Positions 1 through 64,000 of a stretch of 64,000 bases of DNA are shown here, one piece after another. The position numbers were made by a program, and so were the translations under genes. Under the pieces are notes generated by a model. It was not told the origin of the DNA and did not search any database. It saw only the letters and a list, made by a program, of their open reading frames with translations. The DNA comes from Niallia alba (GTDB lineage: Bacteria > Bacillota > Bacilli > Bacillales > Cytobacillaceae). The first letter of the stretch is position 1; each line of letters begins with the position of its first letter. The stretch covers positions 2,768,001 to 2,832,000 of the forward strand of contig NZ_JABBPK010000001.1 of NCBI RefSeq assembly GCF_012933555.1. The letters run 5' to 3'.

Positions 1-593
1 TTTGCTTGTTTCATCATCTTCTTTTTAACTGCGCCATCTTCTTCGTCGACAATAGTAAGTCCTTTTTCGGATATACCGACAATACCGATGAACACTTTAT
101 CTACATAATATTTATCTAATCGCTGAATTACAGAATTTCCATATAAATATCGATGTTCTTTTTGCATTACTCCACCTAATAAGTGAATTTTCGGCAATTG
201 TTTATCTGATAAAATATCAGCCAAATTAATGGAGTTTGTGATCACCGTACATTCTTGGTTAATATAATTTCCCATTGCCTGAACGGTCGTAGAAGCATCT
301 AGAATAATATGGTCATTATCTCTAACAAAGGATGCCGCTATTTTTCCAATAGCTTTCTTTTCTTCTGAAACGGATTTCAATCGATTATGATAATTATCTA
401 CTTTCCGATGAACTTTAGGTAATAGTGCACCACCTCTTGTTCGAATAATTGCCTGTTCCTCTTCAAGCTTTACTAAATCACGTCTAGCTGTATCACGAGA
501 AACGTGAAAGAGGGAACAAATTTCTTCCACAGTAATTTTTTCATGCTGATTTAAATAGTGAACAATGTCTATTAACCTTTGTTCTTGTGCCAT
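1..593 (-). CDS. DeoR-family transcriptional regulator (C-terminus cut by window edge)
   Basis: The first 197 codons are visible; the gene runs off the left edge. The N-terminus (MAQEQRLIDIVHYLNQHEK) followed by a helix-turn-helix with VSRDTARRDLVKLEEE and then the IRTRGGALL wing is the classic DeoR/GlpR pattern. The rest should be the sugar-phosphate-binding DeoR C-terminal domain, which in this family senses a phosphorylated sugar and releases DNA. The start is the ATG at 593; only a weak ribosome binding site is visible upstream. The neighbour on the right is an unrelated hydrolase behind a bidirectional terminator. The target operon presumably lies outside the window to the left, so the effector cannot be named. 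Family assignment is sure, specific role is not. Confidence 0.88.
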   Translation of the reverse strand, partial: MAQEQRLIDIVHYLNQHEKITVEEICSLFHVSRDTARRDLVKLEEEQAIIRTRGGALLPKVHRKVDNYHNRLKSVSEEKKAIGKIAASFVRDNDHIILDASTTVQAMGNYINQECTVITNSINLADILSDKQLPKIHLLGGVMQKEHRYLYGNSVIQRLDKYYVDKVFIGIVGISEKGLTIVDEEDGAVKKKMMKQA

Positions 594-700
594 ATTATCC
601 CCTCAAATTCTTTCTTCTCTTTCTATTTTAAGTTATTCACTTAAAAATTTCCACAATAATAAGCTAAAATAAGTAAAATAATTATTTCCACTTAAAAAAA

Positions 701-738
701 CGCAAATGGATGCTGAATCTATCCATCTGCGTTTTTTT
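701..738. terminator. Bidirectional rho-independent terminator
   Basis: An 11-bp perfect stem (CGCAAATGGAT / ATCCATCTGCG) lies at 701-731 with an A-run on its left and seven T on its right, so it can stop transcription in both directions. It lies just past the end of the leftward alpha/beta hydrolase gene. Confidence 0.85.
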
Positions 739-740
739 AA

Positions 741-1508
741 TTAGTTACCTTCTAACCACTTGATCGTTCCATTTATTAATTGATTAAATTGACTTGAGGA
801 TGAAAATGTATGCTCTCCATTTTCAATAAGTAATGTTTCAACCGTTCCTTTGTCTCTTCGTAAATATTCTTGTTTATATTCATTCAAATACTGATACGGA
901 ATATCCTTATCTACTGTTCCGTGCGCTATAAGAACATCTCCAGAAAACTGTCGACAGCTTTCTAACGGGAAATAATCCGATAAAGAATCAAAATATGTTT
1001 GGTAAAACGAATAGCCATAAAAATCAACTACTTCTTTTTCTGCTAATTCGGACAACCTTTCCTCTCCAAATATTCGTTTAATATCAAATGCTGGTTTCCC
1101 AACAGCAGCCCACTGAATTAAACGGCTAACGCGCGAATTGTTGATTGCAGTGAATAATGCGACTGCACCACCAAGACTATGCCCTAGTAAAATAAGTTCT
1201 TTTATCGAGAGCTCATCATACGCAAATTGAATCATTGCTTCTGTCTGGTCAATTAAATCGGACAATCGATTCCTGCCATATTCACCACTAGATTCTCCAC
1301 ATCCCTTATAATCAAATCGAATCACTAAATAGCCCATTTCAGTAAGTAAATTACTTGCCTTAACAAACAATCGGTCTACTCCAACTCTACTGCCGATCAA
1401 CCCATGGCAGATAATTATTACTTTATATTCGTTGTAGATTTTATTTGGATAATCGACAGACAGTATGAGATCATCGTCCTTCCATTTGATTGTCTTTACC
1501 TCAGTCAT
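741..1508 (-). CDS. Alpha/beta-fold hydrolase
   Basis: A 255-residue cytoplasmic alpha/beta hydrolase. The oxyanion region CHGLIGSRVGVDRL is followed by FDYKGCGESSG and the nucleophile elbow GHSLGG (GxSxG), with an acid loop near HGTVDKDIPY and the catalytic histidine in NGEHTFSS close to the C-terminus. This matches serine esterase/lipase-like proteins related to dienelactone hydrolases and acyl-protein esterases; the substrate cannot be told. I chose the ATG at 1508, which sits seven bases after a GGGGGA ribosome binding site; a GTG at 1514 would be too close to it. The gene stands alone and is followed by a strong terminator. Confidence 0.82.
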   Translation of the reverse strand: MTEVKTIKWKDDDLILSVDYPNKIYNEYKVIIICHGLIGSRVGVDRLFVKASNLLTEMGYLVIRFDYKGCGESSGEYGRNRLSDLIDQTEAMIQFAYDELSIKELILLGHSLGGAVALFTAINNSRVSRLIQWAAVGKPAFDIKRIFGEERLSELAEKEVVDFYGYSFYQTYFDSLSDYFPLESCRQFSGDVLIAHGTVDKDIPYQYLNEYKQEYLRRDKGTVETLLIENGEHTFSSSSQFNQLINGTIKWLEGN

Positions 1509-1699
1509 CTCCACTTCCCCCTAATTACACATGATAATTATTCATTATATATTATTCCTACCTGTTTAGTAAGTTTAAAACAACAATTTTCTGAAATCTT
1601 TTTTTCATCATAAAGGAAAGTTACTTCCTTGGCAATTCATGTTTTAAAAAAACATTATGATAAAATAGACTATAGAGAAAATATTATCTACTGGTCAAA

Positions 1700-1856
1700 T
1701 ACAGGGAAACTTCCATCAGTGGGGTATTTCCTTCCTCCCCCACTGATGGTTAGTTGAGACAATCGAACCTTTACGGACAGCTGGTCTCCCACCTATCTTC
1801 CTAGTATTCTCATAAGCTTATGGTTGAGTCTTACTGTCCGTTAAGAGTGGGATAAA
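1700..1856 (+). repeat. Family A dispersed repeat, copy A1 (bcr1-like)
   Basis: It contains the two conserved hairpins of the family: CCATCAGTGGGG paired with CCCCACTGATGG, then TTTACGGACAG paired with CTGTCCGTTAA, and ends in GAGTGGGATAAA. The left edge (ATACAGGGAAAC) is diverged from the usual ATAAAGTGAAAC. The repeat ends 9 bp before the ribosome binding site of the following PHP phosphatase gene, so it probably forms part of that gene's leader. Confidence 0.85.
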
Positions 1857-1880
1857 ATGGTCTATAAAAAGGAGATTCTT

Positions 1881-2672
1881 ATGTATTATATTGATTACCA
1901 TCACCATTCCAATCATTCTTTTGATTCGAAAGCAATAATGATGGAAATTTGCAAAGAGGCAATAACTAAAGGAGTGCAAGAAATTTGTTTTACGGAACAC
2001 TTTTCGGTCAATCCAAATGCTCCTACCTATGGACATATGAATTGGCCAAACTACCTAGCAGATATCCAGAAATGCCAAGTTATATATGAAGATCAACTTC
2101 TAATAAAGATAGGAATTGAATTATGCGAACCACATTTAATGCGCGAACAATATAAAGCTGTTTTATCAACAATTCCTTTTGATTATGTACTCGGCTCTGT
2201 TCATAATCTTGCTGGTCTAACACTTCGTAAATATATGAACGCACACCCAAACGAGGATATTTATCTCGCCTATTTTAAAGAGATGTATGAATTAGTTACA
2301 TATGCAGATATCAATGTGCTTGCACATTTTGACTTAATGAAACGATATGCGCATGCTACAAGAGGAATATATACCTTTGCAGACTATCAAGAAATTATTA
2401 GTTCCATATTAAAAATGGCTATAAAAAGAGGAATTGGATTAGAAATTAATACTTCTGGTTGGAGAACAAAATTAAATGAATCATTGCCATTTCTAGAAGT
2501 TTTAAAGTTATATAAAGAATTAGGAGGCGAAATACTAACGATTGGCTCTGATTCCCATAAAAAAGAAGATGTTGGCGCAGGCTTCACAGAAGCACTTAAT
2601 TTAGCAAAAGAAGCTGGTTTCTCTTCCTATTATACATTTGAAAAAAGAAAACCAATACGAATAGACATGTGA
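1881..2672 (+). CDS. Histidinol-phosphatase-like PHP domain protein (HisJ family)
   Basis: A 263-residue PHP metallophosphatase. The metal-binding motifs are visible in order: DYHHHSNHSFD at the N-terminus, CFTEHF near residue 40, GIELCEP near 75, GSVHN near 107, HFD in the middle and IGSDSHKKED near 225. Length and motifs fit HisJ-type histidinol-phosphate phosphatases (the eighth step of histidine synthesis), although no other his gene is near, so another phosphoester substrate is possible. The ATG at 1881 is preceded by AAAAAGGAG at a 7-base spacing; an upstream ATG at 1857 would overlap the end of repeat A1. The gene is convergent with manA, with repeat B1 filling the gap. Confidence 0.82.
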   Translation: MYYIDYHHHSNHSFDSKAIMMEICKEAITKGVQEICFTEHFSVNPNAPTYGHMNWPNYLADIQKCQVIYEDQLLIKIGIELCEPHLMREQYKAVLSTIPFDYVLGSVHNLAGLTLRKYMNAHPNEDIYLAYFKEMYELVTYADINVLAHFDLMKRYAHATRGIYTFADYQEIISSILKMAIKRGIGLEINTSGWRTKLNESLPFLEVLKLYKELGGEILTIGSDSHKKEDVGAGFTEALNLAKEAGFSSYYTFEKRKPIRIDM

Positions 2673-2715
2673 AATTAGGATATTGGTCTAAATTAGATCT
2701 CTAAATAAATAAAAA

Positions 2716-3091
2716 GAGGCTGGGACATAAGTATTCCAGCCAAGGATAATTCCGAACAATTATACGAAGATGCTAATGAATGTTCCGTATAATTGTTCGG
2801 GCTTTTATTTGTTTTTCAAAGGATGTTTCCATGAAGTTTGGTGCGATTCCCCGCAGCCGGAATACACTTCGCTTTCCATGGGGCTCGCGCTGAGCCGCTT
2901 CGGCCTGTGGCCTGCAGGGTCTCAGACTGTCTCGCTAATCCCATAGGAGTCTTCGTGTATTCCGGCTGCTCTGTTTTTCCAACTAATTATATTTCCTCTT
3001 GTAAAAAGTATGCGAAAGCAGCCGCTATTTACTAGCTATATTAGAAATTGTTCGTCTTTACAGAGTATCTATTTAGTTATGTCCCATCCTC
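2716..3091 (+). repeat. Family B repeat, copy B1 (376 bp, MITE-like)
   Basis: The element starts GAGGCTGGGACATAA and ends TTATGTCCCATCCTC, a near-perfect 15-bp terminal inverted repeat; the A-rich flanks (AAATAAAAA / TTTTTATTT) extend the symmetry. Inside are a long stem (CCGAACAATTATACG with CGTATAATTGTTCGG) and a GC-rich core bounded by GCAGCCGGAATACAC and GTGTATTCCGGCTGC. The reverse complement of this 376-bp sequence occurs without visible change at 26789-27164. A 65-codon reading frame inside is judged spurious. It fills the gap between two converging genes. Confidence 0.9.
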
Positions 3092-3117
3092 TTTTTATTT
3101 ATCTAAACAAACTACTT

Positions 3118-4062
3118 TTAAATATAGGAAACAATTAACTCTGCTTTCCCATTTAATTCAAATGCACCAAATTTATTTGGCAGCAAGAAATGATCTCCTT
3201 TTTGGAAAGCAAATTCTTTCCCATCCTTTTCTAGAGAGCCGTCTCCCTCAATTACGCTACATAATAAGAAAGATTGCTCTTGCTCTCTATTTGCTTTTCC
3301 ATCTAATGCCCATTTTTCAACTGTAAAATAATCGCATTCAACAAAGTTGGTAATTTCCAAATCTCCTTTTTGCTCAACGGTTGGAGAAGTTGCTGCTAAT
3401 TGGTGTGGGACTGTTGTTACATTAATTGATTGCTCAATATGTAATTCCCTTTTATTACCTTCACTATCTGTACGATCATAATCATAGACACGATAAGTTG
3501 TATCTGAGTTTTGCTGTGTTTCAAGTATGATAATACCTTCTCCAATAGCATGAATTGTTCCACTAGGTACAAAGAAGAAATCGCCTTTCTTTACTGGTAC
3601 CTTGTTTAATAGCTCATCCCATCTGTTTTCAGCTATCATCGCTTTTAATTCTTCTTTTGTGTTTGCATGATGGCCAAAGATGATTTCTGCCCCATCCTGA
3701 CAATCAATAATATACCAACATTCTGTTTTCCCAAGCTCCCCATTTTCATGAACTTTTGCATAATCATCATTCGGATGGACTTGTACAGATAAGTCTTGAT
3801 TTGCATCTAATATTTTTGTTAATAATGGAAAACGATCACCATCTATATTTCCAAAAAGCTCACGATGATTTTCCCATAATTCTTCTAAATTTTTACCTGC
3901 TAGCGGTCCGTTCTTAACCATACTTTGTCCGTGCGGATGTGCGGAAAACGCCCAGCATTCCCCTGTTATTTCACTCGGTATATCATAACCAAAGCTACGG
4001 AGCGCAGTACCTCCCCAAATTCTTTCTTTAAATACTGGTTTAAAAAATAATGGCTCGTTCAT
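3118..4062 (-). CDS. manA: Mannose-6-phosphate isomerase, class I
   Basis: A 314-residue type I phosphomannose isomerase, which interconverts mannose 6-phosphate and fructose 6-phosphate in the cytoplasm. The zinc-binding QVHPND motif is present near residue 95, ECWYI near 115, and the PSGTIHAIGEG region near 170 carries the second metal histidine. Length is that of the short Bacillus enzymes (about 315). The ATG at 4062 lies 12 bases after AAGGAG. The gene is convergent with the PHP phosphatase and divergent from the subtilase gene. No mannose transport gene is adjacent, so it may serve polysaccharide precursors or mannose use; context does not decide. Confidence 0.93.
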   Translation of the reverse strand: MNEPLFFKPVFKERIWGGTALRSFGYDIPSEITGECWAFSAHPHGQSMVKNGPLAGKNLEELWENHRELFGNIDGDRFPLLTKILDANQDLSVQVHPNDDYAKVHENGELGKTECWYIIDCQDGAEIIFGHHANTKEELKAMIAENRWDELLNKVPVKKGDFFFVPSGTIHAIGEGIIILETQQNSDTTYRVYDYDRTDSEGNKRELHIEQSINVTTVPHQLAATSPTVEQKGDLEITNFVECDYFTVEKWALDGKANREQEQSFLLCSVIEGDGSLEKDGKEFAFQKGDHFLLPNKFGAFELNGKAELIVSYI

Positions 4063-4296
4063 TTGATAATGGAACTCCTTCTTTACAATATTTACAAAAC
4101 TATTCTAACATATTCCGTAATAAAACGGTTTCGATTTTCAAAAATAGAAAATAAAAGCAAAAAATTAGTGGGAATTTTCCTAGTAGATTACAAAAAAAGA
4201 TATACATTTTTTGCTAAAAATACAAAAAATAAGAGGACAAAATGATAGAAAGGTGATTTAATAGATTTGTAATATATCACCTATAGGGGGAAATTT

Positions 4297-7200
4297 ATGA
4301 AAAAGTGTAATTGGAAATCTTTTTTTGCTTTATTACTAATTGTTTCATTAGTTTTTAACATCCTACCGATGAAAGAAGCAAAAGCGATGGAAAACATCAC
4401 CCATGCTGAAACTCTTTCCATTGGAAAAGAAATAACATCATCTTTTCAAGCAGATGAAAATGTAAAATGGTTTATGATTGATCCTGCATCAGTCGTAAAA
4501 AACGCAACTCATTTAGAGATTAAATTAAATTCTACGGAAGAAATGAATATTTCTGTCTATTCTAGTAAAGAAAATGCGCAATTAGGTAATACTTTTAGCC
4601 AATATAACACAGTTAGCTTTATTGACTATGCAGGCGTAATCTATTTTCCAATTGCATGGGATGGACCATATTATATTAGAGTAGACTATTATTCCAACTT
4701 AGAGGATGAGGAATACATAGACGAGGATGAGTTCCCTGAAACAAATGGAGATTTTTCCTTAATAGTAAAGGATACAAAGTTGGCACCTACCGTTGAAGTG
4801 GAAGAAGCATGTCCAGTCGAATTAAGCATGCTGGATACAAAAGATAATCGAACATTGCTTACACAATTACGAACCATTCGAGATACCATTTTATCATCTA
4901 CAGAAAATGGGACAAATCTTTCTAGCTTATATTATCAAGTCTCTCCTTTTCTGACAGCAAAAATGATATTTAATAAAACATTGCGACAAGAAGTATTAAC
5001 AAATTTAACAGCATTAAAACCAATTTTCACTAACTTGCTAGAAAATGGGACAACTAGCAATTACAAGATAAGCAAAAACGAAGCAAAGGCAATAAATAAT
5101 TTATATGCTATTGCTAACGAAGCATCACCTGCTGCTTTACAAACAAAAATGGAAAAAATAGCTAAAAAAATAGATTTGTCGAAATTAGAAGGCAAAACCA
5201 TTGCCGATATTTTTAAGACATTAGGGGCTTCTAGTTCCACTATTAGCAACAAAGAAATGAATAATAAATTTATCGTCAAAATGAAAGCAGGAAGAACTGT
5301 TTCTTCCTTAAAAAACAGTCTAGGTAAAGCAACCGCACAAACGATTAATGGTTTAGAAGGCACAGAACAAATTGCAGACGGCATGTTTACAATTGAATTA
5401 GATCAAGGTAAATATACGGCCAAAAGTGCTAATACTCTCATTAACAAAATGGAGCAAGCCAAAGAAGTCGAGTATATAGAGCCAGTGCAACAATATTCAT
5501 TATTGGCTTTGCCAAGTGATGTGTCTGCCCCTTATCAATGGTCATTAAAAAATACAGCACAAACAAATGGGAAAAAAGGGGCTGATATACAATTCGAAAA
5601 ACTATATCAGCTTCAGCAATCTTCTAACATGAAACAAACGACAATCGCTGTATTAGATACTGGTGTCGATGCTTCTTTAGCTGACTTTAAAAATAAAATT
5701 ACTGCTGGCTATAATTTTATCAATGAATCAACGAATGTATATGATGACAATAATCATGGAACCCATGTAAGTGGTATTATCGCTGCTGGCATAAATAATG
5801 CTTTTTCCATGTCTGGCATCCATTCCAATGCAAAAATAATGCCGGTTAAAATATTAGACGCCTCAGGTTCGGGGGATACAGAACAAATTGCTAAAGGAAT
5901 TAAATATGCAGTAGATCATGGCGCAAAAGTAATTAATATGAGTTTAGGCGGTGGGTATAGCAGAGTGCTTGAATCGATGCTTCAATACGCCTATAGCAAA
6001 AACGTCACTATCATTGCCGCTAGTGGAAATGGAGGCTATGAAGGTCTTGATTATCCAGGTTCTTCTCAATATGTTACGGCAGTTGGTGCCTCAAATGATT
6101 TAGACATCGTTGCCGATTATTCAAGCTATGGAAAAGAGCTGGATCTTGTAGCACCAGGTTCTAATATTCCAAGTCTTGTTCCTAATGGTAATTTAGTGCT
6201 TTACAGTGGTACTTCTATGGCTACCCCACACGTTGCTGCTGTGGCTGGATTACTGCTCTCTTTAAACGGAAACCTAAAACCGAAAGAAGTAGAAAAATAT
6301 TTAACAGATACAGCTACATCCATTATCTTTAAAGAAAATGACAATCCTGAAAACGAGTATATGGAAGAATTTCCTGAGGACTTTCCTGTAGATAGCTATC
6401 CAGTAGGCTTTGATAAAGTATCTGGTTGGGGCAGATTAAATGCCTATTCTGCTTTTAGTGCCTTGCAATTAAAAGCTAAGGTTGCACCGATTTATAATAG
6501 TACTCGATTACTTACAGGTACAGCTGAACAAGGAAGTGTAATAAGTGTAAAACTGGGCAGTAAAACTTATTCGGCTACAACTGATAAAAACGGGAAATTT
6601 GCAGCAGAAATACCGCTGACTCAAACAAACCAACTTCTTTATATCCATTTTTCAAGTAAAGATGGGAAGGCTAGTACATCCATTCGAACAACGGTTCAAA
6701 ATGACACAAAAGCACCAAGCGCTCCTACCGTTCAAAAACTTGGCGATAATGATGTAGTGCTGAAAGGAACGAGTGAGGCTTTTGCTAGTATTTCCGCAAC
6801 TGTAAATGGAAATGCGATTGGTAATGGAAATGCAGACTTAAACGGAAAATTTGCTATAAAAATCAAAAAGCAAAAACGAAACACAGTTGTTTCCGTAACA
6901 GCTACAGATGGAGCGAAAAATAAAAGTAAAGCAACAACAATTAAAGTGATTGATAACACGCCTCCTTCTGTACCATCTGTAAATGGAACGATTAGTAATA
7001 AGTCTGATAAAATTTCCGGTAAAGCAGAGACTGGTTCTACCGTTACAGCTAAAGTCGGAAAAACTACGCTCGGTTCTGCTATTGCTGATAAGAATGGAAA
7101 GTATACGATTAAAATCAAAAAGCAAAAAGCGAACACCAAGATCAGCCTAACTGCTACAGATAAAGCAAAAAATGCAAGCAAACAAAAAACAATTACGGTT

Positions 7201-7464
7201 GCTGATAAAATAGCTCCTGCTGCTCCAAGTGTAAACAATGTTACTACTAAAACAACAAAGATTACAGGCAAAGCTGAAGCAAATGCAACGATAACCATTA
7301 AAATTAAAAATAAAGTTTTGGCAGAAGGAAAAGCAGATAACAAAGGGGTATTTTCCATTAAAATAAAGAAACAAAAGGAAAAAACCTCCCTGAATATAAC
7401 AGCAAAAGATAAAGCTGGGAATGTCAGCAAAACCGTTACTAAGATTGTCAAAAAGGCTAAATAA
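4297..7464 (+). CDS. Secreted subtilisin-like serine protease (S8) with C-terminal Ig-like repeats
   Basis: A 1055-residue exported protease. Residues 1-30 form a signal peptide (KKCNWKSFFALLLIVSLVF, AKA cleavage region). Residues about 35-150 look like a PPC-type beta domain, about 320-395 like an I9 propeptide (KFIVKMKAGRT, VEYIEPVQQY). The catalytic triad is Asp454 (AVLDTGVD), His487 (HGTHVSG) and Ser640 (SGTSMATPHVA). From about residue 730 there are four Ig-like repeats of about 80 residues; the last three share the strand motif IKIKKQK, making the C-terminus very basic. There is no LPXTG or S-layer domain, so wall retention by charge is an inference. Start: ATG at 4297 after AGGGGGA. 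A terminator hairpin follows. Confidence 0.92.
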   Translation: MKKCNWKSFFALLLIVSLVFNILPMKEAKAMENITHAETLSIGKEITSSFQADENVKWFMIDPASVVKNATHLEIKLNSTEEMNISVYSSKENAQLGNTFSQYNTVSFIDYAGVIYFPIAWDGPYYIRVDYYSNLEDEEYIDEDEFPETNGDFSLIVKDTKLAPTVEVEEACPVELSMLDTKDNRTLLTQLRTIRDTILSSTENGTNLSSLYYQVSPFLTAKMIFNKTLRQEVLTNLTALKPIFTNLLENGTTSNYKISKNEAKAINNLYAIANEASPAALQTKMEKIAKKIDLSKLEGKTIADIFKTLGASSSTISNKEMNNKFIVKMKAGRTVSSLKNSLGKATAQTINGLEGTEQIADGMFTIELDQGKYTAKSANTLINKMEQAKEVEYIEPVQQYSLLALPSDVSAPYQWSLKNTAQTNGKKGADIQFEKLYQLQQSSNMKQTTIAVLDTGVDASLADFKNKITAGYNFINESTNVYDDNNHGTHVSGIIAAGINNAFSMSGIHSNAKIMPVKILDASGSGDTEQIAKGIKYAVDHGAKVINMSLGGGYSRVLESMLQYAYSKNVTIIAASGNGGYEGLDYPGSSQYVTAVGASNDLDIVADYSSYGKELDLVAPGSNIPSLVPNGNLVLYSGTSMATPHVAAVAGLLLSLNGNLKPKEVEKYLTDTATSIIFKENDNPENEYMEEFPEDFPVDSYPVGFDKVSGWGRLNAYSAFSALQLKAKVAPIYNSTRLLTGTAEQGSVISVKLGSKTYSATTDKNGKFAAEIPLTQTNQLLYIHFSSKDGKASTSIRTTVQNDTKAPSAPTVQKLGDNDVVLKGTSEAFASISATVNGNAIGNGNADLNGKFAIKIKKQKRNTVVSVTATDGAKNKSKATTIKVIDNTPPSVPSVNGTISNKSDKISGKAETGSTVTAKVGKTTLGSAIADKNGKYTIKIKKQKANTKISLTATDKAKNASKQKTITVADKIAPAAPSVNNVTTKTTKITGKAEANATITIKIKNKVLAEGKADNKGVFSIKIKKQKEKTSLNITAKDKAGNVSKTVTKIVKKAK

Positions 7465-7473
7465 AAATATCAA

Positions 7474-7530
7474 AAGAAGGCTCTCTTTTCGAGAAACATT
7501 ACCGTTTCGAAAAAAGAGAGCCTTCTTAAT
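7474..7530. terminator. Bidirectional terminator between converging genes
   Basis: A strong stem (AAGAAGGCTCTCTTTT paired with AAAAGAGAGCCTTCTT) with a 20-odd base loop separates the rightward protease gene from the leftward MFS gene. A-rich and T-rich ends allow use from either side. Confidence 0.85.
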
Positions 7531-8754
7531 TTATGCACCTGTATTATATTTTTCTTTCTTGGTTACGATTGTTTCTTTTCCAATCATTTTCCCGTGTAAA
7601 TAGTAATAAAAAACAATACCAATCAAAATATAAATGCTACTTAAAGAATAAAAAGTATTTAAGCCGATTGCGTCGCCAATAATTCCGACAATATATGAAC
7701 CAAAGCCAATCCCGATATCAAAAATTGATAAGAATGTTGCTGTTGCAAGTCCCCGTCTCTGTGGAGCTGCTTTTTGGATGGCGATTGTTTGTAGACATGG
7801 GAACATAGAGCCATATCCTAAGCCAATTAATGCTGCAGAAAGTAAAAACATCCATTCTGATTGAGCCATTCCAAGGACAATCATTCCAATAGCAAATAAT
7901 ACGATGCATGGATAAACGATTTTATTTGCTCCATATCGATCAAACCATTTTCCTGCAAAAGGTCTTGCCATAAGCATAAAAATTGCATAAACTACAAAGA
8001 AATAACCGGATACACTAACAAGCCCTATATTTTCTGCATAGACAGAAACAAAGGAAAGAATGGACGAATAAACGATTCCAAACATCGCAGCAACGATACT
8101 AATTTTCACCGCTGTATTTTCCATGATTTGCTCGAATTTAAATCCCTTCTTACTATTATTTTCTTTCTCGACCGTTTCCGTTTCTACCACTGGCTCAAAT
8201 TTCATGAACCCACCTGTTAAAATAGCTAAAAATGCAAAAATAAGCGCTAATGTAAATAGTGTTGTATTTCCCCATGAGTTAATAGCTTGCAATCCAATAA
8301 AAGGACCAACAACCATTGCTAAGTTCATACTCATGGAATAATACCCCATGCCCTCTCCTCTTCTGGAACTCGGCAAAATGTCTGCAACAATGGTTCCAGT
8401 TGCAGTGGTAGCCATCCCAAATCCAATCCCGTGCAAGGCACGAACCACAAGTAAACCTTCAATAGAATCAGTAAATAAATAAAAAATTGCGGCAAGTAAG
8501 AAAATAAGTAAGGATGTTATAAATATGGCCTTCTTTCCAAACTTTTGCATTAAATTACCTGCTATTGGTCGAATGATTATCGCAGTAATTATGAAGACCG
8601 TAACGATCAATCCTGCTGTTGACTGCTTTCCATTCAGTTCTCGAATCGCATAAATTGGTAATGATACTAATAAAAAATAAAACGTCATAAATAAAAAAAA
8701 GTTACTTATCCATATTTGGATAAACCCCTTTGTCCATAATGGTTCTTTATTCAA
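7531..8754 (-). CDS. MFS drug-efflux-type transporter
   Basis: A 407-residue major facilitator with twelve predicted membrane segments. The motif FMQKFGKKAIFI after segment 2 matches the MFS loop motif A, and the repeat GKWFDRYGANKIV is found in the second half. RALHGIGFGMATTATGTI fits drug/H+ antiporters of the 12-TMS type. The best start is the TTG at 8754: AAGGAGG lies 7 bases upstream, and the TTG overlaps the TGA of the marR gene by 4 bases (TTGA), showing translational coupling. An upstream start at 8820 would lie within marR. Co-transcription with a MarR regulator suggests inducible efflux; the substrate is unknown. Confidence 0.86.
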   Translation of the reverse strand: MNKEPLWTKGFIQIWISNFFLFMTFYFLLVSLPIYAIRELNGKQSTAGLIVTVFIITAIIIRPIAGNLMQKFGKKAIFITSLLIFLLAAIFYLFTDSIEGLLVVRALHGIGFGMATTATGTIVADILPSSRRGEGMGYYSMSMNLAMVVGPFIGLQAINSWGNTTLFTLALIFAFLAILTGGFMKFEPVVETETVEKENNSKKGFKFEQIMENTAVKISIVAAMFGIVYSSILSFVSVYAENIGLVSVSGYFFVVYAIFMLMARPFAGKWFDRYGANKIVYPCIVLFAIGMIVLGMAQSEWMFLLSAALIGLGYGSMFPCLQTIAIQKAAPQRRGLATATFLSIFDIGIGFGSYIVGIIGDAIGLNTFYSLSSIYILIGIVFYYYLHGKMIGKETIVTKKEKYNTGA

Positions 8755-9185
8755 TTTTTTTCCTCCTTGCTTGCTAATGATTGAGACCACTGCGAAATAG
8801 TTTGTTGCAAATATACCCAAGAATCAACTGGCAATTGTGCAAGCAATTCTTGGTTTGCCTGTAAAACAGCGACTTCCCATTCTTCGTACTTTTGTAATGC
8901 TACGTCCGTCAAAAACACTTTGTTCGTGCGTTTGTCTTCTCCCTTTACTTGAAGCACATATTTTTTCTCAACCAGCTTTTTCACCGTACGTGTTACAGGT
9001 GGTGCTTCTATGGATAAATATTCAGCAATTTCCTTTTGAGTAAGCGGACCGTTCTTTTTTAATACAAACAAAATTGCCCATTCCGAACTATAAATATCAA
9101 AGGGCTCTAATGCTGTATTTAAGTGTTTTGTAAATTGCCTTGCAAGCTGCTGGATAGAATGGAATAATTCATGAGTCGTGTTCAT
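8751..9185 (-). CDS. MarR-family transcriptional regulator
   Basis: A 144-residue winged-helix protein. The DNA-binding part reads GPLTQKEIAEYLSIEAPPVTRTVKKLVEKKYV followed by the wing KGEDKRTNKVFLT, typical of MarR, with long helices at both ends for dimerisation. It is the first gene of an operon with the MFS transporter, overlapping its start by 4 bases. A 12-bp perfect palindrome in the promoter (9209-9220) is the expected autoregulatory operator. By analogy it represses the operon until a small toxic ligand binds; the ligand is unknown. Confidence 0.88.
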   Translation of the reverse strand: MNTTHELFHSIQQLARQFTKHLNTALEPFDIYSSEWAILFVLKKNGPLTQKEIAEYLSIEAPPVTRTVKKLVEKKYVLQVKGEDKRTNKVFLTDVALQKYEEWEVAVLQANQELLAQLPVDSWVYLQQTISQWSQSLASKEEKN

Positions 9186-9208
9186 CTCTTTCTCCGATCT
9201 AAAATTAA

Positions 9209-9249
9209 TTACCTAGGTAACTATATCATATTTTAAGGACTGATAGCAA
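9209..9249 (-). promoter_or_regulatory. marR-MFS promoter with palindromic operator
   Basis: Reading leftward, a -35 TTGCTA (9244-9249) and -10 TATAGT (9220-9225) are 18 bp apart. The perfect palindrome TTACCTAGGTAA at 9209-9220 abuts the -10 and covers the likely start site. This is the usual position for MarR self-repression. Binding is inferred. Confidence 0.6.
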
Positions 9250-9307
9250 TATATTACTAAAGGATTGTGTTTTTTCAATAGGAAAAAGAATTAGTAGGAA
9301 AAATGGA

Positions 9308-9424
9308 GCAGCCGGAATACACGAAGACGTCACGGGGATTAGCGCGACAGTCTGAGACCCCGGTGAGGAGACTCAAGCTTCGCCCCACGGAAAGCGAAGT
9401 GTATAACTTTACGAAAACAGCCTT
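9308..9424 (-). repeat. Family C repeat (core palindrome, degraded)
   Basis: It begins GCAGCCGGAATACACGAAG and contains GACAGTCTGAGACC and GCGAAGTGTA, the conserved core shared with family B, in reverse orientation. The far arm is damaged (GTGTATAAC instead of GTGTATTCCGG). It ends with CGAAAACAGCCTT, the outer end also seen in the copies at 15090 and 23917. Confidence 0.75.
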
Positions 9425-9431
9425 ATTTAAA

Positions 9432-9471
9432 AACAGCCTTATTAATCAATCGTTTGATTAATAAGGCTGTT
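9432..9471. repeat. Long perfect hairpin
   Basis: AACAGCCTTATTAATCAA pairs exactly with TTGATTAATAAGGCTGTT around a CG..T loop. The inner sequence AACAGCCTTATT repeats the edge of the neighbouring family C repeat. There is no clear T-run on either side, so terminator function is doubtful. Confidence 0.7.
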
Positions 9472-9506
9472 AGTTCTTTATGGAATTATTTTTGATTTCT
9501 ATGTCT

Positions 9507-9667
9507 ATATAAAGTGAAACTTCCATCAGAGGGGGTTTTCCTTCCTCCCCACTGATGGTTAGTTGAACCAATCGGACCTTTACGGACAGTTGATCTCCCG
9601 CCTATCTTCCTCGTATTCTCATAAGCTTGAGGAGGGAATCTTATTGTCCGTTAAGAGTGGGATAAAA
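9507..9667 (+). repeat. Family A repeat, copy A2
   Basis: A nearly complete copy from ATATAAAGTGAAACTTCC to AAGAGTGGGATAAA. Hairpin 1 has a weakened arm (CCATCAGAGGGGG against CCCCACTGATGG); hairpin 2 (TTTACGGACAG / TTGTCCGTTAA) is kept. It lies 42 bp past the stop of the MOSC gene. Confidence 0.87.
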
Positions 9668-9709
9668 AACTGCAGACGTAAGTCCACAGTCCCTTCTTAA
9701 TCCTTCTGA

Positions 9710-10423
9710 TTAGATAGAAATTACATCGCCAGCATAGATAGTTCCGGTTTGAATGACACTCGCATAGAGACCAAAATGATTATTTTGGTCTTTCACAAGT
9801 TGTTTCAATAACTTTGGTTGCCTTGTGCCTGTTTCGGGATCGACCGTAATAATCATACATCTTTCACAATACTTGTTGATTTCAAGAATTACTTCTGTAC
9901 CAATTTTTATTTGTTTTCCTATCAAGTCTTCTTCCTTCATACTATTTTGTAAATCATATAAGATATTCCCTCTAAATCTCCTTTCATCAATTACTTCACC
10001 ATACGAAGAAGATAATTCGGATAGTGCCTGTGTAGAGATTAACAAAATATTGTCTTCTTCAATTGCCGGGAACGGAACATAGTTTGGAGAATAGGTGATT
10101 GTTTCCAACGTTCGATTTGTTTCTTTTTCCAGCCTTTCTAATAAAGCTGAATCATCCCAATTGTATTCCGAACCATCGCTTGCACTAATTTTCATTTTAG
10201 GAAAAGCTTCTAAACAATCATCCCCTATAAACGCTGCTTTGTATGTAACCATTTTAGGATATTGAGTAATCGTTAAATGCTTGTCCTTACTCGACTTATC
10301 GATAAAAGCATGACTTCTATCCCCATATATACCATAAGACATGATTCGTGCTTTCGAAATACTTTCTCCGGTAAAAGATTTTACAGGATAACGCATCATT
10401 TTATGTACCTTTCCAACAATCAT
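9710..10423 (-). CDS. MOSC domain protein (MOSC N-terminal beta-barrel plus MOSC)
   Basis: A 237-residue cytoplasmic protein. The N-terminus (VHKMMRYPVKSFTGESIS, YGIYGDRSHAFID) is the beta-barrel domain that precedes MOSC; the later RFRGNILYDL, IGTEVILEINKYCERCMIITVDPETG carries the conserved MOSC cysteines (CERC) near residue 185. MOSC proteins handle sulfur or molybdenum-cofactor-linked reductions (mARC/YcbX-like), so a role in reducing N-hydroxylated compounds is possible but unproven. The ATG at 10423 follows GGTGGGGGAG; a longer start at 10480 would run through the terminator of the gene before it. It is a separate paralogue from the interrupted MOSC gene near 58-60 kb. Confidence 0.82.
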   Translation of the reverse strand: MIVGKVHKMMRYPVKSFTGESISKARIMSYGIYGDRSHAFIDKSSKDKHLTITQYPKMVTYKAAFIGDDCLEAFPKMKISASDGSEYNWDDSALLERLEKETNRTLETITYSPNYVPFPAIEEDNILLISTQALSELSSSYGEVIDERRFRGNILYDLQNSMKEEDLIGKQIKIGTEVILEINKYCERCMIITVDPETGTRQPKLLKQLVKDQNNHFGLYASVIQTGTIYAGDVISI

Positions 10424-10462
10424 AACTCTCCCCCACCTTTCTCTTTCTTCCATTAAAACAAA

Positions 10463-10497
10463 AAAACTCCCTAAAACCAATTCTTTTAGAGAGTTCT
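10463..10497 (-). terminator. Terminator of the DUF3889 gene
   Basis: Reading leftward, AACTCTCTAAAA pairs with TTTTAGGGAGTT (one mismatch) and is followed by a run of T. It lies 8 bp beyond the stop of the secreted DUF3889 gene and separates it from the MOSC gene. Confidence 0.8.
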
Positions 10498-10504
10498 TTG
10501 GATA

Positions 10505-10834
10505 TTAAGGTTGGGTTTCTTTCATTTCAACTGATAATAAACGTTCTGTTCGCGTATCAAAAGTTAAGTTGACAAATACACCTATTTCTTTTTGATCCTG
10601 CTTTACAATAAGCTTAAACTTTTCCACTGAAGTTCCTTTTTTATCTTCCTTACCAACATGCAGATAATCGGTAACCTCACTATTAGGGTATTTTTCTTGA
10701 GCCTTTGTCATGGCAATTCTGCCCCATTTAACATAAGAAGGTAATGCTTCTGCTTCTGTTTGTAGAGGAAGTAACTGCATAAGAAATACACTCAGCAATA
10801 AGATGCCTATGAATGGAAACTTTATTTTTTTCAT
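10505..10834 (-). CDS. Small secreted DUF3889 family protein
   Basis: A 109-residue protein with an N-terminal signal peptide (KKIKFPFIGILLLSVFLMQLL, cleavage near AEA). The mature part PSYVKWGRIAMTKAQEKYPNSEVTDYLHVGKE and the following beta strands ending TFDTRTERLLSVEM match the DUF3889 family (YqzG/YdhC-like) of small exported Bacillus proteins. Function is unknown. I chose the ATG at 10834 because AAAGGAG sits 8 bases upstream; the ATGs at 10855 and 10852 lie before that site. A terminator follows directly, so the gene is monocistronic. Confidence 0.75.
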   Translation of the reverse strand: MKKIKFPFIGILLLSVFLMQLLPLQTEAEALPSYVKWGRIAMTKAQEKYPNSEVTDYLHVGKEDKKGTSVEKFKLIVKQDQKEIGVFVNLTFDTRTERLLSVEMKETQP

Positions 10835-10898
10835 GCAATCATCTCCTTTCATCATATTTTTAGTATGAACATGGAATGAGAAATTATGTACGTTTAAT

Positions 10899-10928
10899 AT
10901 GTTAACTAAATTATTTTTAGGTTGACAT
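10899..10928 (+). promoter_or_regulatory. Predicted BirA operator of bioY
   Basis: ATGTTAAC, 14 bases, GTTGACAT: an inverted repeat with 7 of 8 positions symmetric, in the form known for biotin repressor sites (TGTTAAC..GTTAACA). It overlaps the -35 box of the bioY promoter. Regulation by biotin is inferred from the site and the gene it precedes. Confidence 0.72.
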
Positions 10929-10950
10929 AAATTATTTCGGGAAGTATAGT
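10922..10950 (+). promoter_or_regulatory. bioY sigma-A promoter
   Basis: TTGACA (10922-10927), 17 bases, TATAGT (10945-10950), about 35 bp before the gene start. The -35 lies inside the right half of the BirA-type operator. Confidence 0.75.
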
Positions 10951-10985
10951 AAATAAAGTAAATATTATAAAAGGGAGTGACAAGC

Positions 10986-11579
10986 TTGAAACAGTGGAAA
11001 ACAATTGATATTACGATGATTGCCTTATTTGTTGCTTTTATGGCAGTTGGTGCGAATGTAGCAAGTTTTCTAGTAATTGGAGGTGTTCCAGTGACCCTTC
11101 AAACATTTTTTGCTATCCTTGCAGGATTACTTTTAGGAAAAAGACTCGGTAGTGTTGCAATGATTGTTTATATGCTCGTTGGTCTCATCGGCATTCCAAT
11201 TTTCGCAGGTATATCAGGTGGTCTTATTACGATTACAAAACCATCTTTCGGATTTATTTTAGCTTTTATCATTACTGCTTTCTTTGTTGGATTAATAGTT
11301 GAAAGAAAACAATCTGTTCCTGTCTATATTTTTAGCGGATTCATCGGTTTAATCATTAATTACATAATCGGAACTAGCTGGATGTATATGGCATATAAAC
11401 TTTGGTATGCTGCACCAGAAGGCTTTACTTATCAACTATTGTGGAGTTGGATGGTTCTTCCGTTAGTAAAAGATATCATTCTTACGTTTATCGCTGGAAT
11501 TGTTGGTTATCGATTGTATAATTCCGTTGTTAAAAAAAGTGCGCTCCATACAAATTGGAGTTCTAATTCTAATCAGTAA
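10986..11579 (+). CDS. bioY: Biotin transporter BioY (S component)
   Basis: A 197-residue membrane protein with six hydrophobic segments. The family motif GGVPVTLQTFFAILAGLLLGKRLG and the later GLIGIPIFAGISGG are BioY hallmarks. BioY binds biotin and works with the ECF energy-coupling module or alone. The start is the TTG at 10986, which lies 8 bases after AAGGGAG; the GTG at 10977 overlaps that site. A BirA-type operator and consensus promoter precede the gene, and a strong terminator follows. No biotin synthesis gene is near, so this is a stand-alone uptake gene. Confidence 0.93.
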   Translation: MKQWKTIDITMIALFVAFMAVGANVASFLVIGGVPVTLQTFFAILAGLLLGKRLGSVAMIVYMLVGLIGIPIFAGISGGLITITKPSFGFILAFIITAFFVGLIVERKQSVPVYIFSGFIGLIINYIIGTSWMYMAYKLWYAAPEGFTYQLLWSWMVLPLVKDIILTFIAGIVGYRLYNSVVKKSALHTNWSSNSNQ

Positions 11580-11580
11580 T

Positions 11581-11616
11581 AAACAAGTCCCCACATCTGT
11601 GGGGACTTGTTTATTA
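11581..11616 (+). terminator. bioY terminator
   Basis: AAACAAGTCCCCACA pairs with TGTGGGGACTTGTTT around a two-base loop, directly after the bioY stop. Confidence 0.88.
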
Positions 11617-11744
11617 CTAAAACCGCCGACTTCCTCTATTTTTCGCCATAAAACGACTGTTTAATTTAAAAATCCTGTCTGATTCTGCGCTTTCCCGAGA
11701 AATACTTGCCTATTTCCATTCCCGATTATTCTATCAATGAAACA

Positions 11745-13400
11745 TTATCTTACTTGGATAGGATAAGAAAAGTCCAGCGATTCTAATTCATCGGTCAAAA
11801 CATGTATTTCCACATCCCATTTTCCTGGCTGATTTAATTGGAGATTTTCTGCAAAATAGTGTCCTTCCTTTTCCTGTGTTAGAGGAAATGAAGTTTCTTT
11901 TTCTCCATGCTTTAACGTAATCGTAATTTGTTCGATTGGATCGATTGGATTGCGATTATTATCAAATACAAATACTTCATATTGATTTTGCACACCAGTC
12001 TTTTTCGGTGTAATCGATAAACTAATATTTTCATTATAACCACCAAGTTCTGCTTCTTTATAAAAAGGCAAATCAATTGGCAAGGTTGGTGTTTGAATTT
12101 GTGTAAATGCACTAGTCACAAGTAATATTAAGATACCTAGACCGATTTCAATTTTTATTGATTTTTTATAGAAATCTTTCTTTCCTAATAGAATTCTACT
12201 AACCAAGTGATACGCTCCAAATATAAGCATAAATACAAGCAAACCAATTTTAATTAACAAGGTTTTTCCGTATGCCGTACTTACTAGTGAATGAAAATCA
12301 GGGATTAATAAAGAAGCATTTATTACTCCCGAAATAGCTAAAACTGCAACTGAGAAAAGAGCCCATAAGGAGTACTTTTCCATCGTTGCCCAGTACATGT
12401 CATGACCTTCGCCTTCTTTAGCAAATATCCCTTCTCTCAAAAAGAGTACAATAACAAGCATTCCGCCAAGCCATATGGATGCTGCTAATAAATGAGAAAA
12501 ATCAAACAAAATTGCTACTGTTTCATATGGTGAACTGGAAGGATGACCAAGAAACGCCTTCGAAGCCATAATACCTAAAAAAGCCAACCCTGGAATAAAC
12601 CAGTGTTTTCTTTCGAAGTAACTTTCTTTTGTCCAAATAGATCGTTGTCCTACAAAAAGGATAGCTAAAAGGATAATTTGGATAATCCAAATGGTTCCTT
12701 CTTTCGTACTTGACAATGTTTCTAATAAATTGGTAGGTTTTATGGAAGCTACTATGCCACCACCTGCATAACTTTGTGTTTGTATTACAAGGAAAGTGAA
12801 AATACTAATCGCAAGCAATATGATTGCAGTCATAGAAACTGTTTTTGTTCGTTTTATTAATGTGCTGGACAAGTTTTTTTTCTGAAACCAAATCGTATAA
12901 AATAAGAAAAGTCCCATATATAAAGAAAATCCGATATAAAGGAAACCTTTATTTATCATCATACTAATGAATGTTGTTAAATTCCCATTCTCCTGTTGTG
13001 TTGGAAATGATGCCCCCTTAGGCAATTCACCAATACTAAACGGAAGCATCCCGGAAACAGAGTGTCCATCCGCCGAAACTACTCTCCATTCTACTGTATA
13101 AATATCGTTAGGTAACTCTGGTTTTAAATCCACTTCGATTGATTTTTCCGTATCGGGGTTAATCACAATATTCTTCTGATCAACTCTTTCCCCTGATGAG
13201 TTTAAAACATTTAATATTGTAAAACCAGTTTGAATTTTTTCATTAAATTCTATGTACACTTTTTCTGGAGCTTCCTCTAATATTTCATTTTCACTAGGAT
13301 TGGAATTTGTTATATAAGCATGGGCAGAAACTGTATTTATTCCTATAAAACTAATAATTAGTACAATTAAAGGAAACATAAGCAATATTTTCCTATTCAC
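11745..13400 (-). CDS. CopC-CopD fusion copper protein (YcnJ-like)
   Basis: A 551-residue protein. A signal peptide ends at VSAHAY; the histidine of AHAYITNSNP is the N-terminal copper ligand of CopC, and VSADGHSVSG near residue 115 carries the second CopC histidine. From about 145 to 425 there are eight membrane segments of a CopD domain (HLLAASIWLGGMLVIV), followed by a C-terminal YtkA-like beta domain (residues about 455-550, GKWDVEIHVL). The order matches YcnJ of B. subtilis, involved in copper acquisition, but the ycnK repressor and ycnI partner are not here. The start is GTG at 13400 after a distant GAAGGA. A TetR-type operator sits in its promoter. Confidence 0.87.
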   Translation of the reverse strand: MNRKILLMFPLIVLIISFIGINTVSAHAYITNSNPSENEILEEAPEKVYIEFNEKIQTGFTILNVLNSSGERVDQKNIVINPDTEKSIEVDLKPELPNDIYTVEWRVVSADGHSVSGMLPFSIGELPKGASFPTQQENGNLTTFISMMINKGFLYIGFSLYMGLFLFYTIWFQKKNLSSTLIKRTKTVSMTAIILLAISIFTFLVIQTQSYAGGGIVASIKPTNLLETLSSTKEGTIWIIQIILLAILFVGQRSIWTKESYFERKHWFIPGLAFLGIMASKAFLGHPSSSPYETVAILFDFSHLLAASIWLGGMLVIVLFLREGIFAKEGEGHDMYWATMEKYSLWALFSVAVLAISGVINASLLIPDFHSLVSTAYGKTLLIKIGLLVFMLIFGAYHLVSRILLGKKDFYKKSIKIEIGLGILILLVTSAFTQIQTPTLPIDLPFYKEAELGGYNENISLSITPKKTGVQNQYEVFVFDNNRNPIDPIEQITITLKHGEKETSFPLTQEKEGHYFAENLQLNQPGKWDVEIHVLTDELESLDFSYPIQVR

Positions 13401-13439
13401 TTTTTAAATCACGTCCTTCTATTTTCTATATCCCTCCCA

Positions 13440-13469
13440 ATTATAGCGAATGAACACTCATTCGTACAA
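13440..13469 (-). promoter_or_regulatory. copCD promoter with TetR-type operator
   Basis: Reading leftward, -35 TTGTAC (13464-13469), 18 bases, -10 TATAAT (13440-13445). The spacer is almost wholly a palindrome, CGAATGA-4 bases-TCATTCG (13447-13464). This has the 7+4+7 layout of TetR-family operators such as the FadR site TGAATGA..TCATTCA. The regulator is not in the window. Confidence 0.65.
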
Positions 13470-13633
13470 TCAAGTGGTATATTTGTATAGTTATTCGATC
13501 ATTTTTGCGAGAATTAGTCATCATTTGTCTTCGAATAGCGTATTTTGCGCTTTCCCAAGAAATATTATTATCTATCGTATATTTTTCTTATTACTTGTAA
13601 ACAATAAGAACAAAATCAAAAGGAGGTAAGTCA

Positions 13634-13807
13634 ATGGATCTTAACATGACTGCTGATGAAGTAATGTTGGCTATTCAACAATTACGTACAAGTGGCATGA
13701 ATATGAATAAAAAGAAAGTAAAACAAAGCCATCCAGATTTAATGCGCCATGCGCTACATTATTTTCCTGATTGGAATAGTGCAGTTGAAAAAAGCGAATT
13801 AGCTTAA
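13634..13807 (+). CDS. 57-residue protein, possible HNR-type helical repeat
   Basis: A small gene with a very good ribosome binding site (AAAGGAGGTAAG) placed right for the ATG at 13634. The product begins MDLNMTADEVMLAIQQL and ends with NKKKVKQSHPDLMRHALHYF then PDWNSAVEKS. The pattern of a basic helix, then L..AL.YF..W..AV, resembles one unit of the short helical repeat found in HNH/homing-endonuclease-associated proteins, which is usually DNA-binding. I infer a small DNA-binding or regulatory protein, with modest certainty. It stands alone, followed by two hairpins. Confidence 0.68.
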   Translation: MDLNMTADEVMLAIQQLRTSGMNMNKKKVKQSHPDLMRHALHYFPDWNSAVEKSELA

Positions 13808-13876
13808 AACTTAACCACTATTATTACTTCTTAGACATACATATTCAACAATCGTGTGATAGCACCAAAGACTTAC

Positions 13877-13918
13877 AAAAAGACTTCTGTTAATTGTAAT
13901 ATTTACAATTATAGAAGC
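13877..13918 (+). other. Hairpin after the 57-residue gene
   Basis: CTTCT-3 bases-AATTGTAA pairs with TTACAATT-2 bases-AGAAG. No T-run follows, so it is a secondary structure of unknown role between the small gene and the terminator at 13923. Confidence 0.5.
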
Positions 13919-13922
13919 TAAT

Positions 13923-13989
13923 AGAGACTTCCCATAAACATAAAACCATTTATTAATTGGTTGTATATAGAGGGAAGTTCTCTTTTTAT
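13923..13989 (+). terminator. Rho-independent terminator before the CDF gene
   Basis: AGAGACTTCCC and GGGAAGTTCTCT pair with one bulge around a long loop and are followed by TTTTT. It ends the transcript of the 57-residue gene, or acts as an attenuator in a CDF leader. Confidence 0.7.
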
Positions 13990-14035
13990 TTGGCTATGAC
14001 TGCATCATAGGTAGGGAAGAAGGGTACTAAAGATA

Positions 14036-15043
14036 ATGAAGGAATTGATATTGTTATTAAAGAACGGCAATCGTTCCGCTCTCCTTGCGGCTCTTGTAAA
14101 TACCATTATTTCTTTATTAAAAGGAGTTGCTTATTTTCTCACTGGTAATGTTGCAATGTTTGCAGAAACGATGCACTCTCTTGGAGATGCAGCCAATCAG
14201 TTTTTTGTATTTATTGGTTCTGCCTTGAGTAAAAAAGCACCTACAAAACGATTCCCTGGTGGATTCGGCAGACTTGTCAATATTGTTTTATTGTTTGCTG
14301 TTCTTATCGTCGGTATTATGGCATATGAAACAGTGCGTGAAGGAATTGACCATATTATTAGACCACAGGAATCGACTGGCTTTTTTCTTGTTATCATTGT
14401 CCTTTCCATATCTGTTTGCTTAGAGTTTACCGTATTAATAAAGGCAATGAGAGAAATCGTTACAACAGCTGGCTTAAAAACTAGAGGCTTACAATTATTC
14501 CCTTCTAGCTTTACCTATTTGAAATCAGCAAAACCAGCAACTAAATTGGTATTCTTAGAGGATTCCGTGGCAACAGCAGGAGGAATATTAGCAATCCTAG
14601 CAGTAATCGTATCGGAGTACACAAACTTTAAGCAAGCGGAAGGCATTGTATCCATCATTATTGGAATCTTTATGTTTATTGTGGTCGGTAAAGTATTCTT
14701 GGATAATGCCGCAGGTGCAATTGGTGAAGCTGACTTGGAGATGCAAGGTGTAATCGGCAATATTGCTATGAAAGATCCAGATGTACGAGATATTCAAGGC
14801 CTTGCTGTTTATAAAGAGGGAGAAGATTTTCATGTCGAACTTAGCATCGAAATCGATAGTAAGTTAACGGTCGAGCAAGTTGATAAAATCAGACAACGAA
14901 TTGAAAAACAAATCCTCACAGAAAAGGGCGTATCCGATATTATCATTGAATTTGATAAAGATGATGGGATTTTAAATTGGCCTCACTCGATTCATAAATA
15001 TGAAAAGCGGAAAAAAACGCATGAAATGGGAAAATATAACTAA
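14036..15043 (+). CDS. Cation diffusion facilitator (CDF) transporter
   Basis: A 335-residue membrane protein. The first segments and the motif ETMHSLGDAANQFFVFIG correspond to the CDF signature with the HxxxD metal site on helix 2; the second metal pair is in FLEDSVATAGG on helix 5. The C-terminal cytoplasmic domain (residues about 235-310, DVRDIQGLAVYKEGEDFHVELSIEID) has the usual ferredoxin-like fold. The family exports Zn, Fe, Mn or Co in exchange for protons; metal cannot be told. The ATG at 14036 has only a weak site (GAAGAAGGG). Family C repeat C2 follows 46 bp after the stop. Confidence 0.86.
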   Translation: MKELILLLKNGNRSALLAALVNTIISLLKGVAYFLTGNVAMFAETMHSLGDAANQFFVFIGSALSKKAPTKRFPGGFGRLVNIVLLFAVLIVGIMAYETVREGIDHIIRPQESTGFFLVIIVLSISVCLEFTVLIKAMREIVTTAGLKTRGLQLFPSSFTYLKSAKPATKLVFLEDSVATAGGILAILAVIVSEYTNFKQAEGIVSIIIGIFMFIVVGKVFLDNAAGAIGEADLEMQGVIGNIAMKDPDVRDIQGLAVYKEGEDFHVELSIEIDSKLTVEQVDKIRQRIEKQILTEKGVSDIIIEFDKDDGILNWPHSIHKYEKRKKTHEMGKYN

Positions 15044-15089
15044 CCACCAATGGAGGATGAAGTCTCCGCTGATGGAATTTTCTTTATTT

Positions 15090-15274
15090 AAGGCTGTTTT
15101 CGAAAATTTGTTGCTAATAACCCGGAGCCGGAATACACTTTCCGTGGGGTTCGCAATGAGCCTCCAGGGTCTCAGACTGTCTTGCTAATCCCATGGTGTC
15201 TACTTGTATTCCGACTGTTTTATTTTTCCAACTCATTCATTTTTCTGATAAAAAACAGCATTTTTTTAGAAAAC
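15090..15274 (+). repeat. Family C repeat, copy C2
   Basis: It starts AAGGCTGTTTTCGAAAATTT and holds the core from GGAGCCGGAATACAC to TTGTATTCCGACTG, with the conserved GGTCTCAGACTGTCT in between; the right end reads TTTTTTAGAAAAC. The core arms have mismatches, so this copy is older than B1/B2. It lies between the CDF gene and the next, leftward gene. Confidence 0.75.
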
Positions 15275-15278
15275 TTTC

Positions 15279-15686
15279 TTATTTAATAACCGCCTCTTCA
15301 AAGGGTGCGTAAAATACTCCTTTTGGGGCGAGGATATTTGTTTCTGACTCCTCTTCCCTTCCGTTTACTTTATAGTTGCCTGCTGGAAAGTAATCATAGT
15401 ATCCTGAATTTATATGCAAATCCACATAATATTCATCCAGTTCCCTCATTAAAATATGATAAGCTTCCCTATCAATAATTTCGCCTAATTCATCTAATGC
15501 AAAATTTTCTCTAACTGCTTCCAGAAAAGGTTCACAAGAATCTGCAGCAATATATAAATCGACGTCACAGCATTCCATGCAAAGTAGAACCTCTTCTCCC
15601 TTTATATTTTCATATGCATCATCGACCATCTCTTTTAATATCTGTTTAATTTTTTCTTTATTAACCAAATTCATGGTTGTTTTCAC
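15279..15686 (-). CDS. Uncharacterised acidic protein, 135 residues
   Basis: I do not recognise this gene. The product is acidic and soluble, with no signal peptide or membrane segment. Visible features are a cluster of cysteines (EEVLLCMECCDVDLYIAADSC) at about residues 35-55 and a tyrosine-rich stretch (YYVDLHINSGYYDYFPAG) around 90-107. The GTG at 15686 is the best start because GGAGGG lies 7 bases before it; the TTG at 15701 overlaps that site. The gene ends 4 bp from the family C repeat. A metal-binding role for the cysteines is possible but unsupported. Confidence 0.6.
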   Translation of the reverse strand: MKTTMNLVNKEKIKQILKEMVDDAYENIKGEEVLLCMECCDVDLYIAADSCEPFLEAVRENFALDELGEIIDREAYHILMRELDEYYVDLHINSGYYDYFPAGNYKVNGREEESETNILAPKGVFYAPFEEAVIK

Positions 15687-15748
15687 TGCAATTCCCTCCA
15701 ACTATTACGAGCTAAACAAAAATATCTATAGAATTATCATACACAAAA

Positions 15749-15787
15749 ACAAGTACAAAATGAAATAATAACATTTTGTACTTGTTT
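15749..15787 (-). terminator. Terminator of the nucleotidase gene
   Basis: ACAAGTACAAAATG pairs perfectly with CATTTTGTACTTGT; on the leftward strand it is followed by GTTTTTGTG. It lies about 50 bp past the end of the calcineurin-like protein gene. Confidence 0.8.
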
Positions 15788-15837
15788 ATTCCCCCTTCAA
15801 CTTTATTGCTTGTATAACCTCGTTTTCAAATATAGTT

Positions 15838-16998
15838 TTAATCTAAATGATTCAATAAATCCTTGCTGTTCATATACTCCAATGTATCATGTTGATAACG
15901 GGAAAGGATGTATTCAATTTGCGGCATTGGCGATACAATTGATATTTTCTTCTTTTTGATAATCCGAATAATTGGCTTTGCTGTTGATTTTGAATCTGCT
16001 ATCACCCACTTCCCCTTCTTTTTTCTAAGTGTTAAATCAATAATACCAAGATGATTTCCCCAGTTTCCTGCTTGCACTGCTGGTTTTCCATTAATCAATC
16101 CCTTTTCATGATTAACTCCTTTTGGTCCTTTTTCTCCCTTTACTGGAAAAATGCCATGTGAATGTCCATAAAGGATAACATCGATTCCTTCCACCTTACT
16201 AATATCTCTTACGTTATTACCTGATTTTGGCCAATAATCCTGATCAGAATATAAGCCTGCATGTACTAAGGCAATGATTAAATCTGCCCCTTCTTTTTTC
16301 ATTTGCGGAATGATTTCTTCTGCTGTTTTACGCATATTTTTTATAATAAGTTTATCTTTAAAATGTTCCTTATCCCATTCCTGTGTTATTGGAGTGATCA
16401 ATCCGATTACTCCAACTTTTAAATTTTCCATTTTTCCTTTTTCAGCTACAACCATTTTATCCAATAATAAATACGGTTGAAAAAAATGAATATCATCCTG
16501 TTCGTAGCCGTTTCGATCATCCACATAAATATTCGCATTTGTATAGGGAAAATCAGCACCCATTAATGTGTTTAATAAAAAGTCCAACCCAAAATTAAAT
16601 TCATGATTACCTACTGTTGCTGCATCATATCCCATTAAATTCATACTTTTGTAGGCCGGATGAATATCCGTTGAATAAAACATAGGGGAACTTGCTACAT
16701 ACTCCGCTAATGGACTTCCTTTTATGACATCACCAACATCAAACAATAGAGTATTTCTTTGCTCTTTTTTTGCCTGTACGATTAAACTAGCAACTCGGTT
16801 ATATCCGAATTCAATCGTTTTCTTTTTTTTCTCATAATTATAATCCAATAGGTAAGAATGAATATCGGTTGTTTCCAAAATTCGCAGTTTAACGGTTGAT
16901 TCATCAACAATCGCACTATTTGCTTCTATATGTTTTGCGTTTATTTGCATAAAAAGGATAAGTGTGACGGAAAGAATAATTAAAAATTTCTTTTTCAT
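15838..16998 (-). CDS. Exported 5'-nucleotidase / 2',3'-cyclic phosphodiesterase-like metallophosphatase, short form
   Basis: A 386-residue protein with a signal peptide (KKKFLIILSVTLILFMQI). The calcineurin-like motifs are present in order: TTDIHSY (residue about 40), DVGDVIKG, TVGNHEFNFG, ALVHAG and YGHSHG (about 280). This is the N-terminal domain of CpdB/YfkN-type enzymes, which release phosphate from extracellular nucleotides. The usual C-terminal 5'-nucleotidase domain (about 250 more residues) is missing, and the DNA after the stop does not encode it, so the protein is either a natural short form or an old truncation. No wall anchor is visible. A terminator follows. Confidence 0.82.
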   Translation of the reverse strand: MKKKFLIILSVTLILFMQINAKHIEANSAIVDESTVKLRILETTDIHSYLLDYNYEKKKKTIEFGYNRVASLIVQAKKEQRNTLLFDVGDVIKGSPLAEYVASSPMFYSTDIHPAYKSMNLMGYDAATVGNHEFNFGLDFLLNTLMGADFPYTNANIYVDDRNGYEQDDIHFFQPYLLLDKMVVAEKGKMENLKVGVIGLITPITQEWDKEHFKDKLIIKNMRKTAEEIIPQMKKEGADLIIALVHAGLYSDQDYWPKSGNNVRDISKVEGIDVILYGHSHGIFPVKGEKGPKGVNHEKGLINGKPAVQAGNWGNHLGIIDLTLRKKKGKWVIADSKSTAKPIIRIIKKKKISIVSPMPQIEYILSRYQHDTLEYMNSKDLLNHLD

Positions 16999-17251
16999 AT
17001 GGTTGTCTCCCCTTTACTCCCAGCATTCCTTTCGATTCTCTTAGTTTATACATTAACGAAAAGAACTACACCAAGAGGAAGAAAGCATCAAACAAAATGA
17101 TTTCCTAAAATAGAAAAATCGGGAAAATTGTCAACAATTTAGAAGTTTTGATAGCTTTTGTCTTGTTGCAGGAATTTACATCACGATTCTCTAAATAAAT
17201 ACATAAAGAGGCATATATATTACGTTGATATATAACAAAGGAGAGAGAGAA

Positions 17252-18199
17252 ATGAAAGCATATACGATTAGAGAAGCATCTAAAAAACTTACTGCAACGC
17301 CAACTAAGTTAAAACAATGGGAAAAGGAGTTACAAGGAATTATCGTGATACCTAGAACTAAAACCGGGGCACGTATTTATACAGAAAAAGAAATTACATT
17401 ACTTCATGAAGTAAAAAATTTATATAAAGAAAAACGGAAAACAGCAGAAGTCAAAGAAACATTGACGATGCTCATAAACAGACCTAAAGACGAAGAAGTT
17501 CAAAAACCAAAAAAGGAAGCAGACGATGAACAGACAAGCTTCGAAGTTGTTAATAAAAAGGAAATAGATTCGGCTCAGTCTATAGAATCTACACCATCAC
17601 CTACTGCTGAACAAAATTTCCGCATCCTTCTTTCTTCCTTGGAAAATTACAAGCAAGATTTTCTAGAAGAAGTCAAAGATGAGATCCGTAATGGGCTTAA
17701 AAAAGAAGTATTAGAAACAATTACGAAGGAAATTAAAGCTGGCAGTGAAGAAACAATTCATCATATTACAAATTCAGTGAACAAAACACAGGAGAAAACT
17801 AGCGAACATTTGGAAGAGTTTTCTGAACTATTACATAAAAATACGGAAAAAACAGCAACGGGATATGAAGAAATTCAGTCTAAAATCAAGAAACTTTCTC
17901 AAATATCAAAAGCGGAAAGAAAAACATATTCCAAACAATGGACATCAAATGTTTCTTCCACTAAGGAAATTAAATCAATGATTGAACATCTTTCTAAATC
18001 GAACGAAGAATTAAATAAAACAGTGGAACAGTTAAATGAAAATGATCAATATTTAATGGAAACTCTCCGGTTAGAAAGAGAACAAATGAATAAAGAAATC
18101 AAACAAAGAGAAAGAAATTTTCAAGAATTAGTACAAACCTTTCGCCATACTGCTGCCTCTCAAGAAAAAAGGCGTCAATGGTGGAGAATTTTTTCTTGA
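17252..18199 (+). CDS. MerR-like HTH protein with long coiled coil (DUF3967/RacA-like)
   Basis: A 315-residue protein. Residues 1-75 form a MerR-type winged helix (YTIREASKKLTATPTKLKQWEKEL, then GARIYTEKEITLLHEVKNLYKEK). After a charged linker, residues about 125-300 are almost pure heptad-repeat helix rich in E, K, Q and N. The end KRRQWWRIFS resembles the basic-aromatic tail of DUF3967 proteins that may touch membrane. The layout is that of RacA, the chromosome anchor of sporulation, but the protein is much longer, so I do not give the symbol. The ATG at 17252 has AAAGGAG close upstream. It is monocistronic with a terminator. Confidence 0.72.
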   Translation: MKAYTIREASKKLTATPTKLKQWEKELQGIIVIPRTKTGARIYTEKEITLLHEVKNLYKEKRKTAEVKETLTMLINRPKDEEVQKPKKEADDEQTSFEVVNKKEIDSAQSIESTPSPTAEQNFRILLSSLENYKQDFLEEVKDEIRNGLKKEVLETITKEIKAGSEETIHHITNSVNKTQEKTSEHLEEFSELLHKNTEKTATGYEEIQSKIKKLSQISKAERKTYSKQWTSNVSSTKEIKSMIEHLSKSNEELNKTVEQLNENDQYLMETLRLEREQMNKEIKQRERNFQELVQTFRHTAASQEKRRQWWRIFS

Positions 18200-18243
18200 T
18201 TTTTACATAAGTATATAACGATAAATCTTATGTATAAATACTT

Positions 18244-18290
18244 AAAGAGTAATCAAAAAATTTTTCAATTTTTGGTTACTCTTTTTCTTT
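18244..18290 (+). terminator. Rho-independent terminator
   Basis: AAAGAGTAATCAAAAA pairs with TTTTTGGTTACTCTTT around a short loop, followed by a T-run, 45 bp after the coiled-coil protein gene. Confidence 0.82.
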
Positions 18291-18354
18291 TGCGCTTTTT
18301 ATATGATAGTATGGTATGGAGAAACGTAATAGTATGTATTAACTGGAGGTAAAA

Positions 18355-19149
18355 ATGTCTACAAATTATAAAATTTTATTTCTTGATATTGACGGAACCA
18401 TCTTAACACCGGAAGATACGATTCAAGATTCAACGAAAATAGCAGTACAATTAATGAAAGAAAAAGGATTAGAAGTCTTTTTAGCAACGGGTAGACCACT
18501 ACATGAAATTTCCAATATTGGTGAAACACTTGCCATTCAATCGTTTATCGGATACAATGGCGCTTACGCTATACATAATGGTAAAGATGTATTTAGACAA
18601 CCAATGAGCCCTGACTTAGTAACCAAATACTTAGAGATTGCAAACGAAAAAGGAAATGAACTAATTTTATATACAAATACTCATAATCTACTTTCACATC
18701 CTGAAGGAGAAATGACGAAACAATTTAGTGCAAAATTCCATCTAAAGAAGAATAGAGCCTTTACGACAGATGAAAAAGAAAACATCCTTGGAATAACCGT
18801 TGTAAACTTAAAAGAAGAAGATATTGCTTTATACGAAGCATTCCCTGACGTTCACCTTTCGCAAGTAAACATTGATGGATTCAGGCATTCTTATGATGTC
18901 ATTAGCGATAAAGTCAATAAAGGATTTGCCGTATCCCTTATTCTAAAAAAATTGGACATCGAAAAAGCATCTTCCATTGCCTTTGGAGATGGCCTTAACG
19001 ACAAAGAAATGCTCCAAGTAGTCGGAGAAGGCTTCGCAATGGGAAATGCTCACGAGATGTTGTTCTCGTATGCAAAACATAAAACAACTTCTGTGACAGA
19101 TTCAGGAATATACAATGGTTTAAAATGGCTAGGATTAATTACAGAATAA
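18355..19149 (+). CDS. Cof-type HAD-IIB phosphatase
   Basis: A 264-residue soluble hydrolase. HAD motif I is FLDIDGTIL (nucleophile Asp near residue 11), motif II ATGRP, motif III lysine in VNKGFAVSLIL, and motif IV FGDGLNDKEML; the C2B cap lies between motifs II and III. Length and motifs fit the Cof/YwpJ group that dephosphorylates sugar phosphates, FMN or pyridoxal phosphate. The exact substrate is not decidable. AACTGGAGGT gives a clear site for the ATG at 18355. It is convergent with the next gene over a shared terminator. A second Cof-type paralogue lies at 44.8-45.6 kb. Confidence 0.87.
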   Translation: MSTNYKILFLDIDGTILTPEDTIQDSTKIAVQLMKEKGLEVFLATGRPLHEISNIGETLAIQSFIGYNGAYAIHNGKDVFRQPMSPDLVTKYLEIANEKGNELILYTNTHNLLSHPEGEMTKQFSAKFHLKKNRAFTTDEKENILGITVVNLKEEDIALYEAFPDVHLSQVNIDGFRHSYDVISDKVNKGFAVSLILKKLDIEKASSIAFGDGLNDKEMLQVVGEGFAMGNAHEMLFSYAKHKTTSVTDSGIYNGLKWLGLITE

Positions 19150-19170
19150 TTGGAAATACTCTTTTAAACC

Positions 19171-19208
19171 AAAGGATCGGTCTCAAGTTAAGAGACCGAT
19201 CCTTTTTA
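19171..19208. terminator. Bidirectional terminator
   Basis: AAAGGATCGGTCTC pairs perfectly with GAGACCGATCCTTT around a 7-base loop, followed by T on the right and preceded by TTTAAACC on the left. It lies between converging genes and just overlaps the stop of the leftward one. Confidence 0.85.
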
Positions 19209-19643
19209 AACTTCTGTACTTTCTTCACTAGCATCCTGTTTATTTAGATGCTGTAAAACTTTTTTATCAAAATATTCTTCGTTCATTTTGTAGGAGATTT
19301 CAAAAGCTGGCGTGGTTGCGAACTCTTTTTTAATCCAGTAGTAATTATCTTCTTTCGTTGGCTCTGTTAAATCAAGCATTATAGTAATTTCAAGAGAAAT
19401 AAGATTTTTATTCTTCGTAATATTAACAGTTGGATTCGTACTTCGAGCTACTTTGTTCATTAGCTTTTTATTAAATAGCATGGAAAAGTGCAGCTCGTTA
19501 CCGCTTTTATTTTTCTTATTCAGTTTCAGTAAATAGGAATCACCTAGATCTACTAATTTTTCTTTATCCATATTTTCGATTGCTAATATTAACCGTATGT
19601 ACGTATTTTCCACTGGTGCAATGTTTATTTTTGTTGAGCTCAT
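19206..19643 (-). CDS. Uncharacterised protein, 145 residues
   Basis: I do not recognise this gene. The product (starting MSSTKINIAPVENTYIRLIL) is soluble, of mixed charge and predicted alternating beta strands and helices, ending in an acidic tail (DASEESTEV). There is no signal peptide. The ATG at 19643 has GAGGAGG at a good spacing; the frame stays open for 16 more codons upstream but without a site. It ends on a terminator shared with the HAD gene. Real coding is likely because of the ribosome binding site, length and codon pattern. Confidence 0.62.
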   Translation of the reverse strand: MSSTKINIAPVENTYIRLILAIENMDKEKLVDLGDSYLLKLNKKNKSGNELHFSMLFNKKLMNKVARSTNPTVNITKNKNLISLEITIMLDLTEPTKEDNYYWIKKEFATTPAFEISYKMNEEYFDKKVLQHLNKQDASEESTEV

Positions 19644-19753
19644 TTGTAACCTCCTCTTACTTGAAACCGTAAAATTGACCCTTTTTATCATATGACAACA
19701 TCTCGTTTATTATAACGAAAAAAACTGTCCAAAAATAGCTGCTTTCGCATAAT

Positions 19754-19907
19754 TTTATCCCACTCTTAACGAACAGTAAGACTCCCGCCTCAAGTTTATG
19801 AGTACACGAGGAAGATAACTGGGAGATCAACTGTCCGGTCCGATTGGTTCACCTAACCATCATGGGGGAGGAAGGAAACTCCCCCATGATGGAAGTTTCA
19901 CTTTATA
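19754..19907 (-). repeat. Family A repeat, copy A3 (covarying stem)
   Basis: A full copy in reverse orientation from TTTATCCCACTC to GTTTCACTTTAT. Hairpin 1 reads CCATCATGGGGGA paired with TCCCCCATGATGG, so both arms changed from the usual CAGTG/CACTG form while staying complementary. Just left of it is a stray GCTGCTTTCGCATA, a family B fragment. Confidence 0.88.
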
Positions 19908-20131
19908 ATGGCAATATAACTTCTTTTCGATATCTATCTCTTCGCAGCCTTAATCTCCTACTTTGTATATTCTTATCTTTCTAACGTCATAATGCAAATA
20001 AAATGCTTGTCTTTCATATAAAAATAAAAAAGGAAGCATTTTTGCAGGAAATAAGTGTGTGCAATGTGTATAATAAATAATAATAACTTATTAATAGTTA
20101 AAAGGAATATTTTAAAATGAGGAGTTTAAAA

Positions 20132-20449
20132 ATGAAAGAAATTAAAACAGTAGATGTATTTGAAGAAATTATTAATAATGGAGAAATAAATATTGTAAAG
20201 TTTTTTACGACTTGGTGTCCAGATTGTACAAGAATGGATATGTTCATTGACGATATCGTTGAAGCAAATAATGACAAAACATGGTATACCCTAAATAAAG
20301 ATGAACTGCCAGAAATAGCTGAAAAATACGATGTAATGGGAATACCAAGCCTACTAATTTTTAAAAACGGCGAAAAAATCGGTCATTTACATAGTGCTAA
20401 TGCAAAAACACCTGAACAAGTTGAAGAATTTTTAGCAGCATATAAATAA
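20132..20449 (+). CDS. Thioredoxin-like protein
   Basis: A 105-residue single-domain thioredoxin fold. The active site is W-C-P-D-C (Cys29 and Cys32) in IVKFFTTWCPDCTRMD, and the conserved cis-proline occurs in VMGIPSLLIFKNGEKIG. Proteins of this size in Bacillaceae (YtpP/YdbP-like) are auxiliary thiol-disulfide oxidoreductases; the WCPDC variant differs from the WCGPC of the main thioredoxin. The ATG at 20132 is preceded by GAGGAG; the ATG at 20117 overlaps that site and is not the start. It is monocistronic and cytoplasmic. Confidence 0.86.
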   Translation: MKEIKTVDVFEEIINNGEINIVKFFTTWCPDCTRMDMFIDDIVEANNDKTWYTLNKDELPEIAEKYDVMGIPSLLIFKNGEKIGHLHSANAKTPEQVEEFLAAYK

Positions 20450-20535
20450 TTTAATCACATACACATCAGCTCCAAAGTACTTACAGCTAGACACAAATTT
20501 GCTTTAAAACTTATATTTTTTTAAAGGTCAAAAAA

Positions 20536-20701
20536 GAAGCTGGGACATAAGTATTTTCAACCAAATAACCCCAAACGATTATACGTACATGCTAAGAAAA
20601 GTTCGTATAATCCGTTTGGGGTATTATTCATTTTAAGAAAGAAGGTTTGTGGTGATCACCCGCAGCCTGAATACACTTATATTTTGTTTTGTCCCAGTCT
20701 G
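20536..20701 (+). repeat. Family B repeat, copy B4 (internally deleted)
   Basis: Both ends survive (GAAGCTGGGACATAAG and GTTTTGTCCCAGTCTG) but the GC-rich core is mostly lost, leaving 166 bp. The upstream stem is kept with different bases: CCCCAAACG-ATTATACG paired with CGTATAAT-CCGTTTGGGG. It fills the space after the thioredoxin gene and after the ppc stop. Confidence 0.82.
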
Positions 20702-20727
20702 TTTATATTGCCTTCTCTATTTCTAAA

Positions 20728-23490
20728 TCAACCTGTATTACGTAAACCGGCAGCAATACCATTAATTGTTAAAAGAACTTGGTTCAATAATTCCTTATCT
20801 GGAATTTCCTGTTCACGAAGCTGTTTAATTAACTCTACTTGGAAGAAATTCAATGGATCTACATATGGATTTCTTCTATAAACTGATTCTTGAATAGAAG
20901 GAGTGTGATCAAGTAATTCTTCAATTCCTGTTATTTCTAGCAAGATCGTTTTTGTTTTATTATATTCTTCTTTAATAATTTGATAAATACGATTCCCAAT
21001 TGCTTCATCCTCAACAAGAGAAGAATATTCTCTAGCAGTTGTTAAATCTGCCTTCATTAAAGCCATCTGTAAATTATCGATTGTTGAGCGGAAGAATGGC
21101 CACTTCGCATACATTTGCTTTAGAATTTCAAGATTGCCTGGCTTTTGTTGGGCGAATTCAGAAAGTCCTGTACCAGACGCATACCAAGCTGGAAGTAGTT
21201 GTCTGCTTTGCGTCCAAGCAAATACCCATGGAATTGCACGTAAATTGTCAAACGTTGTTTTATTTTTTCTACTCATTGGTCTCGAACCAATTTTTAAATT
21301 ACCTATTTCATTTAAAGGTGTTGCTTCTTTAAAATAAGTCATAAAATCAGGATCATTAAATACTAACGATTGATATTTAGCAAGAGAAATAGCAGAAATT
21401 TCTTCCATGCAATCTTCCCAAAGACTTCTTTCCTCTTTATGCTCGCTAATATCCTTTGATATATGGGCAATTGCCATAAGCAAAGTGGAAGTTGCTTGCT
21501 CTAAGCTTCTAAAAGCGATATCTTCCAATAAATAACGCGAAGATAATACTTCCCCTTGTTCCGTGATTTTTACCCCATCTCCTAATGTTTCAGCTGGTTG
21601 AGAAAGGATACTTTTATTTAATGGACCGCCACCACGACCAAGCGAACCACCACGACCATGGAAAAACTTTAAGCCGATTTGATAGTTACTTGCCATTTCA
21701 TGAATTTCACGCTGTGCTTTGTATAATTTCCAATTCGCTGTTAAGGTACCGCCATCTTTACTACCATCAGAATATCCTAACATAATTTCCTGTTGATCAT
21801 TATGCTGTCTTAAGTGCTCTCGATAAACGGGCATACGGAATAATGTTTCAATAATTTCAGGTCCAGCAACTAAGTCATCAATCGTTTCTAACAATGGTGC
21901 AACATTTAAACGACTCTCAACCGTGCCATCTGCATGTAAGCGATAAATTCCAGCTTCTTTTGCTAATACAAGCACTTCTAGAATATCACTTGGTGAACGA
22001 GTCATACTTACTAAGTATACATTAATAGCACGTTCTCCAAATTTCTTATGCGCCTCTCTTATCATGGAAAATGTACTAATCATTTCCTGTGTTTCATCTG
22101 AATAATCCTCATTTAATAAAAGAATCGGACGTGGATCATTTAAGACAGTTTCAAGTATGCGCAACTTTTCGTTTTCCGGTAAGTTTTTATAATCATCTGT
22201 TATGCCAACTTTACGTAAAATCTCATCAATAGCAGCTTCATGCTCCCCACTATGATTTCGAATATCCAATGTTGCTAAATGGAATCCAAACAGTTGAACC
22301 TGACGAATCATTTTTTGTAAATCCTTTTGCTGATGTGCTTTAGGTTGATGCAACGCAAAACTTTCTTGGATTAAAAATAAATCATCTAATAGCTCTTGTA
22401 CTTTCACATAGCCTTTATCAGACTTCCCATATTCCCTTAATCTTTCCAAAATTACTGAAAACTTTCTGCGATAAACTTCTTTTTCAACCGGCCATTTTTT
22501 TTCAGGAGTCAAATATAACTGTTCTTCCTCTATAATGGATTGAATTAGCTTTGAGCTAACTTTTACACGATTGGTAGAATGGCTAAATTTCTTCATTAAT
22601 TCGTCAACTGCATCCATGTATTTCTGAATTACCAATTCATTTTGTTTATGAAGTGTTTGCCATGTAACATCCGGAGTTACATTCGGATTACCATCTCGGT
22701 CTCCCCCGATCCAAGAACCAAACCATAGGAAATTAGGTACTTTCCACTCAAAGTTAGGATAGTTTTCGAGGAGCGCATCCTGAACTTCTTGATGAATTTC
22801 TGGCAAAACATCAAACAAAGTCTGATCGAAATAATAAAGCCCATTTCTTACTTCATCCATTACAGTAGGACGTTCTTGACGAAGCTCATCTGTTTGCCAC
22901 ATAATCGTGATTTCTTCAAAAAGATCTTCGTCTAACTGTTGTCGCTCTTTTTTCGTTAACATTGGATTATCAAGCTGTTTCATGATAGTAGCAATTCTTT
23001 TTTGAATCTCTAAAATTGTACGTTTTGTTGATTCTGTTGGATGTGCAGTAATGATTAGTTCTAGCGAAAGAGTATTTAACACCTCTTGAATCGTTTCTTC
23101 CGATAAATCCTTTTGTTTAAATGCCATTATTGCACGATCAATTGAATACGGCTGTACGCCTTTTTCTTGACTCAATTGATATTCTCTTCTTCGACGAATG
23201 CGATGATTTAATTCAGCAACATTCACTAAATGGAAATATTTCGAAAACGCACGAATTACTTGTCGGCGAACAGGTTTATCTAATTTTTCCATTTCAAGCT
23301 TTAATTGGTTATATGTATGTTCATTATTTGTTTCGCGCAGTTCTTTTGCTAACTTACGAATTACCTCTACCTTTTCTAATAATTCTTGGCCACCATGGTG
23401 GATAAGCACTTCACCAAGAATATTACCAAGGTGTTTGACATCTTTCCGTAAAGGTAAACTGCTCTCATTTCCTTTTATCGTTGTTGTCAT
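20728..23490 (-). CDS. ppc: Phosphoenolpyruvate carboxylase
   Basis: A 920-residue cytoplasmic enzyme that adds bicarbonate to PEP to give oxaloacetate, refilling the TCA cycle. Key parts are visible: the catalytic histidine in ITAHPTES (His150), the arginine/glycine-rich active-site loop FHGRGGSLGRGGGP near residue 595, and the C-terminal TINGIAAGLRNTG with the conserved RNTG end. Length is near that of bacterial PEPC (about 880-930). It is monocistronic, with a 426-bp A+T-rich upstream region before a family C repeat and the IS110 element. B. subtilis uses pyruvate carboxylase only, so a ppc gene is a useful marker of the lineage. Confidence 0.96.
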   Translation of the reverse strand: MTTTIKGNESSLPLRKDVKHLGNILGEVLIHHGGQELLEKVEVIRKLAKELRETNNEHTYNQLKLEMEKLDKPVRRQVIRAFSKYFHLVNVAELNHRIRRRREYQLSQEKGVQPYSIDRAIMAFKQKDLSEETIQEVLNTLSLELIITAHPTESTKRTILEIQKRIATIMKQLDNPMLTKKERQQLDEDLFEEITIMWQTDELRQERPTVMDEVRNGLYYFDQTLFDVLPEIHQEVQDALLENYPNFEWKVPNFLWFGSWIGGDRDGNPNVTPDVTWQTLHKQNELVIQKYMDAVDELMKKFSHSTNRVKVSSKLIQSIIEEEQLYLTPEKKWPVEKEVYRRKFSVILERLREYGKSDKGYVKVQELLDDLFLIQESFALHQPKAHQQKDLQKMIRQVQLFGFHLATLDIRNHSGEHEAAIDEILRKVGITDDYKNLPENEKLRILETVLNDPRPILLLNEDYSDETQEMISTFSMIREAHKKFGERAINVYLVSMTRSPSDILEVLVLAKEAGIYRLHADGTVESRLNVAPLLETIDDLVAGPEIIETLFRMPVYREHLRQHNDQQEIMLGYSDGSKDGGTLTANWKLYKAQREIHEMASNYQIGLKFFHGRGGSLGRGGGPLNKSILSQPAETLGDGVKITEQGEVLSSRYLLEDIAFRSLEQATSTLLMAIAHISKDISEHKEERSLWEDCMEEISAISLAKYQSLVFNDPDFMTYFKEATPLNEIGNLKIGSRPMSRKNKTTFDNLRAIPWVFAWTQSRQLLPAWYASGTGLSEFAQQKPGNLEILKQMYAKWPFFRSTIDNLQMALMKADLTTAREYSSLVEDEAIGNRIYQIIKEEYNKTKTILLEITGIEELLDHTPSIQESVYRRNPYVDPLNFFQVELIKQLREQEIPDKELLNQVLLTINGIAAGLRNTG

Positions 23491-23916
23491 TAGATTACCA
23501 TCCCTTAATCTAAATTTTTTTACATAAATACTTTATTACCATTAATCCTATCACTAATCTTTTAAAAATTCATTAACAAAAATCAATAATTAATAGATAG
23601 AAAAGATAGATTTCGAATAATTTATCTAATATTTATATCAATTATTCATCAATAACAAAAAACAGAGTATTTTCAATCTATTTTTGAGTATTTATGGAAA
23701 TAAATAGGCTATTCATTATATTTACTTGAATCTCATAATTTTGGTTACATAATGTATATAACCTAAATATTTAAATGTGTAAACCTTTTTGCGTAAAGTT
23801 ATTTAAATTTGACGGATTTTATTTAGTACAGGTTCCATTTAGTAGAAAACATTAGCATATAATAACCAGGATGGAAATATCGTTTTTGAGAAATTAATTT
23901 TTAGGAAGTGTAAAAA
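23491..23916. other. A+T-rich intergenic region upstream of ppc
   Basis: It holds the ppc promoter presumably, but I could not single out convincing -35/-10 boxes among many A+T-rich candidates. No gene, riboswitch or repeat was recognised here. Confidence 0.4.
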
Positions 23917-24129
23917 AAGGCTGTTTTCGTAAATTTTGTTGCTATGACCCGCAGCCTGAATACACTCCGCTTTCCGTGGGGCTCGCGCTGAGCCGCGGTC
24001 TGCCTTTGGCCTGCAGGGTCTCAGGCTGTCTCGCTAATCCCACAGGAGTCTACGTGTATTCAGGCTGCTCAGATTTACTCATTAATTGATTTTTTCTATT
24101 GAGAAAGCAACAATCTTTTAGAAAAACTC
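23917..24129 (+). repeat. Family C repeat, copy C3 (covarying core)
   Basis: It starts AAGGCTGTTTTCGTAAATTT and ends CAACAATCTTTTAGAAAAAC; the two ends are similar when one is reverse-complemented (TTTTC.TAAA..TTGTTGCT). The core palindrome reads GCAGCCTGAATACAC paired with GTGTATTCAGGCTGC, a paired change from the usual CCGG form. The IS110 element begins immediately to its right. Confidence 0.82.
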
Positions 24130-24405
24130 TCATGGCGGCGTTACCCGCCGCCACCGTCTATCATGAAAACTTGCTCCTATCCCATGATAGAAAGTCTAAA
24201 CCACTTAACACCTGACCATAATTAATAGTACAATACGACCAGTCCGAAGACTGTTTGGTGGATCAATACAAGTTGATACCCCGTTAGAAAAACTGGTTGT
24301 GACAGTTTAAAAGAACCGTCTAATGTGTTTATAAACACGAATACAAAAATTTTGTATGATGACTTCTGTCGCTTGTATTGTATTAAAAATCTTTGAGGTG
24401 ATTAT
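24130..24405 (+). ncRNA. Candidate bridge RNA region of the IS110 element
   Basis: Non-coding stretch directly upstream of the transposase. It holds hairpins GGCGGCG/CGCCGCC (24134-24152), TCTATCATG/CATGATAGA (24157-24191), CCAGTC-like and GACAGTT/AACCGTC stems nearer the gene. Position and length match the bridge RNA that guides IS110-subgroup recombinases. The guide loops could not be matched to flanks by eye. Confidence 0.5.
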
Positions 24406-25635
24406 ATGGAAGCTATGATTGAACGGTGTGCAGGCCTAGATGTACACCAAGAAACAGTAGTTGCTTGTGTTTTATTTGGTTCATTAGATAAAAAACCAAA
24501 TAAAGAGATTCAAACCTTTCCAACAACCACAAGTGGCCTTTTGGCACTTAGCGACTGGCTATCCTCACACAAAATAACGGATGCTGTAATGGAAAGTACC
24601 GGTGTATATTGGAAGCCCGTTTGGAATGTTATAGAATGTGACTTCCAATTAATCCTCGCCAATGCCCAACATGTTAAAAATGTTCCCGGAAGGAAAACAG
24701 ACGTAAAAGATGCGGAGTGGTTAGCTAAACTTTTGCGTTCTGGACTAATTGAAAAAAATTTTGTACCGCCCAAAGAAATTCGTGATTTGCGAGATTTAAC
24801 CCGGTATCGTAAAAAACTCATCCATACACGAACTTCTGAGCGCAATCGAATCCACAAAATTCTACAGGATGCAAATATTAAACTAACTTCTGTTTTATCT
24901 GACATTTTTGGTGTCACTGGTTGTCGCATTATTGAAGCCCTAATAAACGGCGAAAAAATAGGTGTGTTTGAACTTCAACAAATGGTTGATTCAAGAGTTA
25001 AGGCGAGCACAACAGATATTGCAGAAGCCCTTAACGGTGGAATACGTAAACATCATATTGATATGTTACGTTTCCATTGGGACCATATCAATCACATCGA
25101 TGAAACAATCGAAAAAGTAGTTGAACGCATAGACCAAGCGCTTATTCCTTATCAAGAGGAGTGCGAACTACTAGATACCATACCGGGTGTGGATAAAAAT
25201 GCATCCGCAATCTTTATAGCTGAAATGGGTGTAGACATGTCAGTATTTAAAAGTTCTAAACATCTAGCCTCATGGGCTGGAGTGAGTCCAGGAAATTATG
25301 AGAGTGCCGGTAAAAAAAAAACAGGTAAAACTCAGTACGGAAACAAATCATTAAGAACCACCGCTGTTGAATGTTCCATGGCTACAGATAGACAGTATAA
25401 TCGCATATCTGCACATAGAAAAAGAATTATGAAACGACAAGGAAAATCGAAAGCACGGATCGCTTCCGCTCATTTAATCCTAACAATTGCTTACAATATT
25501 TTAAAAACAAGGCAACCATATCAGGAACTAGGCCCTGATTATGTTGATCTCGAACAAAGTAAAGAACAAAAAATGATTCAATACTTAAAAAGGAAAGGGT
25601 ATCGTATTGAACCCACTAATGAACAAATTGCTTAA
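24406..25635 (+). CDS. IS110-family transposase (DEDD recombinase)
   Basis: A 409-residue recombinase. The N-terminal RuvC-like domain has the DEDD set Asp12 (GLDVHQ), Glu63 (MESTG), Asp99 and Asp102 (KTDVKDAEW). A coiled region follows, then the C-terminal Tnp domain with LASWAGVSPGNYESAGKKK, whose Ser300 corresponds to the catalytic serine. The full length and unbroken frame suggest an active enzyme. It is preceded by GAGGTG and a long non-coding part that may encode the bridge RNA. Confidence 0.93.
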   Translation: MEAMIERCAGLDVHQETVVACVLFGSLDKKPNKEIQTFPTTTSGLLALSDWLSSHKITDAVMESTGVYWKPVWNVIECDFQLILANAQHVKNVPGRKTDVKDAEWLAKLLRSGLIEKNFVPPKEIRDLRDLTRYRKKLIHTRTSERNRIHKILQDANIKLTSVLSDIFGVTGCRIIEALINGEKIGVFELQQMVDSRVKASTTDIAEALNGGIRKHHIDMLRFHWDHINHIDETIEKVVERIDQALIPYQEECELLDTIPGVDKNASAIFIAEMGVDMSVFKSSKHLASWAGVSPGNYESAGKKKTGKTQYGNKSLRTTAVECSMATDRQYNRISAHRKRIMKRQGKSKARIASAHLILTIAYNILKTRQPYQELGPDYVDLEQSKEQKMIQYLKRKGYRIEPTNEQIA

Positions 25636-25746
25636 TGAATAACAAAAGCACTATATTTAATCATTCCTAGCCTTTTAAAAAAGTTCAAATTTAGAAGGTT
25701 CAGCTTAGTGTTGCCTTTTACCTAAAGAGTTTTCATACAAACAGCC

Positions 25747-25780
25747 AAAAAAAAGGAAGTGTCTCCACTTCCTTTTTTTA
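25747..25780. terminator. Bidirectional terminator
   Basis: AAAAAAAGGAAGTG pairs with CACTTCCTTTTTTT around a TCTC loop, right at the end of the HesB-like gene. Confidence 0.88.
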
Positions 25781-26077
25781 ATGATGATGATGTTCTTTTG
25801 ATGGATTATAAATTGTAAAACCTGGTTGTGGAACATGGAAATATTGAATCCATACACCATCCAAGAACTCTGCCTCTCTTGTATCCAATAAAATAGGAAT
25901 GTCCTTATCAGATTGAACAATTTCATCATGCTCAGTCTTTTGGTCCAATTTCAGATCATAATGAGCATGGTTTCCATGATTCTCAGTTATGTATACGCGA
26001 ATCATTTCTCCTTCTTCAGCCTTTTCTAGCATTTGATTGAGAACTTTTACCGCGTGTCTGTTTATTTTGACTTTCAT
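25778..26077 (-). CDS. HesB/IscA-like domain protein
   Basis: A 99-residue protein beginning MKVKINRHAVKVLNQMLEK and containing GEMIRVYITENHGNHAHYDLKL and FLDGVWIQYFHVPQPGFTIYNP, which is the HesB-like fold. The cysteines that bind Fe-S in IscA/SufA are absent, as in the YneR-type branch; instead there are many histidines, with four at the C-terminus. A role in iron-sulfur handling is therefore uncertain. The ATG at 26077 has AGGAGG upstream; a longer start at 26122 has none. It is monocistronic with its own terminator. Confidence 0.75.
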   Translation of the reverse strand: MKVKINRHAVKVLNQMLEKAEEGEMIRVYITENHGNHAHYDLKLDQKTEHDEIVQSDKDIPILLDTREAEFLDGVWIQYFHVPQPGFTIYNPSKEHHHH

Positions 26078-26252
26078 TCTAATAATCCTCCTAAGCAAAC
26101 ATTTGCCTTCTTCTAATACCACTCTATTGTAATCTCCTATTCCGGCGTTTGCAAATAATCAAGACTTTTTAGAGAAATTTCTTAGAATTACTACAAACGT
26201 AGCAGCCAAACATACCAACAGCTAACATTCATAATCTTAAGTACCCAAAATA

Positions 26253-26285
26253 AAAAGCAACCCAACAACAGATTGGAATTGCTAC
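26253..26285 (-). terminator. Terminator of the Fur-site gene
   Basis: Reading leftward, AGCAATTCCAA pairs with TTGGGTTGCT and is followed by TTTTATTTT, 17 bp past the stop of the 126-residue gene. Confidence 0.72.
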
Positions 26286-26301
26286 TTTACCATTTATAAC
26301 G

Positions 26302-26682
26302 CTAGATCACCGCAAGATCTTTTTGAATAGATTTTAAATCATTAAGTTCACTTGCAAATAAATCAAATTGCTCTTTATTCAAGCCATCTAAAGACTCATT
26401 TACTTTATATTCTAAATAATTCATTCTCAATTCCATGTCCAGTAAAGATGTAATCTTTTTACTGGAGATAAATTCTTCGATTTCATCCACAAACATGAAA
26501 AAACTATAATCCTTTATCATGACAAGTAAAAGCCAGCCAAGTGAATCAACGTACTTTCTTTCCTCAGTAACCGTAATGATATCACCTTTATGTAAATCTA
26601 GAATGAATGAATGTTCAGGTCTAGGACAGGTACATTCGATCATATATTGAAATGGAGCTAAAACAATGAAATCATTTTTCAT
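26302..26682 (-). CDS. Small protein under a Fur-type operator, possible IDEAL-like C-terminus
   Basis: A 126-residue soluble protein. The N-terminal half (FIVLAPFQYMIECTCPRPEH, DIITVTEERKYVDSLGWLLL) is beta-rich with two close cysteines (CTC); the C-terminal part, LLDMELRMNYLEYKVNESLD then LNKEQFDLFASELN, resembles the IDEAL domain of small Bacillus adaptor proteins such as YpiB. The promoter 50 bp upstream contains a near-consensus Fur box between its -35 and -10, so the gene should be induced on iron starvation. It ends on its own terminator. Function is unknown; no siderophore or heme gene is adjacent. Confidence 0.66.
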   Translation of the reverse strand: MKNDFIVLAPFQYMIECTCPRPEHSFILDLHKGDIITVTEERKYVDSLGWLLLVMIKDYSFFMFVDEIEEFISSKKITSLLDMELRMNYLEYKVNESLDGLNKEQFDLFASELNDLKSIQKDLAVI

Positions 26683-26723
26683 TATATCTTACACCTTCCT
26701 ATTCTTTTCGTTTATTTGTTATT

Positions 26724-26753
26724 ATTTTAAATGAAAATGATTATCACTGTCAA
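26724..26753 (-). promoter_or_regulatory. Fur-box promoter
   Basis: Reading leftward: TTGACA (26748-26753), 18 bases, TAAAAT (26724-26729). The spacer holds TGAAAATGATTATCA (26732-26746), which matches the 7-1-7 Fur box TGATAATNATTATCA at 13 of 14 defined positions. Repression by Fur with iron is the natural reading. Confidence 0.75.
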
Positions 26754-26788
26754 TTAATTTTTCCTTTATAATAAACTTTATAAAAATA

Positions 26789-27164
26789 GAGGATGGGACA
26801 TAACTAAATAGATACTCTGTAAAGACGAACAATTTCTAATATAGCTAGTAAATAGCGGCTGCTTTCGCATACTTTTTACAAGAGGAAATATAATTAGTTG
26901 GAAAAACAGAGCAGCCGGAATACACGAAGACTCCTATGGGATTAGCGAGACAGTCTGAGACCCTGCAGGCCACAGGCCGAAGCGGCTCAGCGCGAGCCCC
27001 ATGGAAAGCGAAGTGTATTCCGGCTGCGGGGAATCGCACCAAACTTCATGGAAACATCCTTTGAAAAACAAATAAAAGCCCGAACAATTATACGGAACAT
27101 TCATTAGCATCTTCGTATAATTGTTCGGAATTATCCTTGGCTGGAATACTTATGTCCCAGCCTC
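26789..27164 (-). repeat. Family B repeat, copy B2 (reverse, identical to B1)
   Basis: The same 376 bp as at 2716-3091 but reverse-complemented; I found no base difference when reading them side by side. The ends are GAGGATGGGACATAA and TTATGTCCCAGCCTC. It ends 13 bp before the stop of the leftward yitT-like gene and so forms that gene's 3' end. Confidence 0.9.
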
Positions 27165-27176
27165 TTTATTTTGCCG

Positions 27177-27803
27177 TTAAACAGACTGTGTTTCAACAAC
27201 TGTAGGAACTTTTTCTATATTACTTTTGCTTGTATTTCGATGTGCTATTTTTTCCTTAAAAGTACTCATCATAAAGGAAATAATAAATACTGATACAATG
27301 CTGTATAGGCCTCTAACTAGTCCAACACTATACAAGCCAATTAAAATAACGATTGTATCAAAAATAAAATTTGTTTTCCCCATATTCCAATTAAATTGTT
27401 TTTGAAGCGTAATAGAGAGAATTTGTGCGCCCCCTAAGGACGAACCATTCATAAACAAAATAATTGTTCCTATTCCAATAATAACACCACCGATCATGGA
27501 ACCTAATAAAGGATAAAGGGCAAATGGCGGAAGAATGAGGGAATGTAAATAAGAAAATAAAGTAACTAACGAAACCGCTAATATGGTGGACAAAGTAAAT
27601 TTTTTGCCCATTTTAAAATAAGATAAAATATAAAATGGAATGTTTATTAAAGTAAATAAGATGGAAAAAGAAATAGGTAGCAAATAAGATACACTTAATG
27701 CAAGTCCTGCTGTTCCTCCAGTGACAATCGCAGATCCTTTTAATAAATACAGACCAAATGATGTAATTAAACATCCAAACATCATAACAATTATTTTTTT
27801 CAA
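27177..27803 (-). CDS. YitT family membrane protein (short form)
   Basis: A 208-residue protein with about six membrane segments. GSAIVTGGTAGLALSVSYLL, INIPFYILSYFKMGKKFTL and MNGSSLGGAQILSI are the recurring motifs of the DUF161/YitT membrane unit. The C-terminal DUF2179 domain found in full YitT proteins is missing. Function is not established. The start is TTG at 27803 with AGGAGTG upstream. It is divergent from the Lrp gene, sharing a 228-bp region with long inverted repeats, so the Lrp protein may control it. Repeat B2 follows directly. A longer paralogue is at 35046. Confidence 0.8.
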   Translation of the reverse strand: MKKIIVMMFGCLITSFGLYLLKGSAIVTGGTAGLALSVSYLLPISFSILFTLINIPFYILSYFKMGKKFTLSTILAVSLVTLFSYLHSLILPPFALYPLLGSMIGGVIIGIGTIILFMNGSSLGGAQILSITLQKQFNWNMGKTNFIFDTIVILIGLYSVGLVRGLYSIVSVFIISFMMSTFKEKIAHRNTSKSNIEKVPTVVETQSV

Positions 27804-27946
27804 CTACATACACTCCTATAGTAATGATTATAAGTGGAAGGTAAACGAGGATTCATTGATGAAATCCTATAAACATGTGGTTTTTTGGGTGGAATTCTTA
27901 CATATATAATGATAGAATATATCGAAGCATTTTTACATACCAATAT

Positions 27947-28003
27947 GAATGTAATTATCTTGTACATCTTCAATTTCGCATGAATATTTGTGCGATTACA
28001 TTC
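27947..28003. promoter_or_regulatory. Inverted repeats between yitT-like and Lrp genes
   Basis: GAATGTAAT (27947-27955) and ATTACATTC (27995-28003) are perfect inverted arms; inside lies a second pair, TCGCA (27976-27980) and TGCGA (27991-27995). Nested palindromes next to an Lrp gene suggest its operator; this is inference. Confidence 0.5.
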
Positions 28004-28030
28004 AATTTGCAAAAAGGAGCATTCGTTAAA

Positions 28031-28480
28031 ATGGATAAAGTTGACATACAACTACTTAAAATTTTACAGGAAGATGCAAGAATTACAGTTAGTGATTTAT
28101 CCAAAAAATTAGCTTTAAGCCGTCCAAGCGTTTCGGAAAGGTTATTAAGACTGCAAGAAAAAGGGATTATTTTAGAATTTAGCGCAAGAATATCTCCTGC
28201 AAAGTTAGGGAGAGAAACACTATTATTTATTCAAATTAGTGAACTAAAAGAAGAGCCTCATGCATTTGAGGAGTTTATCAAAACAGAAACGGATATTATT
28301 GAATGCCATCGCGTAACCGGTACTGTGAGTTATATAATTAAAGCAGCTGTTTCTGGAATAGACGGAATGAGAAACTTGGTTGATCGTCTAATTCCATACG
28401 GCACCATTAATACCTCTGTTATTTTAGCGTCACCTGTTCCATATAGACATATCTTGCCAAACGACCGGTCAGAAAATTAG
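28031..28480 (+). CDS. Lrp/AsnC-family transcriptional regulator
   Basis: A 149-residue protein. The N-terminal helix-turn-helix (DIQLLKILQEDARITVSDLS, LSRPSVSERLLRLQEKGII) and the C-terminal RAM domain (about residues 65-140, with ECHRVTGTVSYIIKAAVSG) are complete. Lrp proteins form dimers and octamers and respond to amino acids. The ATG at 28031 has AAAAAGGAG about 10 bases upstream; the reading frame is open farther upstream but has no site. The divergent neighbour is a YitT-type membrane protein, a plausible target together with its own gene. Confidence 0.9.
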   Translation: MDKVDIQLLKILQEDARITVSDLSKKLALSRPSVSERLLRLQEKGIILEFSARISPAKLGRETLLFIQISELKEEPHAFEEFIKTETDIIECHRVTGTVSYIIKAAVSGIDGMRNLVDRLIPYGTINTSVILASPVPYRHILPNDRSEN

Positions 28481-28507
28481 ACTAAAGATTCGCTATATAA
28501 AAAATGA

Positions 28508-28564
28508 AAAAGTCTGTGTAACCACAAGGAACAATAAAACACTCCTTATGATTACCAGACTTTT
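28508..28564. terminator. Bidirectional terminator
   Basis: AAGTCTG..TAACCACAAGGA pairs with TCCTTATGATTACCAGACTT, with A-rich and T-rich ends, between the converging Lrp and HAD genes. It overlaps the HAD stop. Confidence 0.72.
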
Positions 28565-29351
28565 ATTCTTTTTGTTTCAATATAGAGAATAATTCCTGAA
28601 GATGATGAATTTCATATGTTGGCTGGATTTCTTGGTTTATAACATTTTCACGATTAATCCAGACTGACTTAATTCCCGTACGGTTTGCCCCTAAAATATC
28701 TGTCATTAAATTATCACCAACCATCAAGCATTCTGATTTGTCTACACCTACTAGAGAAACGGCATGCTCAAAGATGGAAGGATCAGGCTTTCCTCTCCCA
28801 AAATCTCCAGAAATAACAATATAATCGAAATAAGGAGAAATCTCTGGTGTGATGGATAGCTTTGTATTTTGCAAATGAGGAGATCCGTTCGTTAATAATA
28901 ATAAAGAATATTTCCCCTTTAATTGATCAAGAACTGAAAATGTTTCTTCAAAAACATAAGGTGATTTCTTTCTGTTCTCTGGAAAAGCTTTAGCTAGTTC
29001 TTCACCGAAGTTGTGATCATGGATCCCTAATGTTAACAATCCTTTTGTCCATGCTTCTTTTTGATAAACAGGAATAAGCTCTCTCATTTTTGGAAAGAAA
29101 TCATGTTCTTCTAGAAACTCTCCCCAAAGTCCTTCAAATGGATTAATACCTATCATTTTCGTAAATGCATAGGTATCATAGCCTTCATATAAAGCTCTTG
29201 CTTCTTTTCGTACCGCTTCTTCTAAACGTTCAGCTGAAATATTATATCTTTCTTCTGCCAATTTACAAGTCTTTAAGAAAGCTTCTTGTACACTTTTTTT
29301 ATCCCATAATAACGTATCATCCAAGTCAAAAAGAATTGCTTTAATCGTCAT
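28563..29351 (-). CDS. HAD-IA family hydrolase (YjjG/NANP-like)
   Basis: A 262-residue soluble hydrolase. Motif I is FDLDDTLLW (nucleophile Asp near residue 9), motif II LLTNGSP, motif III lysine in GRGKPDPSIF and motif IV MVGDNLMTDI. The helical C1 cap between residues 15 and 110 is typical of subfamily IA, including pyrimidine nucleotidases and N-acylneuraminate-9-phosphatase-like enzymes. The substrate cannot be named. Start: ATG at 29351 after AAGGAG. It is monocistronic and converges on the Lrp gene. Confidence 0.86.
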   Translation of the reverse strand: MTIKAILFDLDDTLLWDKKSVQEAFLKTCKLAEERYNISAERLEEAVRKEARALYEGYDTYAFTKMIGINPFEGLWGEFLEEHDFFPKMRELIPVYQKEAWTKGLLTLGIHDHNFGEELAKAFPENRKKSPYVFEETFSVLDQLKGKYSLLLLTNGSPHLQNTKLSITPEISPYFDYIVISGDFGRGKPDPSIFEHAVSLVGVDKSECLMVGDNLMTDILGANRTGIKSVWINRENVINQEIQPTYEIHHLQELFSILKQKE

Positions 29352-29465
29352 TCACTGTTTCTCCTTTTTAAACAAAAATATTTTATTTAGGGCAAAGCCT
29401 AAAAAAAGTAATCTTTCTTTATTAGATTACAAGTGTTTCTTCACAACGTAAACCCTTCTTTTTAT

Positions 29466-29508
29466 AAAAAAAAGGATTTCGCATCATAGAAGCAAAATCC
29501 TTTTTTTG
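29466..29508 (-). terminator. Terminator of the methyltransferase gene
   Basis: AAAAAAAGGATTT-C-GC pairs with GC-A-AAATCCTTTTTTT around a 9-base loop, about 30 bp past the methyltransferase stop. Confidence 0.83.
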
Positions 29509-29539
29509 GATCTCAACGTTAAAATAATATCCTAAAATA

Positions 29540-30730
29540 TCATTTCAATTTTTTTATAAAAACAACTTTTAGATAATTGCTTTCCTTTACTTCTTTAATA
29601 TTCGCAAAATCATTGGGTAAGCCGAATTGCTCAACAATTTGATACCTTTCTTTTTGCTGATTAAAAGCTGCTTCAATAAAACTTCTGAACTTTTTCATAT
29701 CAAAGGTTGCACAATTAGTGGAAGCAACAATAATTCCATTTTGATTCGTAATGGCAATTGCTTCCCTTAATAAATTCGTATAGTCTTTTGCAGCTCGAAA
29801 CGTATGCTTTTTTGAACGAGCGAAACTTGGTGGATCTAATATAACCATATCGAAGGAAAGTTGTTTCTTTACAGCGTATTTAAAATAATGAAAAACATCT
29901 TCTACCATAATTTTTTGCTTGGATACGTCGATTCCATTTAACAGAAAATTATCCGCTGTTTTTTGTTTACTCCGATTTGCTAAATCGACACTCGTTGTCG
30001 ATACACTGCCACCAACAGCTGCCGCGACTGAAAATGCACCTGTATAGGAAAAGGTATTAAGGACATTCTTTCCTCTCGCGTATTTATCACGGATAGTTTT
30101 ACGAACATCTTTTTGATCTAAAAAAATCCCTGTCATTGCACCTTCATTTAAATTCACCGAATATTTAACACCGTTTTCTAAAATAGTGATTGGAAAATCG
30201 CCCTTTTTCCCAGCGACAAAATCATCATCTTCCATATAAGTTCCATTATCGTCAAATCTTTTTTTCTCATAAATTCCCTCCACATCTAAGAGGTGCAGTA
30301 AAGATTCAACAATCAAGCTTTTGTATTTGTATATTCCAATACTATACCATTGTATTAGAAGATAATTTTGATAGAGATCTACAGAGAATCCGCCTATTCC
30401 ATCGCCTTCCCCATTAAAAATACGGAAAGCAGTTGTTTCTGTATCTTTAAAATAGGTAACTCTTTTATCAATCGCTTTCTTTAATTGTTCTTCAAAAAAA
30501 GTACGGTCAATTGACTTGTTCTTTTCTCTAGTTAAAATCCAACCAATTCCCTTATTTTGAATGGCGTAATAGCCTCTGCCGATAAATTTATTCTTTTTCG
30601 TTACAACATCTATAATTTGCCCTTCTTCTAAATCAAGGTTAGTCGCAATAGCGTCTTTATATATTAAGGGATTACCATTTAGTAAATTTTTTTCAAATGG
30701 TGTTTCAATTTGCACTGTTACAATTTCCAT
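29540..30730 (-). CDS. Class I rRNA large-subunit methyltransferase (RlmI/YwbD-like)
   Basis: A 396-residue SAM-dependent enzyme. Residues 1-75 form a PUA domain (IATNLDLEEGQIIDVVTKKN, GRGYYAIQNKGIGWI), followed by an EEHEE-like linker domain and the Rossmann core: NTFSYTGAFSVAAAVGG (SAM motif I, near 225), VILDPPSFARSKK (motif IV, near 297). This is the RlmI/YccW layout, which methylates C5 of a cytidine in 23S rRNA. The start at ATG 30730 is preceded by AAAGGTGG; an open frame runs 34 codons further up without a site and overlaps the clpP terminator. Monocistronic. Confidence 0.88.
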   Translation of the reverse strand: MEIVTVQIETPFEKNLLNGNPLIYKDAIATNLDLEEGQIIDVVTKKNKFIGRGYYAIQNKGIGWILTREKNKSIDRTFFEEQLKKAIDKRVTYFKDTETTAFRIFNGEGDGIGGFSVDLYQNYLLIQWYSIGIYKYKSLIVESLLHLLDVEGIYEKKRFDDNGTYMEDDDFVAGKKGDFPITILENGVKYSVNLNEGAMTGIFLDQKDVRKTIRDKYARGKNVLNTFSYTGAFSVAAAVGGSVSTTSVDLANRSKQKTADNFLLNGIDVSKQKIMVEDVFHYFKYAVKKQLSFDMVILDPPSFARSKKHTFRAAKDYTNLLREAIAITNQNGIIVASTNCATFDMKKFRSFIEAAFNQQKERYQIVEQFGLPNDFANIKEVKESNYLKVVFIKKLK

Positions 30731-30821
30731 TTTGCCACCTTTAACTTTCCAACCTAATATTTTATTTTCTCTTTCTATTATACATGAAAAGAGACTAGGC
30801 GCTAGTTCCCTTAAAAGCATT

Positions 30822-30856
30822 AAAAAAGGCATCCACTAATAAACGGATACCTTCTT
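30822..30856 (-). terminator. Terminator of the sigma-clpP transcript
   Basis: Reading leftward, AAGGTATCC pairs with GGATGCCTT around a 10-base loop, followed by TTTT, 7 bp past the clpP stop. Confidence 0.8.
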
Positions 30857-30862
30857 CCTTTT

Positions 30863-31444
30863 TTATTTTGCAGTAATTATCTCATCCACAATCCCATAAT
30901 TTTTGGCTTCCCCTGCACTCATAAAATAATCTCTTTCCGTATCATTGGCAATTTTTTCAATAGTTTGACCAGTTTTATCTGCAATAATTTGATTAATATG
31001 TTCTTTCAACTTTAATATCCTTTTCGCTGATATTTCAATTTCGGTCGCCTGTCCCCTCGTTCCTCCAAGCGGCTGATGTATCATAATTTCGCTATTCGGT
31101 AAAGCATATCTTTTTCCTTTCGCACCTGCGAGAAGCAGTAACGCCCCAAAGGATGCAGCCATGCCTGTGCAAATTGTACGAACATCTGGTTTAATATAGT
31201 GCATCGTATCATAAATAGCAAAGCCAGCAGAAGTTGAGCCACCAGGACTATTAATATATAAAGAAATATCTTTTTCCGGATCTTCTGCTGCGAGAAATAG
31301 CAGTTGAGCCACAATGTTATTAGCTACTTGGTCATTGATTTCATCCCCAAGCATGATAATTCTATCCTTCAAAAGCCGTGAATAAATATCATAGGATCTT
31401 TCTCCATTTGCTGATTGTTCAATTACATAAGGAATTGTACTCAT
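30863..31444 (-). CDS. clpP: ClpP-type ATP-dependent protease subunit, likely second paralogue
   Basis: A 193-residue peptidase. The catalytic triad is complete: Ser98 (GMAASFGA), His123 (MIHQPLGG) and Asp172 (TERDYF). It forms double heptamer rings working with ClpX or ClpC. Compared with the housekeeping ClpP of Bacillus, as I recall it, the sequence is more divergent ([20 protein letters not shown]-terminus ending IITAK), so I think this is a ClpP2-type paralogue. It follows a sigma-factor gene by 29 bp on the same strand and ends on a terminator, so the two are likely co-transcribed. The ATG at 31444 follows GGGAGG. Confidence 0.88.
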
Positions 31445-31473
31445 TTTTATAGCCTCCCGTACCGATAATTTTT

Positions 31474-32088
31474 TTAAGCTGCCATAAGCATTGTTTGGTG
31501 AGACAAATATTTTTTCGCTTTTTTCACTAAAATGATGTCTTTATAGATAGAATTAATTAGAATAGCTGGATCTTCTTTCTTTAGTACTTCATAGTACATG
31601 CTTCGAATGATTTCCTTATTTTCATCATAAGGAACTTTCACTATTGTATTTTCTTTTTTCACTTGATTTCTGGCCCGAAATAATATCGATTTCACAGCAG
31701 TTTCTGTCATATTTAACAATTCGCCAACTTCTTTTAAGCGAAATTGAAATCCTTCTACGAGCATATAAACAATTCCTTGTTTAAATGTCAGTTTTTCAGC
31801 TAGTAATTCTGCCAGCATCATGGAAGTTAAACTGTTTTTTTCTATTCCTGTTTCGTTTGTTTTGATTCCAATCATTTCTTGCTTTTTTCTTATCTTATCA
31901 ATCAATTGATTATTGGCAATTTTTTTAAGCAAAGCAGGTGTAATATCTTTCTCTTTATAATTCTCCAGCGCTTTTAAAATAGCATCCTGGATTAAATCTT
32001 CCCGCTCCCATTTATCCAGCGAAAGGTACTTGCAATAATGATCAAGTTTTTGATATAAATCGTCTATATTTTGTATTTCCCTCCTCAT
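31474..32088 (-). CDS. Sigma-70 family (ECF-like) RNA polymerase sigma factor
   Basis: A 204-residue protein. Region 2 is visible as [20 protein letters not shown] and region 4 as [20 protein letters not shown] then LFRARNQV near residue 130-150; no region 1 or 3 is present, so it is ECF-like. A C-terminal extension of about 55 residues ends [13 protein letters not shown]. The ATG at 32088 has AAAGGAGGG at a good spacing; the frame is open 22 codons further up without a site. No anti-sigma gene is recognisable beside it; the next gene is a clpP paralogue, and the gene before it encodes a multi-pass DUF4173 protein. Confidence 0.84.
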
Positions 32089-32175
32089 TAATACATCCCT
32101 CCTTTTACTGTTTATATATAGAACGTTTGAGATAGCGAAAAAGATACGGGTCATAAAAAAATAATTATTCTTCCT

Positions 32176-33648
32176 CTAATTGTTATTTTTTACATTTTGA
32201 TTTTCAGAAATTTTCTTATCAAAATCGATTTTTCCAAGCAACTTTCTAGCACGGTCTTCCACAATATTATAGCTCTGCCATTTTTGTTTCTTCTGCTGAA
32301 GGAGTTCCTTTTTAGCAAGCAATAAATGTTTTACACTTTTCATTTCCGGATTGCTTTCGTAATAATCCACTAAAACTGGAATGGTTGAATATGATAATGC
32401 ATCTATATAGGAAAAATCAATTAAATTTGTTTCGTCAAAGCGCTGCAAATTCTTGCTGACGATTAATCGATCGATATCCATTACATTTAGTCCACAATAA
32501 TATAATAGGGACAACAATAAGAAAAAGCGTATAAGTTGAAGTTTCTCCACCCAAATTTTTATTAGTGTAAACGAGAAAAATACCGCTAAAAAGATAATGA
32601 AAGAATGAGAAAACAAACGTAAATACGTATAGCCATACGCCTGTTCATATAAAGACAATCGTAAATGAGCAGACAAAAGAATGATAAAGCTAAAAACAAT
32701 TAAAGAGGATAAAACTATTTTTAAGAAAAGAGTACGGTTTTTAGCAAATCTGTTTACTAATAAAATAATGGATATATTAATAACTGTTACGATAATAAGT
32801 TCAAAGAACCCCCTTCTCGCATAGGTTGCATAGGTGAAACCATTTATTAATACATCATTGAAGAAATATTGAAATTGTATGACGGTATAAAATATATACA
32901 GTCCATTAATAGAAAGTAAAATTGTTAATAAAGTTGCTTGTTCCCATCTTCCTTGTTTAACCTTTCTCTCTTTTGGGATGATAATCGACTTCTTACTAAT
33001 TGTTTTCATTAATAGTAATAGAAAAACAAAGATAAAACCAATTCGTATTAACGTACTTATTTCATCTACTTTAAAAGAAACAAGCCAGGTAATTATTGTT
33101 TCGACCATCGTACTAAAATGCTGATCTGACATACTGAGCAGGAAAATCAGTATTATCAAAATTGGCATAACAATAACAATTCCTAATAATATTCTTTTCA
33201 TTGCTACATAATCCCTTTCATTGGCACGTCTTTTTACCGATTTTCGAACAAGAAAGGTTAAATATTTTCCTAATTTAAAAAAGGAAGATACTTTCTTTTG
33301 AATATAAAGAAAGGCGTCTATATTACTCCAATGAAGAAAAGCGGGACTTGTAATTAACACAGTGTGAAATCCAATTAAAATAAAAACAACTAAAAGATTT
33401 AAGGGATAAAAATAAGGATTACCAATAAAAACAAATGATAATGTTAGTAACCATATGCATACGAATATGTAAATGCCTATTAGACGATGTGTATGTGTTT
33501 GTTTCCTCGTTAGATAAAAATAAAAAACATAAAAGACAACAACAAAAATACTAAGAGAAATACCGATTGTCTCTGTAAACAATGTCACTTCAGCAATAAT
33601 TGCAAGTAAAAAACAACCTATGAAATAAATAAAATTTTTCTTGTTCAT
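32176..33648 (-). CDS. DUF4173 multi-pass membrane protein
   Basis: A 490-residue protein with about eleven membrane segments spread over residues 5-395, then a soluble C-terminal tail of about 90 residues (DYYESNPEMKSVKHLLLAKK). The central part, RRGFFELIIVTVINISIILL with AHLRLSLYEQAYGYTYLRLF, matches the DUF4173 family. Function is unknown. In related Firmicutes such genes often travel with PadR/HAAS genes, as here. The gene is 96 bp after the HAAS protein gene and 87 bp before the sigma-factor start, all on one strand. It could be the membrane sensor or anti-sigma partner, but nothing in the sequence proves it. Confidence 0.76.
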   Translation of the reverse strand: MNKKNFIYFIGCFLLAIIAEVTLFTETIGISLSIFVVVFYVFYFYLTRKQTHTHRLIGIYIFVCIWLLTLSFVFIGNPYFYPLNLLVVFILIGFHTVLITSPAFLHWSNIDAFLYIQKKVSSFFKLGKYLTFLVRKSVKRRANERDYVAMKRILLGIVIVMPILIILIFLLSMSDQHFSTMVETIITWLVSFKVDEISTLIRIGFIFVFLLLLMKTISKKSIIIPKERKVKQGRWEQATLLTILLSINGLYIFYTVIQFQYFFNDVLINGFTYATYARRGFFELIIVTVINISIILLVNRFAKNRTLFLKIVLSSLIVFSFIILLSAHLRLSLYEQAYGYTYLRLFSHSFIIFLAVFFSFTLIKIWVEKLQLIRFFLLLSLLYYCGLNVMDIDRLIVSKNLQRFDETNLIDFSYIDALSYSTIPVLVDYYESNPEMKSVKHLLLAKKELLQQKKQKWQSYNIVEDRARKLLGKIDFDKKISENQNVKNNN

Positions 33649-33744
33649 TTTATTCTCCCCTTACATAGTTATTCTATATAGTCAAATAAAAAATAAATAG
33701 AATTTCATTGCACAGTAATACTAGGTAGTATGCAAAAGAACAAC

Positions 33745-34389
33745 TTATACCGATCTCGTTGTTCCATAGCGAAATGCGAGAAAACATATTGGATATAACA
33801 TAATCGTAAAAGAAATACAGATAAGGATAAATTCTGGTGTTAATAATGGATCAAATATTGTTGACGGAATGATCTTAAAGACAACGGAACACATAAGTAA
33901 AAGATTAGGAACTAACGAAATGCAAAAGGTCTTCATTAATAGTTTTTTTCCGCCAAGTCCAAATTCCTTGCCCACTTCATATCCAAGCAAAAGCCAAAAG
34001 AATAAATAAAGTATAATAAGAAAAAACGGAATACTTGTTAGGAATAACCATAATTTGCTGATTGTTGGATTAGATAGGTGATGATAAATTACCGTCAACC
34101 CAATACCTCCTACAAAGAAAAACAAATTTGCAAAAAAGAAGTTCCATTGCGTTTTTTTGGCAGTCATCGTTAGCTCTTCTTGATACAATGCAGCAATTTC
34201 CTTTGGGAATCCTAATCTTTCTATTGCGATGGTGATTGCTTCTTGTTCTGTATATTGTTTTTCTAAAACAATATCTTCTAACATATCCGCTAGATGAAGT
34301 TCATATTCCCTACATATTTCTTCTGATTGTTCATGCTCTTTTAGTAAATCCCGCAGCTGTTGCATGTAGGATTCTTTTGAAGCAATCAT
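33745..34389 (-). CDS. HAAS-domain (DUF1700-like) membrane protein
   Basis: A 214-residue protein. Residues 1-70 are the HAAS helix bundle (YMQQLRDLLKEHEQSEEICR, YELHLADMLEDI, EQEAITIAIERLGFPKEIAA), which is the part that usually binds a partner PadR protein; residues 85-205 carry four membrane segments. Its ATG overlaps the padR stop by 4 bases (ATGA), so the two are translationally coupled. In this family the pair works as a membrane-tethered transcription switch. Monitoring of envelope state is an inference from that layout. Confidence 0.78.
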   Translation of the reverse strand: MIASKESYMQQLRDLLKEHEQSEEICREYELHLADMLEDIVLEKQYTEQEAITIAIERLGFPKEIAALYQEELTMTAKKTQWNFFFANLFFFVGGIGLTVIYHHLSNPTISKLWLFLTSIPFFLIILYLFFWLLLGYEVGKEFGLGGKKLLMKTFCISLVPNLLLMCSVVFKIIPSTIFDPLLTPEFILICISFTIMLYPICFLAFRYGTTRSV

Positions 34390-34718
34390 ACGCCTTTTCT
34401 CCCAATGACTTTATCAATCGTTTGCACAAAGTTTTTCCATTCCGCTGTTTTTTGCTCTAATATTTGCTCACCAGCCACTGTAATTTGGTAATACTTTCTC
34501 GCTGGCCCCTTTTCTGATTCCTTCCAGAAAGATTTCACATATTCTTGTTTTTCTAATTTATGTAGCGCTGGGTATAATGTCCCTTCTTTGACTTGCAAGG
34601 AATAGTCACTTCTTTTCTCCATCTCTTTCACTAGTTCATATCCATACATTTCCTTTTCTGCTAATAACTGAAGAAGTATTAAGGATGTACTACCTTTTAC
34701 TAACTCTCTGTTAAACAT
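34386..34718 (-). CDS. PadR-family transcriptional regulator
   Basis: A 110-residue winged-helix protein. The signature is complete: KGSTSLILLQLLAEKEMYGY, ELVKEMEKRSDYSLQVKEGTLYPALHKLEKQEYV, then the wing KGPARKYYQITVAG. It is the short PadR-s2 type that normally represses its own operon. It is the first gene of a leftward block with the HAAS protein (4-bp overlap), DUF4173 protein, sigma factor and clpP paralogue. The ligand is unknown; in PadR-HAAS pairs the HAAS protein itself may be the modulator. Confidence 0.9.
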   Translation of the reverse strand: MFNRELVKGSTSLILLQLLAEKEMYGYELVKEMEKRSDYSLQVKEGTLYPALHKLEKQEYVKSFWKESEKGPARKYYQITVAGEQILEQKTAEWKNFVQTIDKVIGRKGV

Positions 34719-34848
34719 AATTTCACCTACCTAGAATTAAAATGTACTATGTTAATATTGTATCGTTCGAATTGTTATTATGCAATATTAAATACTATTT
34801 GTTCTTCTAAATTTTTTTATCGTTTTTTTTCTGATACTATATAAAATG

Positions 34849-35009
34849 ATAAAGTGAAACTTCCATCAGTGTTTTTTTTCCGTCATCCCCCACTGATGGT
34901 TAGTTGAACCAATCGGATCTTAACGGGCAGTTAGTTGATCTCCCACCTATCCTCCTCGCATTCTCCTAAGCTTGAGGGGGAGTCTAACTGTCCGCTAAGA
35001 ATGAGATAA
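34849..35009 (+). repeat. Family A repeat, copy A4
   Basis: From ATAAAGTGAAACTTCC to AATGAGATAA. Hairpin 1 keeps CCATCAGTG / CACTGATGG but its loop is T-rich; hairpin 2 reads TTAACGGGCAGTTAG and CTAACTGTCCGCTAA. It lies just before the YitT gene start region. Confidence 0.86.
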
Positions 35010-35045
35010 TTTTTTTAATAAAGTTTGTTGAAAGGTGATCTACTC

Positions 35046-35912
35046 ATGGTAAAAACCCATAAAAAAGAAAGTACCGCCCACTTAATCATTCGATATTTGA
35101 TGCTAACAATAGGTGCAGGTTTTGCAGCAATCGCAATTGATTTATTTTTAGCTCCAAATACAATTATTGATGGTGGAGTTATTGGAATTTCACTGATTCT
35201 TAAATATAGTTATGGCTTAAACTTCGGAATCCTTGTCTTTATTATCAACCTACCTTTTTTATTTGCTGGCTATAAATATATTGGGAAAAACTTCTGTATT
35301 TCTTCCCTTTATTCAATCATTATGCTCGCAATCATTGAGTTTTTGCTTGAACACTTTGAACCAATTACCACCCAGCCGCTACTTGCTACAGTTTTTGGTG
35401 GGTTATTGCTAGGTGCAGGTGTTGGCATTGTCATTAGAAATTCAGGGGCATTAGACGGTACAGAAATATTAGGCATCCTGCTTACTAAAAAAATCCCCTT
35501 TTCTGTTGGAGAATTTGTGATGTTTATTAATGTCTTCATTTTCTCTTGGGCTGGTTTTGTTTTAGGTTGGGAACAAGCAATGTTTTCAATTCTTACCTAT
35601 TATATTGCAAGTAAAGCAATTGATGCGGTTATTCAAGGATTTGATGATACAAAAGCTGCGATGGTTATTTCGGATGAATATGAAGAAATTGCCCAAGCAC
35701 TTTCTGACCGGCTAGGAAGAGGAGTAACAAAGCTTAAAGGAAAAGGTGGCTATTTGGATCAGGAAAAAGAAGTATTATATGTAGTGTTTACCCGATTAGA
35801 GGTAGCAAAGTTTCGAAGCATTGTTCAAGAAATTGACCCAAATGCATTTATTACAATTATGGATACACAAGAAGCACATGGTGGGAAATTCTCTAAATCT
35901 GCCATTCATTAA
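35046..35912 (+). CDS. yitT: YitT family protein with DUF2179 domain
   Basis: A 288-residue membrane protein. Five to six membrane segments occupy residues 10-200 ([38 protein letters not shown]), and the soluble C-terminal DUF2179 domain follows (residues about 210-280, [53 protein letters not shown]). This is the full YitT architecture; molecular function is not known. The ATG at 35046 has AAAGGTGAT upstream. Repeat A4 ends 37 bp before the start, so the repeat is probably in or near the leader. A strong terminator follows. Confidence 0.85.
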
Positions 35913-35966
35913 GCAAGTTTTTTTCTATTGGATATTTTCCCACTGACCGAAGTTTTCTTTATGTGT

Positions 35967-36010
35967 AACAAGACTCCATTGCTTTTAAGAAGCAATGTGA
36001 GTCTTGTTTT
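35967..36010 (+). terminator. yitT terminator
   Basis: AACAAGACTC-C-ATTGCTT pairs with AAGCAAT-GT-GAGTCTTGTT, followed by TT, 55 bp after the yitT stop. Confidence 0.83.
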
Positions 36011-36117
36011 GCTTTCAAACTATTAATACCCTCTATAAAAATTTCATATTTCTCCATAAAATCTTGAAATTTATCCTTTATACTTGAGAAAGTAGCTGAA
36101 ATATTAGGAGATAGACG

Positions 36118-37491
36118 ATGAAGAAACTCTCAATAAAAATTGGAATCATATTTTTTTGCATTATTTTCGGACTTATTACCTTTATGCTCTTCCTATTACA
36201 TGAAGCAGTTGTGGAAAATAGAGTAAAGGAGGAATTAAATGCTCTACAATCAAGAGGAAACTCACATCGAACTGTATTAGAAAAGCATTTTAACAAAGAA
36301 ATAATCGAACATGTTATTTTGATGGAATCTGAATCAAACACGGACGTAGTAATTACAGATGAAAAAAAGAATATACTTAGTTCGTCCATAACTAACCATT
36401 CATATGATAAATATATAAAAAAAGAATTTGGTGATATTCCATACAAAGGGAAAATCGCGGAAGGGAATTGGCGGCAAGAACCGGTTATTTCTACAATGAG
36501 TCCCATAAAGATTAATGGACAGACAAGTGGTTATGTATTTATGTTTCAGGATACTGAGTCGGTACATAATCTCATTCAAAGTTTAAATAAACATTTTCTT
36601 TTAATAGGCTTCATCTCTGTTTTTATTACCATTATTATTATCATTTTCTTATCGCGTGGTATTACCAAGCCTTTAATTCAAATGAAAGAAGCAACCTCTC
36701 AAATCAACAAAGGAAATTTCGCTGTCACCCTACCACAGAAATCAGCAGATGAATTAGGTGAATTAGCCACTTCTATTGAAACACTAGCAACTGATTTAAA
36801 CTATTTAAAAAGAGAGCGTAATGAATTTTTAGCGAGTATTTCTCATGAACTTCGAACACCATTAACCTATATAAAGGGATATGCAGATATCCTTCTAAAA
36901 CAGAATCCTCCTACAGACGAACGGGAGAAATACTTAGCGATTATTGTGACAGAAATAAATCGGTTGAATCTATTAATTCAAGACTTATTTGAGCTGGCTA
37001 AAATAGATAAAAATTCATTTGTCATAAAAAAAGAGAAAATTGATTTAAGTATTTTTCTAAAAAGACTTGAACGAAAGCTCACACCTGCTATTAATGAAAA
37101 AAACATGATATTTAATGTTCACAATCCAAGCAGCTTAAATTTACATGCCGACCCGATTAGACTCGAACAAATTCTCCTGAACTTATTAGATAACGCCATA
37201 AAATATTCAAAAACTGGTGGTTTAGTAGAATTGAAGGTTTGGAAAGAGAAGAAAACGATTCATTTCTTAATCAGAGATAACGGAAAGGGAGTTCCTGAAA
37301 AAGATATTCCTTATATATTTAACAGATTCTATCGCGTGGAAAAATCACGAAAAAGATCGCTTGGTGGCACTGGTTTAGGACTTTCCATTGTTCAAGAGCT
37401 AGTTCATGCGCACGGAGCTGAAATTACCTTAAAAAGTCAGGAACAGATAGGTACCGAATTTGAAATTATTTTTAAGGAGAATGAAAAATGA
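36118..37491 (+). CDS. Sensor histidine kinase
   Basis: A 457-residue membrane kinase. Membrane segments at about 8-28 and 160-180 bracket an extracellular sensor domain of about 130 residues; a HAMP domain follows (RGITKPLIQMKEATSQIN). The phosphorylated histidine is His243 in SISHELRTPLTYIKG, and the ATP-binding boxes are LLDNAIKYS (N), IRDNGKGVPEKDI (G1) and GGTGLGLSIV (G2). Its stop overlaps the start of the response regulator by 4 bases. The leftward YdhK lipoprotein and DUF2933 peptide next door suggest metal or envelope stress as the signal; the sensor domain itself shows no clear metal motif. Confidence 0.92.
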   Translation: MKKLSIKIGIIFFCIIFGLITFMLFLLHEAVVENRVKEELNALQSRGNSHRTVLEKHFNKEIIEHVILMESESNTDVVITDEKKNILSSSITNHSYDKYIKKEFGDIPYKGKIAEGNWRQEPVISTMSPIKINGQTSGYVFMFQDTESVHNLIQSLNKHFLLIGFISVFITIIIIIFLSRGITKPLIQMKEATSQINKGNFAVTLPQKSADELGELATSIETLATDLNYLKRERNEFLASISHELRTPLTYIKGYADILLKQNPPTDEREKYLAIIVTEINRLNLLIQDLFELAKIDKNSFVIKKEKIDLSIFLKRLERKLTPAINEKNMIFNVHNPSSLNLHADPIRLEQILLNLLDNAIKYSKTGGLVELKVWKEKKTIHFLIRDNGKGVPEKDIPYIFNRFYRVEKSRKRSLGGTGLGLSIVQELVHAHGAEITLKSQEQIGTEFEIIFKENEK

Positions 37492-38165
37492 AAACTTTAT
37501 TACTAGTGGATGATGAACCGATTATGCTAGATTTATTATCTTTATACTTGTCTCCATTAGGCTATACATGCATCAAATGCAATTCAGGAATGGACGCTAT
37601 CAACTTTATCGAATCCAATGAGATAGACTTAATTCTATTAGATGTTATGATGCCAGAGATGGATGGCTTGGAAACTTGTAGAGAAATAAGGAAGAACTGG
37701 AATACCCCTATCATTATGTTGACAGCAAGAAGCGAAAAAGCCGATATAGTTAAAGGGCTAGAATATGGAGCTGATGATTATATCGCAAAACCATTCGATG
37801 AAGAAGAATTGGTTGCAAGAATAAATGCCGTTTTACGTAGATTGAAAACAGATTCAAAAAAAATTATCTTTAAAGGTCTCAAATTAGACAAAAACTCCTT
37901 CCAAGTAACTTTTAATGGACAGGAAATTGTCCTTACACCAAAAGAATTTTCCTTATTAACCTTATTTTTATCCAATCAAAACTTGGTGTTTTCAAGAGAG
38001 CATTTAATTACAACCATTTGGGGATATGATGTATCAACAGAAGACCGAACCATTGATTCTCATATTCGCAACCTACGGGACAAGCTGCGAAAAACAGGAT
38101 TTCCTGCAGATACTTATTTACAAACTGTTTGGGGTGTTGGCTATAAATGGACAGATCAGGATTGA
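37488..38165 (+). CDS. OmpR-family response regulator
   Basis: A 225-residue regulator. The receiver domain has the acidic pair Asp8/Asp9, the phosphorylated Asp52 (LILLDVMMPEMDG), Thr in MLTARS and Lys in YIAKPFDEEEL. The C-terminal winged helix ends in TEDRTIDSHIRNLRDKLRK and TVWGVGYKW, typical of OmpR/PhoB. It is coupled to the sensor kinase by an ATGA overlap. Kinase-first order is less common than regulator-first. A bidirectional terminator separates it from the converging YdhK gene. Confidence 0.93.
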   Translation: MKTLLLVDDEPIMLDLLSLYLSPLGYTCIKCNSGMDAINFIESNEIDLILLDVMMPEMDGLETCREIRKNWNTPIIMLTARSEKADIVKGLEYGADDYIAKPFDEEELVARINAVLRRLKTDSKKIIFKGLKLDKNSFQVTFNGQEIVLTPKEFSLLTLFLSNQNLVFSREHLITTIWGYDVSTEDRTIDSHIRNLRDKLRKTGFPADTYLQTVWGVGYKWTDQD

Positions 38166-38209
38166 TATTGTATGCATTAGTACTTTCACTACCTATTTTT
38201 AACAGTATC

Positions 38210-38260
38210 ATAATCCCCCTCCCTCTTTGATTATTTATTTTGAGAGAGGGGGATTATTAG
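38210..38260. terminator. Bidirectional terminator
   Basis: ATAATCCCCCTCCCTCTT pairs with GAGAGAGGGGGATTAT (one bulge) between the converging response regulator and YdhK genes. Confidence 0.85.
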
Positions 38261-38830
38261 TTATTCTACTTGTGACAATTCGCTTTCTGTTACCCATTTA
38301 TGATAAGTAACATCCTCCCCTGTCTCCGTATCTTGATAATCTACCATATAAACAGTTGTTTCTTCTGCTGAATCAATAGTTGCTGTGACATCATCCATCC
38401 CTTCCATATGTTCAGCATTTATTATGACTTCGTCTCCTGCTTGATAGCTGTCATTTGTAGCATTCTCGATTTCCTCATGAATGACCCATTTATGATTTTC
38501 TACTTTCTCCCCCCCATTTAAAGGCGTATAAGTTATTGTATAAACAGTAGTATCGAAAGCACCAGAAATGGTAGCTTCAGCTTCGTTCATTCCCGGCATA
38601 TGATCTGCATGGATAATAGCTTTTGAACCTACTGGATAAGTTTGATTCAGAGCTTCTTTTAGACCTTCCGGAACATCACTTGTACCTGCATGATTCATTC
38701 CCTCATGACCTTCCATCATATTAGAACTTGAATCACCTTTTGGAGCTGCATCATCTTTCCCAGTACATGCAGCTAAGGCAAACATTGCTACTAAAGATAC
38801 TAGACTAAATATAATTTTCCTTCTAATCAT
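38261..38830 (-). CDS. YdhK family lipoprotein (two DUF1541 repeats)
   Basis: A 189-residue exported lipoprotein: signal peptide with lipobox LAAC, so the mature protein starts at that cysteine and sits on the outer face of the membrane. A short Met/His-rich linker (MMEGHEGMNHAG) is followed by two DUF1541 repeats, each starting with a metal-like motif (HADHMPGM and NAEHMEGM) and ending HKWV. This fits the YdhK family, often seen with copper or other metal systems. The ATG at 38830 has AGGAAGG 9 bases upstream. Its nearest upstream neighbour is the DUF2933 peptide gene, now separated by repeat B3. Confidence 0.85.
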   Translation of the reverse strand: MIRRKIIFSLVSLVAMFALAACTGKDDAAPKGDSSSNMMEGHEGMNHAGTSDVPEGLKEALNQTYPVGSKAIIHADHMPGMNEAEATISGAFDTTVYTITYTPLNGGEKVENHKWVIHEEIENATNDSYQAGDEVIINAEHMEGMDDVTATIDSAEETTVYMVDYQDTETGEDVTYHKWVTESELSQVE

Positions 38831-38919
38831 GATTATCATCCTTCCTAACTTGGTTATGTCCATAATTAGAGTACTTTATATATGTGCAATTATCGTGCAG
38901 ATTTCTTTATAAATAGGAA

Positions 38920-39258
38920 AGGGACTGGGACATAATGAACTAAATAGATACTCTGTAAAGACGAATAATCCCTAATTAACTATTAAATAATGGTTGCTTT
39001 CGCATACTTGGTTTGGTTATTTGTGCTTTTAAATGTAGTCATATGTAAGAACTAGTTCGTTCCATTGCTCTAAGCGGGTCAGCGCAAGTCCCACGGAAAA
39101 CGAAGTGTATTCCGGCTGCGGGTAATGGTAATAAACTTCATGGAACACCCTTTTAAAAACAAAGAAAAAAACCAAAACTATTATACGAACCTTTTTTAGC
39201 ATGTTCGTATAATAGTTTTGGTTTATCTTTAGCTAGAATGATTATATCCCAACCTCCC
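38920..39258 (-). repeat. Family B repeat, copy B3 (diverged)
   Basis: It begins GGACTGGGACATAA, continues with ACTAAATAGATACTCTGTAA as in B2, and ends ATATCCCAACCTCC. The upstream stem is preserved with new bases: AAACCAAAACTATTATACGAA paired with TTCGTATAATAGTTTTGGTTT (read in the forward-strand order). The GC-rich core is partly lost. A family A remnant follows. Confidence 0.82.
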
Positions 39259-39262
39259 TTAT

Positions 39263-39304
39263 CCCGCACTGATGGATAAGCTGCCCGTTAAAATTGGGAT
39301 AAAT
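39263..39304 (+). repeat. Family A remnant
   Basis: About 40 bp with CCCGCACTGATGG, GCTGCCCGTTAA and TTGGGATAAA, in the order of the family A element but with most of the middle missing. It abuts repeat B3. Confidence 0.55.
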
Positions 39305-39318
39305 TCCATTCTATTGTT

Positions 39319-39522
39319 CTATGATTCTTTTCTCTCAATCGTTGAAAGAGTATCGATTTCTTTTCTCAACTTTCCATTTTCCAACTCAAGGCTTTTTACT
39401 CTATCATCCAAATCTTTTGATGTATGTGAATGATGATGCTTGTTGTGTCCAAACATGCCTTTCATACAAAATAGCATCATTAATGGACAAATTAGTAACG
39501 TAAGTAATTGTAACAATCCCAT
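39319..39522 (-). CDS. Small DUF2933-like membrane peptide
   Basis: A 67-residue protein. Residues 1-24 form one hydrophobic segment (LLQLLTLLICPLMMLFCMKG), followed by a histidine cluster (HNKHHHSH) and a short coiled coil with heptad leucines (LDDRVKSLELENGKLRKEI). The CPLMMLFCMKGM.GH pattern matches DUF2933, small proteins often linked to copper or heavy-metal resistance. The ATG at 39522 has TGGAGGG upstream. The next gene in its direction is the YdhK lipoprotein, with repeat B3 between them. Confidence 0.75.
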   Translation of the reverse strand: MGLLQLLTLLICPLMMLFCMKGMFGHNKHHHSHTSKDLDDRVKSLELENGKLRKEIDTLSTIERKES

Positions 39523-39588
39523 TTTATCATCCCTCCATTTATAACATAATCATATCTATAAAATATGGAGATTTTATGGAGAAATATA

Positions 39589-40497
39589 TTAAATCAAGGA
39601 CAAAATAACCGGTAAAGTTATTAAACTTGCAATTGTACTAAAAAAGGTGGCACTGGAAACAAAATCTGGTTCTGTTCCATATTGGACAGCATAGAGTGTC
39701 GTATTCGCTGCTGCTGGCATTCCAGCTAGTAAGACCATTATTTGCTTTAACATCTCATCTACTGGCAAAATAAATGTCAACAGCCATGCAATAACTGGAG
39801 ATACAATCAACTTTAAAAACAAAGAAATGGATAAAGGCCGATAAGCAATATTTTTTACACTTACATTAGCAAGCTGGATTCCCAAAACAAGCATCACTGT
39901 CGGAATAGCTGCATTCCCAACTAATTTAATCGCTTCAAGCATCGTTTCTCCAACAGGAATATGGAAGAAATGAAAAAAGGCACCTAGTATAGCCCCATAC
40001 ATAACTGGTACTTTAAGTACTTTCGTTAATGTGTCTTTACCATTCCCGTCTTCCACAGAGCCTTTTGCTGCATAGTAGACACCTATCGTTACCATAATTA
40101 ATTGCTGAATAACCATCAGGATAACAGCATAATGCAATCCTGGCTCACCGAAAACAAATAAAACAAGTGGTGTGCCATAATTGCCATTGTTCATAAATGC
40201 AGAGGATAAGATCATTCCACATGTCTTTCTTACCGAATAACCCCTAAAATAACCAATGATAGAAACAATTGCAACAATAGCTAATACTAAAGTTAAGGCA
40301 TAAAGAGTCATATACAAATAGTCCATTGTAAAAGTTGTTTCATAAAATACACTAAATGACAACAATGGTGTCATCAAATAAACAGAAACAGCCGAAACGG
40401 ATTTTATATCAATATGAAGCATTTTTTGTCCAATGAATCCAACTGAAAAAATAAAGAAAATTGGTAATAAAATACTTAAATACTGCACTATCATCAT
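39589..40497 (-). CDS. AEC family transporter (auxin efflux carrier superfamily)
   Basis: A 302-residue membrane protein with ten predicted segments in two halves. Recognisable parts are FFIFSVGFIGQKMLHIDI, VYLMTPLLSFSVFY, SSAFMNNGNYGTPLVLFVFG (the conserved N-N-G-N-Y-G motif of the family) and LAGMPAAANTTLYAVQYG near the end. AEC members carry malate, malonate or other organic anions; the substrate is not evident. The start is ATG at 40497 or 40494, with a weak site. Repeat A5 lies upstream, between this gene and proA. Confidence 0.86.
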   Translation of the reverse strand: MMIVQYLSILLPIFFIFSVGFIGQKMLHIDIKSVSAVSVYLMTPLLSFSVFYETTFTMDYLYMTLYALTLVLAIVAIVSIIGYFRGYSVRKTCGMILSSAFMNNGNYGTPLVLFVFGEPGLHYAVILMVIQQLIMVTIGVYYAAKGSVEDGNGKDTLTKVLKVPVMYGAILGAFFHFFHIPVGETMLEAIKLVGNAAIPTVMLVLGIQLANVSVKNIAYRPLSISLFLKLIVSPVIAWLLTFILPVDEMLKQIMVLLAGMPAAANTTLYAVQYGTEPDFVSSATFFSTIASLITLPVILSLI

Positions 40498-40547
40498 CCA
40501 ATCTTAATAAAGTATGATATGTCCTGTTGCATCAAACATTTTATAAG

Positions 40548-40687
40548 ATAAAGTGAAACTTCCATCAGTGGAGGTTTTCCGTCATCCCCCACTGATGGTT
40601 AGTTGAACCAATCGGACCTTTACGGACAGTTGATCTTCCTCGTATTCTCAGAAGCTTACGGTTACTATCCGTTAAGTGGGGGATAAA
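40548..40687 (+). repeat. Family A repeat, copy A5 (shortened)
   Basis: From ATAAAGTGAAACTTCC to GTGGGGGATAAA, with perfect hairpin 1 (CCATCAGTGG / CCACTGATGG region) but missing the CTCCCACC-TATC part of hairpin 2. It ends 6 bp before the proA stop and so forms the 3' end of the leftward proBA transcript. ATAAA occurs at both ends. Confidence 0.86.
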
Positions 40688-40693
40688 ATGCAG

Positions 40694-41941
40694 TTATTTT
40701 CTAACTTGGCCATCTCCATAAATAAAGTATTTAACAGATGTTAATGCATTTAGCCCCATTGGACCTCTCGCATGAAGCTTTTGCGTACTTATGCCAATCT
40801 CTGCCCCATAGCCAAATTCAAATCCATCTGTAAATCTCGTACTAGCATTATGATAGACTGCGGCGGCATCTACTCCTGACAAAAATAGCTCGGCATTCTC
40901 TTTGTTTTCGGTAATAATTGCTTCCGAGTGCTTTGTGCCATAAGTATTAATATGGCTGATTGCATCTATAACATCCTCTACTACCTTTATACTAATCTTT
41001 AAAGCGGAATATTCCGTATACCAATCTTCTACTGTTGCTTCTTTTGCAAAAGAAAAAGAGGAACACACTGTATTATCTCCATAAATCTCTACAGCATTAT
41101 TATGCAGTGCCTCTAAGAGAGACAATCCGTATTGATCAAACCAATTTTTTTCTATCAAAATAGTCTCTAAAGCGTTACAAACAGACGGACGCTGGGTTTT
41201 TCCGTTTAGACTAATATTAAATGCCATTTCCCTATCTGCTGTTTCATCAATAAATAAATGACAATTTCCAGCACCTGTTTCAATGACTGGAACAGTAGCT
41301 TCTTTTACTACCGTGTCAATTAATCCTTTTCCCCCACGAGGTATTAACACATCTAAAAATTCCTTTAAATGAAAGAGTTCCTTCGCTGTTTCTCTGCTCG
41401 TATCTTCAATCAACTGCACAGCATCTCTTGGCAGTACAGATTTATCAAGCGCTCTATGAATCGTGTTAACTAGTGCCATATTAGAATGTTTTGCAGATGA
41501 ACTACCTCTTAAGACAATACTATTTCCTGTTTTCAGCGCAAGGCTCGCTGCATCTATCGTGACATTAGGTCTTGCCTCATAAATCATCCCCATCACACCA
41601 ATTGGGACAGTTTTCTTCCTTATTTTCAGTCCATTTTCTTTTTCCATTTCTTCTACTACTTCGCCAACAGGGTCCTTAAGCTTAACCAACTCCTTTAGTG
41701 CTGAAGCCATATCCTCAATTCGCTTTTCGTCAAGCATGATACGATCTAAAATGGAAGTCGATAAACCATTTTCTGCCCCACTTTGAAGATCTTTTTTATT
41801 CTCTTTTATAATTAAATCTTTCTCTTCTATTAATTGATTGCTGATTAGTAGTAATGCCTCATTCTTCTCATCGGTTGTGTAATTTAGTAATTGATAACTT
41901 GCTTTCTTCGCTAATTTGCCTTTTTGATAAACCTCGCCCAT
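40694..41941 (-). CDS. proA: Glutamate-5-semialdehyde dehydrogenase (gamma-glutamyl phosphate reductase)
   Basis: A 415-residue NADPH-dependent enzyme for the second step of proline synthesis. [50 protein letters not shown] and the catalytic cysteine in [16 protein letters not shown] are the family hallmarks; the C-terminus has [20 protein letters not shown], and [12 protein letters not shown]. It lies 17 bp after proB on the same strand, forming the usual proBA operon, and shares its T-box control. Repeat A5 follows the stop. The ATG at 41941 follows GGGAGAGATG. Confidence 0.96.
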
Positions 41942-41958
41942 TTTTCATCTCTCCCATT

Positions 41959-43056
41959 TCACATTTTCACCCATTTATCACGGTGAATGACTTCCAATTT
42001 TGGATGTTTTTCTATTTTTTGTTCTTCTGCCCTTTGTAAAATAATTTCTTTTAGTTCTTCAGAAGAATAAAGTACTTCCCCTTTTCCGATAACGCCATTT
42101 ACTCCATACACTTCCACAACATTTCCTTTTTCAAAGAAACCTTCCACTTTATAAATACCTGCTGGCAGCAAGCTACTGCCATTATTCATTAGAGCTATTT
42201 CTGCCCCTTCATCGACATATAGACTTCCTTCTACAGTAGAATGGAGGGAAATCCATTGACGATTACTATTTATCGATGTTAAAGCAGCAGAACCAATATA
42301 AGTTCCATCACCTTTGTCCTCCATTATATCGATTAACTTATTTTCCCCTTCCCCTTTTCCAATAAAAACCTTTACTCCTAAAGTATTAGCCGTTTCCGCT
42401 GCAATCAGCTTTGATTTCATGCCACCTGTACCAACCTTAGAGCCAGAACCTTTTGCAGCAGTCTTCCATTCTTCCGTAATTTCCGGCAAATAATTGATTC
42501 GTTTCGCAGAGGAGTCTTCTTTTGGATTCTTGTCATATAACCCATTAATATCTGTTAGAATTATTAGCTGATCAGCATGGATAAGCCCACTAACAAGAGC
42601 TGATAACATATCATTGTCTCCAAACGTTAACTCTTCTACTGATACTGTGTCATTTTCATTTATAATTGGCAATATGCTTCTTTCTAACAATTCAGTCAAT
42701 GTAGAATAAGCATTTCGGTACCGATCCCGCTTAGAAAAATCATTTCGCGTAATGAGGACTTGTGCTGGAACTATTCCAAACTTACTTAATTGTTCATTAT
42801 AGCTTTGAATCAATAAGCTTTGACCAACTGCTGCTGCAGCCTGTTTCCCTTTCAATGTCACCGGTCTTGAAGGATAACCGAGCTTTGCAAAGCCAGCAGC
42901 CACTGCTCCTGAAGACACTAAAAGGACTTCATGGCCTTTATTTCTTAAATTTGCAATACTTGCGATATGGTCACTTAGTTTAGATTGATCGATAGCTCCT
43001 TTTGAATCCGTTAAAGAGCTGCTGCCAATTTTTACGACAATTCTTTTCTTCTCCAT
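41959..43056 (-). CDS. proB: Glutamate 5-kinase
   Basis: A 365-residue kinase that starts proline synthesis by phosphorylating glutamate. The amino-acid kinase fold is plain ([62 protein letters not shown]), and the C-terminal PUA domain (residues about 275-355) is complete. It is first in the proBA operon and is preceded by a proline-type T-box leader with its own promoter. Product feedback by proline is known for the family. Start: ATG at 43056 after GGAGGAAATAG. Confidence 0.96.
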
Positions 43057-43089
43057 TCTATTTCCTCCGTACTTTATTAAACCTGCTTC

Positions 43090-43340
43090 AATGGAATAAA
43101 AAAGCCCTTTTCCATCCTAAACAAAGGACGAAAAAGGGCTTTCCGTGGTACCACCTTAATTGAATCAATAAAAATATTGATTCCACTCTGTCTGATAACG
43201 CAAGAGATGCGCCTACTTTAATAGGACTTGAAAGGTAGGTTCTGTGTACTTTCATCATGAAGTCTTTCAGCTTATAAACTCCACTCTCTTTTATGAAAGC
43301 TACTCACATACTAGTCCTTTCGCTTCGTTCCGTTTTCTTT
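43090..43340 (-). promoter_or_regulatory. T-box leader of proBA, proline specifier
   Basis: Reading leftward, the leader has an AGAGAG-containing stem I whose 3' side reads GAACCTACC; the CCU at 43239-43237 is a proline codon in the specifier position. It then has the T-box AAGGTGGTACCACGG (antiterminator, UGGU pairing with tRNA ACCA end) and a terminator AGCCCTTTTTCGTCC..GGAAAAGGGCTTTTTT. Uncharged tRNA-Pro should switch on proBA. The match of specifier and genes makes this firm. Confidence 0.93.
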
Positions 43341-43346
43341 TTACTA

Positions 43347-43375
43347 ATTATAAGCAGTTTTTTCAATCGTTTCAA
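43347..43375 (-). promoter_or_regulatory. proBA promoter
   Basis: Leftward TTGAAA (43370-43375), 17 bases, TATAAT (43347-43352), just upstream of the T-box stem I. The left end of the IS4 element at 43400 lies 25 bp upstream of the -35, so the promoter is intact. Confidence 0.72.
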
Positions 43376-43399
43376 TCGTTTTTTGAAATTTATTAATAA

Positions 43400-44804
43400 T
43401 CACTAGTGTTGCATTAATTTATTTTCACTATTAAAAATACTTAAAATGTTCAATTTTATTATTTTATGCAAAGAAAAAGTCCTTTATAATGGATAAGTCA
43501 GGTGGTAACCCGTCCAAATCCACTAAAAAAGGACCAACACATGGACAAGATTACACGAAAAACTTCATTTGGACAATGGTTTTCACCAATAAATCTTCAA
43601 CTTTTTGAAGAAACCGTGAAAACGTTGAAATTAGATTACTATACGAAAAAACTAAAAACAGACTCATTTCTAAAATTACTCCTTTTTGCACAGCTACAAG
43701 AAGTCGAAAGTTTGCATGAGCTAAGCGATTGTCTTTTCGACGACCAACTACAAAAAGGCATTGATCTTGATTCAATCAGTATTTCTCAGCTCTCACGCCG
43801 ATTAAACGGTATAAATCCAGATTTATTTCAAAGGCTTTTCCTTGATTTAGTCGCACAAATTCATGCAAAAACACATTATACAAAGCTTATTATGCCGTTA
43901 AAAATCATTGATTCAAGCACATTGCCACTTAATTTGACCAATCATAAATGGGCAAAGTTCCGCAAAACAAAAGCGGGTGTCAAGTTGCATTTGAGACTTG
44001 TGTTTATGGAAAAAGGGAGTTCCTATCCTGAAAAGGCTGTTTTAACAACGGCAAAAGAACATGATCGTGGTCAGCTTGAAATCATGGTTGATGATAAAGA
44101 ATGCATGTATGTGTTTGACCGTGGCTACCTAGATTACGAGCGCTTTGACCGAATGACAGATGATGGTTACTTTTTTCTTTCAAGGCTACGGAAAAACGCA
44201 GTCATACGGGAAGTTTATAATTTTAAACTACCCGAGAATTCAGCTGTTTTGTCAGATCAAATGGTGTTGATTGGTACGACTCAAAACCGTGCTGAAAATT
44301 ACTTTCGTCTTCTAAAAGTGATGGATTCAAAAGGAAATGAACTGCATTTAATTACCAATCGTTTTGATTTGAGTGCCGAAGAAATTTCAGAGATGTACAA
44401 ATCACGGTGGGCAATTGAGTTGTTCTTTAAATGGATCAAACAGCATCTCAGCATCAAAAAGTTCTACGGTCAAAGTGAATGGGCGATTCAAAACCAAGTG
44501 TTTATCGCACTGATTGTTTTTTGCCTACATGTTCTCGTACAACTTGAAACAAGAAGTAAGCGAAAAACCTTACAAATTAGCCGTTATTTAAGGGCTGCAT
44601 TGTGGAAACCAGCCCATATCTGGCTTCGAAAGATTGAAGGGAAAGCCATCCCTTAATAAGCAAATTGTTGTTGTCGCACAAGTCTAATTGTAAAAAAAAC
44701 CCAAATGGATGGAGCCACCTTTGAATAGGTATTTACCTTTTTGGCTCTAAACAAGGAGGATAATGAGACTGAAAATTGCGACAATATTTATGCAACACTA
44801 GTGA
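43400..44804 (+). mobile_element. IS4-family insertion sequence (1405 bp)
   Basis: Terminal inverted repeats TCACTAGTGTTGCAT (43400-43414) and ATGCAACACTAGTGA (44790-44804) are perfect over 15 bp and continue with mismatches. The one gene inside is full-length. Size and ends resemble the IS4Bsu1 type as I recall it. I saw no direct repeat in the 10 bp on each side, so the target duplication has been lost or the copy has recombined. Confidence 0.87.
43541..44656 (+). CDS. IS4-family transposase (DDE)
   Basis: A 371-residue transposase. The catalytic aspartates are in IIDSSTLPLN and YVFDRGYLDYERFD; the Y-R-E-K motif is YKSRWAIELFFKWIK, which supplies the glutamate. An N-terminal region (FGQWFSPINLQLFEETVKTL) and the KTDSFLKLLLFAQLQEVESL motif are typical of IS4/IS5377-like enzymes. 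The ATG at 43541 follows AAAAAAGGA; the frame is open from 43502 but the upstream start has no site. The frame is unbroken, so the element may be active. Confidence 0.92.
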   Translation: MDKITRKTSFGQWFSPINLQLFEETVKTLKLDYYTKKLKTDSFLKLLLFAQLQEVESLHELSDCLFDDQLQKGIDLDSISISQLSRRLNGINPDLFQRLFLDLVAQIHAKTHYTKLIMPLKIIDSSTLPLNLTNHKWAKFRKTKAGVKLHLRLVFMEKGSSYPEKAVLTTAKEHDRGQLEIMVDDKECMYVFDRGYLDYERFDRMTDDGYFFLSRLRKNAVIREVYNFKLPENSAVLSDQMVLIGTTQNRAENYFRLLKVMDSKGNELHLITNRFDLSAEEISEMYKSRWAIELFFKWIKQHLSIKKFYGQSEWAIQNQVFIALIVFCLHVLVQLETRSKRKTLQISRYLRAALWKPAHIWLRKIEGKAIP

Positions 44805-44838
44805 GAAAAACATATTTCAGTATGACAATTAGAATGGA

Positions 44839-45615
44839 TTATTTTTTTACTTCGGCAACTTCCTTTTTTAATGCCCATTTTCTAATCGCGTATGCAACAC
44901 CATTTTCATTATTCGTTAAAGTCACAACATCTGCTGTTTGTTTTACAATTTCTTGAGCATTTCCCATTGCTACCCCTATCCCAGCTTCTTTAATCATGCT
45001 AATATCATTTAGGCTGTCCCCAGCTGCTAATACTTGATCCATTGTGATATGTAATAGCTCACATACTTTTTTGAGCCCTCTTGCCTTATTTATACCTAAT
45101 GCATTTACCTCAATGTTAACTGGTGATGAATTACTAATTTCAAAACAGTTTTTCTCGTTTAAACTGTTTAAAACTTGTTCACGGACTTGATCATCTTCTA
45201 TGTGAAAGCCAAATTTAAGCCATTCTGATTTACTTACATCTTCAGGCATTTTATCTATCCATACTTGATCACAACTAGCTGCCCACATATTTGCTTTATG
45301 CTGCTGTGCTAATTCCCACATCCATTGAATATGGGTAGCGTCTACAAGATTTCTTTCGATTAAATTCCCATTCATATCCCATATTTCACTACCGTTCACT
45401 GTTACTAAAAAGGTTTTTAATAAAAGGCTTTTCGCATGATCTCTACAGGTCGCAATGGATCTACCGGTACTTAATACTACATGCACCCCTTGATCATGAG
45501 CCTCTTTAATTGCTTTTTTATTCTCCTCCGGAATTTCACCTTTTTCGTTTAATAACGTACCATCCATATCCAGTGCAATTAATTTAATCTCTTTCTCTTC
45601 TAACTTCTTTGTCAT
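44839..45615 (-). CDS. Cof-type HAD-IIB phosphatase (YxeH-like)
   Basis: A 258-residue soluble hydrolase. Motif I is IALDMDGTLLN (nucleophile near residue 14), motif II LSTGRS, motif III lysine in INKARGLKKVCEL and motif IV AAGDSLNDISMI; a C2B cap lies between. The group dephosphorylates sugar phosphates and cofactors. The ATG at 45615 has AGGAGG 9 bases upstream; the ATG-like start at 45636 lies before that site. It ends 34 bp from the IS4 right end. A paralogue of the same class is at 18355. Confidence 0.86.
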   Translation of the reverse strand: MTKKLEEKEIKLIALDMDGTLLNEKGEIPEENKKAIKEAHDQGVHVVLSTGRSIATCRDHAKSLLLKTFLVTVNGSEIWDMNGNLIERNLVDATHIQWMWELAQQHKANMWAASCDQVWIDKMPEDVSKSEWLKFGFHIEDDQVREQVLNSLNEKNCFEISNSSPVNIEVNALGINKARGLKKVCELLHITMDQVLAAGDSLNDISMIKEAGIGVAMGNAQEIVKQTADVVTLTNNENGVAYAIRKWALKKEVAEVKK

Positions 45616-46001
45616 TTTGCTTTTCCTCCTAATCATTAATTTTAGAAGTGATAGCCAAAAAACACGACTGTCAGAATACCGTATTCTTAAAGGCTCTATA
45701 TCTATCCGTTTTGTTACCTTAAGTTTGATTTTTAAAACAAAGCAGCCTTTGTCCTTACATTTACTATGTATGAAATTCCGTAAATTTACCTTTATGACTT
45801 CTTAATCAAACCACGATGCACCTAAAAATCAACTTATTTCGGACTAACTAAATCAAACTTCTAAATTTGTAAATATCTATTCCTACTCATTAACATAGTA
45901 TAACGATTCTATTGGAAAAAGTAAAAAATTCCGATAACTCCAAATAAACTTAATAAACCTTAAGAATCTTAACAAATTATTAACGAATACTCTAAAGAAC
46001 A
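45616..46001. other. A+T-rich intergenic region without recognised features
   Basis: About 390 bp between two leftward genes. I see no gene with a ribosome binding site, no family A/B/C repeat and no convincing terminator. It presumably carries the promoter of the HAD gene. Confidence 0.4.
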
Positions 46002-46973
46002 TCATGATGCTTCCACGCTACTATTTATGTGTATTTTCTTACTCGAATATACACTGTGAAAAATCATTCCAACCATAACCAGACTAATTCCAAAAAAACT
46101 TACTGGACTCGGTAAATGAGCGGAAAGAAATAAAACTTCTCCTATTAAAGCAAATAAGATTTCCAATGATTGTGTTGCTTCTACTGCACCTAATTTAACC
46201 ATATTGTCCTTCACTAAGTCAGTTGCTGCAAAAAATAATATTGTCGCAATTATCCCAGAAAATACGGCAACTATAGCAGATTGGATAATTTGCTGCCTTC
46301 CGGGTATCCCTACAGTAAACGTACCAATAAGCGATAATACGAGCCAAAAAGGAATGCTTGCAATTGTCATCCCTAATACACGTTGAAAAACATCTAGCCT
46401 CCCATTACAAATCACCATCATTTTCCGATTACCTAATGGATAAGCGAATGCTGAGATAAGAATTGGTATAAAACAAAATAAAGCCTCCTTTAACGAAATG
46501 GATACAGCGAATTCTAATTGCATAATAATGACACCTAAAACAATTAATATGGAAAAGGATAGACTTTTATAGGGGATTTTCCTTCTTACTATTTGAATAC
46601 TTCCATCTCTTCTCATTTTTTCCTCATAAAATAAAGGTGCCAGAAGTGTTCCAGAAATAATCGTGATCTGCCATGTTCCTGCTACAAGCCATCCTGGTCC
46701 ATAAGCACCTGCTAAACAAATTCCACCATAAAAAATTCCAAACCCGATTGTACTCCAGAGCATCCAAGAAACTGGGTTTTTCTTTAATTCTTGCCAAACT
46801 GCCGATGCATTCTTTCGACACACTACTATTACAAGCAATAGCGGAACCATGAAAAAATAACGTAAGGATGCACTCCATATCCAGTTTCCTCCACCTATTT
46901 CCATGGACTGATTTAATACAAATGTGACTGCAAAAAATAACGCAGCAAATATCCCTAAAATAATTGGTCTCAA
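46002..46973 (-). CDS. DMT-superfamily EmrE-like transporter
   Basis: A 323-residue protein with ten membrane segments. The start RPIILGIFAALFFAVTFVLN with the following GGGNWIWSASLRYFFMVPLL, and the later KNPVSWMLWSTIGFGIFYGG and VAGTWQITIISGTLLAPLFY, match the multidrug-resistance efflux branch of the drug/metabolite transporters. The substrate is unknown. The start is a TTG at 46973, 7 bases after AGAGGGG. It is monocistronic. A family B fragment lies upstream. Confidence 0.82.
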   Translation of the reverse strand: MRPIILGIFAALFFAVTFVLNQSMEIGGGNWIWSASLRYFFMVPLLLVIVVCRKNASAVWQELKKNPVSWMLWSTIGFGIFYGGICLAGAYGPGWLVAGTWQITIISGTLLAPLFYEEKMRRDGSIQIVRRKIPYKSLSFSILIVLGVIIMQLEFAVSISLKEALFCFIPILISAFAYPLGNRKMMVICNGRLDVFQRVLGMTIASIPFWLVLSLIGTFTVGIPGRQQIIQSAIVAVFSGIIATILFFAATDLVKDNMVKLGAVEATQSLEILFALIGEVLFLSAHLPSPVSFFGISLVMVGMIFHSVYSSKKIHINSSVEAS

Positions 46974-47068
46974 CCACTTGCCCCTCTTTCTGATTTAATA
47001 TTCAAAAAACTTATATCCAATATATCGCATATCGGATAATTAGAACAGTATTTTTTATGATGTAAAAT

Positions 47069-47225
47069 AAGCTGGGACATAAGTATTTTCAACCAAATAA
47101 CCCCGAACGATTATACGTACATGCTAAGAGAAGTTCGTATAATTGTTTGGGGTTTTATTCATTTTAAGAAAGAAGGTTTGTGGTGATCACCCGCAGACGG
47201 AATACACTTCGCTTTCCACGGGGCG
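47069..47225 (+). repeat. Family B repeat, copy B5 (left half)
   Basis: From AAGCTGGGACATAAG through the stem CCCCGAACGATTATACG paired with CGTATAATTGTTTGGGG (two G-T wobbles) to CGCAGACGGAATACACTTCG, then the core stops and the right end is missing. A piece GACAGTCTGAG at 47316-47326 is another core fragment. Confidence 0.78.
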
Positions 47226-47325
47226 AGCCCCTGGAGCGAAAAGCAACATCCCTATTCAAAGAGACTAATAAATATACTATAGACAAACCTCTATTTCTAA
47301 AATTCAGGGTTTGTCGACAGTCTGA

Positions 47326-47353
47326 GGGTCTGTACTATTATAAGTACAGACCC
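47326..47353 (-). terminator. Hairpin after the ABC exporter
   Basis: GGGTCTGTAC pairs perfectly with GTACAGACCC around an 8-base loop, 5 bp past the ABC stop. There is no T-run on the leftward strand, so it may be an mRNA 3' end stabiliser rather than a classic terminator. Confidence 0.55.
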
Positions 47354-47358
47354 GAAAA

Positions 47359-49071
47359 TTAGCGTTGATATTGAACACGATGAAGATTAGCAAAAATACC
47401 ATTACGTTCTAATAATTCATCATGTTTCCCTTCTTCTTCTATCCCATTTTCCGTTACTACAACAATACGATCCGCATTACGGATAGTCGCAAGACGATGA
47501 GCTATAATTAGTGTAGTTCGATTTTTAGCTAGCTCATTTAAAGAGTTTTGAATAATTAATTCTGTTTCTGTGTCAAGTGCAGAAGTCGCTTCATCTAATA
47601 TGAGAATTGGTGGGTTTTTCAAGAACATCCGTGCAATCGCAATTCTTTGTTTTTGTCCACCTGATAATTTCAATCCTCTTTCACCAATTTGCGTTTCATA
47701 GCCATCTGGCAATTTAAGCACTAAATCTTCGAGATGCGCTCTTCTAACCGCCTCATGGATTTCTTCATCTGTTGCATTTAAATTTCCATAGGCGATGTTT
47801 TCCTTTAACGTGCCTGTAAATAAAAAGACGTCTTGTTGAACAATTCCAATTTGTGACCTTAATGATTTCATCGTCATATCTCTAATATCGATACCATCAA
47901 TTTTGATACTTCCACTATTTACGTCATAAAAGCGTGGGATTAAAGAACAAATAGTTGTCTTTCCAGCCCCAGAAGGACCGACAAATGCAATTGTTTCTCC
48001 GGCATTTATGGACAAATTAATGTTTGTTAAAACAGGATTACTGTCATAGCTAAAGGTTACATCCGCTAATGCAATATCACCATTTAAGGAGTTTATCTCT
48101 ATTGCATCTTTACGATCTAGAATCTTGGGTTCTGAATCTAACAAGTCTAAGAAGCGCTTGAAGCCAGCCATCCCTTTAGGATATAGTTCTAATATTGCAC
48201 TAATTTTATCAATTGGTTTTTGTAATATATTCACAAAAAGGATAAAGGATACTAATTCCCCAATTTTCATTTGTTCATTAAAAGTTAACCAGGCACCAAA
48301 TACTAAAACGACTAATGTAAAGAATCTCATTAACATATACACAGAGGATGAGGTAATGGACATTACTTTATATGCGCCAATTTTAGCTTTACGGAATCTT
48401 CTATTGTTAACTGTAAATCTAGAAATCTCATACTCTTCATTTGTAAAAGATTGTACAACACGCACACCAGATACACTATCTTCTACTCTAGCATTTACAT
48501 CTGCAATATCTCCATACATTTGTCCCCATGCTTTATTCATGCTTCGATTACAGTATGTAATGAGCCAAACAAGGATCGGCACGATAAAGATAACGATTAT
48601 TGCTAGTTTTACATTGATCGTCAACATAATCCAGAACGCGCCTACAAAAGTCATAATAGCAATAAATAAATCCTCTGGTCCATGATGAGCAAGTTCTCCA
48701 ATGTCAAATAAATCATTGGTAATCCGACTCATAATATGTCCTGTTTTCGTATTGTCAAAAAACGAAAACGACTGTCTTTGTACATGGGTAAATAATTGAC
48801 CTCTCATATCCGTTTCAATATTTATTCCTAACTTATGTCCCCAATAGTTAACAATGTATTGAAGAAAGGTACTTGTTACATATAATAGAAGCAGACCTAC
48901 GCCTACAGATAAAATGGAACTCCAATTTCCTTCTGGTAGTAATTCATCAATATACCAAGATACCGCAAGTGGAAAAGCGAGCTCTAATAATGCAACGACT
49001 ATCGCGCTGGAAAAGTCGAGCGTAAATAATTTCTTATGAGGTTTATAATATGAAAAAAAGCGTTTAATCAT
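47359..49071 (-). CDS. ABC transporter, fused permease and ATPase (exporter type)
   Basis: A 570-residue half-transporter that should act as a homodimer. Residues 1-310 form the six-helix exporter domain (IKRFFSYYKPHKKLFTLDFS, FSFFDNTKTGHIMSRITNDL). The ATPase has Walker A GPSGAGKT, Q-loop IVQQDVFLF, signature LSGGQKQR, Walker B ILILDEATSALD and H-loop IIAHRL. It resembles the YwjA-type lipid or drug exporters of Bacillus, but the substrate cannot be told. The ATG at 49071 follows AAGGAG. It is monocistronic; repeat A6 lies upstream. Confidence 0.9.
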   Translation of the reverse strand: MIKRFFSYYKPHKKLFTLDFSSAIVVALLELAFPLAVSWYIDELLPEGNWSSILSVGVGLLLLYVTSTFLQYIVNYWGHKLGINIETDMRGQLFTHVQRQSFSFFDNTKTGHIMSRITNDLFDIGELAHHGPEDLFIAIMTFVGAFWIMLTINVKLAIIVIFIVPILVWLITYCNRSMNKAWGQMYGDIADVNARVEDSVSGVRVVQSFTNEEYEISRFTVNNRRFRKAKIGAYKVMSITSSSVYMLMRFFTLVVLVFGAWLTFNEQMKIGELVSFILFVNILQKPIDKISAILELYPKGMAGFKRFLDLLDSEPKILDRKDAIEINSLNGDIALADVTFSYDSNPVLTNINLSINAGETIAFVGPSGAGKTTICSLIPRFYDVNSGSIKIDGIDIRDMTMKSLRSQIGIVQQDVFLFTGTLKENIAYGNLNATDEEIHEAVRRAHLEDLVLKLPDGYETQIGERGLKLSGGQKQRIAIARMFLKNPPILILDEATSALDTETELIIQNSLNELAKNRTTLIIAHRLATIRNADRIVVVTENGIEEEGKHDELLERNGIFANLHRVQYQR

Positions 49072-49183
49072 GATTGTTCTCCTTCACACCTATCCTTTTC
49101 TAGATTTTCGTATCATTCTAGTCAACTATTTTTTTGTTCCTATTGTTCCCTTTAAGCAGTTATTTTTAACTCCCCTTATTCTT

Positions 49184-49344
49184 ATACAGAAAACTTCCAT
49201 CAATGGGGTTTTTTCCTCACGCCAAACTGATAGTTAGTTGCACTTATCGGACCTTTATAGGCAGTTACAGTTATCCCCCACTAGCTTCTTTGATTTTACC
49301 CAGCATGAGGTAGGAGTCTTACTGCCCGTTAAGAGTGGGATAAA
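49184..49344 (+). repeat. Family A repeat, copy A6 (degenerate)
   Basis: Recognisable from ATACAGAAAACTTCCATCA to GAGTGGGATAAA, with the GGAGTCTTACTGCCCGTTAA block intact but hairpin 1 badly mismatched (CCATCAATGG against CCAAACTGATAG). An old copy. Confidence 0.78.
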
Positions 49345-49345
49345 T

Positions 49346-49719
49346 GTTCAAATCAAATAGTTTTGTTTCCATTTTCTGCTATAACTCATATTGAGAATCA
49401 TTATTGATTATAGAGGTTATTTGCTTTTTCCACAAGAAAAATATTTAAAATTCCGAAATAAATACCGAACTATGCTTCTTAAACTAGGAGATATGGATGA
49501 TTAATAAAAACAGACAAAAATCAATTTAGTAAATATTCATTATTTTTCAATAATTCTATCAACTTATATATTTATCCTTGCTAGTTTTTAGTATAATAAT
49601 AGATAGAATCAGTTTCCTATTCCTTTTTTTTGGAACACTCTTAATATTCTCTCCATCTAATTTTTAAAAGTTTGCTTTCGCATCAGCTATTCTATTGTTT
49701 TATAAAGGAGCGTGTTTTT
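49346..49719. other. A+T-rich region upstream of the LysR gene
   Basis: Roughly 370 bp, very A+T-rich, between repeat A6 and the LysR start. Several promoter-like boxes exist but none stands out. No gene or repeat recognised. Confidence 0.4.
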
Positions 49720-50637
49720 TTGGATTATCATTTATTGACCTTCGTAACAGTTGCTGAAAAACTAAATTTTACTAGGGCAGCCGAAAGCTTACATATTACT
49801 CAATCTGCAGTAACGCTTTCCATAAAAGCACTTGAAAAAAAGTATAATGTTACCTTTTTAGACAGAACGAATAAATATGTAAAACTTACTAAAGCAGGAG
49901 AGCTATTCTATTTTCATGCAAAGAAGATTTTATCTGAGTACAAGGAAGTGAATGATTTAATTGAACATCTTTCAGAAAAGAAAAGTCGTCCTCTCGCCAT
50001 TGGTTCTAGCTTTACATTCGGGGAGTATTTACTTCCAAAAGTGATTGCTGAATATTTAAAATTGGACGAAAAACGCGATGATCCCATGATAAGTATAAGA
50101 AATTCCAATCGTGTTATTGCCCAATTACTTCGGGGAGAGATTGATTTAGGAATCATTGATAGTAATTTAAAAAGCCATCCCCATTTAACGATAACTCCAT
50201 TTAAAGAAGATGAACTTGTCGTCATTGTCAGCAAGAATCATCGGTTCGCCCATCTTTCATCTGTAGATTTAGAGAAATTATATGATGAAACTTGGATACT
50301 TAGAGAAGAAGGGTCAGGAACAAGAGAAATCGTTAATCATTTTTTTCAAAACCATGCCTTTCATCCTCCAATAATCCGCTCATTTGGCAGTACACAGATT
50401 ATTAAAGAATCGGTAGAAGCTGATTTAGGAATTTCCATCGTTTCTAAATACGCCATCCAGAAAGAAGTTTTTATGGGAAGCCTTAGGATGCTCCGGATAA
50501 AAAACGAGTCAATTCTAAGATACTTTTCCTACATTGTTCCTGAATTTACTTTTAAACAGTATGCTGTGTCACCTCTTATTAACGAGCTGACTAAGGAAAA
50601 CAGACAATTATATAAAAATCTTAATTTTGGAGAGTAA
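49720..50637 (+). CDS. LysR-family transcriptional regulator
   Basis: A 305-residue regulator. The N-terminal helix-turn-helix reads LLTFVTVAEKLNFTRAAESL, HITQSAVTLSIKALEKKYNV, and the effector-binding domain spans residues about 88-295 (RPLAIGSSFTFGEYLLPKVI, RGEIDLGIIDSN, WILREEGSGTREIV). This resembles the CysL/YtlI-like group. The start is the TTG at 49720, nine bases after AAAGGAG; an ATG-like start further up lacks a site. LysR genes normally sit beside a divergent target; here the leftward neighbour is the ABC exporter, 650 bp away, so the target is not evident. Confidence 0.88.
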   Translation: MDYHLLTFVTVAEKLNFTRAAESLHITQSAVTLSIKALEKKYNVTFLDRTNKYVKLTKAGELFYFHAKKILSEYKEVNDLIEHLSEKKSRPLAIGSSFTFGEYLLPKVIAEYLKLDEKRDDPMISIRNSNRVIAQLLRGEIDLGIIDSNLKSHPHLTITPFKEDELVVIVSKNHRFAHLSSVDLEKLYDETWILREEGSGTREIVNHFFQNHAFHPPIIRSFGSTQIIKESVEADLGISIVSKYAIQKEVFMGSLRMLRIKNESILRYFSYIVPEFTFKQYAVSPLINELTKENRQLYKNLNFGE

Positions 50638-50656
50638 TTTACTGATAGGCCAACCA

Positions 50657-50765
50657 TTTATCCCACTCTTAACGGACAGTAAGACTCCCCCTCAAGCTTA
50701 TGAGAATACGAGGAAGCTAGGTGGGGGATCAAGGAAAACCCCCACTGATGGAAGTTTCACTTTAT
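50657..50765 (-). repeat. Family A repeat, copy A7 (shortened)
   Basis: Reverse orientation, from TTTATCCCACTC to GTTTCACTTTAT; the middle, including one arm of hairpin 1 and of hairpin 2, is deleted (GATCAAGGAAAACCCCCACTG joins the two parts). TTTAT is present at both ends. It sits between the LysR stop and the trp operon terminator. Confidence 0.85.
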
Positions 50766-50799
50766 GGAACAGTCCTTTTTATTGAGGAATGGTTTAAAC

Positions 50800-50846
50800 A
50801 CAAATTCTCCTTCATTCAAGTATTAGAATGAAGGAGAATTTGTTAT
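50800..50846 (-). terminator. trp operon terminator
   Basis: ACAAATTCTCCTTCATTC pairs perfectly with GAATGAAGGAGAATTTGT around an 8-base loop, right after the trpA stop. Confidence 0.88.
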
Positions 50847-50847
50847 T

Positions 50848-51639
50848 TTAAATAGCAGATAATGTATTTCCTTTTTTGCTTGCAGCAATTAGCGCTTTTA
50901 TTTCATCTAAATTATTCTGTGAAAATAGTTCAACGATTCTACTCCCTACAATAACACCATCACAATATTCTGCCATGCTCGCAACGTGTTCTGGCGAAGA
51001 AATTCCGAATCCAGCAAGGACGGGAATTGGGCTAACTTCCTTCACCTTTAATAAATGAGCACCTAAATGAGCTTGGAAGTTTGTTCTAGATCCCGTGATA
51101 CCCGTAACTGTAACTGCGTATAAAAATCCCTTTCCTTTTTTTGAAATATTTTCAATCCGATCGATAGGACTTGTTAGGGTTACTAATCGGATAATTTCTA
51201 CATTGTGCTTTGCTGCTAGTTCTTCTAGTAGCACTTCTTCTTCAACTGGTAAGTCAGGTACTATCAATCCATTAATTGCTGCTTTTTCACAGTCTTGGAA
51301 AAATGACTCTGGTCCATAGGCTAAAACTGGGTTTAAATAGGTCATTATGACAAGGGGTATGCTAGTTAATGATCTAAAGGATTGAATTGTTTCGAAAACA
51401 CCTCTCAAAGTCGTTCCAGCTTCAAGCGAACGGATACCTGCCGCTTGAATAATAGGGCCATCCGCTACTGGGTCAGAAAATGGAATACCGAGCTCAATGG
51501 CAGTTGCACCTGCTTCTTCAAGGAAGAGAACTTTATCTTTTAAAGTCTCCAGCCCTCCATCTCCAGCCATAATATATGGAACAAATGCTTTATCTCCTTT
51601 TTCGAGTGTCTTTTTAAAGGCAGCTTCGATTGTTATCAT
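50848..51639 (-). CDS. trpA: Tryptophan synthase alpha chain
   Basis: A 263-residue TIM-barrel subunit that cleaves indole-3-glycerol phosphate and passes indole to the beta chain. The catalytic glutamate is in AIELGIPFSDPVADGP (with the substrate aspartate), and GLIVPDLPVEEE, VTGITGSR and GFGISSPEH are the phosphate-binding parts. It is the last gene of trpEGDCFBA, 4 bp after trpB, and is followed by the operon terminator. Start: ATG at 51639 after GGAGGAG. Confidence 0.97.
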   Translation of the reverse strand: MITIEAAFKKTLEKGDKAFVPYIMAGDGGLETLKDKVLFLEEAGATAIELGIPFSDPVADGPIIQAAGIRSLEAGTTLRGVFETIQSFRSLTSIPLVIMTYLNPVLAYGPESFFQDCEKAAINGLIVPDLPVEEEVLLEELAAKHNVEIIRLVTLTSPIDRIENISKKGKGFLYAVTVTGITGSRTNFQAHLGAHLLKVKEVSPIPVLAGFGISSPEHVASMAEYCDGVIVGSRIVELFSQNNLDEIKALIAASKKGNTLSAI

Positions 51640-51643
51640 ATTG

Positions 51644-52840
51644 TTACTCCTCCATTCTTTCCATAACTGTATTTACGTCTTTATCTCCTCTTCCAGATAA
51701 ACAAACAATTATTCCTTCTTCTTTATTCATTTTAGCTGCCAGTTTCACCGCATAGCTAATTGCATGAGCACTTTCTAAGGCTGGAATAATCCCTTCCACT
51801 TTACAAAGCAGCTGAAGTGCTTCAAAGGCTTCGTCATCTGTAACAGACTCATAGGTTGCCCGTCCAATATCATGTAAAAAACTATGTTCTGGACCAATTC
51901 CAGGATAATCTAAACCTGCTGAAATAGAGTGTGCTTCTTGAATTTGCCCATCTTCATTTTGCAGTAAATACATATAAGATCCGTGTAACACACCTGGTTT
52001 GCCTTTTGATAAAGAAGCAGCATGCTTATCTGTATGAAGACCATGTCCTGAAGCCTCTACCCCATATAAAGCGACACTTTCATCTTCAATGAAAGGATAA
52101 AAAATCCCCATCGCATTACTTCCTCCACCAATACAAGCAACAATTGCTTCAGGTAGGTTGCCAACTTTTTCAATATATTGCTTTTTAGCTTCTATCCCAA
52201 TGACACTTTGAAAATCACGCACCATCATTGGAAATGGATGTGGTCCCATTACAGAGCCTAATATATAATGGGTATCTACTACATTTGTTACCCAGTAGCG
52301 TAATGCTTCATTACAAGCATCCTTAAGTGTGGCACTCCCTGAAGTAACCCCTATTACTTTTGCACCTAATAATTCCATTCGAAATACATTTAATTTCTGT
52401 CTTCTAATATCCTCTTCCCCCATAAAAATCGTACATTCTAAGTTTAATAGTGCACATGCTGTAGCAGTTGCTACGCCATGCTGTCCAGCTCCTGTTTCCG
52501 CAACCACTTTCTTTTTTCCCATTCTTTTCGCAAGAAGAGCTTGCCCTAGAGAATTATTAATTTTATGGGCACCTGTATGATTCAAATCTTCTCTTTTTAA
52601 ATAAATTTTTGCCCCACCCGCATATTTTGTTAAATTCTCTGCAAAATAGAGCGGTGTTTCTCTACCCACATAATCCTTTAAAAGTTTATTTAAGTCTTCA
52701 TGGAAGGCAGCGTCTTTTTGTGCCTTCTTATATGCTGCTTCCAGCTCTGTTACTGCCTGCATCAATGTCTCTGGAACATATCTTCCTCCATACATTCCAA
52801 AATGTCCTTTATTATCTGGATATGCATATGTTTCTGTCAT
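51644..52840 (-). CDS. trpB: Tryptophan synthase beta chain
   Basis: A 398-residue PLP enzyme that joins indole with serine. The PLP lysine is in [20 protein letters not shown] (HK), the phosphate loop in [10 protein letters not shown] and the catalytic glutamate in [10 protein letters not shown]. Length is the common type-1 TrpB. It lies between trpF and trpA in the operon, 18 bp after trpF. The ATG at 52840 follows GAGGGAGC. Confidence 0.97.
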
Positions 52841-52858
52841 GTTAAGCTCCCTCTTTTC

Positions 52859-53470
52859 TTAAATATGAACTGTATTTGCGATTTGTAAGAAATTTTTTAT
52901 TTTTACTAGATCTTTCTTTCCATCGGTCTCTACTCCACTACTAACATCGACCATATAAGGCTTTGCTGTATTTACTGCTTCAATGAGATTATCTTCATTT
53001 AACCCACCTGCAAGAATAATTTTCTTATTACCAAAGTCATAATCTTTGAGAATACTCCAGTCGAAAGCTATTCCATTTCCGCCATGATACTTCCCCTTTG
53101 GACTATCTAGTAAGGCATAATCACATGGGTAGGAGACTACTTGTTGTAAATCAGCCTGTGATGAAATACTAAATGCTTTAATAATTGGCAAAGAAAAATC
53201 AGTAGCAAAGTCTGCTGTTTCATCGCCATGAAGCTGAATCGCATTAATCCCTGAAACATTCACAATTTTCTCTATATTTTTTTTAGATTCATTGACAAAA
53301 ACGCCGACCTTTAATATGTTTGTTGGAAGTATTTTGATAATTTCTTTCGCCTGTTCCGCGTTGATTTTTCTTTTGCTAGCAGCAAACACAAAGCCGAGTG
53401 CATTTACTCCATTTTCTACCGCACATGCAGCTGCTTCCTTCGTAGTAATTCCACAAATTTTCACTTTCAT
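52859..53470 (-). CDS. trpF: Phosphoribosylanthranilate isomerase
   Basis: A 203-residue TIM-barrel enzyme for the Amadori step of tryptophan synthesis. The general base cysteine is Cys6 in KVKICGITT, and the general acid aspartate is in YMVDVSSGVET; the phosphate loop is LAGGLNEDN. It overlaps trpC by 4 bases (ATGA), which implies coupled translation. Here TrpF and TrpC are separate proteins, unlike the fused form in enterobacteria. Confidence 0.96.
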   Translation of the reverse strand: MKVKICGITTKEAAACAVENGVNALGFVFAASKRKINAEQAKEIIKILPTNILKVGVFVNESKKNIEKIVNVSGINAIQLHGDETADFATDFSLPIIKAFSISSQADLQQVVSYPCDYALLDSPKGKYHGGNGIAFDWSILKDYDFGNKKIILAGGLNEDNLIEAVNTAKPYMVDVSSGVETDGKKDLVKIKNFLQIANTVHI

Positions 53471-54261
53471 TTTATCTCCGCCTTTACAGCGACTTTCATT
53501 TCTTTCATTTTGCTTTCAAGATCCGAAGCTTTCATAAAAGTTTCACCAACTAAAATGGCATTAGCTCCACAAGAAGTAACCTTTACTATATCCTCAAATG
53601 TAGATATACCACTTTCACTAACCATATATCTGCCACTTTCTTTTATTTTTCTTGCCAGCTTTTCAGTCGTTTCAAGGGTTACTTCAAAGGTTTTTAAATT
53701 CCGATTATTGACCCCAATTAATTGTGCGTCTGTTTTTAAAGCTCTATCCAATTCTTCTTCATTATGAACCTCCAACAATACTTCAAGCCCTAATTTCGTT
53801 GCGTACGTATATAGTTCATCGAGTGTTTCATCATCTAATGCTGCGGCAATTAATAACACAAGATCAGCACCAAAATGTTTGGCAAAGTCGATTTGAATTT
53901 TATCGATAATAAAATCTTTACACAATATCGGCAAATTTACCGTTTCTCTAACCTTAGCTAAATCTTCATATGTCCCTTTAAAAAAAGGTGTATCTGTTAA
54001 AACTGAAATGGCATCAGCACCATATAATTCATACATTTTTGCTTGTTCCGTTGGATCTTTATCGATATTAATGTCACCTTTTGAAGGTGATGCCCGCTTA
54101 AATTCAGCAATGATGGCTAAGGTGTCTGCTTGTTTAATTTTTTCTACAAAGGACTTCTTTTTTAAATGTTGATTTCTTGTTTTTAGCTCTTCTTTTCGTT
54201 TATATAAATTTTCAATCGTTTCCCTTTTTTTTGCAATGATTTTATCCAAAATGGTTGTCAC
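53467..54261 (-). CDS. trpC: Indole-3-glycerol phosphate synthase
   Basis: A 264-residue TIM-barrel enzyme that closes the indole ring. Typical motifs are present: IIAEFKRASPSKGDI, LPILCKDFIIDKIQI (catalytic lysine), LIGVNNRNLKTF and VSESGIS. It starts one base after the trpD stop and overlaps trpF at its end, so the operon is tightly packed. Confidence 0.97.
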   Translation of the reverse strand: MTTILDKIIAKKRETIENLYKRKEELKTRNQHLKKKSFVEKIKQADTLAIIAEFKRASPSKGDINIDKDPTEQAKMYELYGADAISVLTDTPFFKGTYEDLAKVRETVNLPILCKDFIIDKIQIDFAKHFGADLVLLIAAALDDETLDELYTYATKLGLEVLLEVHNEEELDRALKTDAQLIGVNNRNLKTFEVTLETTEKLARKIKESGRYMVSESGISTFEDIVKVTSCGANAILVGETFMKASDLESKMKEMKVAVKAEIK

Positions 54262-55287
54262 TTAAATCCCAGCTCCTTCAAATTCTTTACTTGTTTCTAC
54301 TAATTGGGATAACTTATGAAGCGCTGCTCCAGAGTCAATGCTTTCCTTTGCTAAATTGACTCCCTCAACAATACTTTCAGCTCTTCCTGCCGTATAGATG
54401 CCGATTCCTGCATTTAAAAGGATTGTATCTCGATATGCACCCTTCTTTCCTTTTAACACATTCAATAAAATAGCTGCATTTTCCTTTGCATCGCCCCCAC
54501 GTATTTTTTCATTCGTATAATAGGGTAAATTTACATCGTCTGGTGTGAGAGAAGTTTCCTCAATCTTTCCGTTCTGTAGAATGACTAGTTGATTGTCACC
54601 TTGTAAGGAAGCTTCATCCATACCACCTGCTCCATTTAATACAACTGCTCGTTTTCTTCCTAACTTTCGTAAACTTTCTGCAAATGTAACCAATAAATCA
54701 CTTCTGTATATCCCCAATACTTGCGTTTCAAGGGAAATTGGATTGGTTAGTGGACCAATTAAATTGAAAATAGTCGGTAGTTTTAATTCTCTGCGAACCT
54801 TCATAATTCTGCCCATTTTCGGTTGCACATGTTGGGCGAATAAGAATGTAATCCCTACTTCTTCTAATTGTTGCATATTTTGTTCTGGTGTCACATTTAA
54901 TTTAATTCCAAGTTCCTCTAAAACATCTGCACTCCCTGTCTTACTGGAAATGCTACGATTTCCATGTTTAGCGACTGGAATTCCAGCTCCTGCTAAAACA
55001 AATGCCGAAGTACTACTTATATTAAAACTTTGAGACCTATCTCCACCTGTTCCACAATTATCCATACAACCGCTAATTGGTTCAGAAAAAGATAAGGTTT
55101 GCTTACGTACAGCATTTACGATACCAACGATTTCTTCTACTGTTTCGCCTTTCATCTTTAAACTTGTAATAAAGGCAGCAATCTCTGTATCAGTTATTTC
55201 ATCTGAAAAAAGAAGGGCAGCAGCACTTTCCATTTCTAGTTCCGTTAATGATTCATTCGCCATTAATCTTTCCACATATTGTTTCAT
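54262..55287 (-). CDS. trpD: Anthranilate phosphoribosyltransferase
   Basis: A 341-residue enzyme that transfers phosphoribose from PRPP to anthranilate. The PRPP-binding motif is DNCGTGGDRSQSFNISS near residue 82, followed by AKHGNRSISSKTGSADVLEELG; the anthranilate pocket includes HVQPKMGRIMKVRRELK. It overlaps trpG by 4 bases. Separate TrpG and TrpD proteins are the Bacillus arrangement. Confidence 0.97.
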   Translation of the reverse strand: MKQYVERLMANESLTELEMESAAALLFSDEITDTEIAAFITSLKMKGETVEEIVGIVNAVRKQTLSFSEPISGCMDNCGTGGDRSQSFNISSTSAFVLAGAGIPVAKHGNRSISSKTGSADVLEELGIKLNVTPEQNMQQLEEVGITFLFAQHVQPKMGRIMKVRRELKLPTIFNLIGPLTNPISLETQVLGIYRSDLLVTFAESLRKLGRKRAVVLNGAGGMDEASLQGDNQLVILQNGKIEETSLTPDDVNLPYYTNEKIRGGDAKENAAILLNVLKGKKGAYRDTILLNAGIGIYTAGRAESIVEGVNLAKESIDSGAALHKLSQLVETSKEFEGAGI

Positions 55288-55871
55288 CTTTGAACTTCCT
55301 TTCTTGTTTCATTGATAAAATTTTGCAGTAATTGCTTTCCGCTAACTGTTCCAACTGACTCAGGATGAAATTGATAGCCATAAAGAGGATACTGCTTATG
55401 CTTAATCGCCATTATCTCGTTATCATCCGTTGAATAAGCTAATACTTCAAAGTCCTCATGCAATGTATCCTTTTTTATAACAAGAGAATGGTATCTCATC
55501 ACTTCGATTGGTTGTTCGATATGACGAAAAACAGAATTACCAGTCACCTTTAATATGGATGTTTTTCCATGCATTACATTTAACGCCTTTCCTACTTCTG
55601 ATCCAAAAGCATATCCAATTCCCTGATGGCCTAAGCAAATTCCTAATATCGGATATTCCTGATAGAGGGATTGGATAAGCTCAATTAAAATGCCTGCATT
55701 TTCTGGCCTACCTGGTCCTGGTGACAAAACAATGCGCTCAGGATTTAAACTTCGAATAGCTTCTACAGTGATTTCATCATTTCGAACAACCTTTATTTCT
55801 TCTCCTAATTCCCCTAAATATTGAAATAAGTTATACGTAAAAGAATCATAATTATCGATTAATAAAATCAT
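55284..55871 (-). CDS. trpG: Anthranilate synthase component II (glutamine amidotransferase)
   Basis: A 195-residue class I amidotransferase that feeds ammonia to TrpE. The nucleophile cysteine is in PILGICLGHQGIGYAFG, and the His-Glu pair is in YQFHPESVGT. It may also serve p-aminobenzoate synthase, as TrpG/PabA does in B. subtilis; the presence inside the trp operon suggests at least a trp role. It overlaps trpE by 20 bases. Confidence 0.95.
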   Translation of the reverse strand: MILLIDNYDSFTYNLFQYLGELGEEIKVVRNDEITVEAIRSLNPERIVLSPGPGRPENAGILIELIQSLYQEYPILGICLGHQGIGYAFGSEVGKALNVMHGKTSILKVTGNSVFRHIEQPIEVMRYHSLVIKKDTLHEDFEVLAYSTDDNEIMAIKHKQYPLYGYQFHPESVGTVSGKQLLQNFINETRKEVQR

Positions 55872-57252
55872 GTTGTCCCTCCAAAAATAATTTTAGCTTA
55901 TGAATGGTTTCCTCATATTCCTTTTCTGGAACAGAGTCATGTACAATGCCTGCACCAGCTTGGATATATGCTTTTTTGTCTTTAATAACCATCGTACGAA
56001 TCGCCAAGGCAAAGTCCATATTTCCATTTTTTGAAAAATAGCCAACTGCCCCTGAGTAAATCCCTCTTTTTGTTCCTTCTAATTCATTTATAATCTGCAT
56101 TGCCCGTATTTTAGGTGCTCCAGATACAGTTCCAGCAGGCAAACAAGAAATCAGTGCATCAACACTTGTATAATTATTTCTTAAATTTCCACTTACTTCT
56201 GAAACTAGATGCATAACATGCTTATACTTTTCTACTTTTATATACTTATCAACGGAGATACTCCCAAAGGTACTTACCTTTCCAACATCGTTCCTTGCTA
56301 AGTCAACCAACATTTTATGCTCAGCTAATTCCTTTTCATCCTTTAATAAGTCATTTTCTAAATTGGTATCCTCTTCGTTTGTCGCACCTCTTGGCCTAGT
56401 ACCTGCAATCGGATTCGTTATGACTTTTCCATTTATTGCTTTAATCAAACTTTCAGGTGAACTCCCAAGTACTGCGTAATCGTCAAAATCGATGAAATAC
56501 ATATAAGGTGACTGGTTCTTGATGCGCAGTTTTCGATAATAAGAAAACGGAGATCCCTCCATATCTGCTGTCATTCTTTGTGATGGAACTACTTGGAAAA
56601 TATCTCCTTCTAAAATATATTGCTTCGCCTTATTAACTTTCTCTATAAACTGCTCTTTCGATATACATGTTTCAAAAGGGCTCAGTTTCACTTTAGGAGA
56701 ATCCTCTTTAAATGGAGCAGTAATCTCTAGCTTTCTTATCTGTAGACGAAATTTTAGATCTTTTGCTGTTGTTGTTTCTTTTAATGGACTTGCCACTAAA
56801 TAAACTTTTTGTTCTAAATGATCAAAAATTACTAAATCTTCAAAAAACATCAGATGTACATCTGGGATTCCAATATCATCCTTAACTTCTGGACCAATGT
56901 TTTCATAGTGCTTTATATTATCATAACCAACATAACCGAATGCTCCTGCGTTAACTGGTAGTTGAAAGGGAAGTGTTAGGTTATTTTTAGGTAATAATTC
57001 TTTGACTAAGTCAAGCGCTCTTTCTTGTCTTACTTCTCGTTTATCGCCTTCAAGTATGACTGTTTCCATGCCTTTACCAATAAGTTCAAAGGTTGGGTCA
57101 CATCCGATAATGGAATATCTCCCTGAATCTTCGTGTTTTAAAGAGCTTTCCAGCAAGAATTTCTTTTTTCCGGACAACCTTTGATAAATACTTATCGGGG
57201 TAAGTGTATCTCCTTGAATTTCATCCATTAACAACATATTATTTTCCATCAT
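55852..57252 (-). CDS. trpE: Anthranilate synthase component I
   Basis: A 466-residue chorismate-utilising enzyme, first step of tryptophan synthesis. The feedback site for tryptophan is marked by KFLLESS near residue 32; the catalytic core has NPIAGTRPRGATNEED, ELAEHKMLVDLARNDVGKVS, CLPAGTVSGAPKIRAMQII and YSGAVGYFS. GAGGAGG precedes two adjacent ATGs (57252 and 57249); the second has the better 7-base spacing. It is the first gene of trpEGDCFBA behind two T-boxes. Confidence 0.96.
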   Translation of the reverse strand: MMENNMLLMDEIQGDTLTPISIYQRLSGKKKFLLESSLKHEDSGRYSIIGCDPTFELIGKGMETVILEGDKREVRQERALDLVKELLPKNNLTLPFQLPVNAGAFGYVGYDNIKHYENIGPEVKDDIGIPDVHLMFFEDLVIFDHLEQKVYLVASPLKETTTAKDLKFRLQIRKLEITAPFKEDSPKVKLSPFETCISKEQFIEKVNKAKQYILEGDIFQVVPSQRMTADMEGSPFSYYRKLRIKNQSPYMYFIDFDDYAVLGSSPESLIKAINGKVITNPIAGTRPRGATNEEDTNLENDLLKDEKELAEHKMLVDLARNDVGKVSTFGSISVDKYIKVEKYKHVMHLVSEVSGNLRNNYTSVDALISCLPAGTVSGAPKIRAMQIINELEGTKRGIYSGAVGYFSKNGNMDFALAIRTMVIKDKKAYIQAGAGIVHDSVPEKEYEETIHKLKLFLEGQHDFINR

Positions 57253-57302
57253 AAATCCTCCTCGTTATAGCTATTAGAAAAGCTCTAATCCGTTTAAAAC
57301 TC

Positions 57303-57560
57303 TATAAAAAAAGTCCTCTATCTGCATTGGTCTTTTGCAGATAGAGGACGATTCATGAACCGCGGTACCACCTCTGGTTAGAGTGAAGGATTCACTCTCG
57401 CTTATCGAGTACATTTTATACTCTATCCTGGTAACGGGGGATACCGTTAGGCCCTACTTTTATTTCAAGCCTCCGCTCAGAAGTCCATTCAGCACAATTG
57501 ATGTATCGGTTCACACCAGCCACCGACTCTCTTAAACATCCTTCTTATACTTACTACTCT
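57303..57560 (-). promoter_or_regulatory. Proximal T-box leader of the trp operon
   Basis: Reading leftward: stem I with AGAGAGTCGGTGG and the specifier region GAATGGACTTC, so UGG (57487-57485), the tryptophan codon; T-box motif AGAGGTGGTACCGCGG; terminator GTCCTCTATCTGC paired with GCAGATAGAGGAC followed by TTTTTTT. It senses uncharged tRNA-Trp directly before trpE. Confidence 0.94.
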
Positions 57561-57596
57561 TCTTCAACGCTTTATTGTTTCAAATATTTTTTACAA

Positions 57597-57860
57597 ATAA
57601 AAAAGGGTCTCTCTCCTATAAAAAGGACGAGAAACCCGTGGTGCCACCTTCATTAGCTTAATAAAATTAAGCTCACTTTAAGAAATCAGTCGAATATCGA
57701 CAAATTTCTGTCTCTTGTAACGATGAGACGTTCGCTAAAGCCTACTACAATAGGTTCGGTTTAGAAGCTCAGAAGTCCATTCTCTTTATCGTCCACACTG
57801 GTTTGCACCGACCACCAGCTCTCTGAGGTTTCTAATAAAGATACTACTCTTCTTCATTGC
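57597..57860 (-). promoter_or_regulatory. Distal T-box leader of the trp operon
   Basis: A second complete T-box on the same transcript: stem I with AGAGAGCTGGTGG, specifier GAATGGACTTC with UGG at 57779-57777, T-box AAGGTGGCACCACGGG and a terminator GGGTTTCTCGTCC..AGAGACCCTTTTTT. Both T-boxes must read through for expression. Confidence 0.94.
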
Positions 57861-57879
57861 CGTTCAATATATTACTTAC

Positions 57880-57908
57880 ATGATAATGAACAATAAAATA
57901 AAAGTCAA
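57880..57908 (-). promoter_or_regulatory. trp operon promoter
   Basis: Leftward TTGACT (57903-57908), 17 bases, TATCAT (57880-57885), about 25 bp before the distal T-box. Confidence 0.7.
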
Positions 57909-58414
57909 CCATTTTCTCGAAAAAATCAGTTGATTTTTTCAAGTGCCTTTTTATAACGATTTTTCCAATCTTCCGCCAATTGCTCGATTTGTAGTATTGA
58001 TAACATGGCATCTTTATTTTTCCGATCAAGAAGCATCACTTTTGTAGCATCCCAAACAGACACTTTATCTTGGGGACGATCTAACAGTTGAAAGGTAGAC
58101 CGTTCACTGACTACTCCTTCTTCCAATACTTTTAGAAAATAACCGGTATAGCATGTTTCCACTATCCTGCTTAAAAATGTATCAATCTGATTATATTTTG
58201 AAATAGTTGAACAAGGAAATCTCCCTTGTGTTACTTGAACAACAGCATCTCCTAAAGAAAAGATGTCACCAATATATGTATTATGCTCTGTAAATTCCGT
58301 CCCACAAATATTTTCCCCAAAGGCAGGAGGATTAATCGTTGCTTTAAATTCTTCTTCCCATTTTTTATAATGCTCATAAGGATAATAACATACTGCCCTT
58401 TCTTTCCCACCATG

Positions 58415-60070
58415 GATTGAGTCAAGTTTTTGTGGGAGTTTTTTTTGGATAGAAAAACTCCCCTCTTATTTAGTTATATTTCCCACCTAAATGAAAGCGT
58501 TATCTAAACAATTTAGTTTTGTTTTTGTTCATTTCCTTCATTTTTTAAAAACCTCGTAAGGCTTGTAAAGCATGGTATATCGGCTTTCCTTTTTGCCGAT
58601 TTAAATATGATAAATTATTTCTTGTTAGCTCTCCGACTGAACTCTTTAACTTTTCCACATAATATTTTGGCTGAGAAACAGAAGCGGTTTGATCGTTAGG
58701 GTTAATTCGTCCTAAAATCGTCTTGATTTCTAATTCATCCTTCATACCAACCATAAAGTCAATAAATGCTTGTATTCCTTTATCGCACCAGCTGCGGCCG
58801 TTTTTAAGCCGTTTAGCGAATACACTCATCGTTCCTTCCGCACTTCCCATTGGACGATAGTGGCTTGTGTCTATGTCTTTTTCCTTCAACCATTCGCGAT
58901 AATCTCCAAGGGCCTGAGGATATTTTGACAGCTGTTGTATGAACTCTTCTAACCGTTCTTCTTTCTTTTCGTTTTCAAGAGTACCAACTGCACTATTAAG
59001 TTCCACTAGGAATCCTTTCGCATCATATTGAGCCAGTTTCTTACGAATGACTCTATATCTCTTATGGCCTTTGAAAAGCGTTTTAACCTCACGAGCTACA
59101 TGGAATCGGTCGATGACAAAGAATGCATTCTTATAGTGATCCTGACAAGCCGTAATCCACTGGGCTCCATCCCCATTAATTACGAGGTGATGTTCACTCG
59201 GATTGTAGTTGTAATTATCTATTAAGAACTGCTCAAATCCTTCCCAGAACGCTTCTTTACCTTTGTGGACATAGTGACGTTTTGCGATTAAGGATGTTCG
59301 TTTCCCGTTGACTATCCAGCCCTCATGTACGGAAGCAATCTTTTCTTCCCGCCCACGTCGTTTTCCACGTTGCCTTTTCACATATAGTCCGTCTACTTCT
59401 ACAAAGAGCACTTTCCTCAATTGGTCGGTCGGCTTGACGAAAGTAACTTCTGTTTGTAGAAGGTGTTGACGAATAGTCTCATGGCTGATTACTTTGTAAC
59501 CTAGAAGTTTCTCAATCATGGAGGAAGCATGACGATAGGATGTACCTTGAACTGCCATTTCCATTGCCATCGTTTCAACTAGGGGACTGAAACCTTTTGA
59601 CCCCTCAAACTCTAAATAGTGATCAAGGAGATAAACGTATCCACCCTTTTCCCTGTCCCTATAGTAATTCCGATTGATGATAATAGAACCGAATGAAGTA
59701 TCCATCTCTACGGCTCGCTTATCCTGAAGGTAAAATCTCTTTTTATCTCTATTTTCTGCAATCTGTTGATCCATTTCTTCGAGTTGCTTCGTGAGAACTT
59801 CACCAAATGTCTTTTGAAGCATAACAAATAAATCTTTTTCCAGTTCTTTTAATGTGGGTAATTGTATGGTATCTTTTTTCATAGGACTCCTCTTCCTTGT
59901 ATTTGTGGTTTTCGCAGACTTTACTATACAAGAAGAGAGTCCTTTTTTCATTTGATTTTATTTTCCATCTACCGCACTTCCGTTTGGTGACCTGTTTCTC
60001 AATGGATGGATCTACGCCCCATCCATTGAGAAACAGGGTACAACATCTCCCACAAACATTTTACTCATAC
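58415..60070 (-). mobile_element. ISLre2-family insertion sequence (1656 bp)
   Basis: Imperfect terminal repeats GATTGAGTCAAGTTTTTGTG and GTATGAGTAAAATGTTTGTG (about 19 of 24 positions match when GGAG is included) bound the element. The 9-bp sequence CCCACCATG flanks it on both sides (58406-58414 and 60071-60079), the target duplication size known for this family. The single gene inside is complete. Confidence 0.94.
58545..59882 (-). CDS. ISLre2-family transposase
   Basis: A 445-residue transposase. Landmarks are QEDKR-like YLQDKRAVEMDTSFGSIIIN, FVEVDGLYVKRQRGKRRGRE (catalytic Asp in VDG), VINGDGAQWITA (second Asp in GDGA) and MGSAEGTMSVFAKRLKNGRS (Glu in SAEG), which together match the ISLre2 DDE enzymes. 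The ATG at 59882 has GAGGAG upstream; the frame is open 23 codons further without a site. Intact frame and perfect target duplication suggest recent activity. Confidence 0.92.
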   Translation of the reverse strand: MKKDTIQLPTLKELEKDLFVMLQKTFGEVLTKQLEEMDQQIAENRDKKRFYLQDKRAVEMDTSFGSIIINRNYYRDREKGGYVYLLDHYLEFEGSKGFSPLVETMAMEMAVQGTSYRHASSMIEKLLGYKVISHETIRQHLLQTEVTFVKPTDQLRKVLFVEVDGLYVKRQRGKRRGREEKIASVHEGWIVNGKRTSLIAKRHYVHKGKEAFWEGFEQFLIDNYNYNPSEHHLVINGDGAQWITACQDHYKNAFFVIDRFHVAREVKTLFKGHKRYRVIRKKLAQYDAKGFLVELNSAVGTLENEKKEERLEEFIQQLSKYPQALGDYREWLKEKDIDTSHYRPMGSAEGTMSVFAKRLKNGRSWCDKGIQAFIDFMVGMKDELEIKTILGRINPNDQTASVSQPKYYVEKLKSSVGELTRNNLSYLNRQKGKPIYHALQALRGF

Positions 60071-60343
60071 CCCACCATGAAACGCTGTGTTGGCAACTCC
60101 ATCTCCAACAAAGCCGTCAAACGTTAGAATCGCTTCGTTCACTTTTTCTTTGCCAATCGCTGACTGAATGTTTCTTTCTTTCCATGTGAATGATTTTTCC
60201 TTGCCAATACTAAGTGCAATAACTTTTCCCACTAACATGACACCACCACTATTTTTATTCCATAATAACACACTATTAAACGAAAAGTTCAAATAAACTG
60301 AATACACAAACCCAGTTTTTGGATGATAGAAAGTGCATTATTT

Positions 60344-60376
60344 TTGAGCTTGTCTGTACATATTAACTATAGTTAA
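60344..60376 (+). promoter_or_regulatory. MFS promoter with 14-bp palindromic operator
   Basis: TTGAGC (60344-60349), 18 bases, TATAGT (60368-60373). The perfect palindrome TTAACTATAGTTAA (60363-60376) covers the -10 box. A repressor (MarR or TetR type) is expected but not found next to it. Confidence 0.58.
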
Positions 60377-60401
60377 CTATTTGAAAGCAGGGAGAATGAA
60401 A

Positions 60402-61682
60402 ATGGATCATGTAAATGACGATAAAAGAATAGTAAACCTTACAAACAAAGCACACAAGACAGCGAAGAAGCAAAATGTAAAGGTTTCTAAAATGGCAATA
60501 TTCTCACTTTCCTCCATTCCATTAGTAATGACTCTTGGGAATAGCATGCTGATTCCAGTATTGCCATCAATTGAACAAAAGTTAAATATATCTTCTTTTC
60601 AAGTTAGTATGATTATTACAGTATATTCTGTTCTTGCGATTATTCTTATACCTGTAGCAGGTTATTTATCTGATCATATCGGGCGTAAACGGGTTATTAT
60701 CCCAAGTTTAATTATTGCAGCTATTGGTGGAGTGATTTCAGGTATTGCTGCATGGCTGATGGATAATAGTTACTGGGTGATCCTTATAGGACGTGCATTA
60801 CAAGGGGTAGGAGCTGCAGGAGCATTTCCGATAGTATTACCGTTAGTAGGTGATTTGTTTAAAGAGGAGGAGGAAGTTAGTAGCACATTAGGGGTTATTG
60901 AAACAGCGAATACATTTGGGAAAGTTCTTAGTCCAATTCTTGGTGCCTTTTTGGCGGGTTTTATTTGGTTTATCCCATTCATGTCTATTCCGGTCTTCTG
61001 TTTGATTTCAATCGTTTTGATCTTGTTTTTTGTCAAATCGCCAAAGAGTAAAGTAAAACCACTGCCGTTTAAGCAATTTATCCAACATACGAAAGAAACA
61101 ATGCATAAAGACAAAAAATGGCTATACGCCATTTTCTTTATTGGAGCTATTGTTATGTTTGTTCTTTTTGCGGAAATGTTTTACTTATCAGATATATTAG
61201 AAAAGAAATATCAGATAAAAAATATTAAAAAAGGGCTATATCTTGCTATACCACTTGGAGCCTTATGCCTTACTTCTTACATTACAGGCAAAAAAATAAA
61301 AAAAGACAAAAATTTAATGAGGTGGATTACCTTTATCGGTCTGGTCGCAATCATTATCGGTACGATTGCTCTTAATTTTTCGGAAAACATGTGGTTTATC
61401 ATCGTCTTTCTTACCATTGCTGGTATTGGTATTGGTGCTAGCTTGCCACCTCTGGACGCCCTTATAACAGAAGGTATCGAAAAAGAAGAACGAGGCACCA
61501 TCACTAGTATTTATAGTAGCATGCGCTTTATCGGAGTAGCAGCAGGGCCACCAATTATGGCCATTTTAATGAAGCATATGGAGAATTTTCAATTCTATCT
61601 GCTTTGTTCCTTTGCTTTAATCGCTGCCCTTGCTGCATTCTTCCGATTAAAGCAAGAAGAAAAAGAAACACAGACAAAGTAA
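60402..61682 (+). CDS. MFS multidrug exporter (Bcr/TetA-like)
   Basis: A 426-residue transporter with about twelve membrane segments. The N-terminal cytoplasmic tail (DHVNDDKRIVNLTNKAHKTA) is unusually long and basic. Motif A appears as GYLSDHIGRKRVII, motif B-like RALQGVGAAGAFPIVLPLVG, and the second-half loop ITGKKIKKDKNLMRW. This resembles the QacA/TetA(L)-Bcr type of drug-proton antiporters. The ATG at 60402 lies 7 bases after GCAGGGAG; the ATG at 60396 is too close. A palindromic operator covers the promoter. It is divergent from the split MOSC gene. Confidence 0.86.
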   Translation: MDHVNDDKRIVNLTNKAHKTAKKQNVKVSKMAIFSLSSIPLVMTLGNSMLIPVLPSIEQKLNISSFQVSMIITVYSVLAIILIPVAGYLSDHIGRKRVIIPSLIIAAIGGVISGIAAWLMDNSYWVILIGRALQGVGAAGAFPIVLPLVGDLFKEEEEVSSTLGVIETANTFGKVLSPILGAFLAGFIWFIPFMSIPVFCLISIVLILFFVKSPKSKVKPLPFKQFIQHTKETMHKDKKWLYAIFFIGAIVMFVLFAEMFYLSDILEKKYQIKNIKKGLYLAIPLGALCLTSYITGKKIKKDKNLMRWITFIGLVAIIIGTIALNFSENMWFIIVFLTIAGIGIGASLPPLDALITEGIEKEERGTITSIYSSMRFIGVAAGPPIMAILMKHMENFQFYLLCSFALIAALAAFFRLKQEEKETQTK

Positions 61683-61702
61683 GACATGACGAAACAACAA
61701 AT

Positions 61703-61743
61703 AACCAATGAAGAACATTTTTAAGATTCTTCATTGGTTTTAT
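61703..61743 (+). terminator. Terminator of the MFS gene
   Basis: AACCAATGAAGAA pairs with TTCTTCATTGGTT and is followed by TTT, 20 bp past the MFS stop. Confidence 0.83.
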
Positions 61744-61763
61744 TAGGTGTAAAAGAAGAAACT

Positions 61764-61806
61764 AAAAAGCGGTAAATTAACTTAAAGGTTAATTTACCGC
61801 TTTTCT
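61764..61806 (-). terminator. Terminator of the fru operon
   Basis: AAAAGCGGTAAATTAAC pairs perfectly with GTTAATTTACCGCTTTT around a 6-base loop, just past the fruA stop. Confidence 0.88.
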
Positions 61807-61816
61807 AAAGTTTCCT

Positions 61817-63697
61817 TTATTTTTGTTGAACAGGTTTCTTCAATAGTCCTAATAATAGAGCAGCTATAATAGCGCCAATAACGATTGCTAAAAGATATAA
61901 CAATGGATTTCCATCAACTAATCCAACAACGAAAATTCCGCCATGTGGGGCTCTTAATCCAATATTAAAGAACATTGATAATCCACCAGTAACTGCTGCT
62001 CCAATTGCAACAGATGGAATAACACGCAATGGATCTGCTGCAGCAAATGGGATTGCCCCTTCTGTAATAAACGAAAGTCCCATAATAAAGTTTGTTAAGC
62101 CTGCATCTTTTTCTTGTTTCGTAAATTTCTTTTTAAATAATACAGTTGCTAATGCAATTGCAAGTGGTGGAACCATTCCACCAGCCATAATCGCAGCCAT
62201 TGGTTCAAATACACCATTTGCAATAAGACCCGTACCAAAAACATAGGCAGATTTATTGATTGGACCACCCATATCAAAGGCCATCATCGCACCTAATATA
62301 ATTCCTAAAATTACCGCATTTCCAGTTCCAAGACCTGATAACCAATTAGTCATTCCTGTATTAATTGCTGCGACTGGTTCCATAATCACATAATTCATGA
62401 TAAGTCCAGTAAAGAAAATCCCTAATAATGGATACAGTAGAATTGTTTTAATTCCTTCTAATGATCTTGGTAGAACTTCTAACAATTTTTTCAAGCCAAT
62501 CACTAAATAACCTGCTAAGAATCCGCCAATTAAGCCACCAAGGAATCCTGCGCCACCTTGAGCTGCCATAAATCCAGCCACCATACCTGGTGCAAAACCA
62601 GGACGATCAGCAATACTCATTGCAATAAATCCAGCAAGAACTGGCACTAATAGTGCAAACGCATTATCTCCACCGATATATTTAATTACAGCTGCAAATG
62701 CATTATAGCTCGGATCATTCGGATCAGCAGAGTTATAACCAAACATAAAAGAGATCGCAATTAAAATCCCGCCACCGACAACAAATGGCAACATATTGGA
62801 TACACCATTCATTAAGTGTTTATAGATTTGACTTCCAATACCTTTTTTTCCTTCTGCTTTCCCTTCGCCCGAACTAGAACCAGAGCCTCCTTGATAAACT
62901 GGAGCTTGCTGCTTAAGAGCACGGTTAATCAGTTCTTCAGGTTTACGAATACCATCTGCAACAGGTGTTTCCAGCACATGTTTGCCGTTAAAACGATCCA
63001 TTTGTACTTTCGTATCAGCTGCTACGATTACCGCCGTTGCATTTTCAATTTCTTCAGCCGTAAGAACATTTTTTGCACCGCCAGATCCATTTGTTTCAAC
63101 CTTAATATCTACTCCCATTTCAGCTGCTTTTGCTTTTAAAGAATCTGCTGCCATATAAGTATGAGCTATACCAGTTGGACAAGCAGTTACTGCAACAATG
63201 AAATTCTTCTTATCTGCAATATTTTCCTCGACCGATTCTTCCTCTACATCATAGCTATCGATTATAGATATAATATCTTGTTTAGACGTTGCATTTAATA
63301 ACTTAGAACGAACTTCTTCTTTAAGTAATAAAGTTGATAATCTTGATAATGCCTCAAGATGAGTGTTATTCGCTCCATCTGGTGCAGCAATCATAAAAAA
63401 TAGATTTGCTGGCTGTCCATCAAGTGATTCATAATCAACACCACTAATTGATCGACCGAACGCAATTGCCGGTGATTTTACGGCACTCGTTTTTGCATGG
63501 GGAATGGCAATCCCTTCTCCAATCCCAGTTGTACTTTGCTCTTCTCTTTTTAAAATGGCTTGCTTATATGTGTCTTTATCTGTTAATTTCCCTGCCGAAT
63601 AAAGAGTATCCACTAACTGATTGATAGCATCCAGTTTCCCGTTTCCTTCAATATTTAAAAGGATAGTCTCTTGCGTTAATAACTCGGTAATTTTCAT
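61817..63697 (-). CDS. fruA: Fructose-specific PTS enzyme IIABC
   Basis: A 626-residue fused permease that imports fructose as fructose 1-phosphate. IIA: residues 1-150, phospho-His in GIGEGIAIPHAKT. IIB: about 165-265, phospho-Cys in VTACPTGIAHTYMAA. IIC: about 285-620 with the membrane segments. The order A-B-C is that of Bacillus FruA. It follows fruK on the same strand by 69 bp and ends at the operon terminator, so it is the last gene of a fruR-fruK-fruA-type operon whose first part lies outside the window. Its ATG at 63697 follows AGGGAGCG. Confidence 0.96.
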   Translation of the reverse strand: MKITELLTQETILLNIEGNGKLDAINQLVDTLYSAGKLTDKDTYKQAILKREEQSTTGIGEGIAIPHAKTSAVKSPAIAFGRSISGVDYESLDGQPANLFFMIAAPDGANNTHLEALSRLSTLLLKEEVRSKLLNATSKQDIISIIDSYDVEEESVEENIADKKNFIVAVTACPTGIAHTYMAADSLKAKAAEMGVDIKVETNGSGGAKNVLTAEEIENATAVIVAADTKVQMDRFNGKHVLETPVADGIRKPEELINRALKQQAPVYQGGSGSSSGEGKAEGKKGIGSQIYKHLMNGVSNMLPFVVGGGILIAISFMFGYNSADPNDPSYNAFAAVIKYIGGDNAFALLVPVLAGFIAMSIADRPGFAPGMVAGFMAAQGGAGFLGGLIGGFLAGYLVIGLKKLLEVLPRSLEGIKTILLYPLLGIFFTGLIMNYVIMEPVAAINTGMTNWLSGLGTGNAVILGIILGAMMAFDMGGPINKSAYVFGTGLIANGVFEPMAAIMAGGMVPPLAIALATVLFKKKFTKQEKDAGLTNFIMGLSFITEGAIPFAAADPLRVIPSVAIGAAVTGGLSMFFNIGLRAPHGGIFVVGLVDGNPLLYLLAIVIGAIIAALLLGLLKKPVQQK

Positions 63698-63766
63698 CCT
63701 ATAACGCTCCCTTTTTCATTATATTTTATCCATTTCACTATTTCTTTCTTGTAAAATGGCTTCCGT

Positions 63767-64000
63767 TTATGATTGTAATTGAACTTGTGAAAGGAGACTC
63801 TCTACCTTTTCCTTTGTACATAATCCAATCGAAAATGCTGTTGCACTACCTGAAGCAATGCTATAGCGGAAAGATTCTTTCATATCCTGTGTTTCCTCAT
63901 ATTTTGATAGGAATCCTGCCACCATGCTATCCCCTGCACCGACAGAGCTTTTTACTTCTCCTTTTGGTACCGTACTTATTAATTCTTCGTGCTGACTAAT
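63767..64000 (-). CDS. fruK: 1-phosphofructokinase (C-terminal 77 residues; cut by window edge)
   Basis: Only the end of the gene is inside the window. The visible part, VPKGEVKSSVGAGDSMVAGF, holds the PfkB-family catalytic motif GAGDSMVAGF with its aspartate base, and the gene directly precedes fruA. FruK phosphorylates the fructose 1-phosphate made by FruA to fructose 1,6-bisphosphate. The reading frame continues past the right edge. The stop is at 63767-63769. Confidence 0.93.
   Translation of the reverse strand: MSQHEELISTVPKGEVKSSVGAGDSMVAGFLSKYEETQDMKESFRYSIASGSATAFSIGLCTKEKVESLLSQVQLQS

Follow-up and report, generated by a model that had tools for sequence, protein, structure and literature searches.

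A gene-less repeat family with IS1182-type ends that probably replaces terminator hairpins past genes without target duplication

The two identical inverted repeats analysed here belong to a gene-less mobile element (MITE) of which a single chromosome contains about 40 copies, and it is with good confidence that we regard this IS1182-ended element as one which is moved in trans and replaces terminator hairpins past genes without target duplication. In the proposed mechanism, an IS1182-type transposase would act in trans on the MITE and the preferred target would be an intrinsic-terminator hairpin just past a gene. The stem-loop of the target would be removed, with its A-rich and T-rich arms remaining, and the presumed cleavage steps would make no target duplication, in line with the published mode of IS1272 and TnSha1. 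The 31 near-identical copies, three of them with an IS110 element inside, would stem from a recent burst. The terminator-like hairpin of the MITE itself, together with the T-rich arm kept beside its end, may restore termination, and insertion may therefore do little harm.

The window is the whole 64,000-nucleotide stretch that was analysed, C1:2768001-2832000 of the 5.24-Mb genome G000. Copy 1 of the MITE occupies 2716-3091 on the plus strand, between a PHP-domain gene (1857-2672, plus) and manA (3118-4062, minus), and copy 2 occupies 26789-27164 on the minus strand, 12 bp beyond the end of a YitT-like gene (27177-27803, minus). The sequence-only reading had described two identical inverted repeats of 376 bp and direct comparison bore this out, the copies being reverse complements and letter-identical over their full length. 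They were also scored as inverted arms of 394 nt with 99% complementarity, the arms being longer than 376 bp because some flanking letters agree too. The inverted-repeat ends that it had named are likewise present, and in copy 1 they are GAGGCTGGGACATAA on the left (2716-2730, plus) and GAGGATGGGACATAA on the right (3077-3091, minus). No open reading frame of at least 100 aa was found inside either copy. The length of 376 bp, the lack of a transposase gene, the terminal inverted repeats GAGG(C/A)TGGGACATAA and the presence of at least 28 copies are the features of a MITE.

Counting the copies genome-wide, as had been suggested, gave at least 18 letter-identical copies including the window pair, at least 10 more at 99% identity or above, at least 12 at 88-93% and at least three interrupted by IS110. 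These counts are lower bounds, as 40 of 320 candidates were scored in one repeat comparison and 40 of 250 in another, and two partial matches were excluded. With one mismatch or none, the end pattern occurred 149 times (72+77), compared with 0+1 for the backward control. The repeat is far beyond chance because of the 18 letter-identical copies and this excess over the control, and the excess also means that more distant relatives of the family exist, among them a 566-bp kind (L036-L039). Within the window, diverged members lie at 38926-39251 (both ends recognisable), 47064-47231 (one recognisable end) and, in a shorter form, at 20532-20696, while a core hairpin without MITE ends is located at 23916-24098 and a core hairpin fragment at 9270-9360. 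The exact 38-nt end gave no match in the named genomes, nor did the exact 26-nt end in viral contigs, both in searches from which the records of G000 itself were possibly absent. Y1 transposases were considered as drivers of a second repeat family and set aside, as no repeat copy was found beside 10 Y1 loci and matches did not exceed 22 bases.

The collinear genomes G007, G008 and G012 have neither window copy at the corresponding sites, and with the many identical copies this agrees with the recent mobility that the sequence-only reading had offered as one of two explanations. The other was gene conversion, by which old fixed copies would be held identical. Eighteen letter-identical copies would suit such a process, whereas G000 also has 12 copies at 88-93% that have not been equalised, and the window pair is missing from three collinear relatives; gene conversion is not needed to explain the identity and we give this explanation very little credence. 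An inversion of the intervening 23.7 kb had also been envisaged. Inverted identical copies of 376 bp could recombine, but the interval has the same gene order and direction as in G007, G008 and G012, and with 16 more letter-identical copies elsewhere the pair is not special. An inverted state was rejected as a present feature because of this collinearity, and it is hardly probable that the pair acts as an inversion switch.

A transposase with matching ends was sought, again following the earlier suggestion, and was found. The transposase matches in G000 are four in number: one intact protein of 525 aa (L034), a second match that is 71% identical and has one stop codon, and two remote ones (21-29%) adjacent to each other. 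The L034 protein belongs to the IS1182 family (433 bits against model NF033551, cut-off 270), and the ends of its element, GAGGCTGGGACATAAC and GAGGCTGGGACAAAAC, match those of the MITE; together with the many identical copies, these common ends uphold the description of the repeat as MITE-like. Thirteen IS1182 loci were scanned for ends, comprising two in G000, nine elsewhere in the genus and two on named plasmids. Both ends were within two mismatches of GAGGCTGGGACATAAC at eight of the 13, the Terribacillus ends had 3 and 4 mismatches, and such ends were undetected at the remaining four. Judging from these ends, the MITE is very probably moved in trans by an IS1182-type transposase. The comparison of the MITE with the L034 element found no common DNA beyond the ends, and since only the ends are shared we infer the transposase as driver rather than take it as proven.

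Eighteen of 28 copies follow the 3' end of a called open reading frame (at least 100 aa) by no more than 60 bp, compared with 18% of the intergenic positions of the window. The flanks are complementary above the level of swapped flanks. The mean best run is 4.34 against 2.92, a value that none of 2000 shuffles reached, and on average 5.39 of the first ten positions match against 4.56 (2 of 2000 as high). These statistics, like those on duplications, cover 31 sites with the three IS110-bearing copies included. A direct repeat of at least three bases was present at only two of the 31 (13 bp at L001; AAAAA at L012), and therefore the constant duplication usual for DDE transposons is missing. At copy 1 the presumed target has left the A-rich arm AAATAAAAA (2707-2715, plus) and the complementary T-rich arm TTTTTATTT (3092-3100, plus), and in G000 it is mostly such A-rich and T-rich arms that remain around the MITE.

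The corresponding sites were compared in related genomes at seven of the 28 loci, namely the two in the window and five of the other 26 picked for long flanking genes (L013, L015 and L019 lie outside this comparison, and L190 was unused). The element is absent from relatives at these loci, and at every one of the seven the place of the MITE is taken by a terminator-like hairpin in one relative or more. Of 23 relative sequences, each trimmed by eye to the surroundings of the site, 21 gave such a hairpin in the scan, and for 19 of the 21 none of 100 letter shuffles was as good. Judged by eye, the two scan-negative sequences (G007 at L010 and G008 at L009) also form hairpins, whose loops exceed the limit of the scan. 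The hairpin count leaves aside G001 and G004 (which carry an element), G005 and G011 at L010, G012 and G002 at L028, and G009 at L017, where an extra gene lies between; at L021 relatives were found with the right flank only. The relatives are other species, with DNA segments 75-87% identical, and the letters before insertion are thus approximate. At L017, G012 reads GAGAAAAA-GGTCTCATACATAAAAGACC-TTTTTC and G000 reads GAGAAAAA, the MITE and TTTTC, the stem-loop being gone. At L006, G008 reads ATAAAAAGGACAC..GTGCCCTTTTT and G000 reads ATAAAA, the MITE and TTTT. In G006, the A-run and the T-run of the PHP-manA site enclose a hairpin. In G001 and G004 these two runs enclose a related element instead; the putative PHP-manA terminator is a target struck in another lineage too. 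The kind of site, a terminator-hairpin position from which the hairpin is apparently gone, had been overlooked by the sequence-only reading.

These sites could also be thought to result from an ordinary MITE entering AT-rich intergenic DNA, the hairpins of the relatives merely reflecting how common terminators are past genes. The 10 copies of 28 for which no called gene ends in the preceding 60 bp would suit this explanation and count against terminator replacement, as do the clear hairpins kept in G000 at three of 28 sites (L001, L011 and L012). The 13-bp direct repeat of L001 and the restriction of marked flank complementarity (at least 7 of 10) to just 10 of 31 sites also count against replacement. 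However, an insertion merely near a terminator should leave a hairpin, and at 20 of 28 sites none was found within 60 bp on either side (it is weak at the other five). The missing constant duplication, the complementarity of flanks and the exact exchange of the stem-loop at L017 and PHP-manA are further points against ordinary insertion, which we consider improbable. Terminator replacement is hence the explanation that we prefer.

The MITE has hairpins of its own. On either strand, the predicted fold of the 394-nt stretch is much more stable than those of shuffled sequences (z about -10). Inner hairpin 1, at 2752-2800 (plus) in copy 1 and with the same letters at 27080-27128 (minus) in copy 2, is followed by the T-rich stretch GCTTTTATTTGTTTTT. 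Across 17 members of the family, drawn from several genomes, pairing is kept in 92.2% of the cells, and 9 of its 19 pairs have changed on both sides. The covariation score was 0.260, compared with 0.135 for shuffled sequences, none of 500 scoring as high, and no more than 0.091 in the slid control; the 17 sequences share kinship and the shuffle count is not a probability. A conserved stem followed by a T-tract is the sequence arrangement of an intrinsic terminator, and on this pattern inner hairpin 1 may supply a replacement terminator; terminator activity is the second point that we infer. A simple terminator scan restricted to loops of 3-8 found none in 2600-3200, the loop of inner hairpin 1 being longer. 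At the co-directional sites (14 of 28) the orientation of the MITE is that of the genes at six and the reverse at eight, which amounts to no preference and speaks mildly against selection for the MITE as a one-way terminator. As for a known RNA family, no Rfam match reached its gathering score in the MITE, the best weak match being tsr24 (21.7 bits vs 50, E 0.06), and the window has only three T-boxes elsewhere.

The central hairpin lies at 2853-2969 (plus) in copy 1 and, letter for letter, at 26911-27027 (minus) in copy 2. Several further genomes of the genus contain its 85-nt core at 90% identity or above, and outside the genus the core is found with less identity. IS110 elements have entered this hairpin. 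The three interrupted copies, each of 2134 bp, have 1758 bp inserted after nucleotide 234, made up of an IS110-family element and a repeated GGAG, and the nested transposase belongs to the IS110 family (NF033542, 221 bits, cut-off 140). The position in the MITE is the same in all three and corresponds to 2949/2950 of copy 1; either separate insertions or the spread of a MITE already carrying IS110 may account for them. In G008, two different core hairpins each contain a 94%-identical IS110 element at the equivalent position, and this single point is thus occupied in two species. Thirteen of 18 new IS110 loci from other genomes were compared (L139, L144, L145, L148 and L149 left out). Only two, both the G008 ones, match the MITE, and the other 11, with 24-54% protein identity, show no match to it; the link to the core is therefore a property of one clade and not of the IS110 family in general. 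A search for the guide of the nested IS110 gave two matches of 7 nt between the target and the 383-nt non-coding 3' end of the element; by a rough estimate chance would yield about as many, and no guide is proposed. Between the window copies, where an IS110 had been predicted, an IS110-family transposase gene is present at 24406-25635.

A wider proposal can be put forward only tentatively, and we lean rather against it than for it. The MITE would be a mobile terminator cassette that finds terminators by their hairpin shape and swaps the hairpin for a conserved terminator hairpin that it carries itself. Transcription would still be terminated, which would let the element multiply at low cost, and the core hairpin in its turn would be the constant point of entry for an RNA-guided IS110 element. 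The family of about 40 copies forms a natural target set from which the recognised hairpin shape could be derived. Further, it suggests a route by which repeats can multiply and leave genes intact, and a way in which they may turn into landing sites for RNA-guided IS110 elements.

Among known systems, IS1272 and TnSha1 are elements of 1.8 kb or more. The MITE described here has 376 bp, no gene, about 40 copies and hairpins of its own, which sets it apart from both. In the available text of the reports, IS1272 inserts by replacing stem-loops without duplications (Wan 2017, PMC5678879), and TnSha1/IS1272 uses the same insertion mode, with hairpins A-E confirmed as terminators by RNA data (Furi 2016, PMC4923244). 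Our family resembles these staphylococcal elements in its IS1182-family ends, in a hairpin target that is often a terminator, in the probable deletion of the stem-loop and in the lack of target duplication (PMC4923244, PMC5678879). Moreover, one terminator may be hit more than once, as the same source, where available, describes for some TnSha1 targets (PMC4923244). Unlike the MITE, IS1272 and TnSha1 carry a transposase, and TnSha1 also carries fabI, according to these texts. MITEPye1 of Paracoccus yeei is likewise gene-less and mostly intergenic, with IS1182-like ends and long stem-loops, but it has 1-3 copies per chromosome and direct repeats at its borders, and the accessible part of its description contains no terminator replacement (PMC11578231). 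The ISMac2 MITEs of Methanosarcina acetivorans are also gene-less derivatives in the IS1182 family, with lengths of 160/169 bp and 14/7 copies; one kind differs in having 4-bp direct repeats, and targets are not described in the part of the source at hand (PMC3852290). The stem-loop repeats Bcr1 and Bhal-1 of Firmicutes are similarly structured, intergenic and present in tens of copies; their description, as far as available, gives no IS1182 link, which would set them apart from the MITE (PMC2267715). In the literature searched, which holds few of the subscription journals, no gene-less family that replaces terminators genome-wide and has hairpins of its own was found. Terminator replacement is already known from a staphylococcal insertion sequence and a composite transposon, and what appears to be new here is a gene-less family of about 40 copies.

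In two species, elements of one IS110-family clade were found to occupy a single fixed position in the core hairpin of the MITE, the element lying at 435-2188 in loci L031, L032 and L033, the three interrupted copies of this genome, and at 1109-2866 in loci L132 and L141. Comparison of the 3' non-coding end of the MITE-nested IS110 with its target did not identify a guide RNA. In the left flank of two of the three IS110-bearing MITEs (L031 and L032), an end of a repeat of about 159 bp is placed immediately before the MITE.

This repeat belongs to a second family, distinct from the MITE, which numbers at least 72 copies genome-wide (loci L193-L212 among them); the window copies are located at 1689-1856, 9509-9667, 19753-19933, 34839-35010, 40538-40668, 49173-49344 and 50657-50765. 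Many copies are held in head-to-tail arrays, the joints of which share 5 bp. No driver of the family was found when Y1 transposases (10 Y1 loci) were considered. With the origin assumed at coordinate 1, 35 of 37 clusters are oriented with the replichore (p ~1e-8). Depending on the assumed terminus, 21 or 22 of 31 MITE copies are so oriented (p 0.07 or 0.03), a slight bias that is too weak to build on.

At the site between the PHP-domain gene and manA in the related genomes G012 (L109) and G007 (L110), the terminator position is filled, as judged by eye, by a different palindromic insert of about 90 nt, whose boundaries were likewise read as AAAAAGAGTG and CACTCTTTTT.

Comparison with known RNA families has shown three T-box leaders on the minus strand of the window (43121-43327, and 57341-57576 and 57620-57866 in tandem). 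The MITE core of locus L010 (1641-1752, minus strand) matches tsr24 (RF02577), a small RNA family of S. aureus, weakly: the score is 21.7 bits (E 0.06), where the cut-off is 50.
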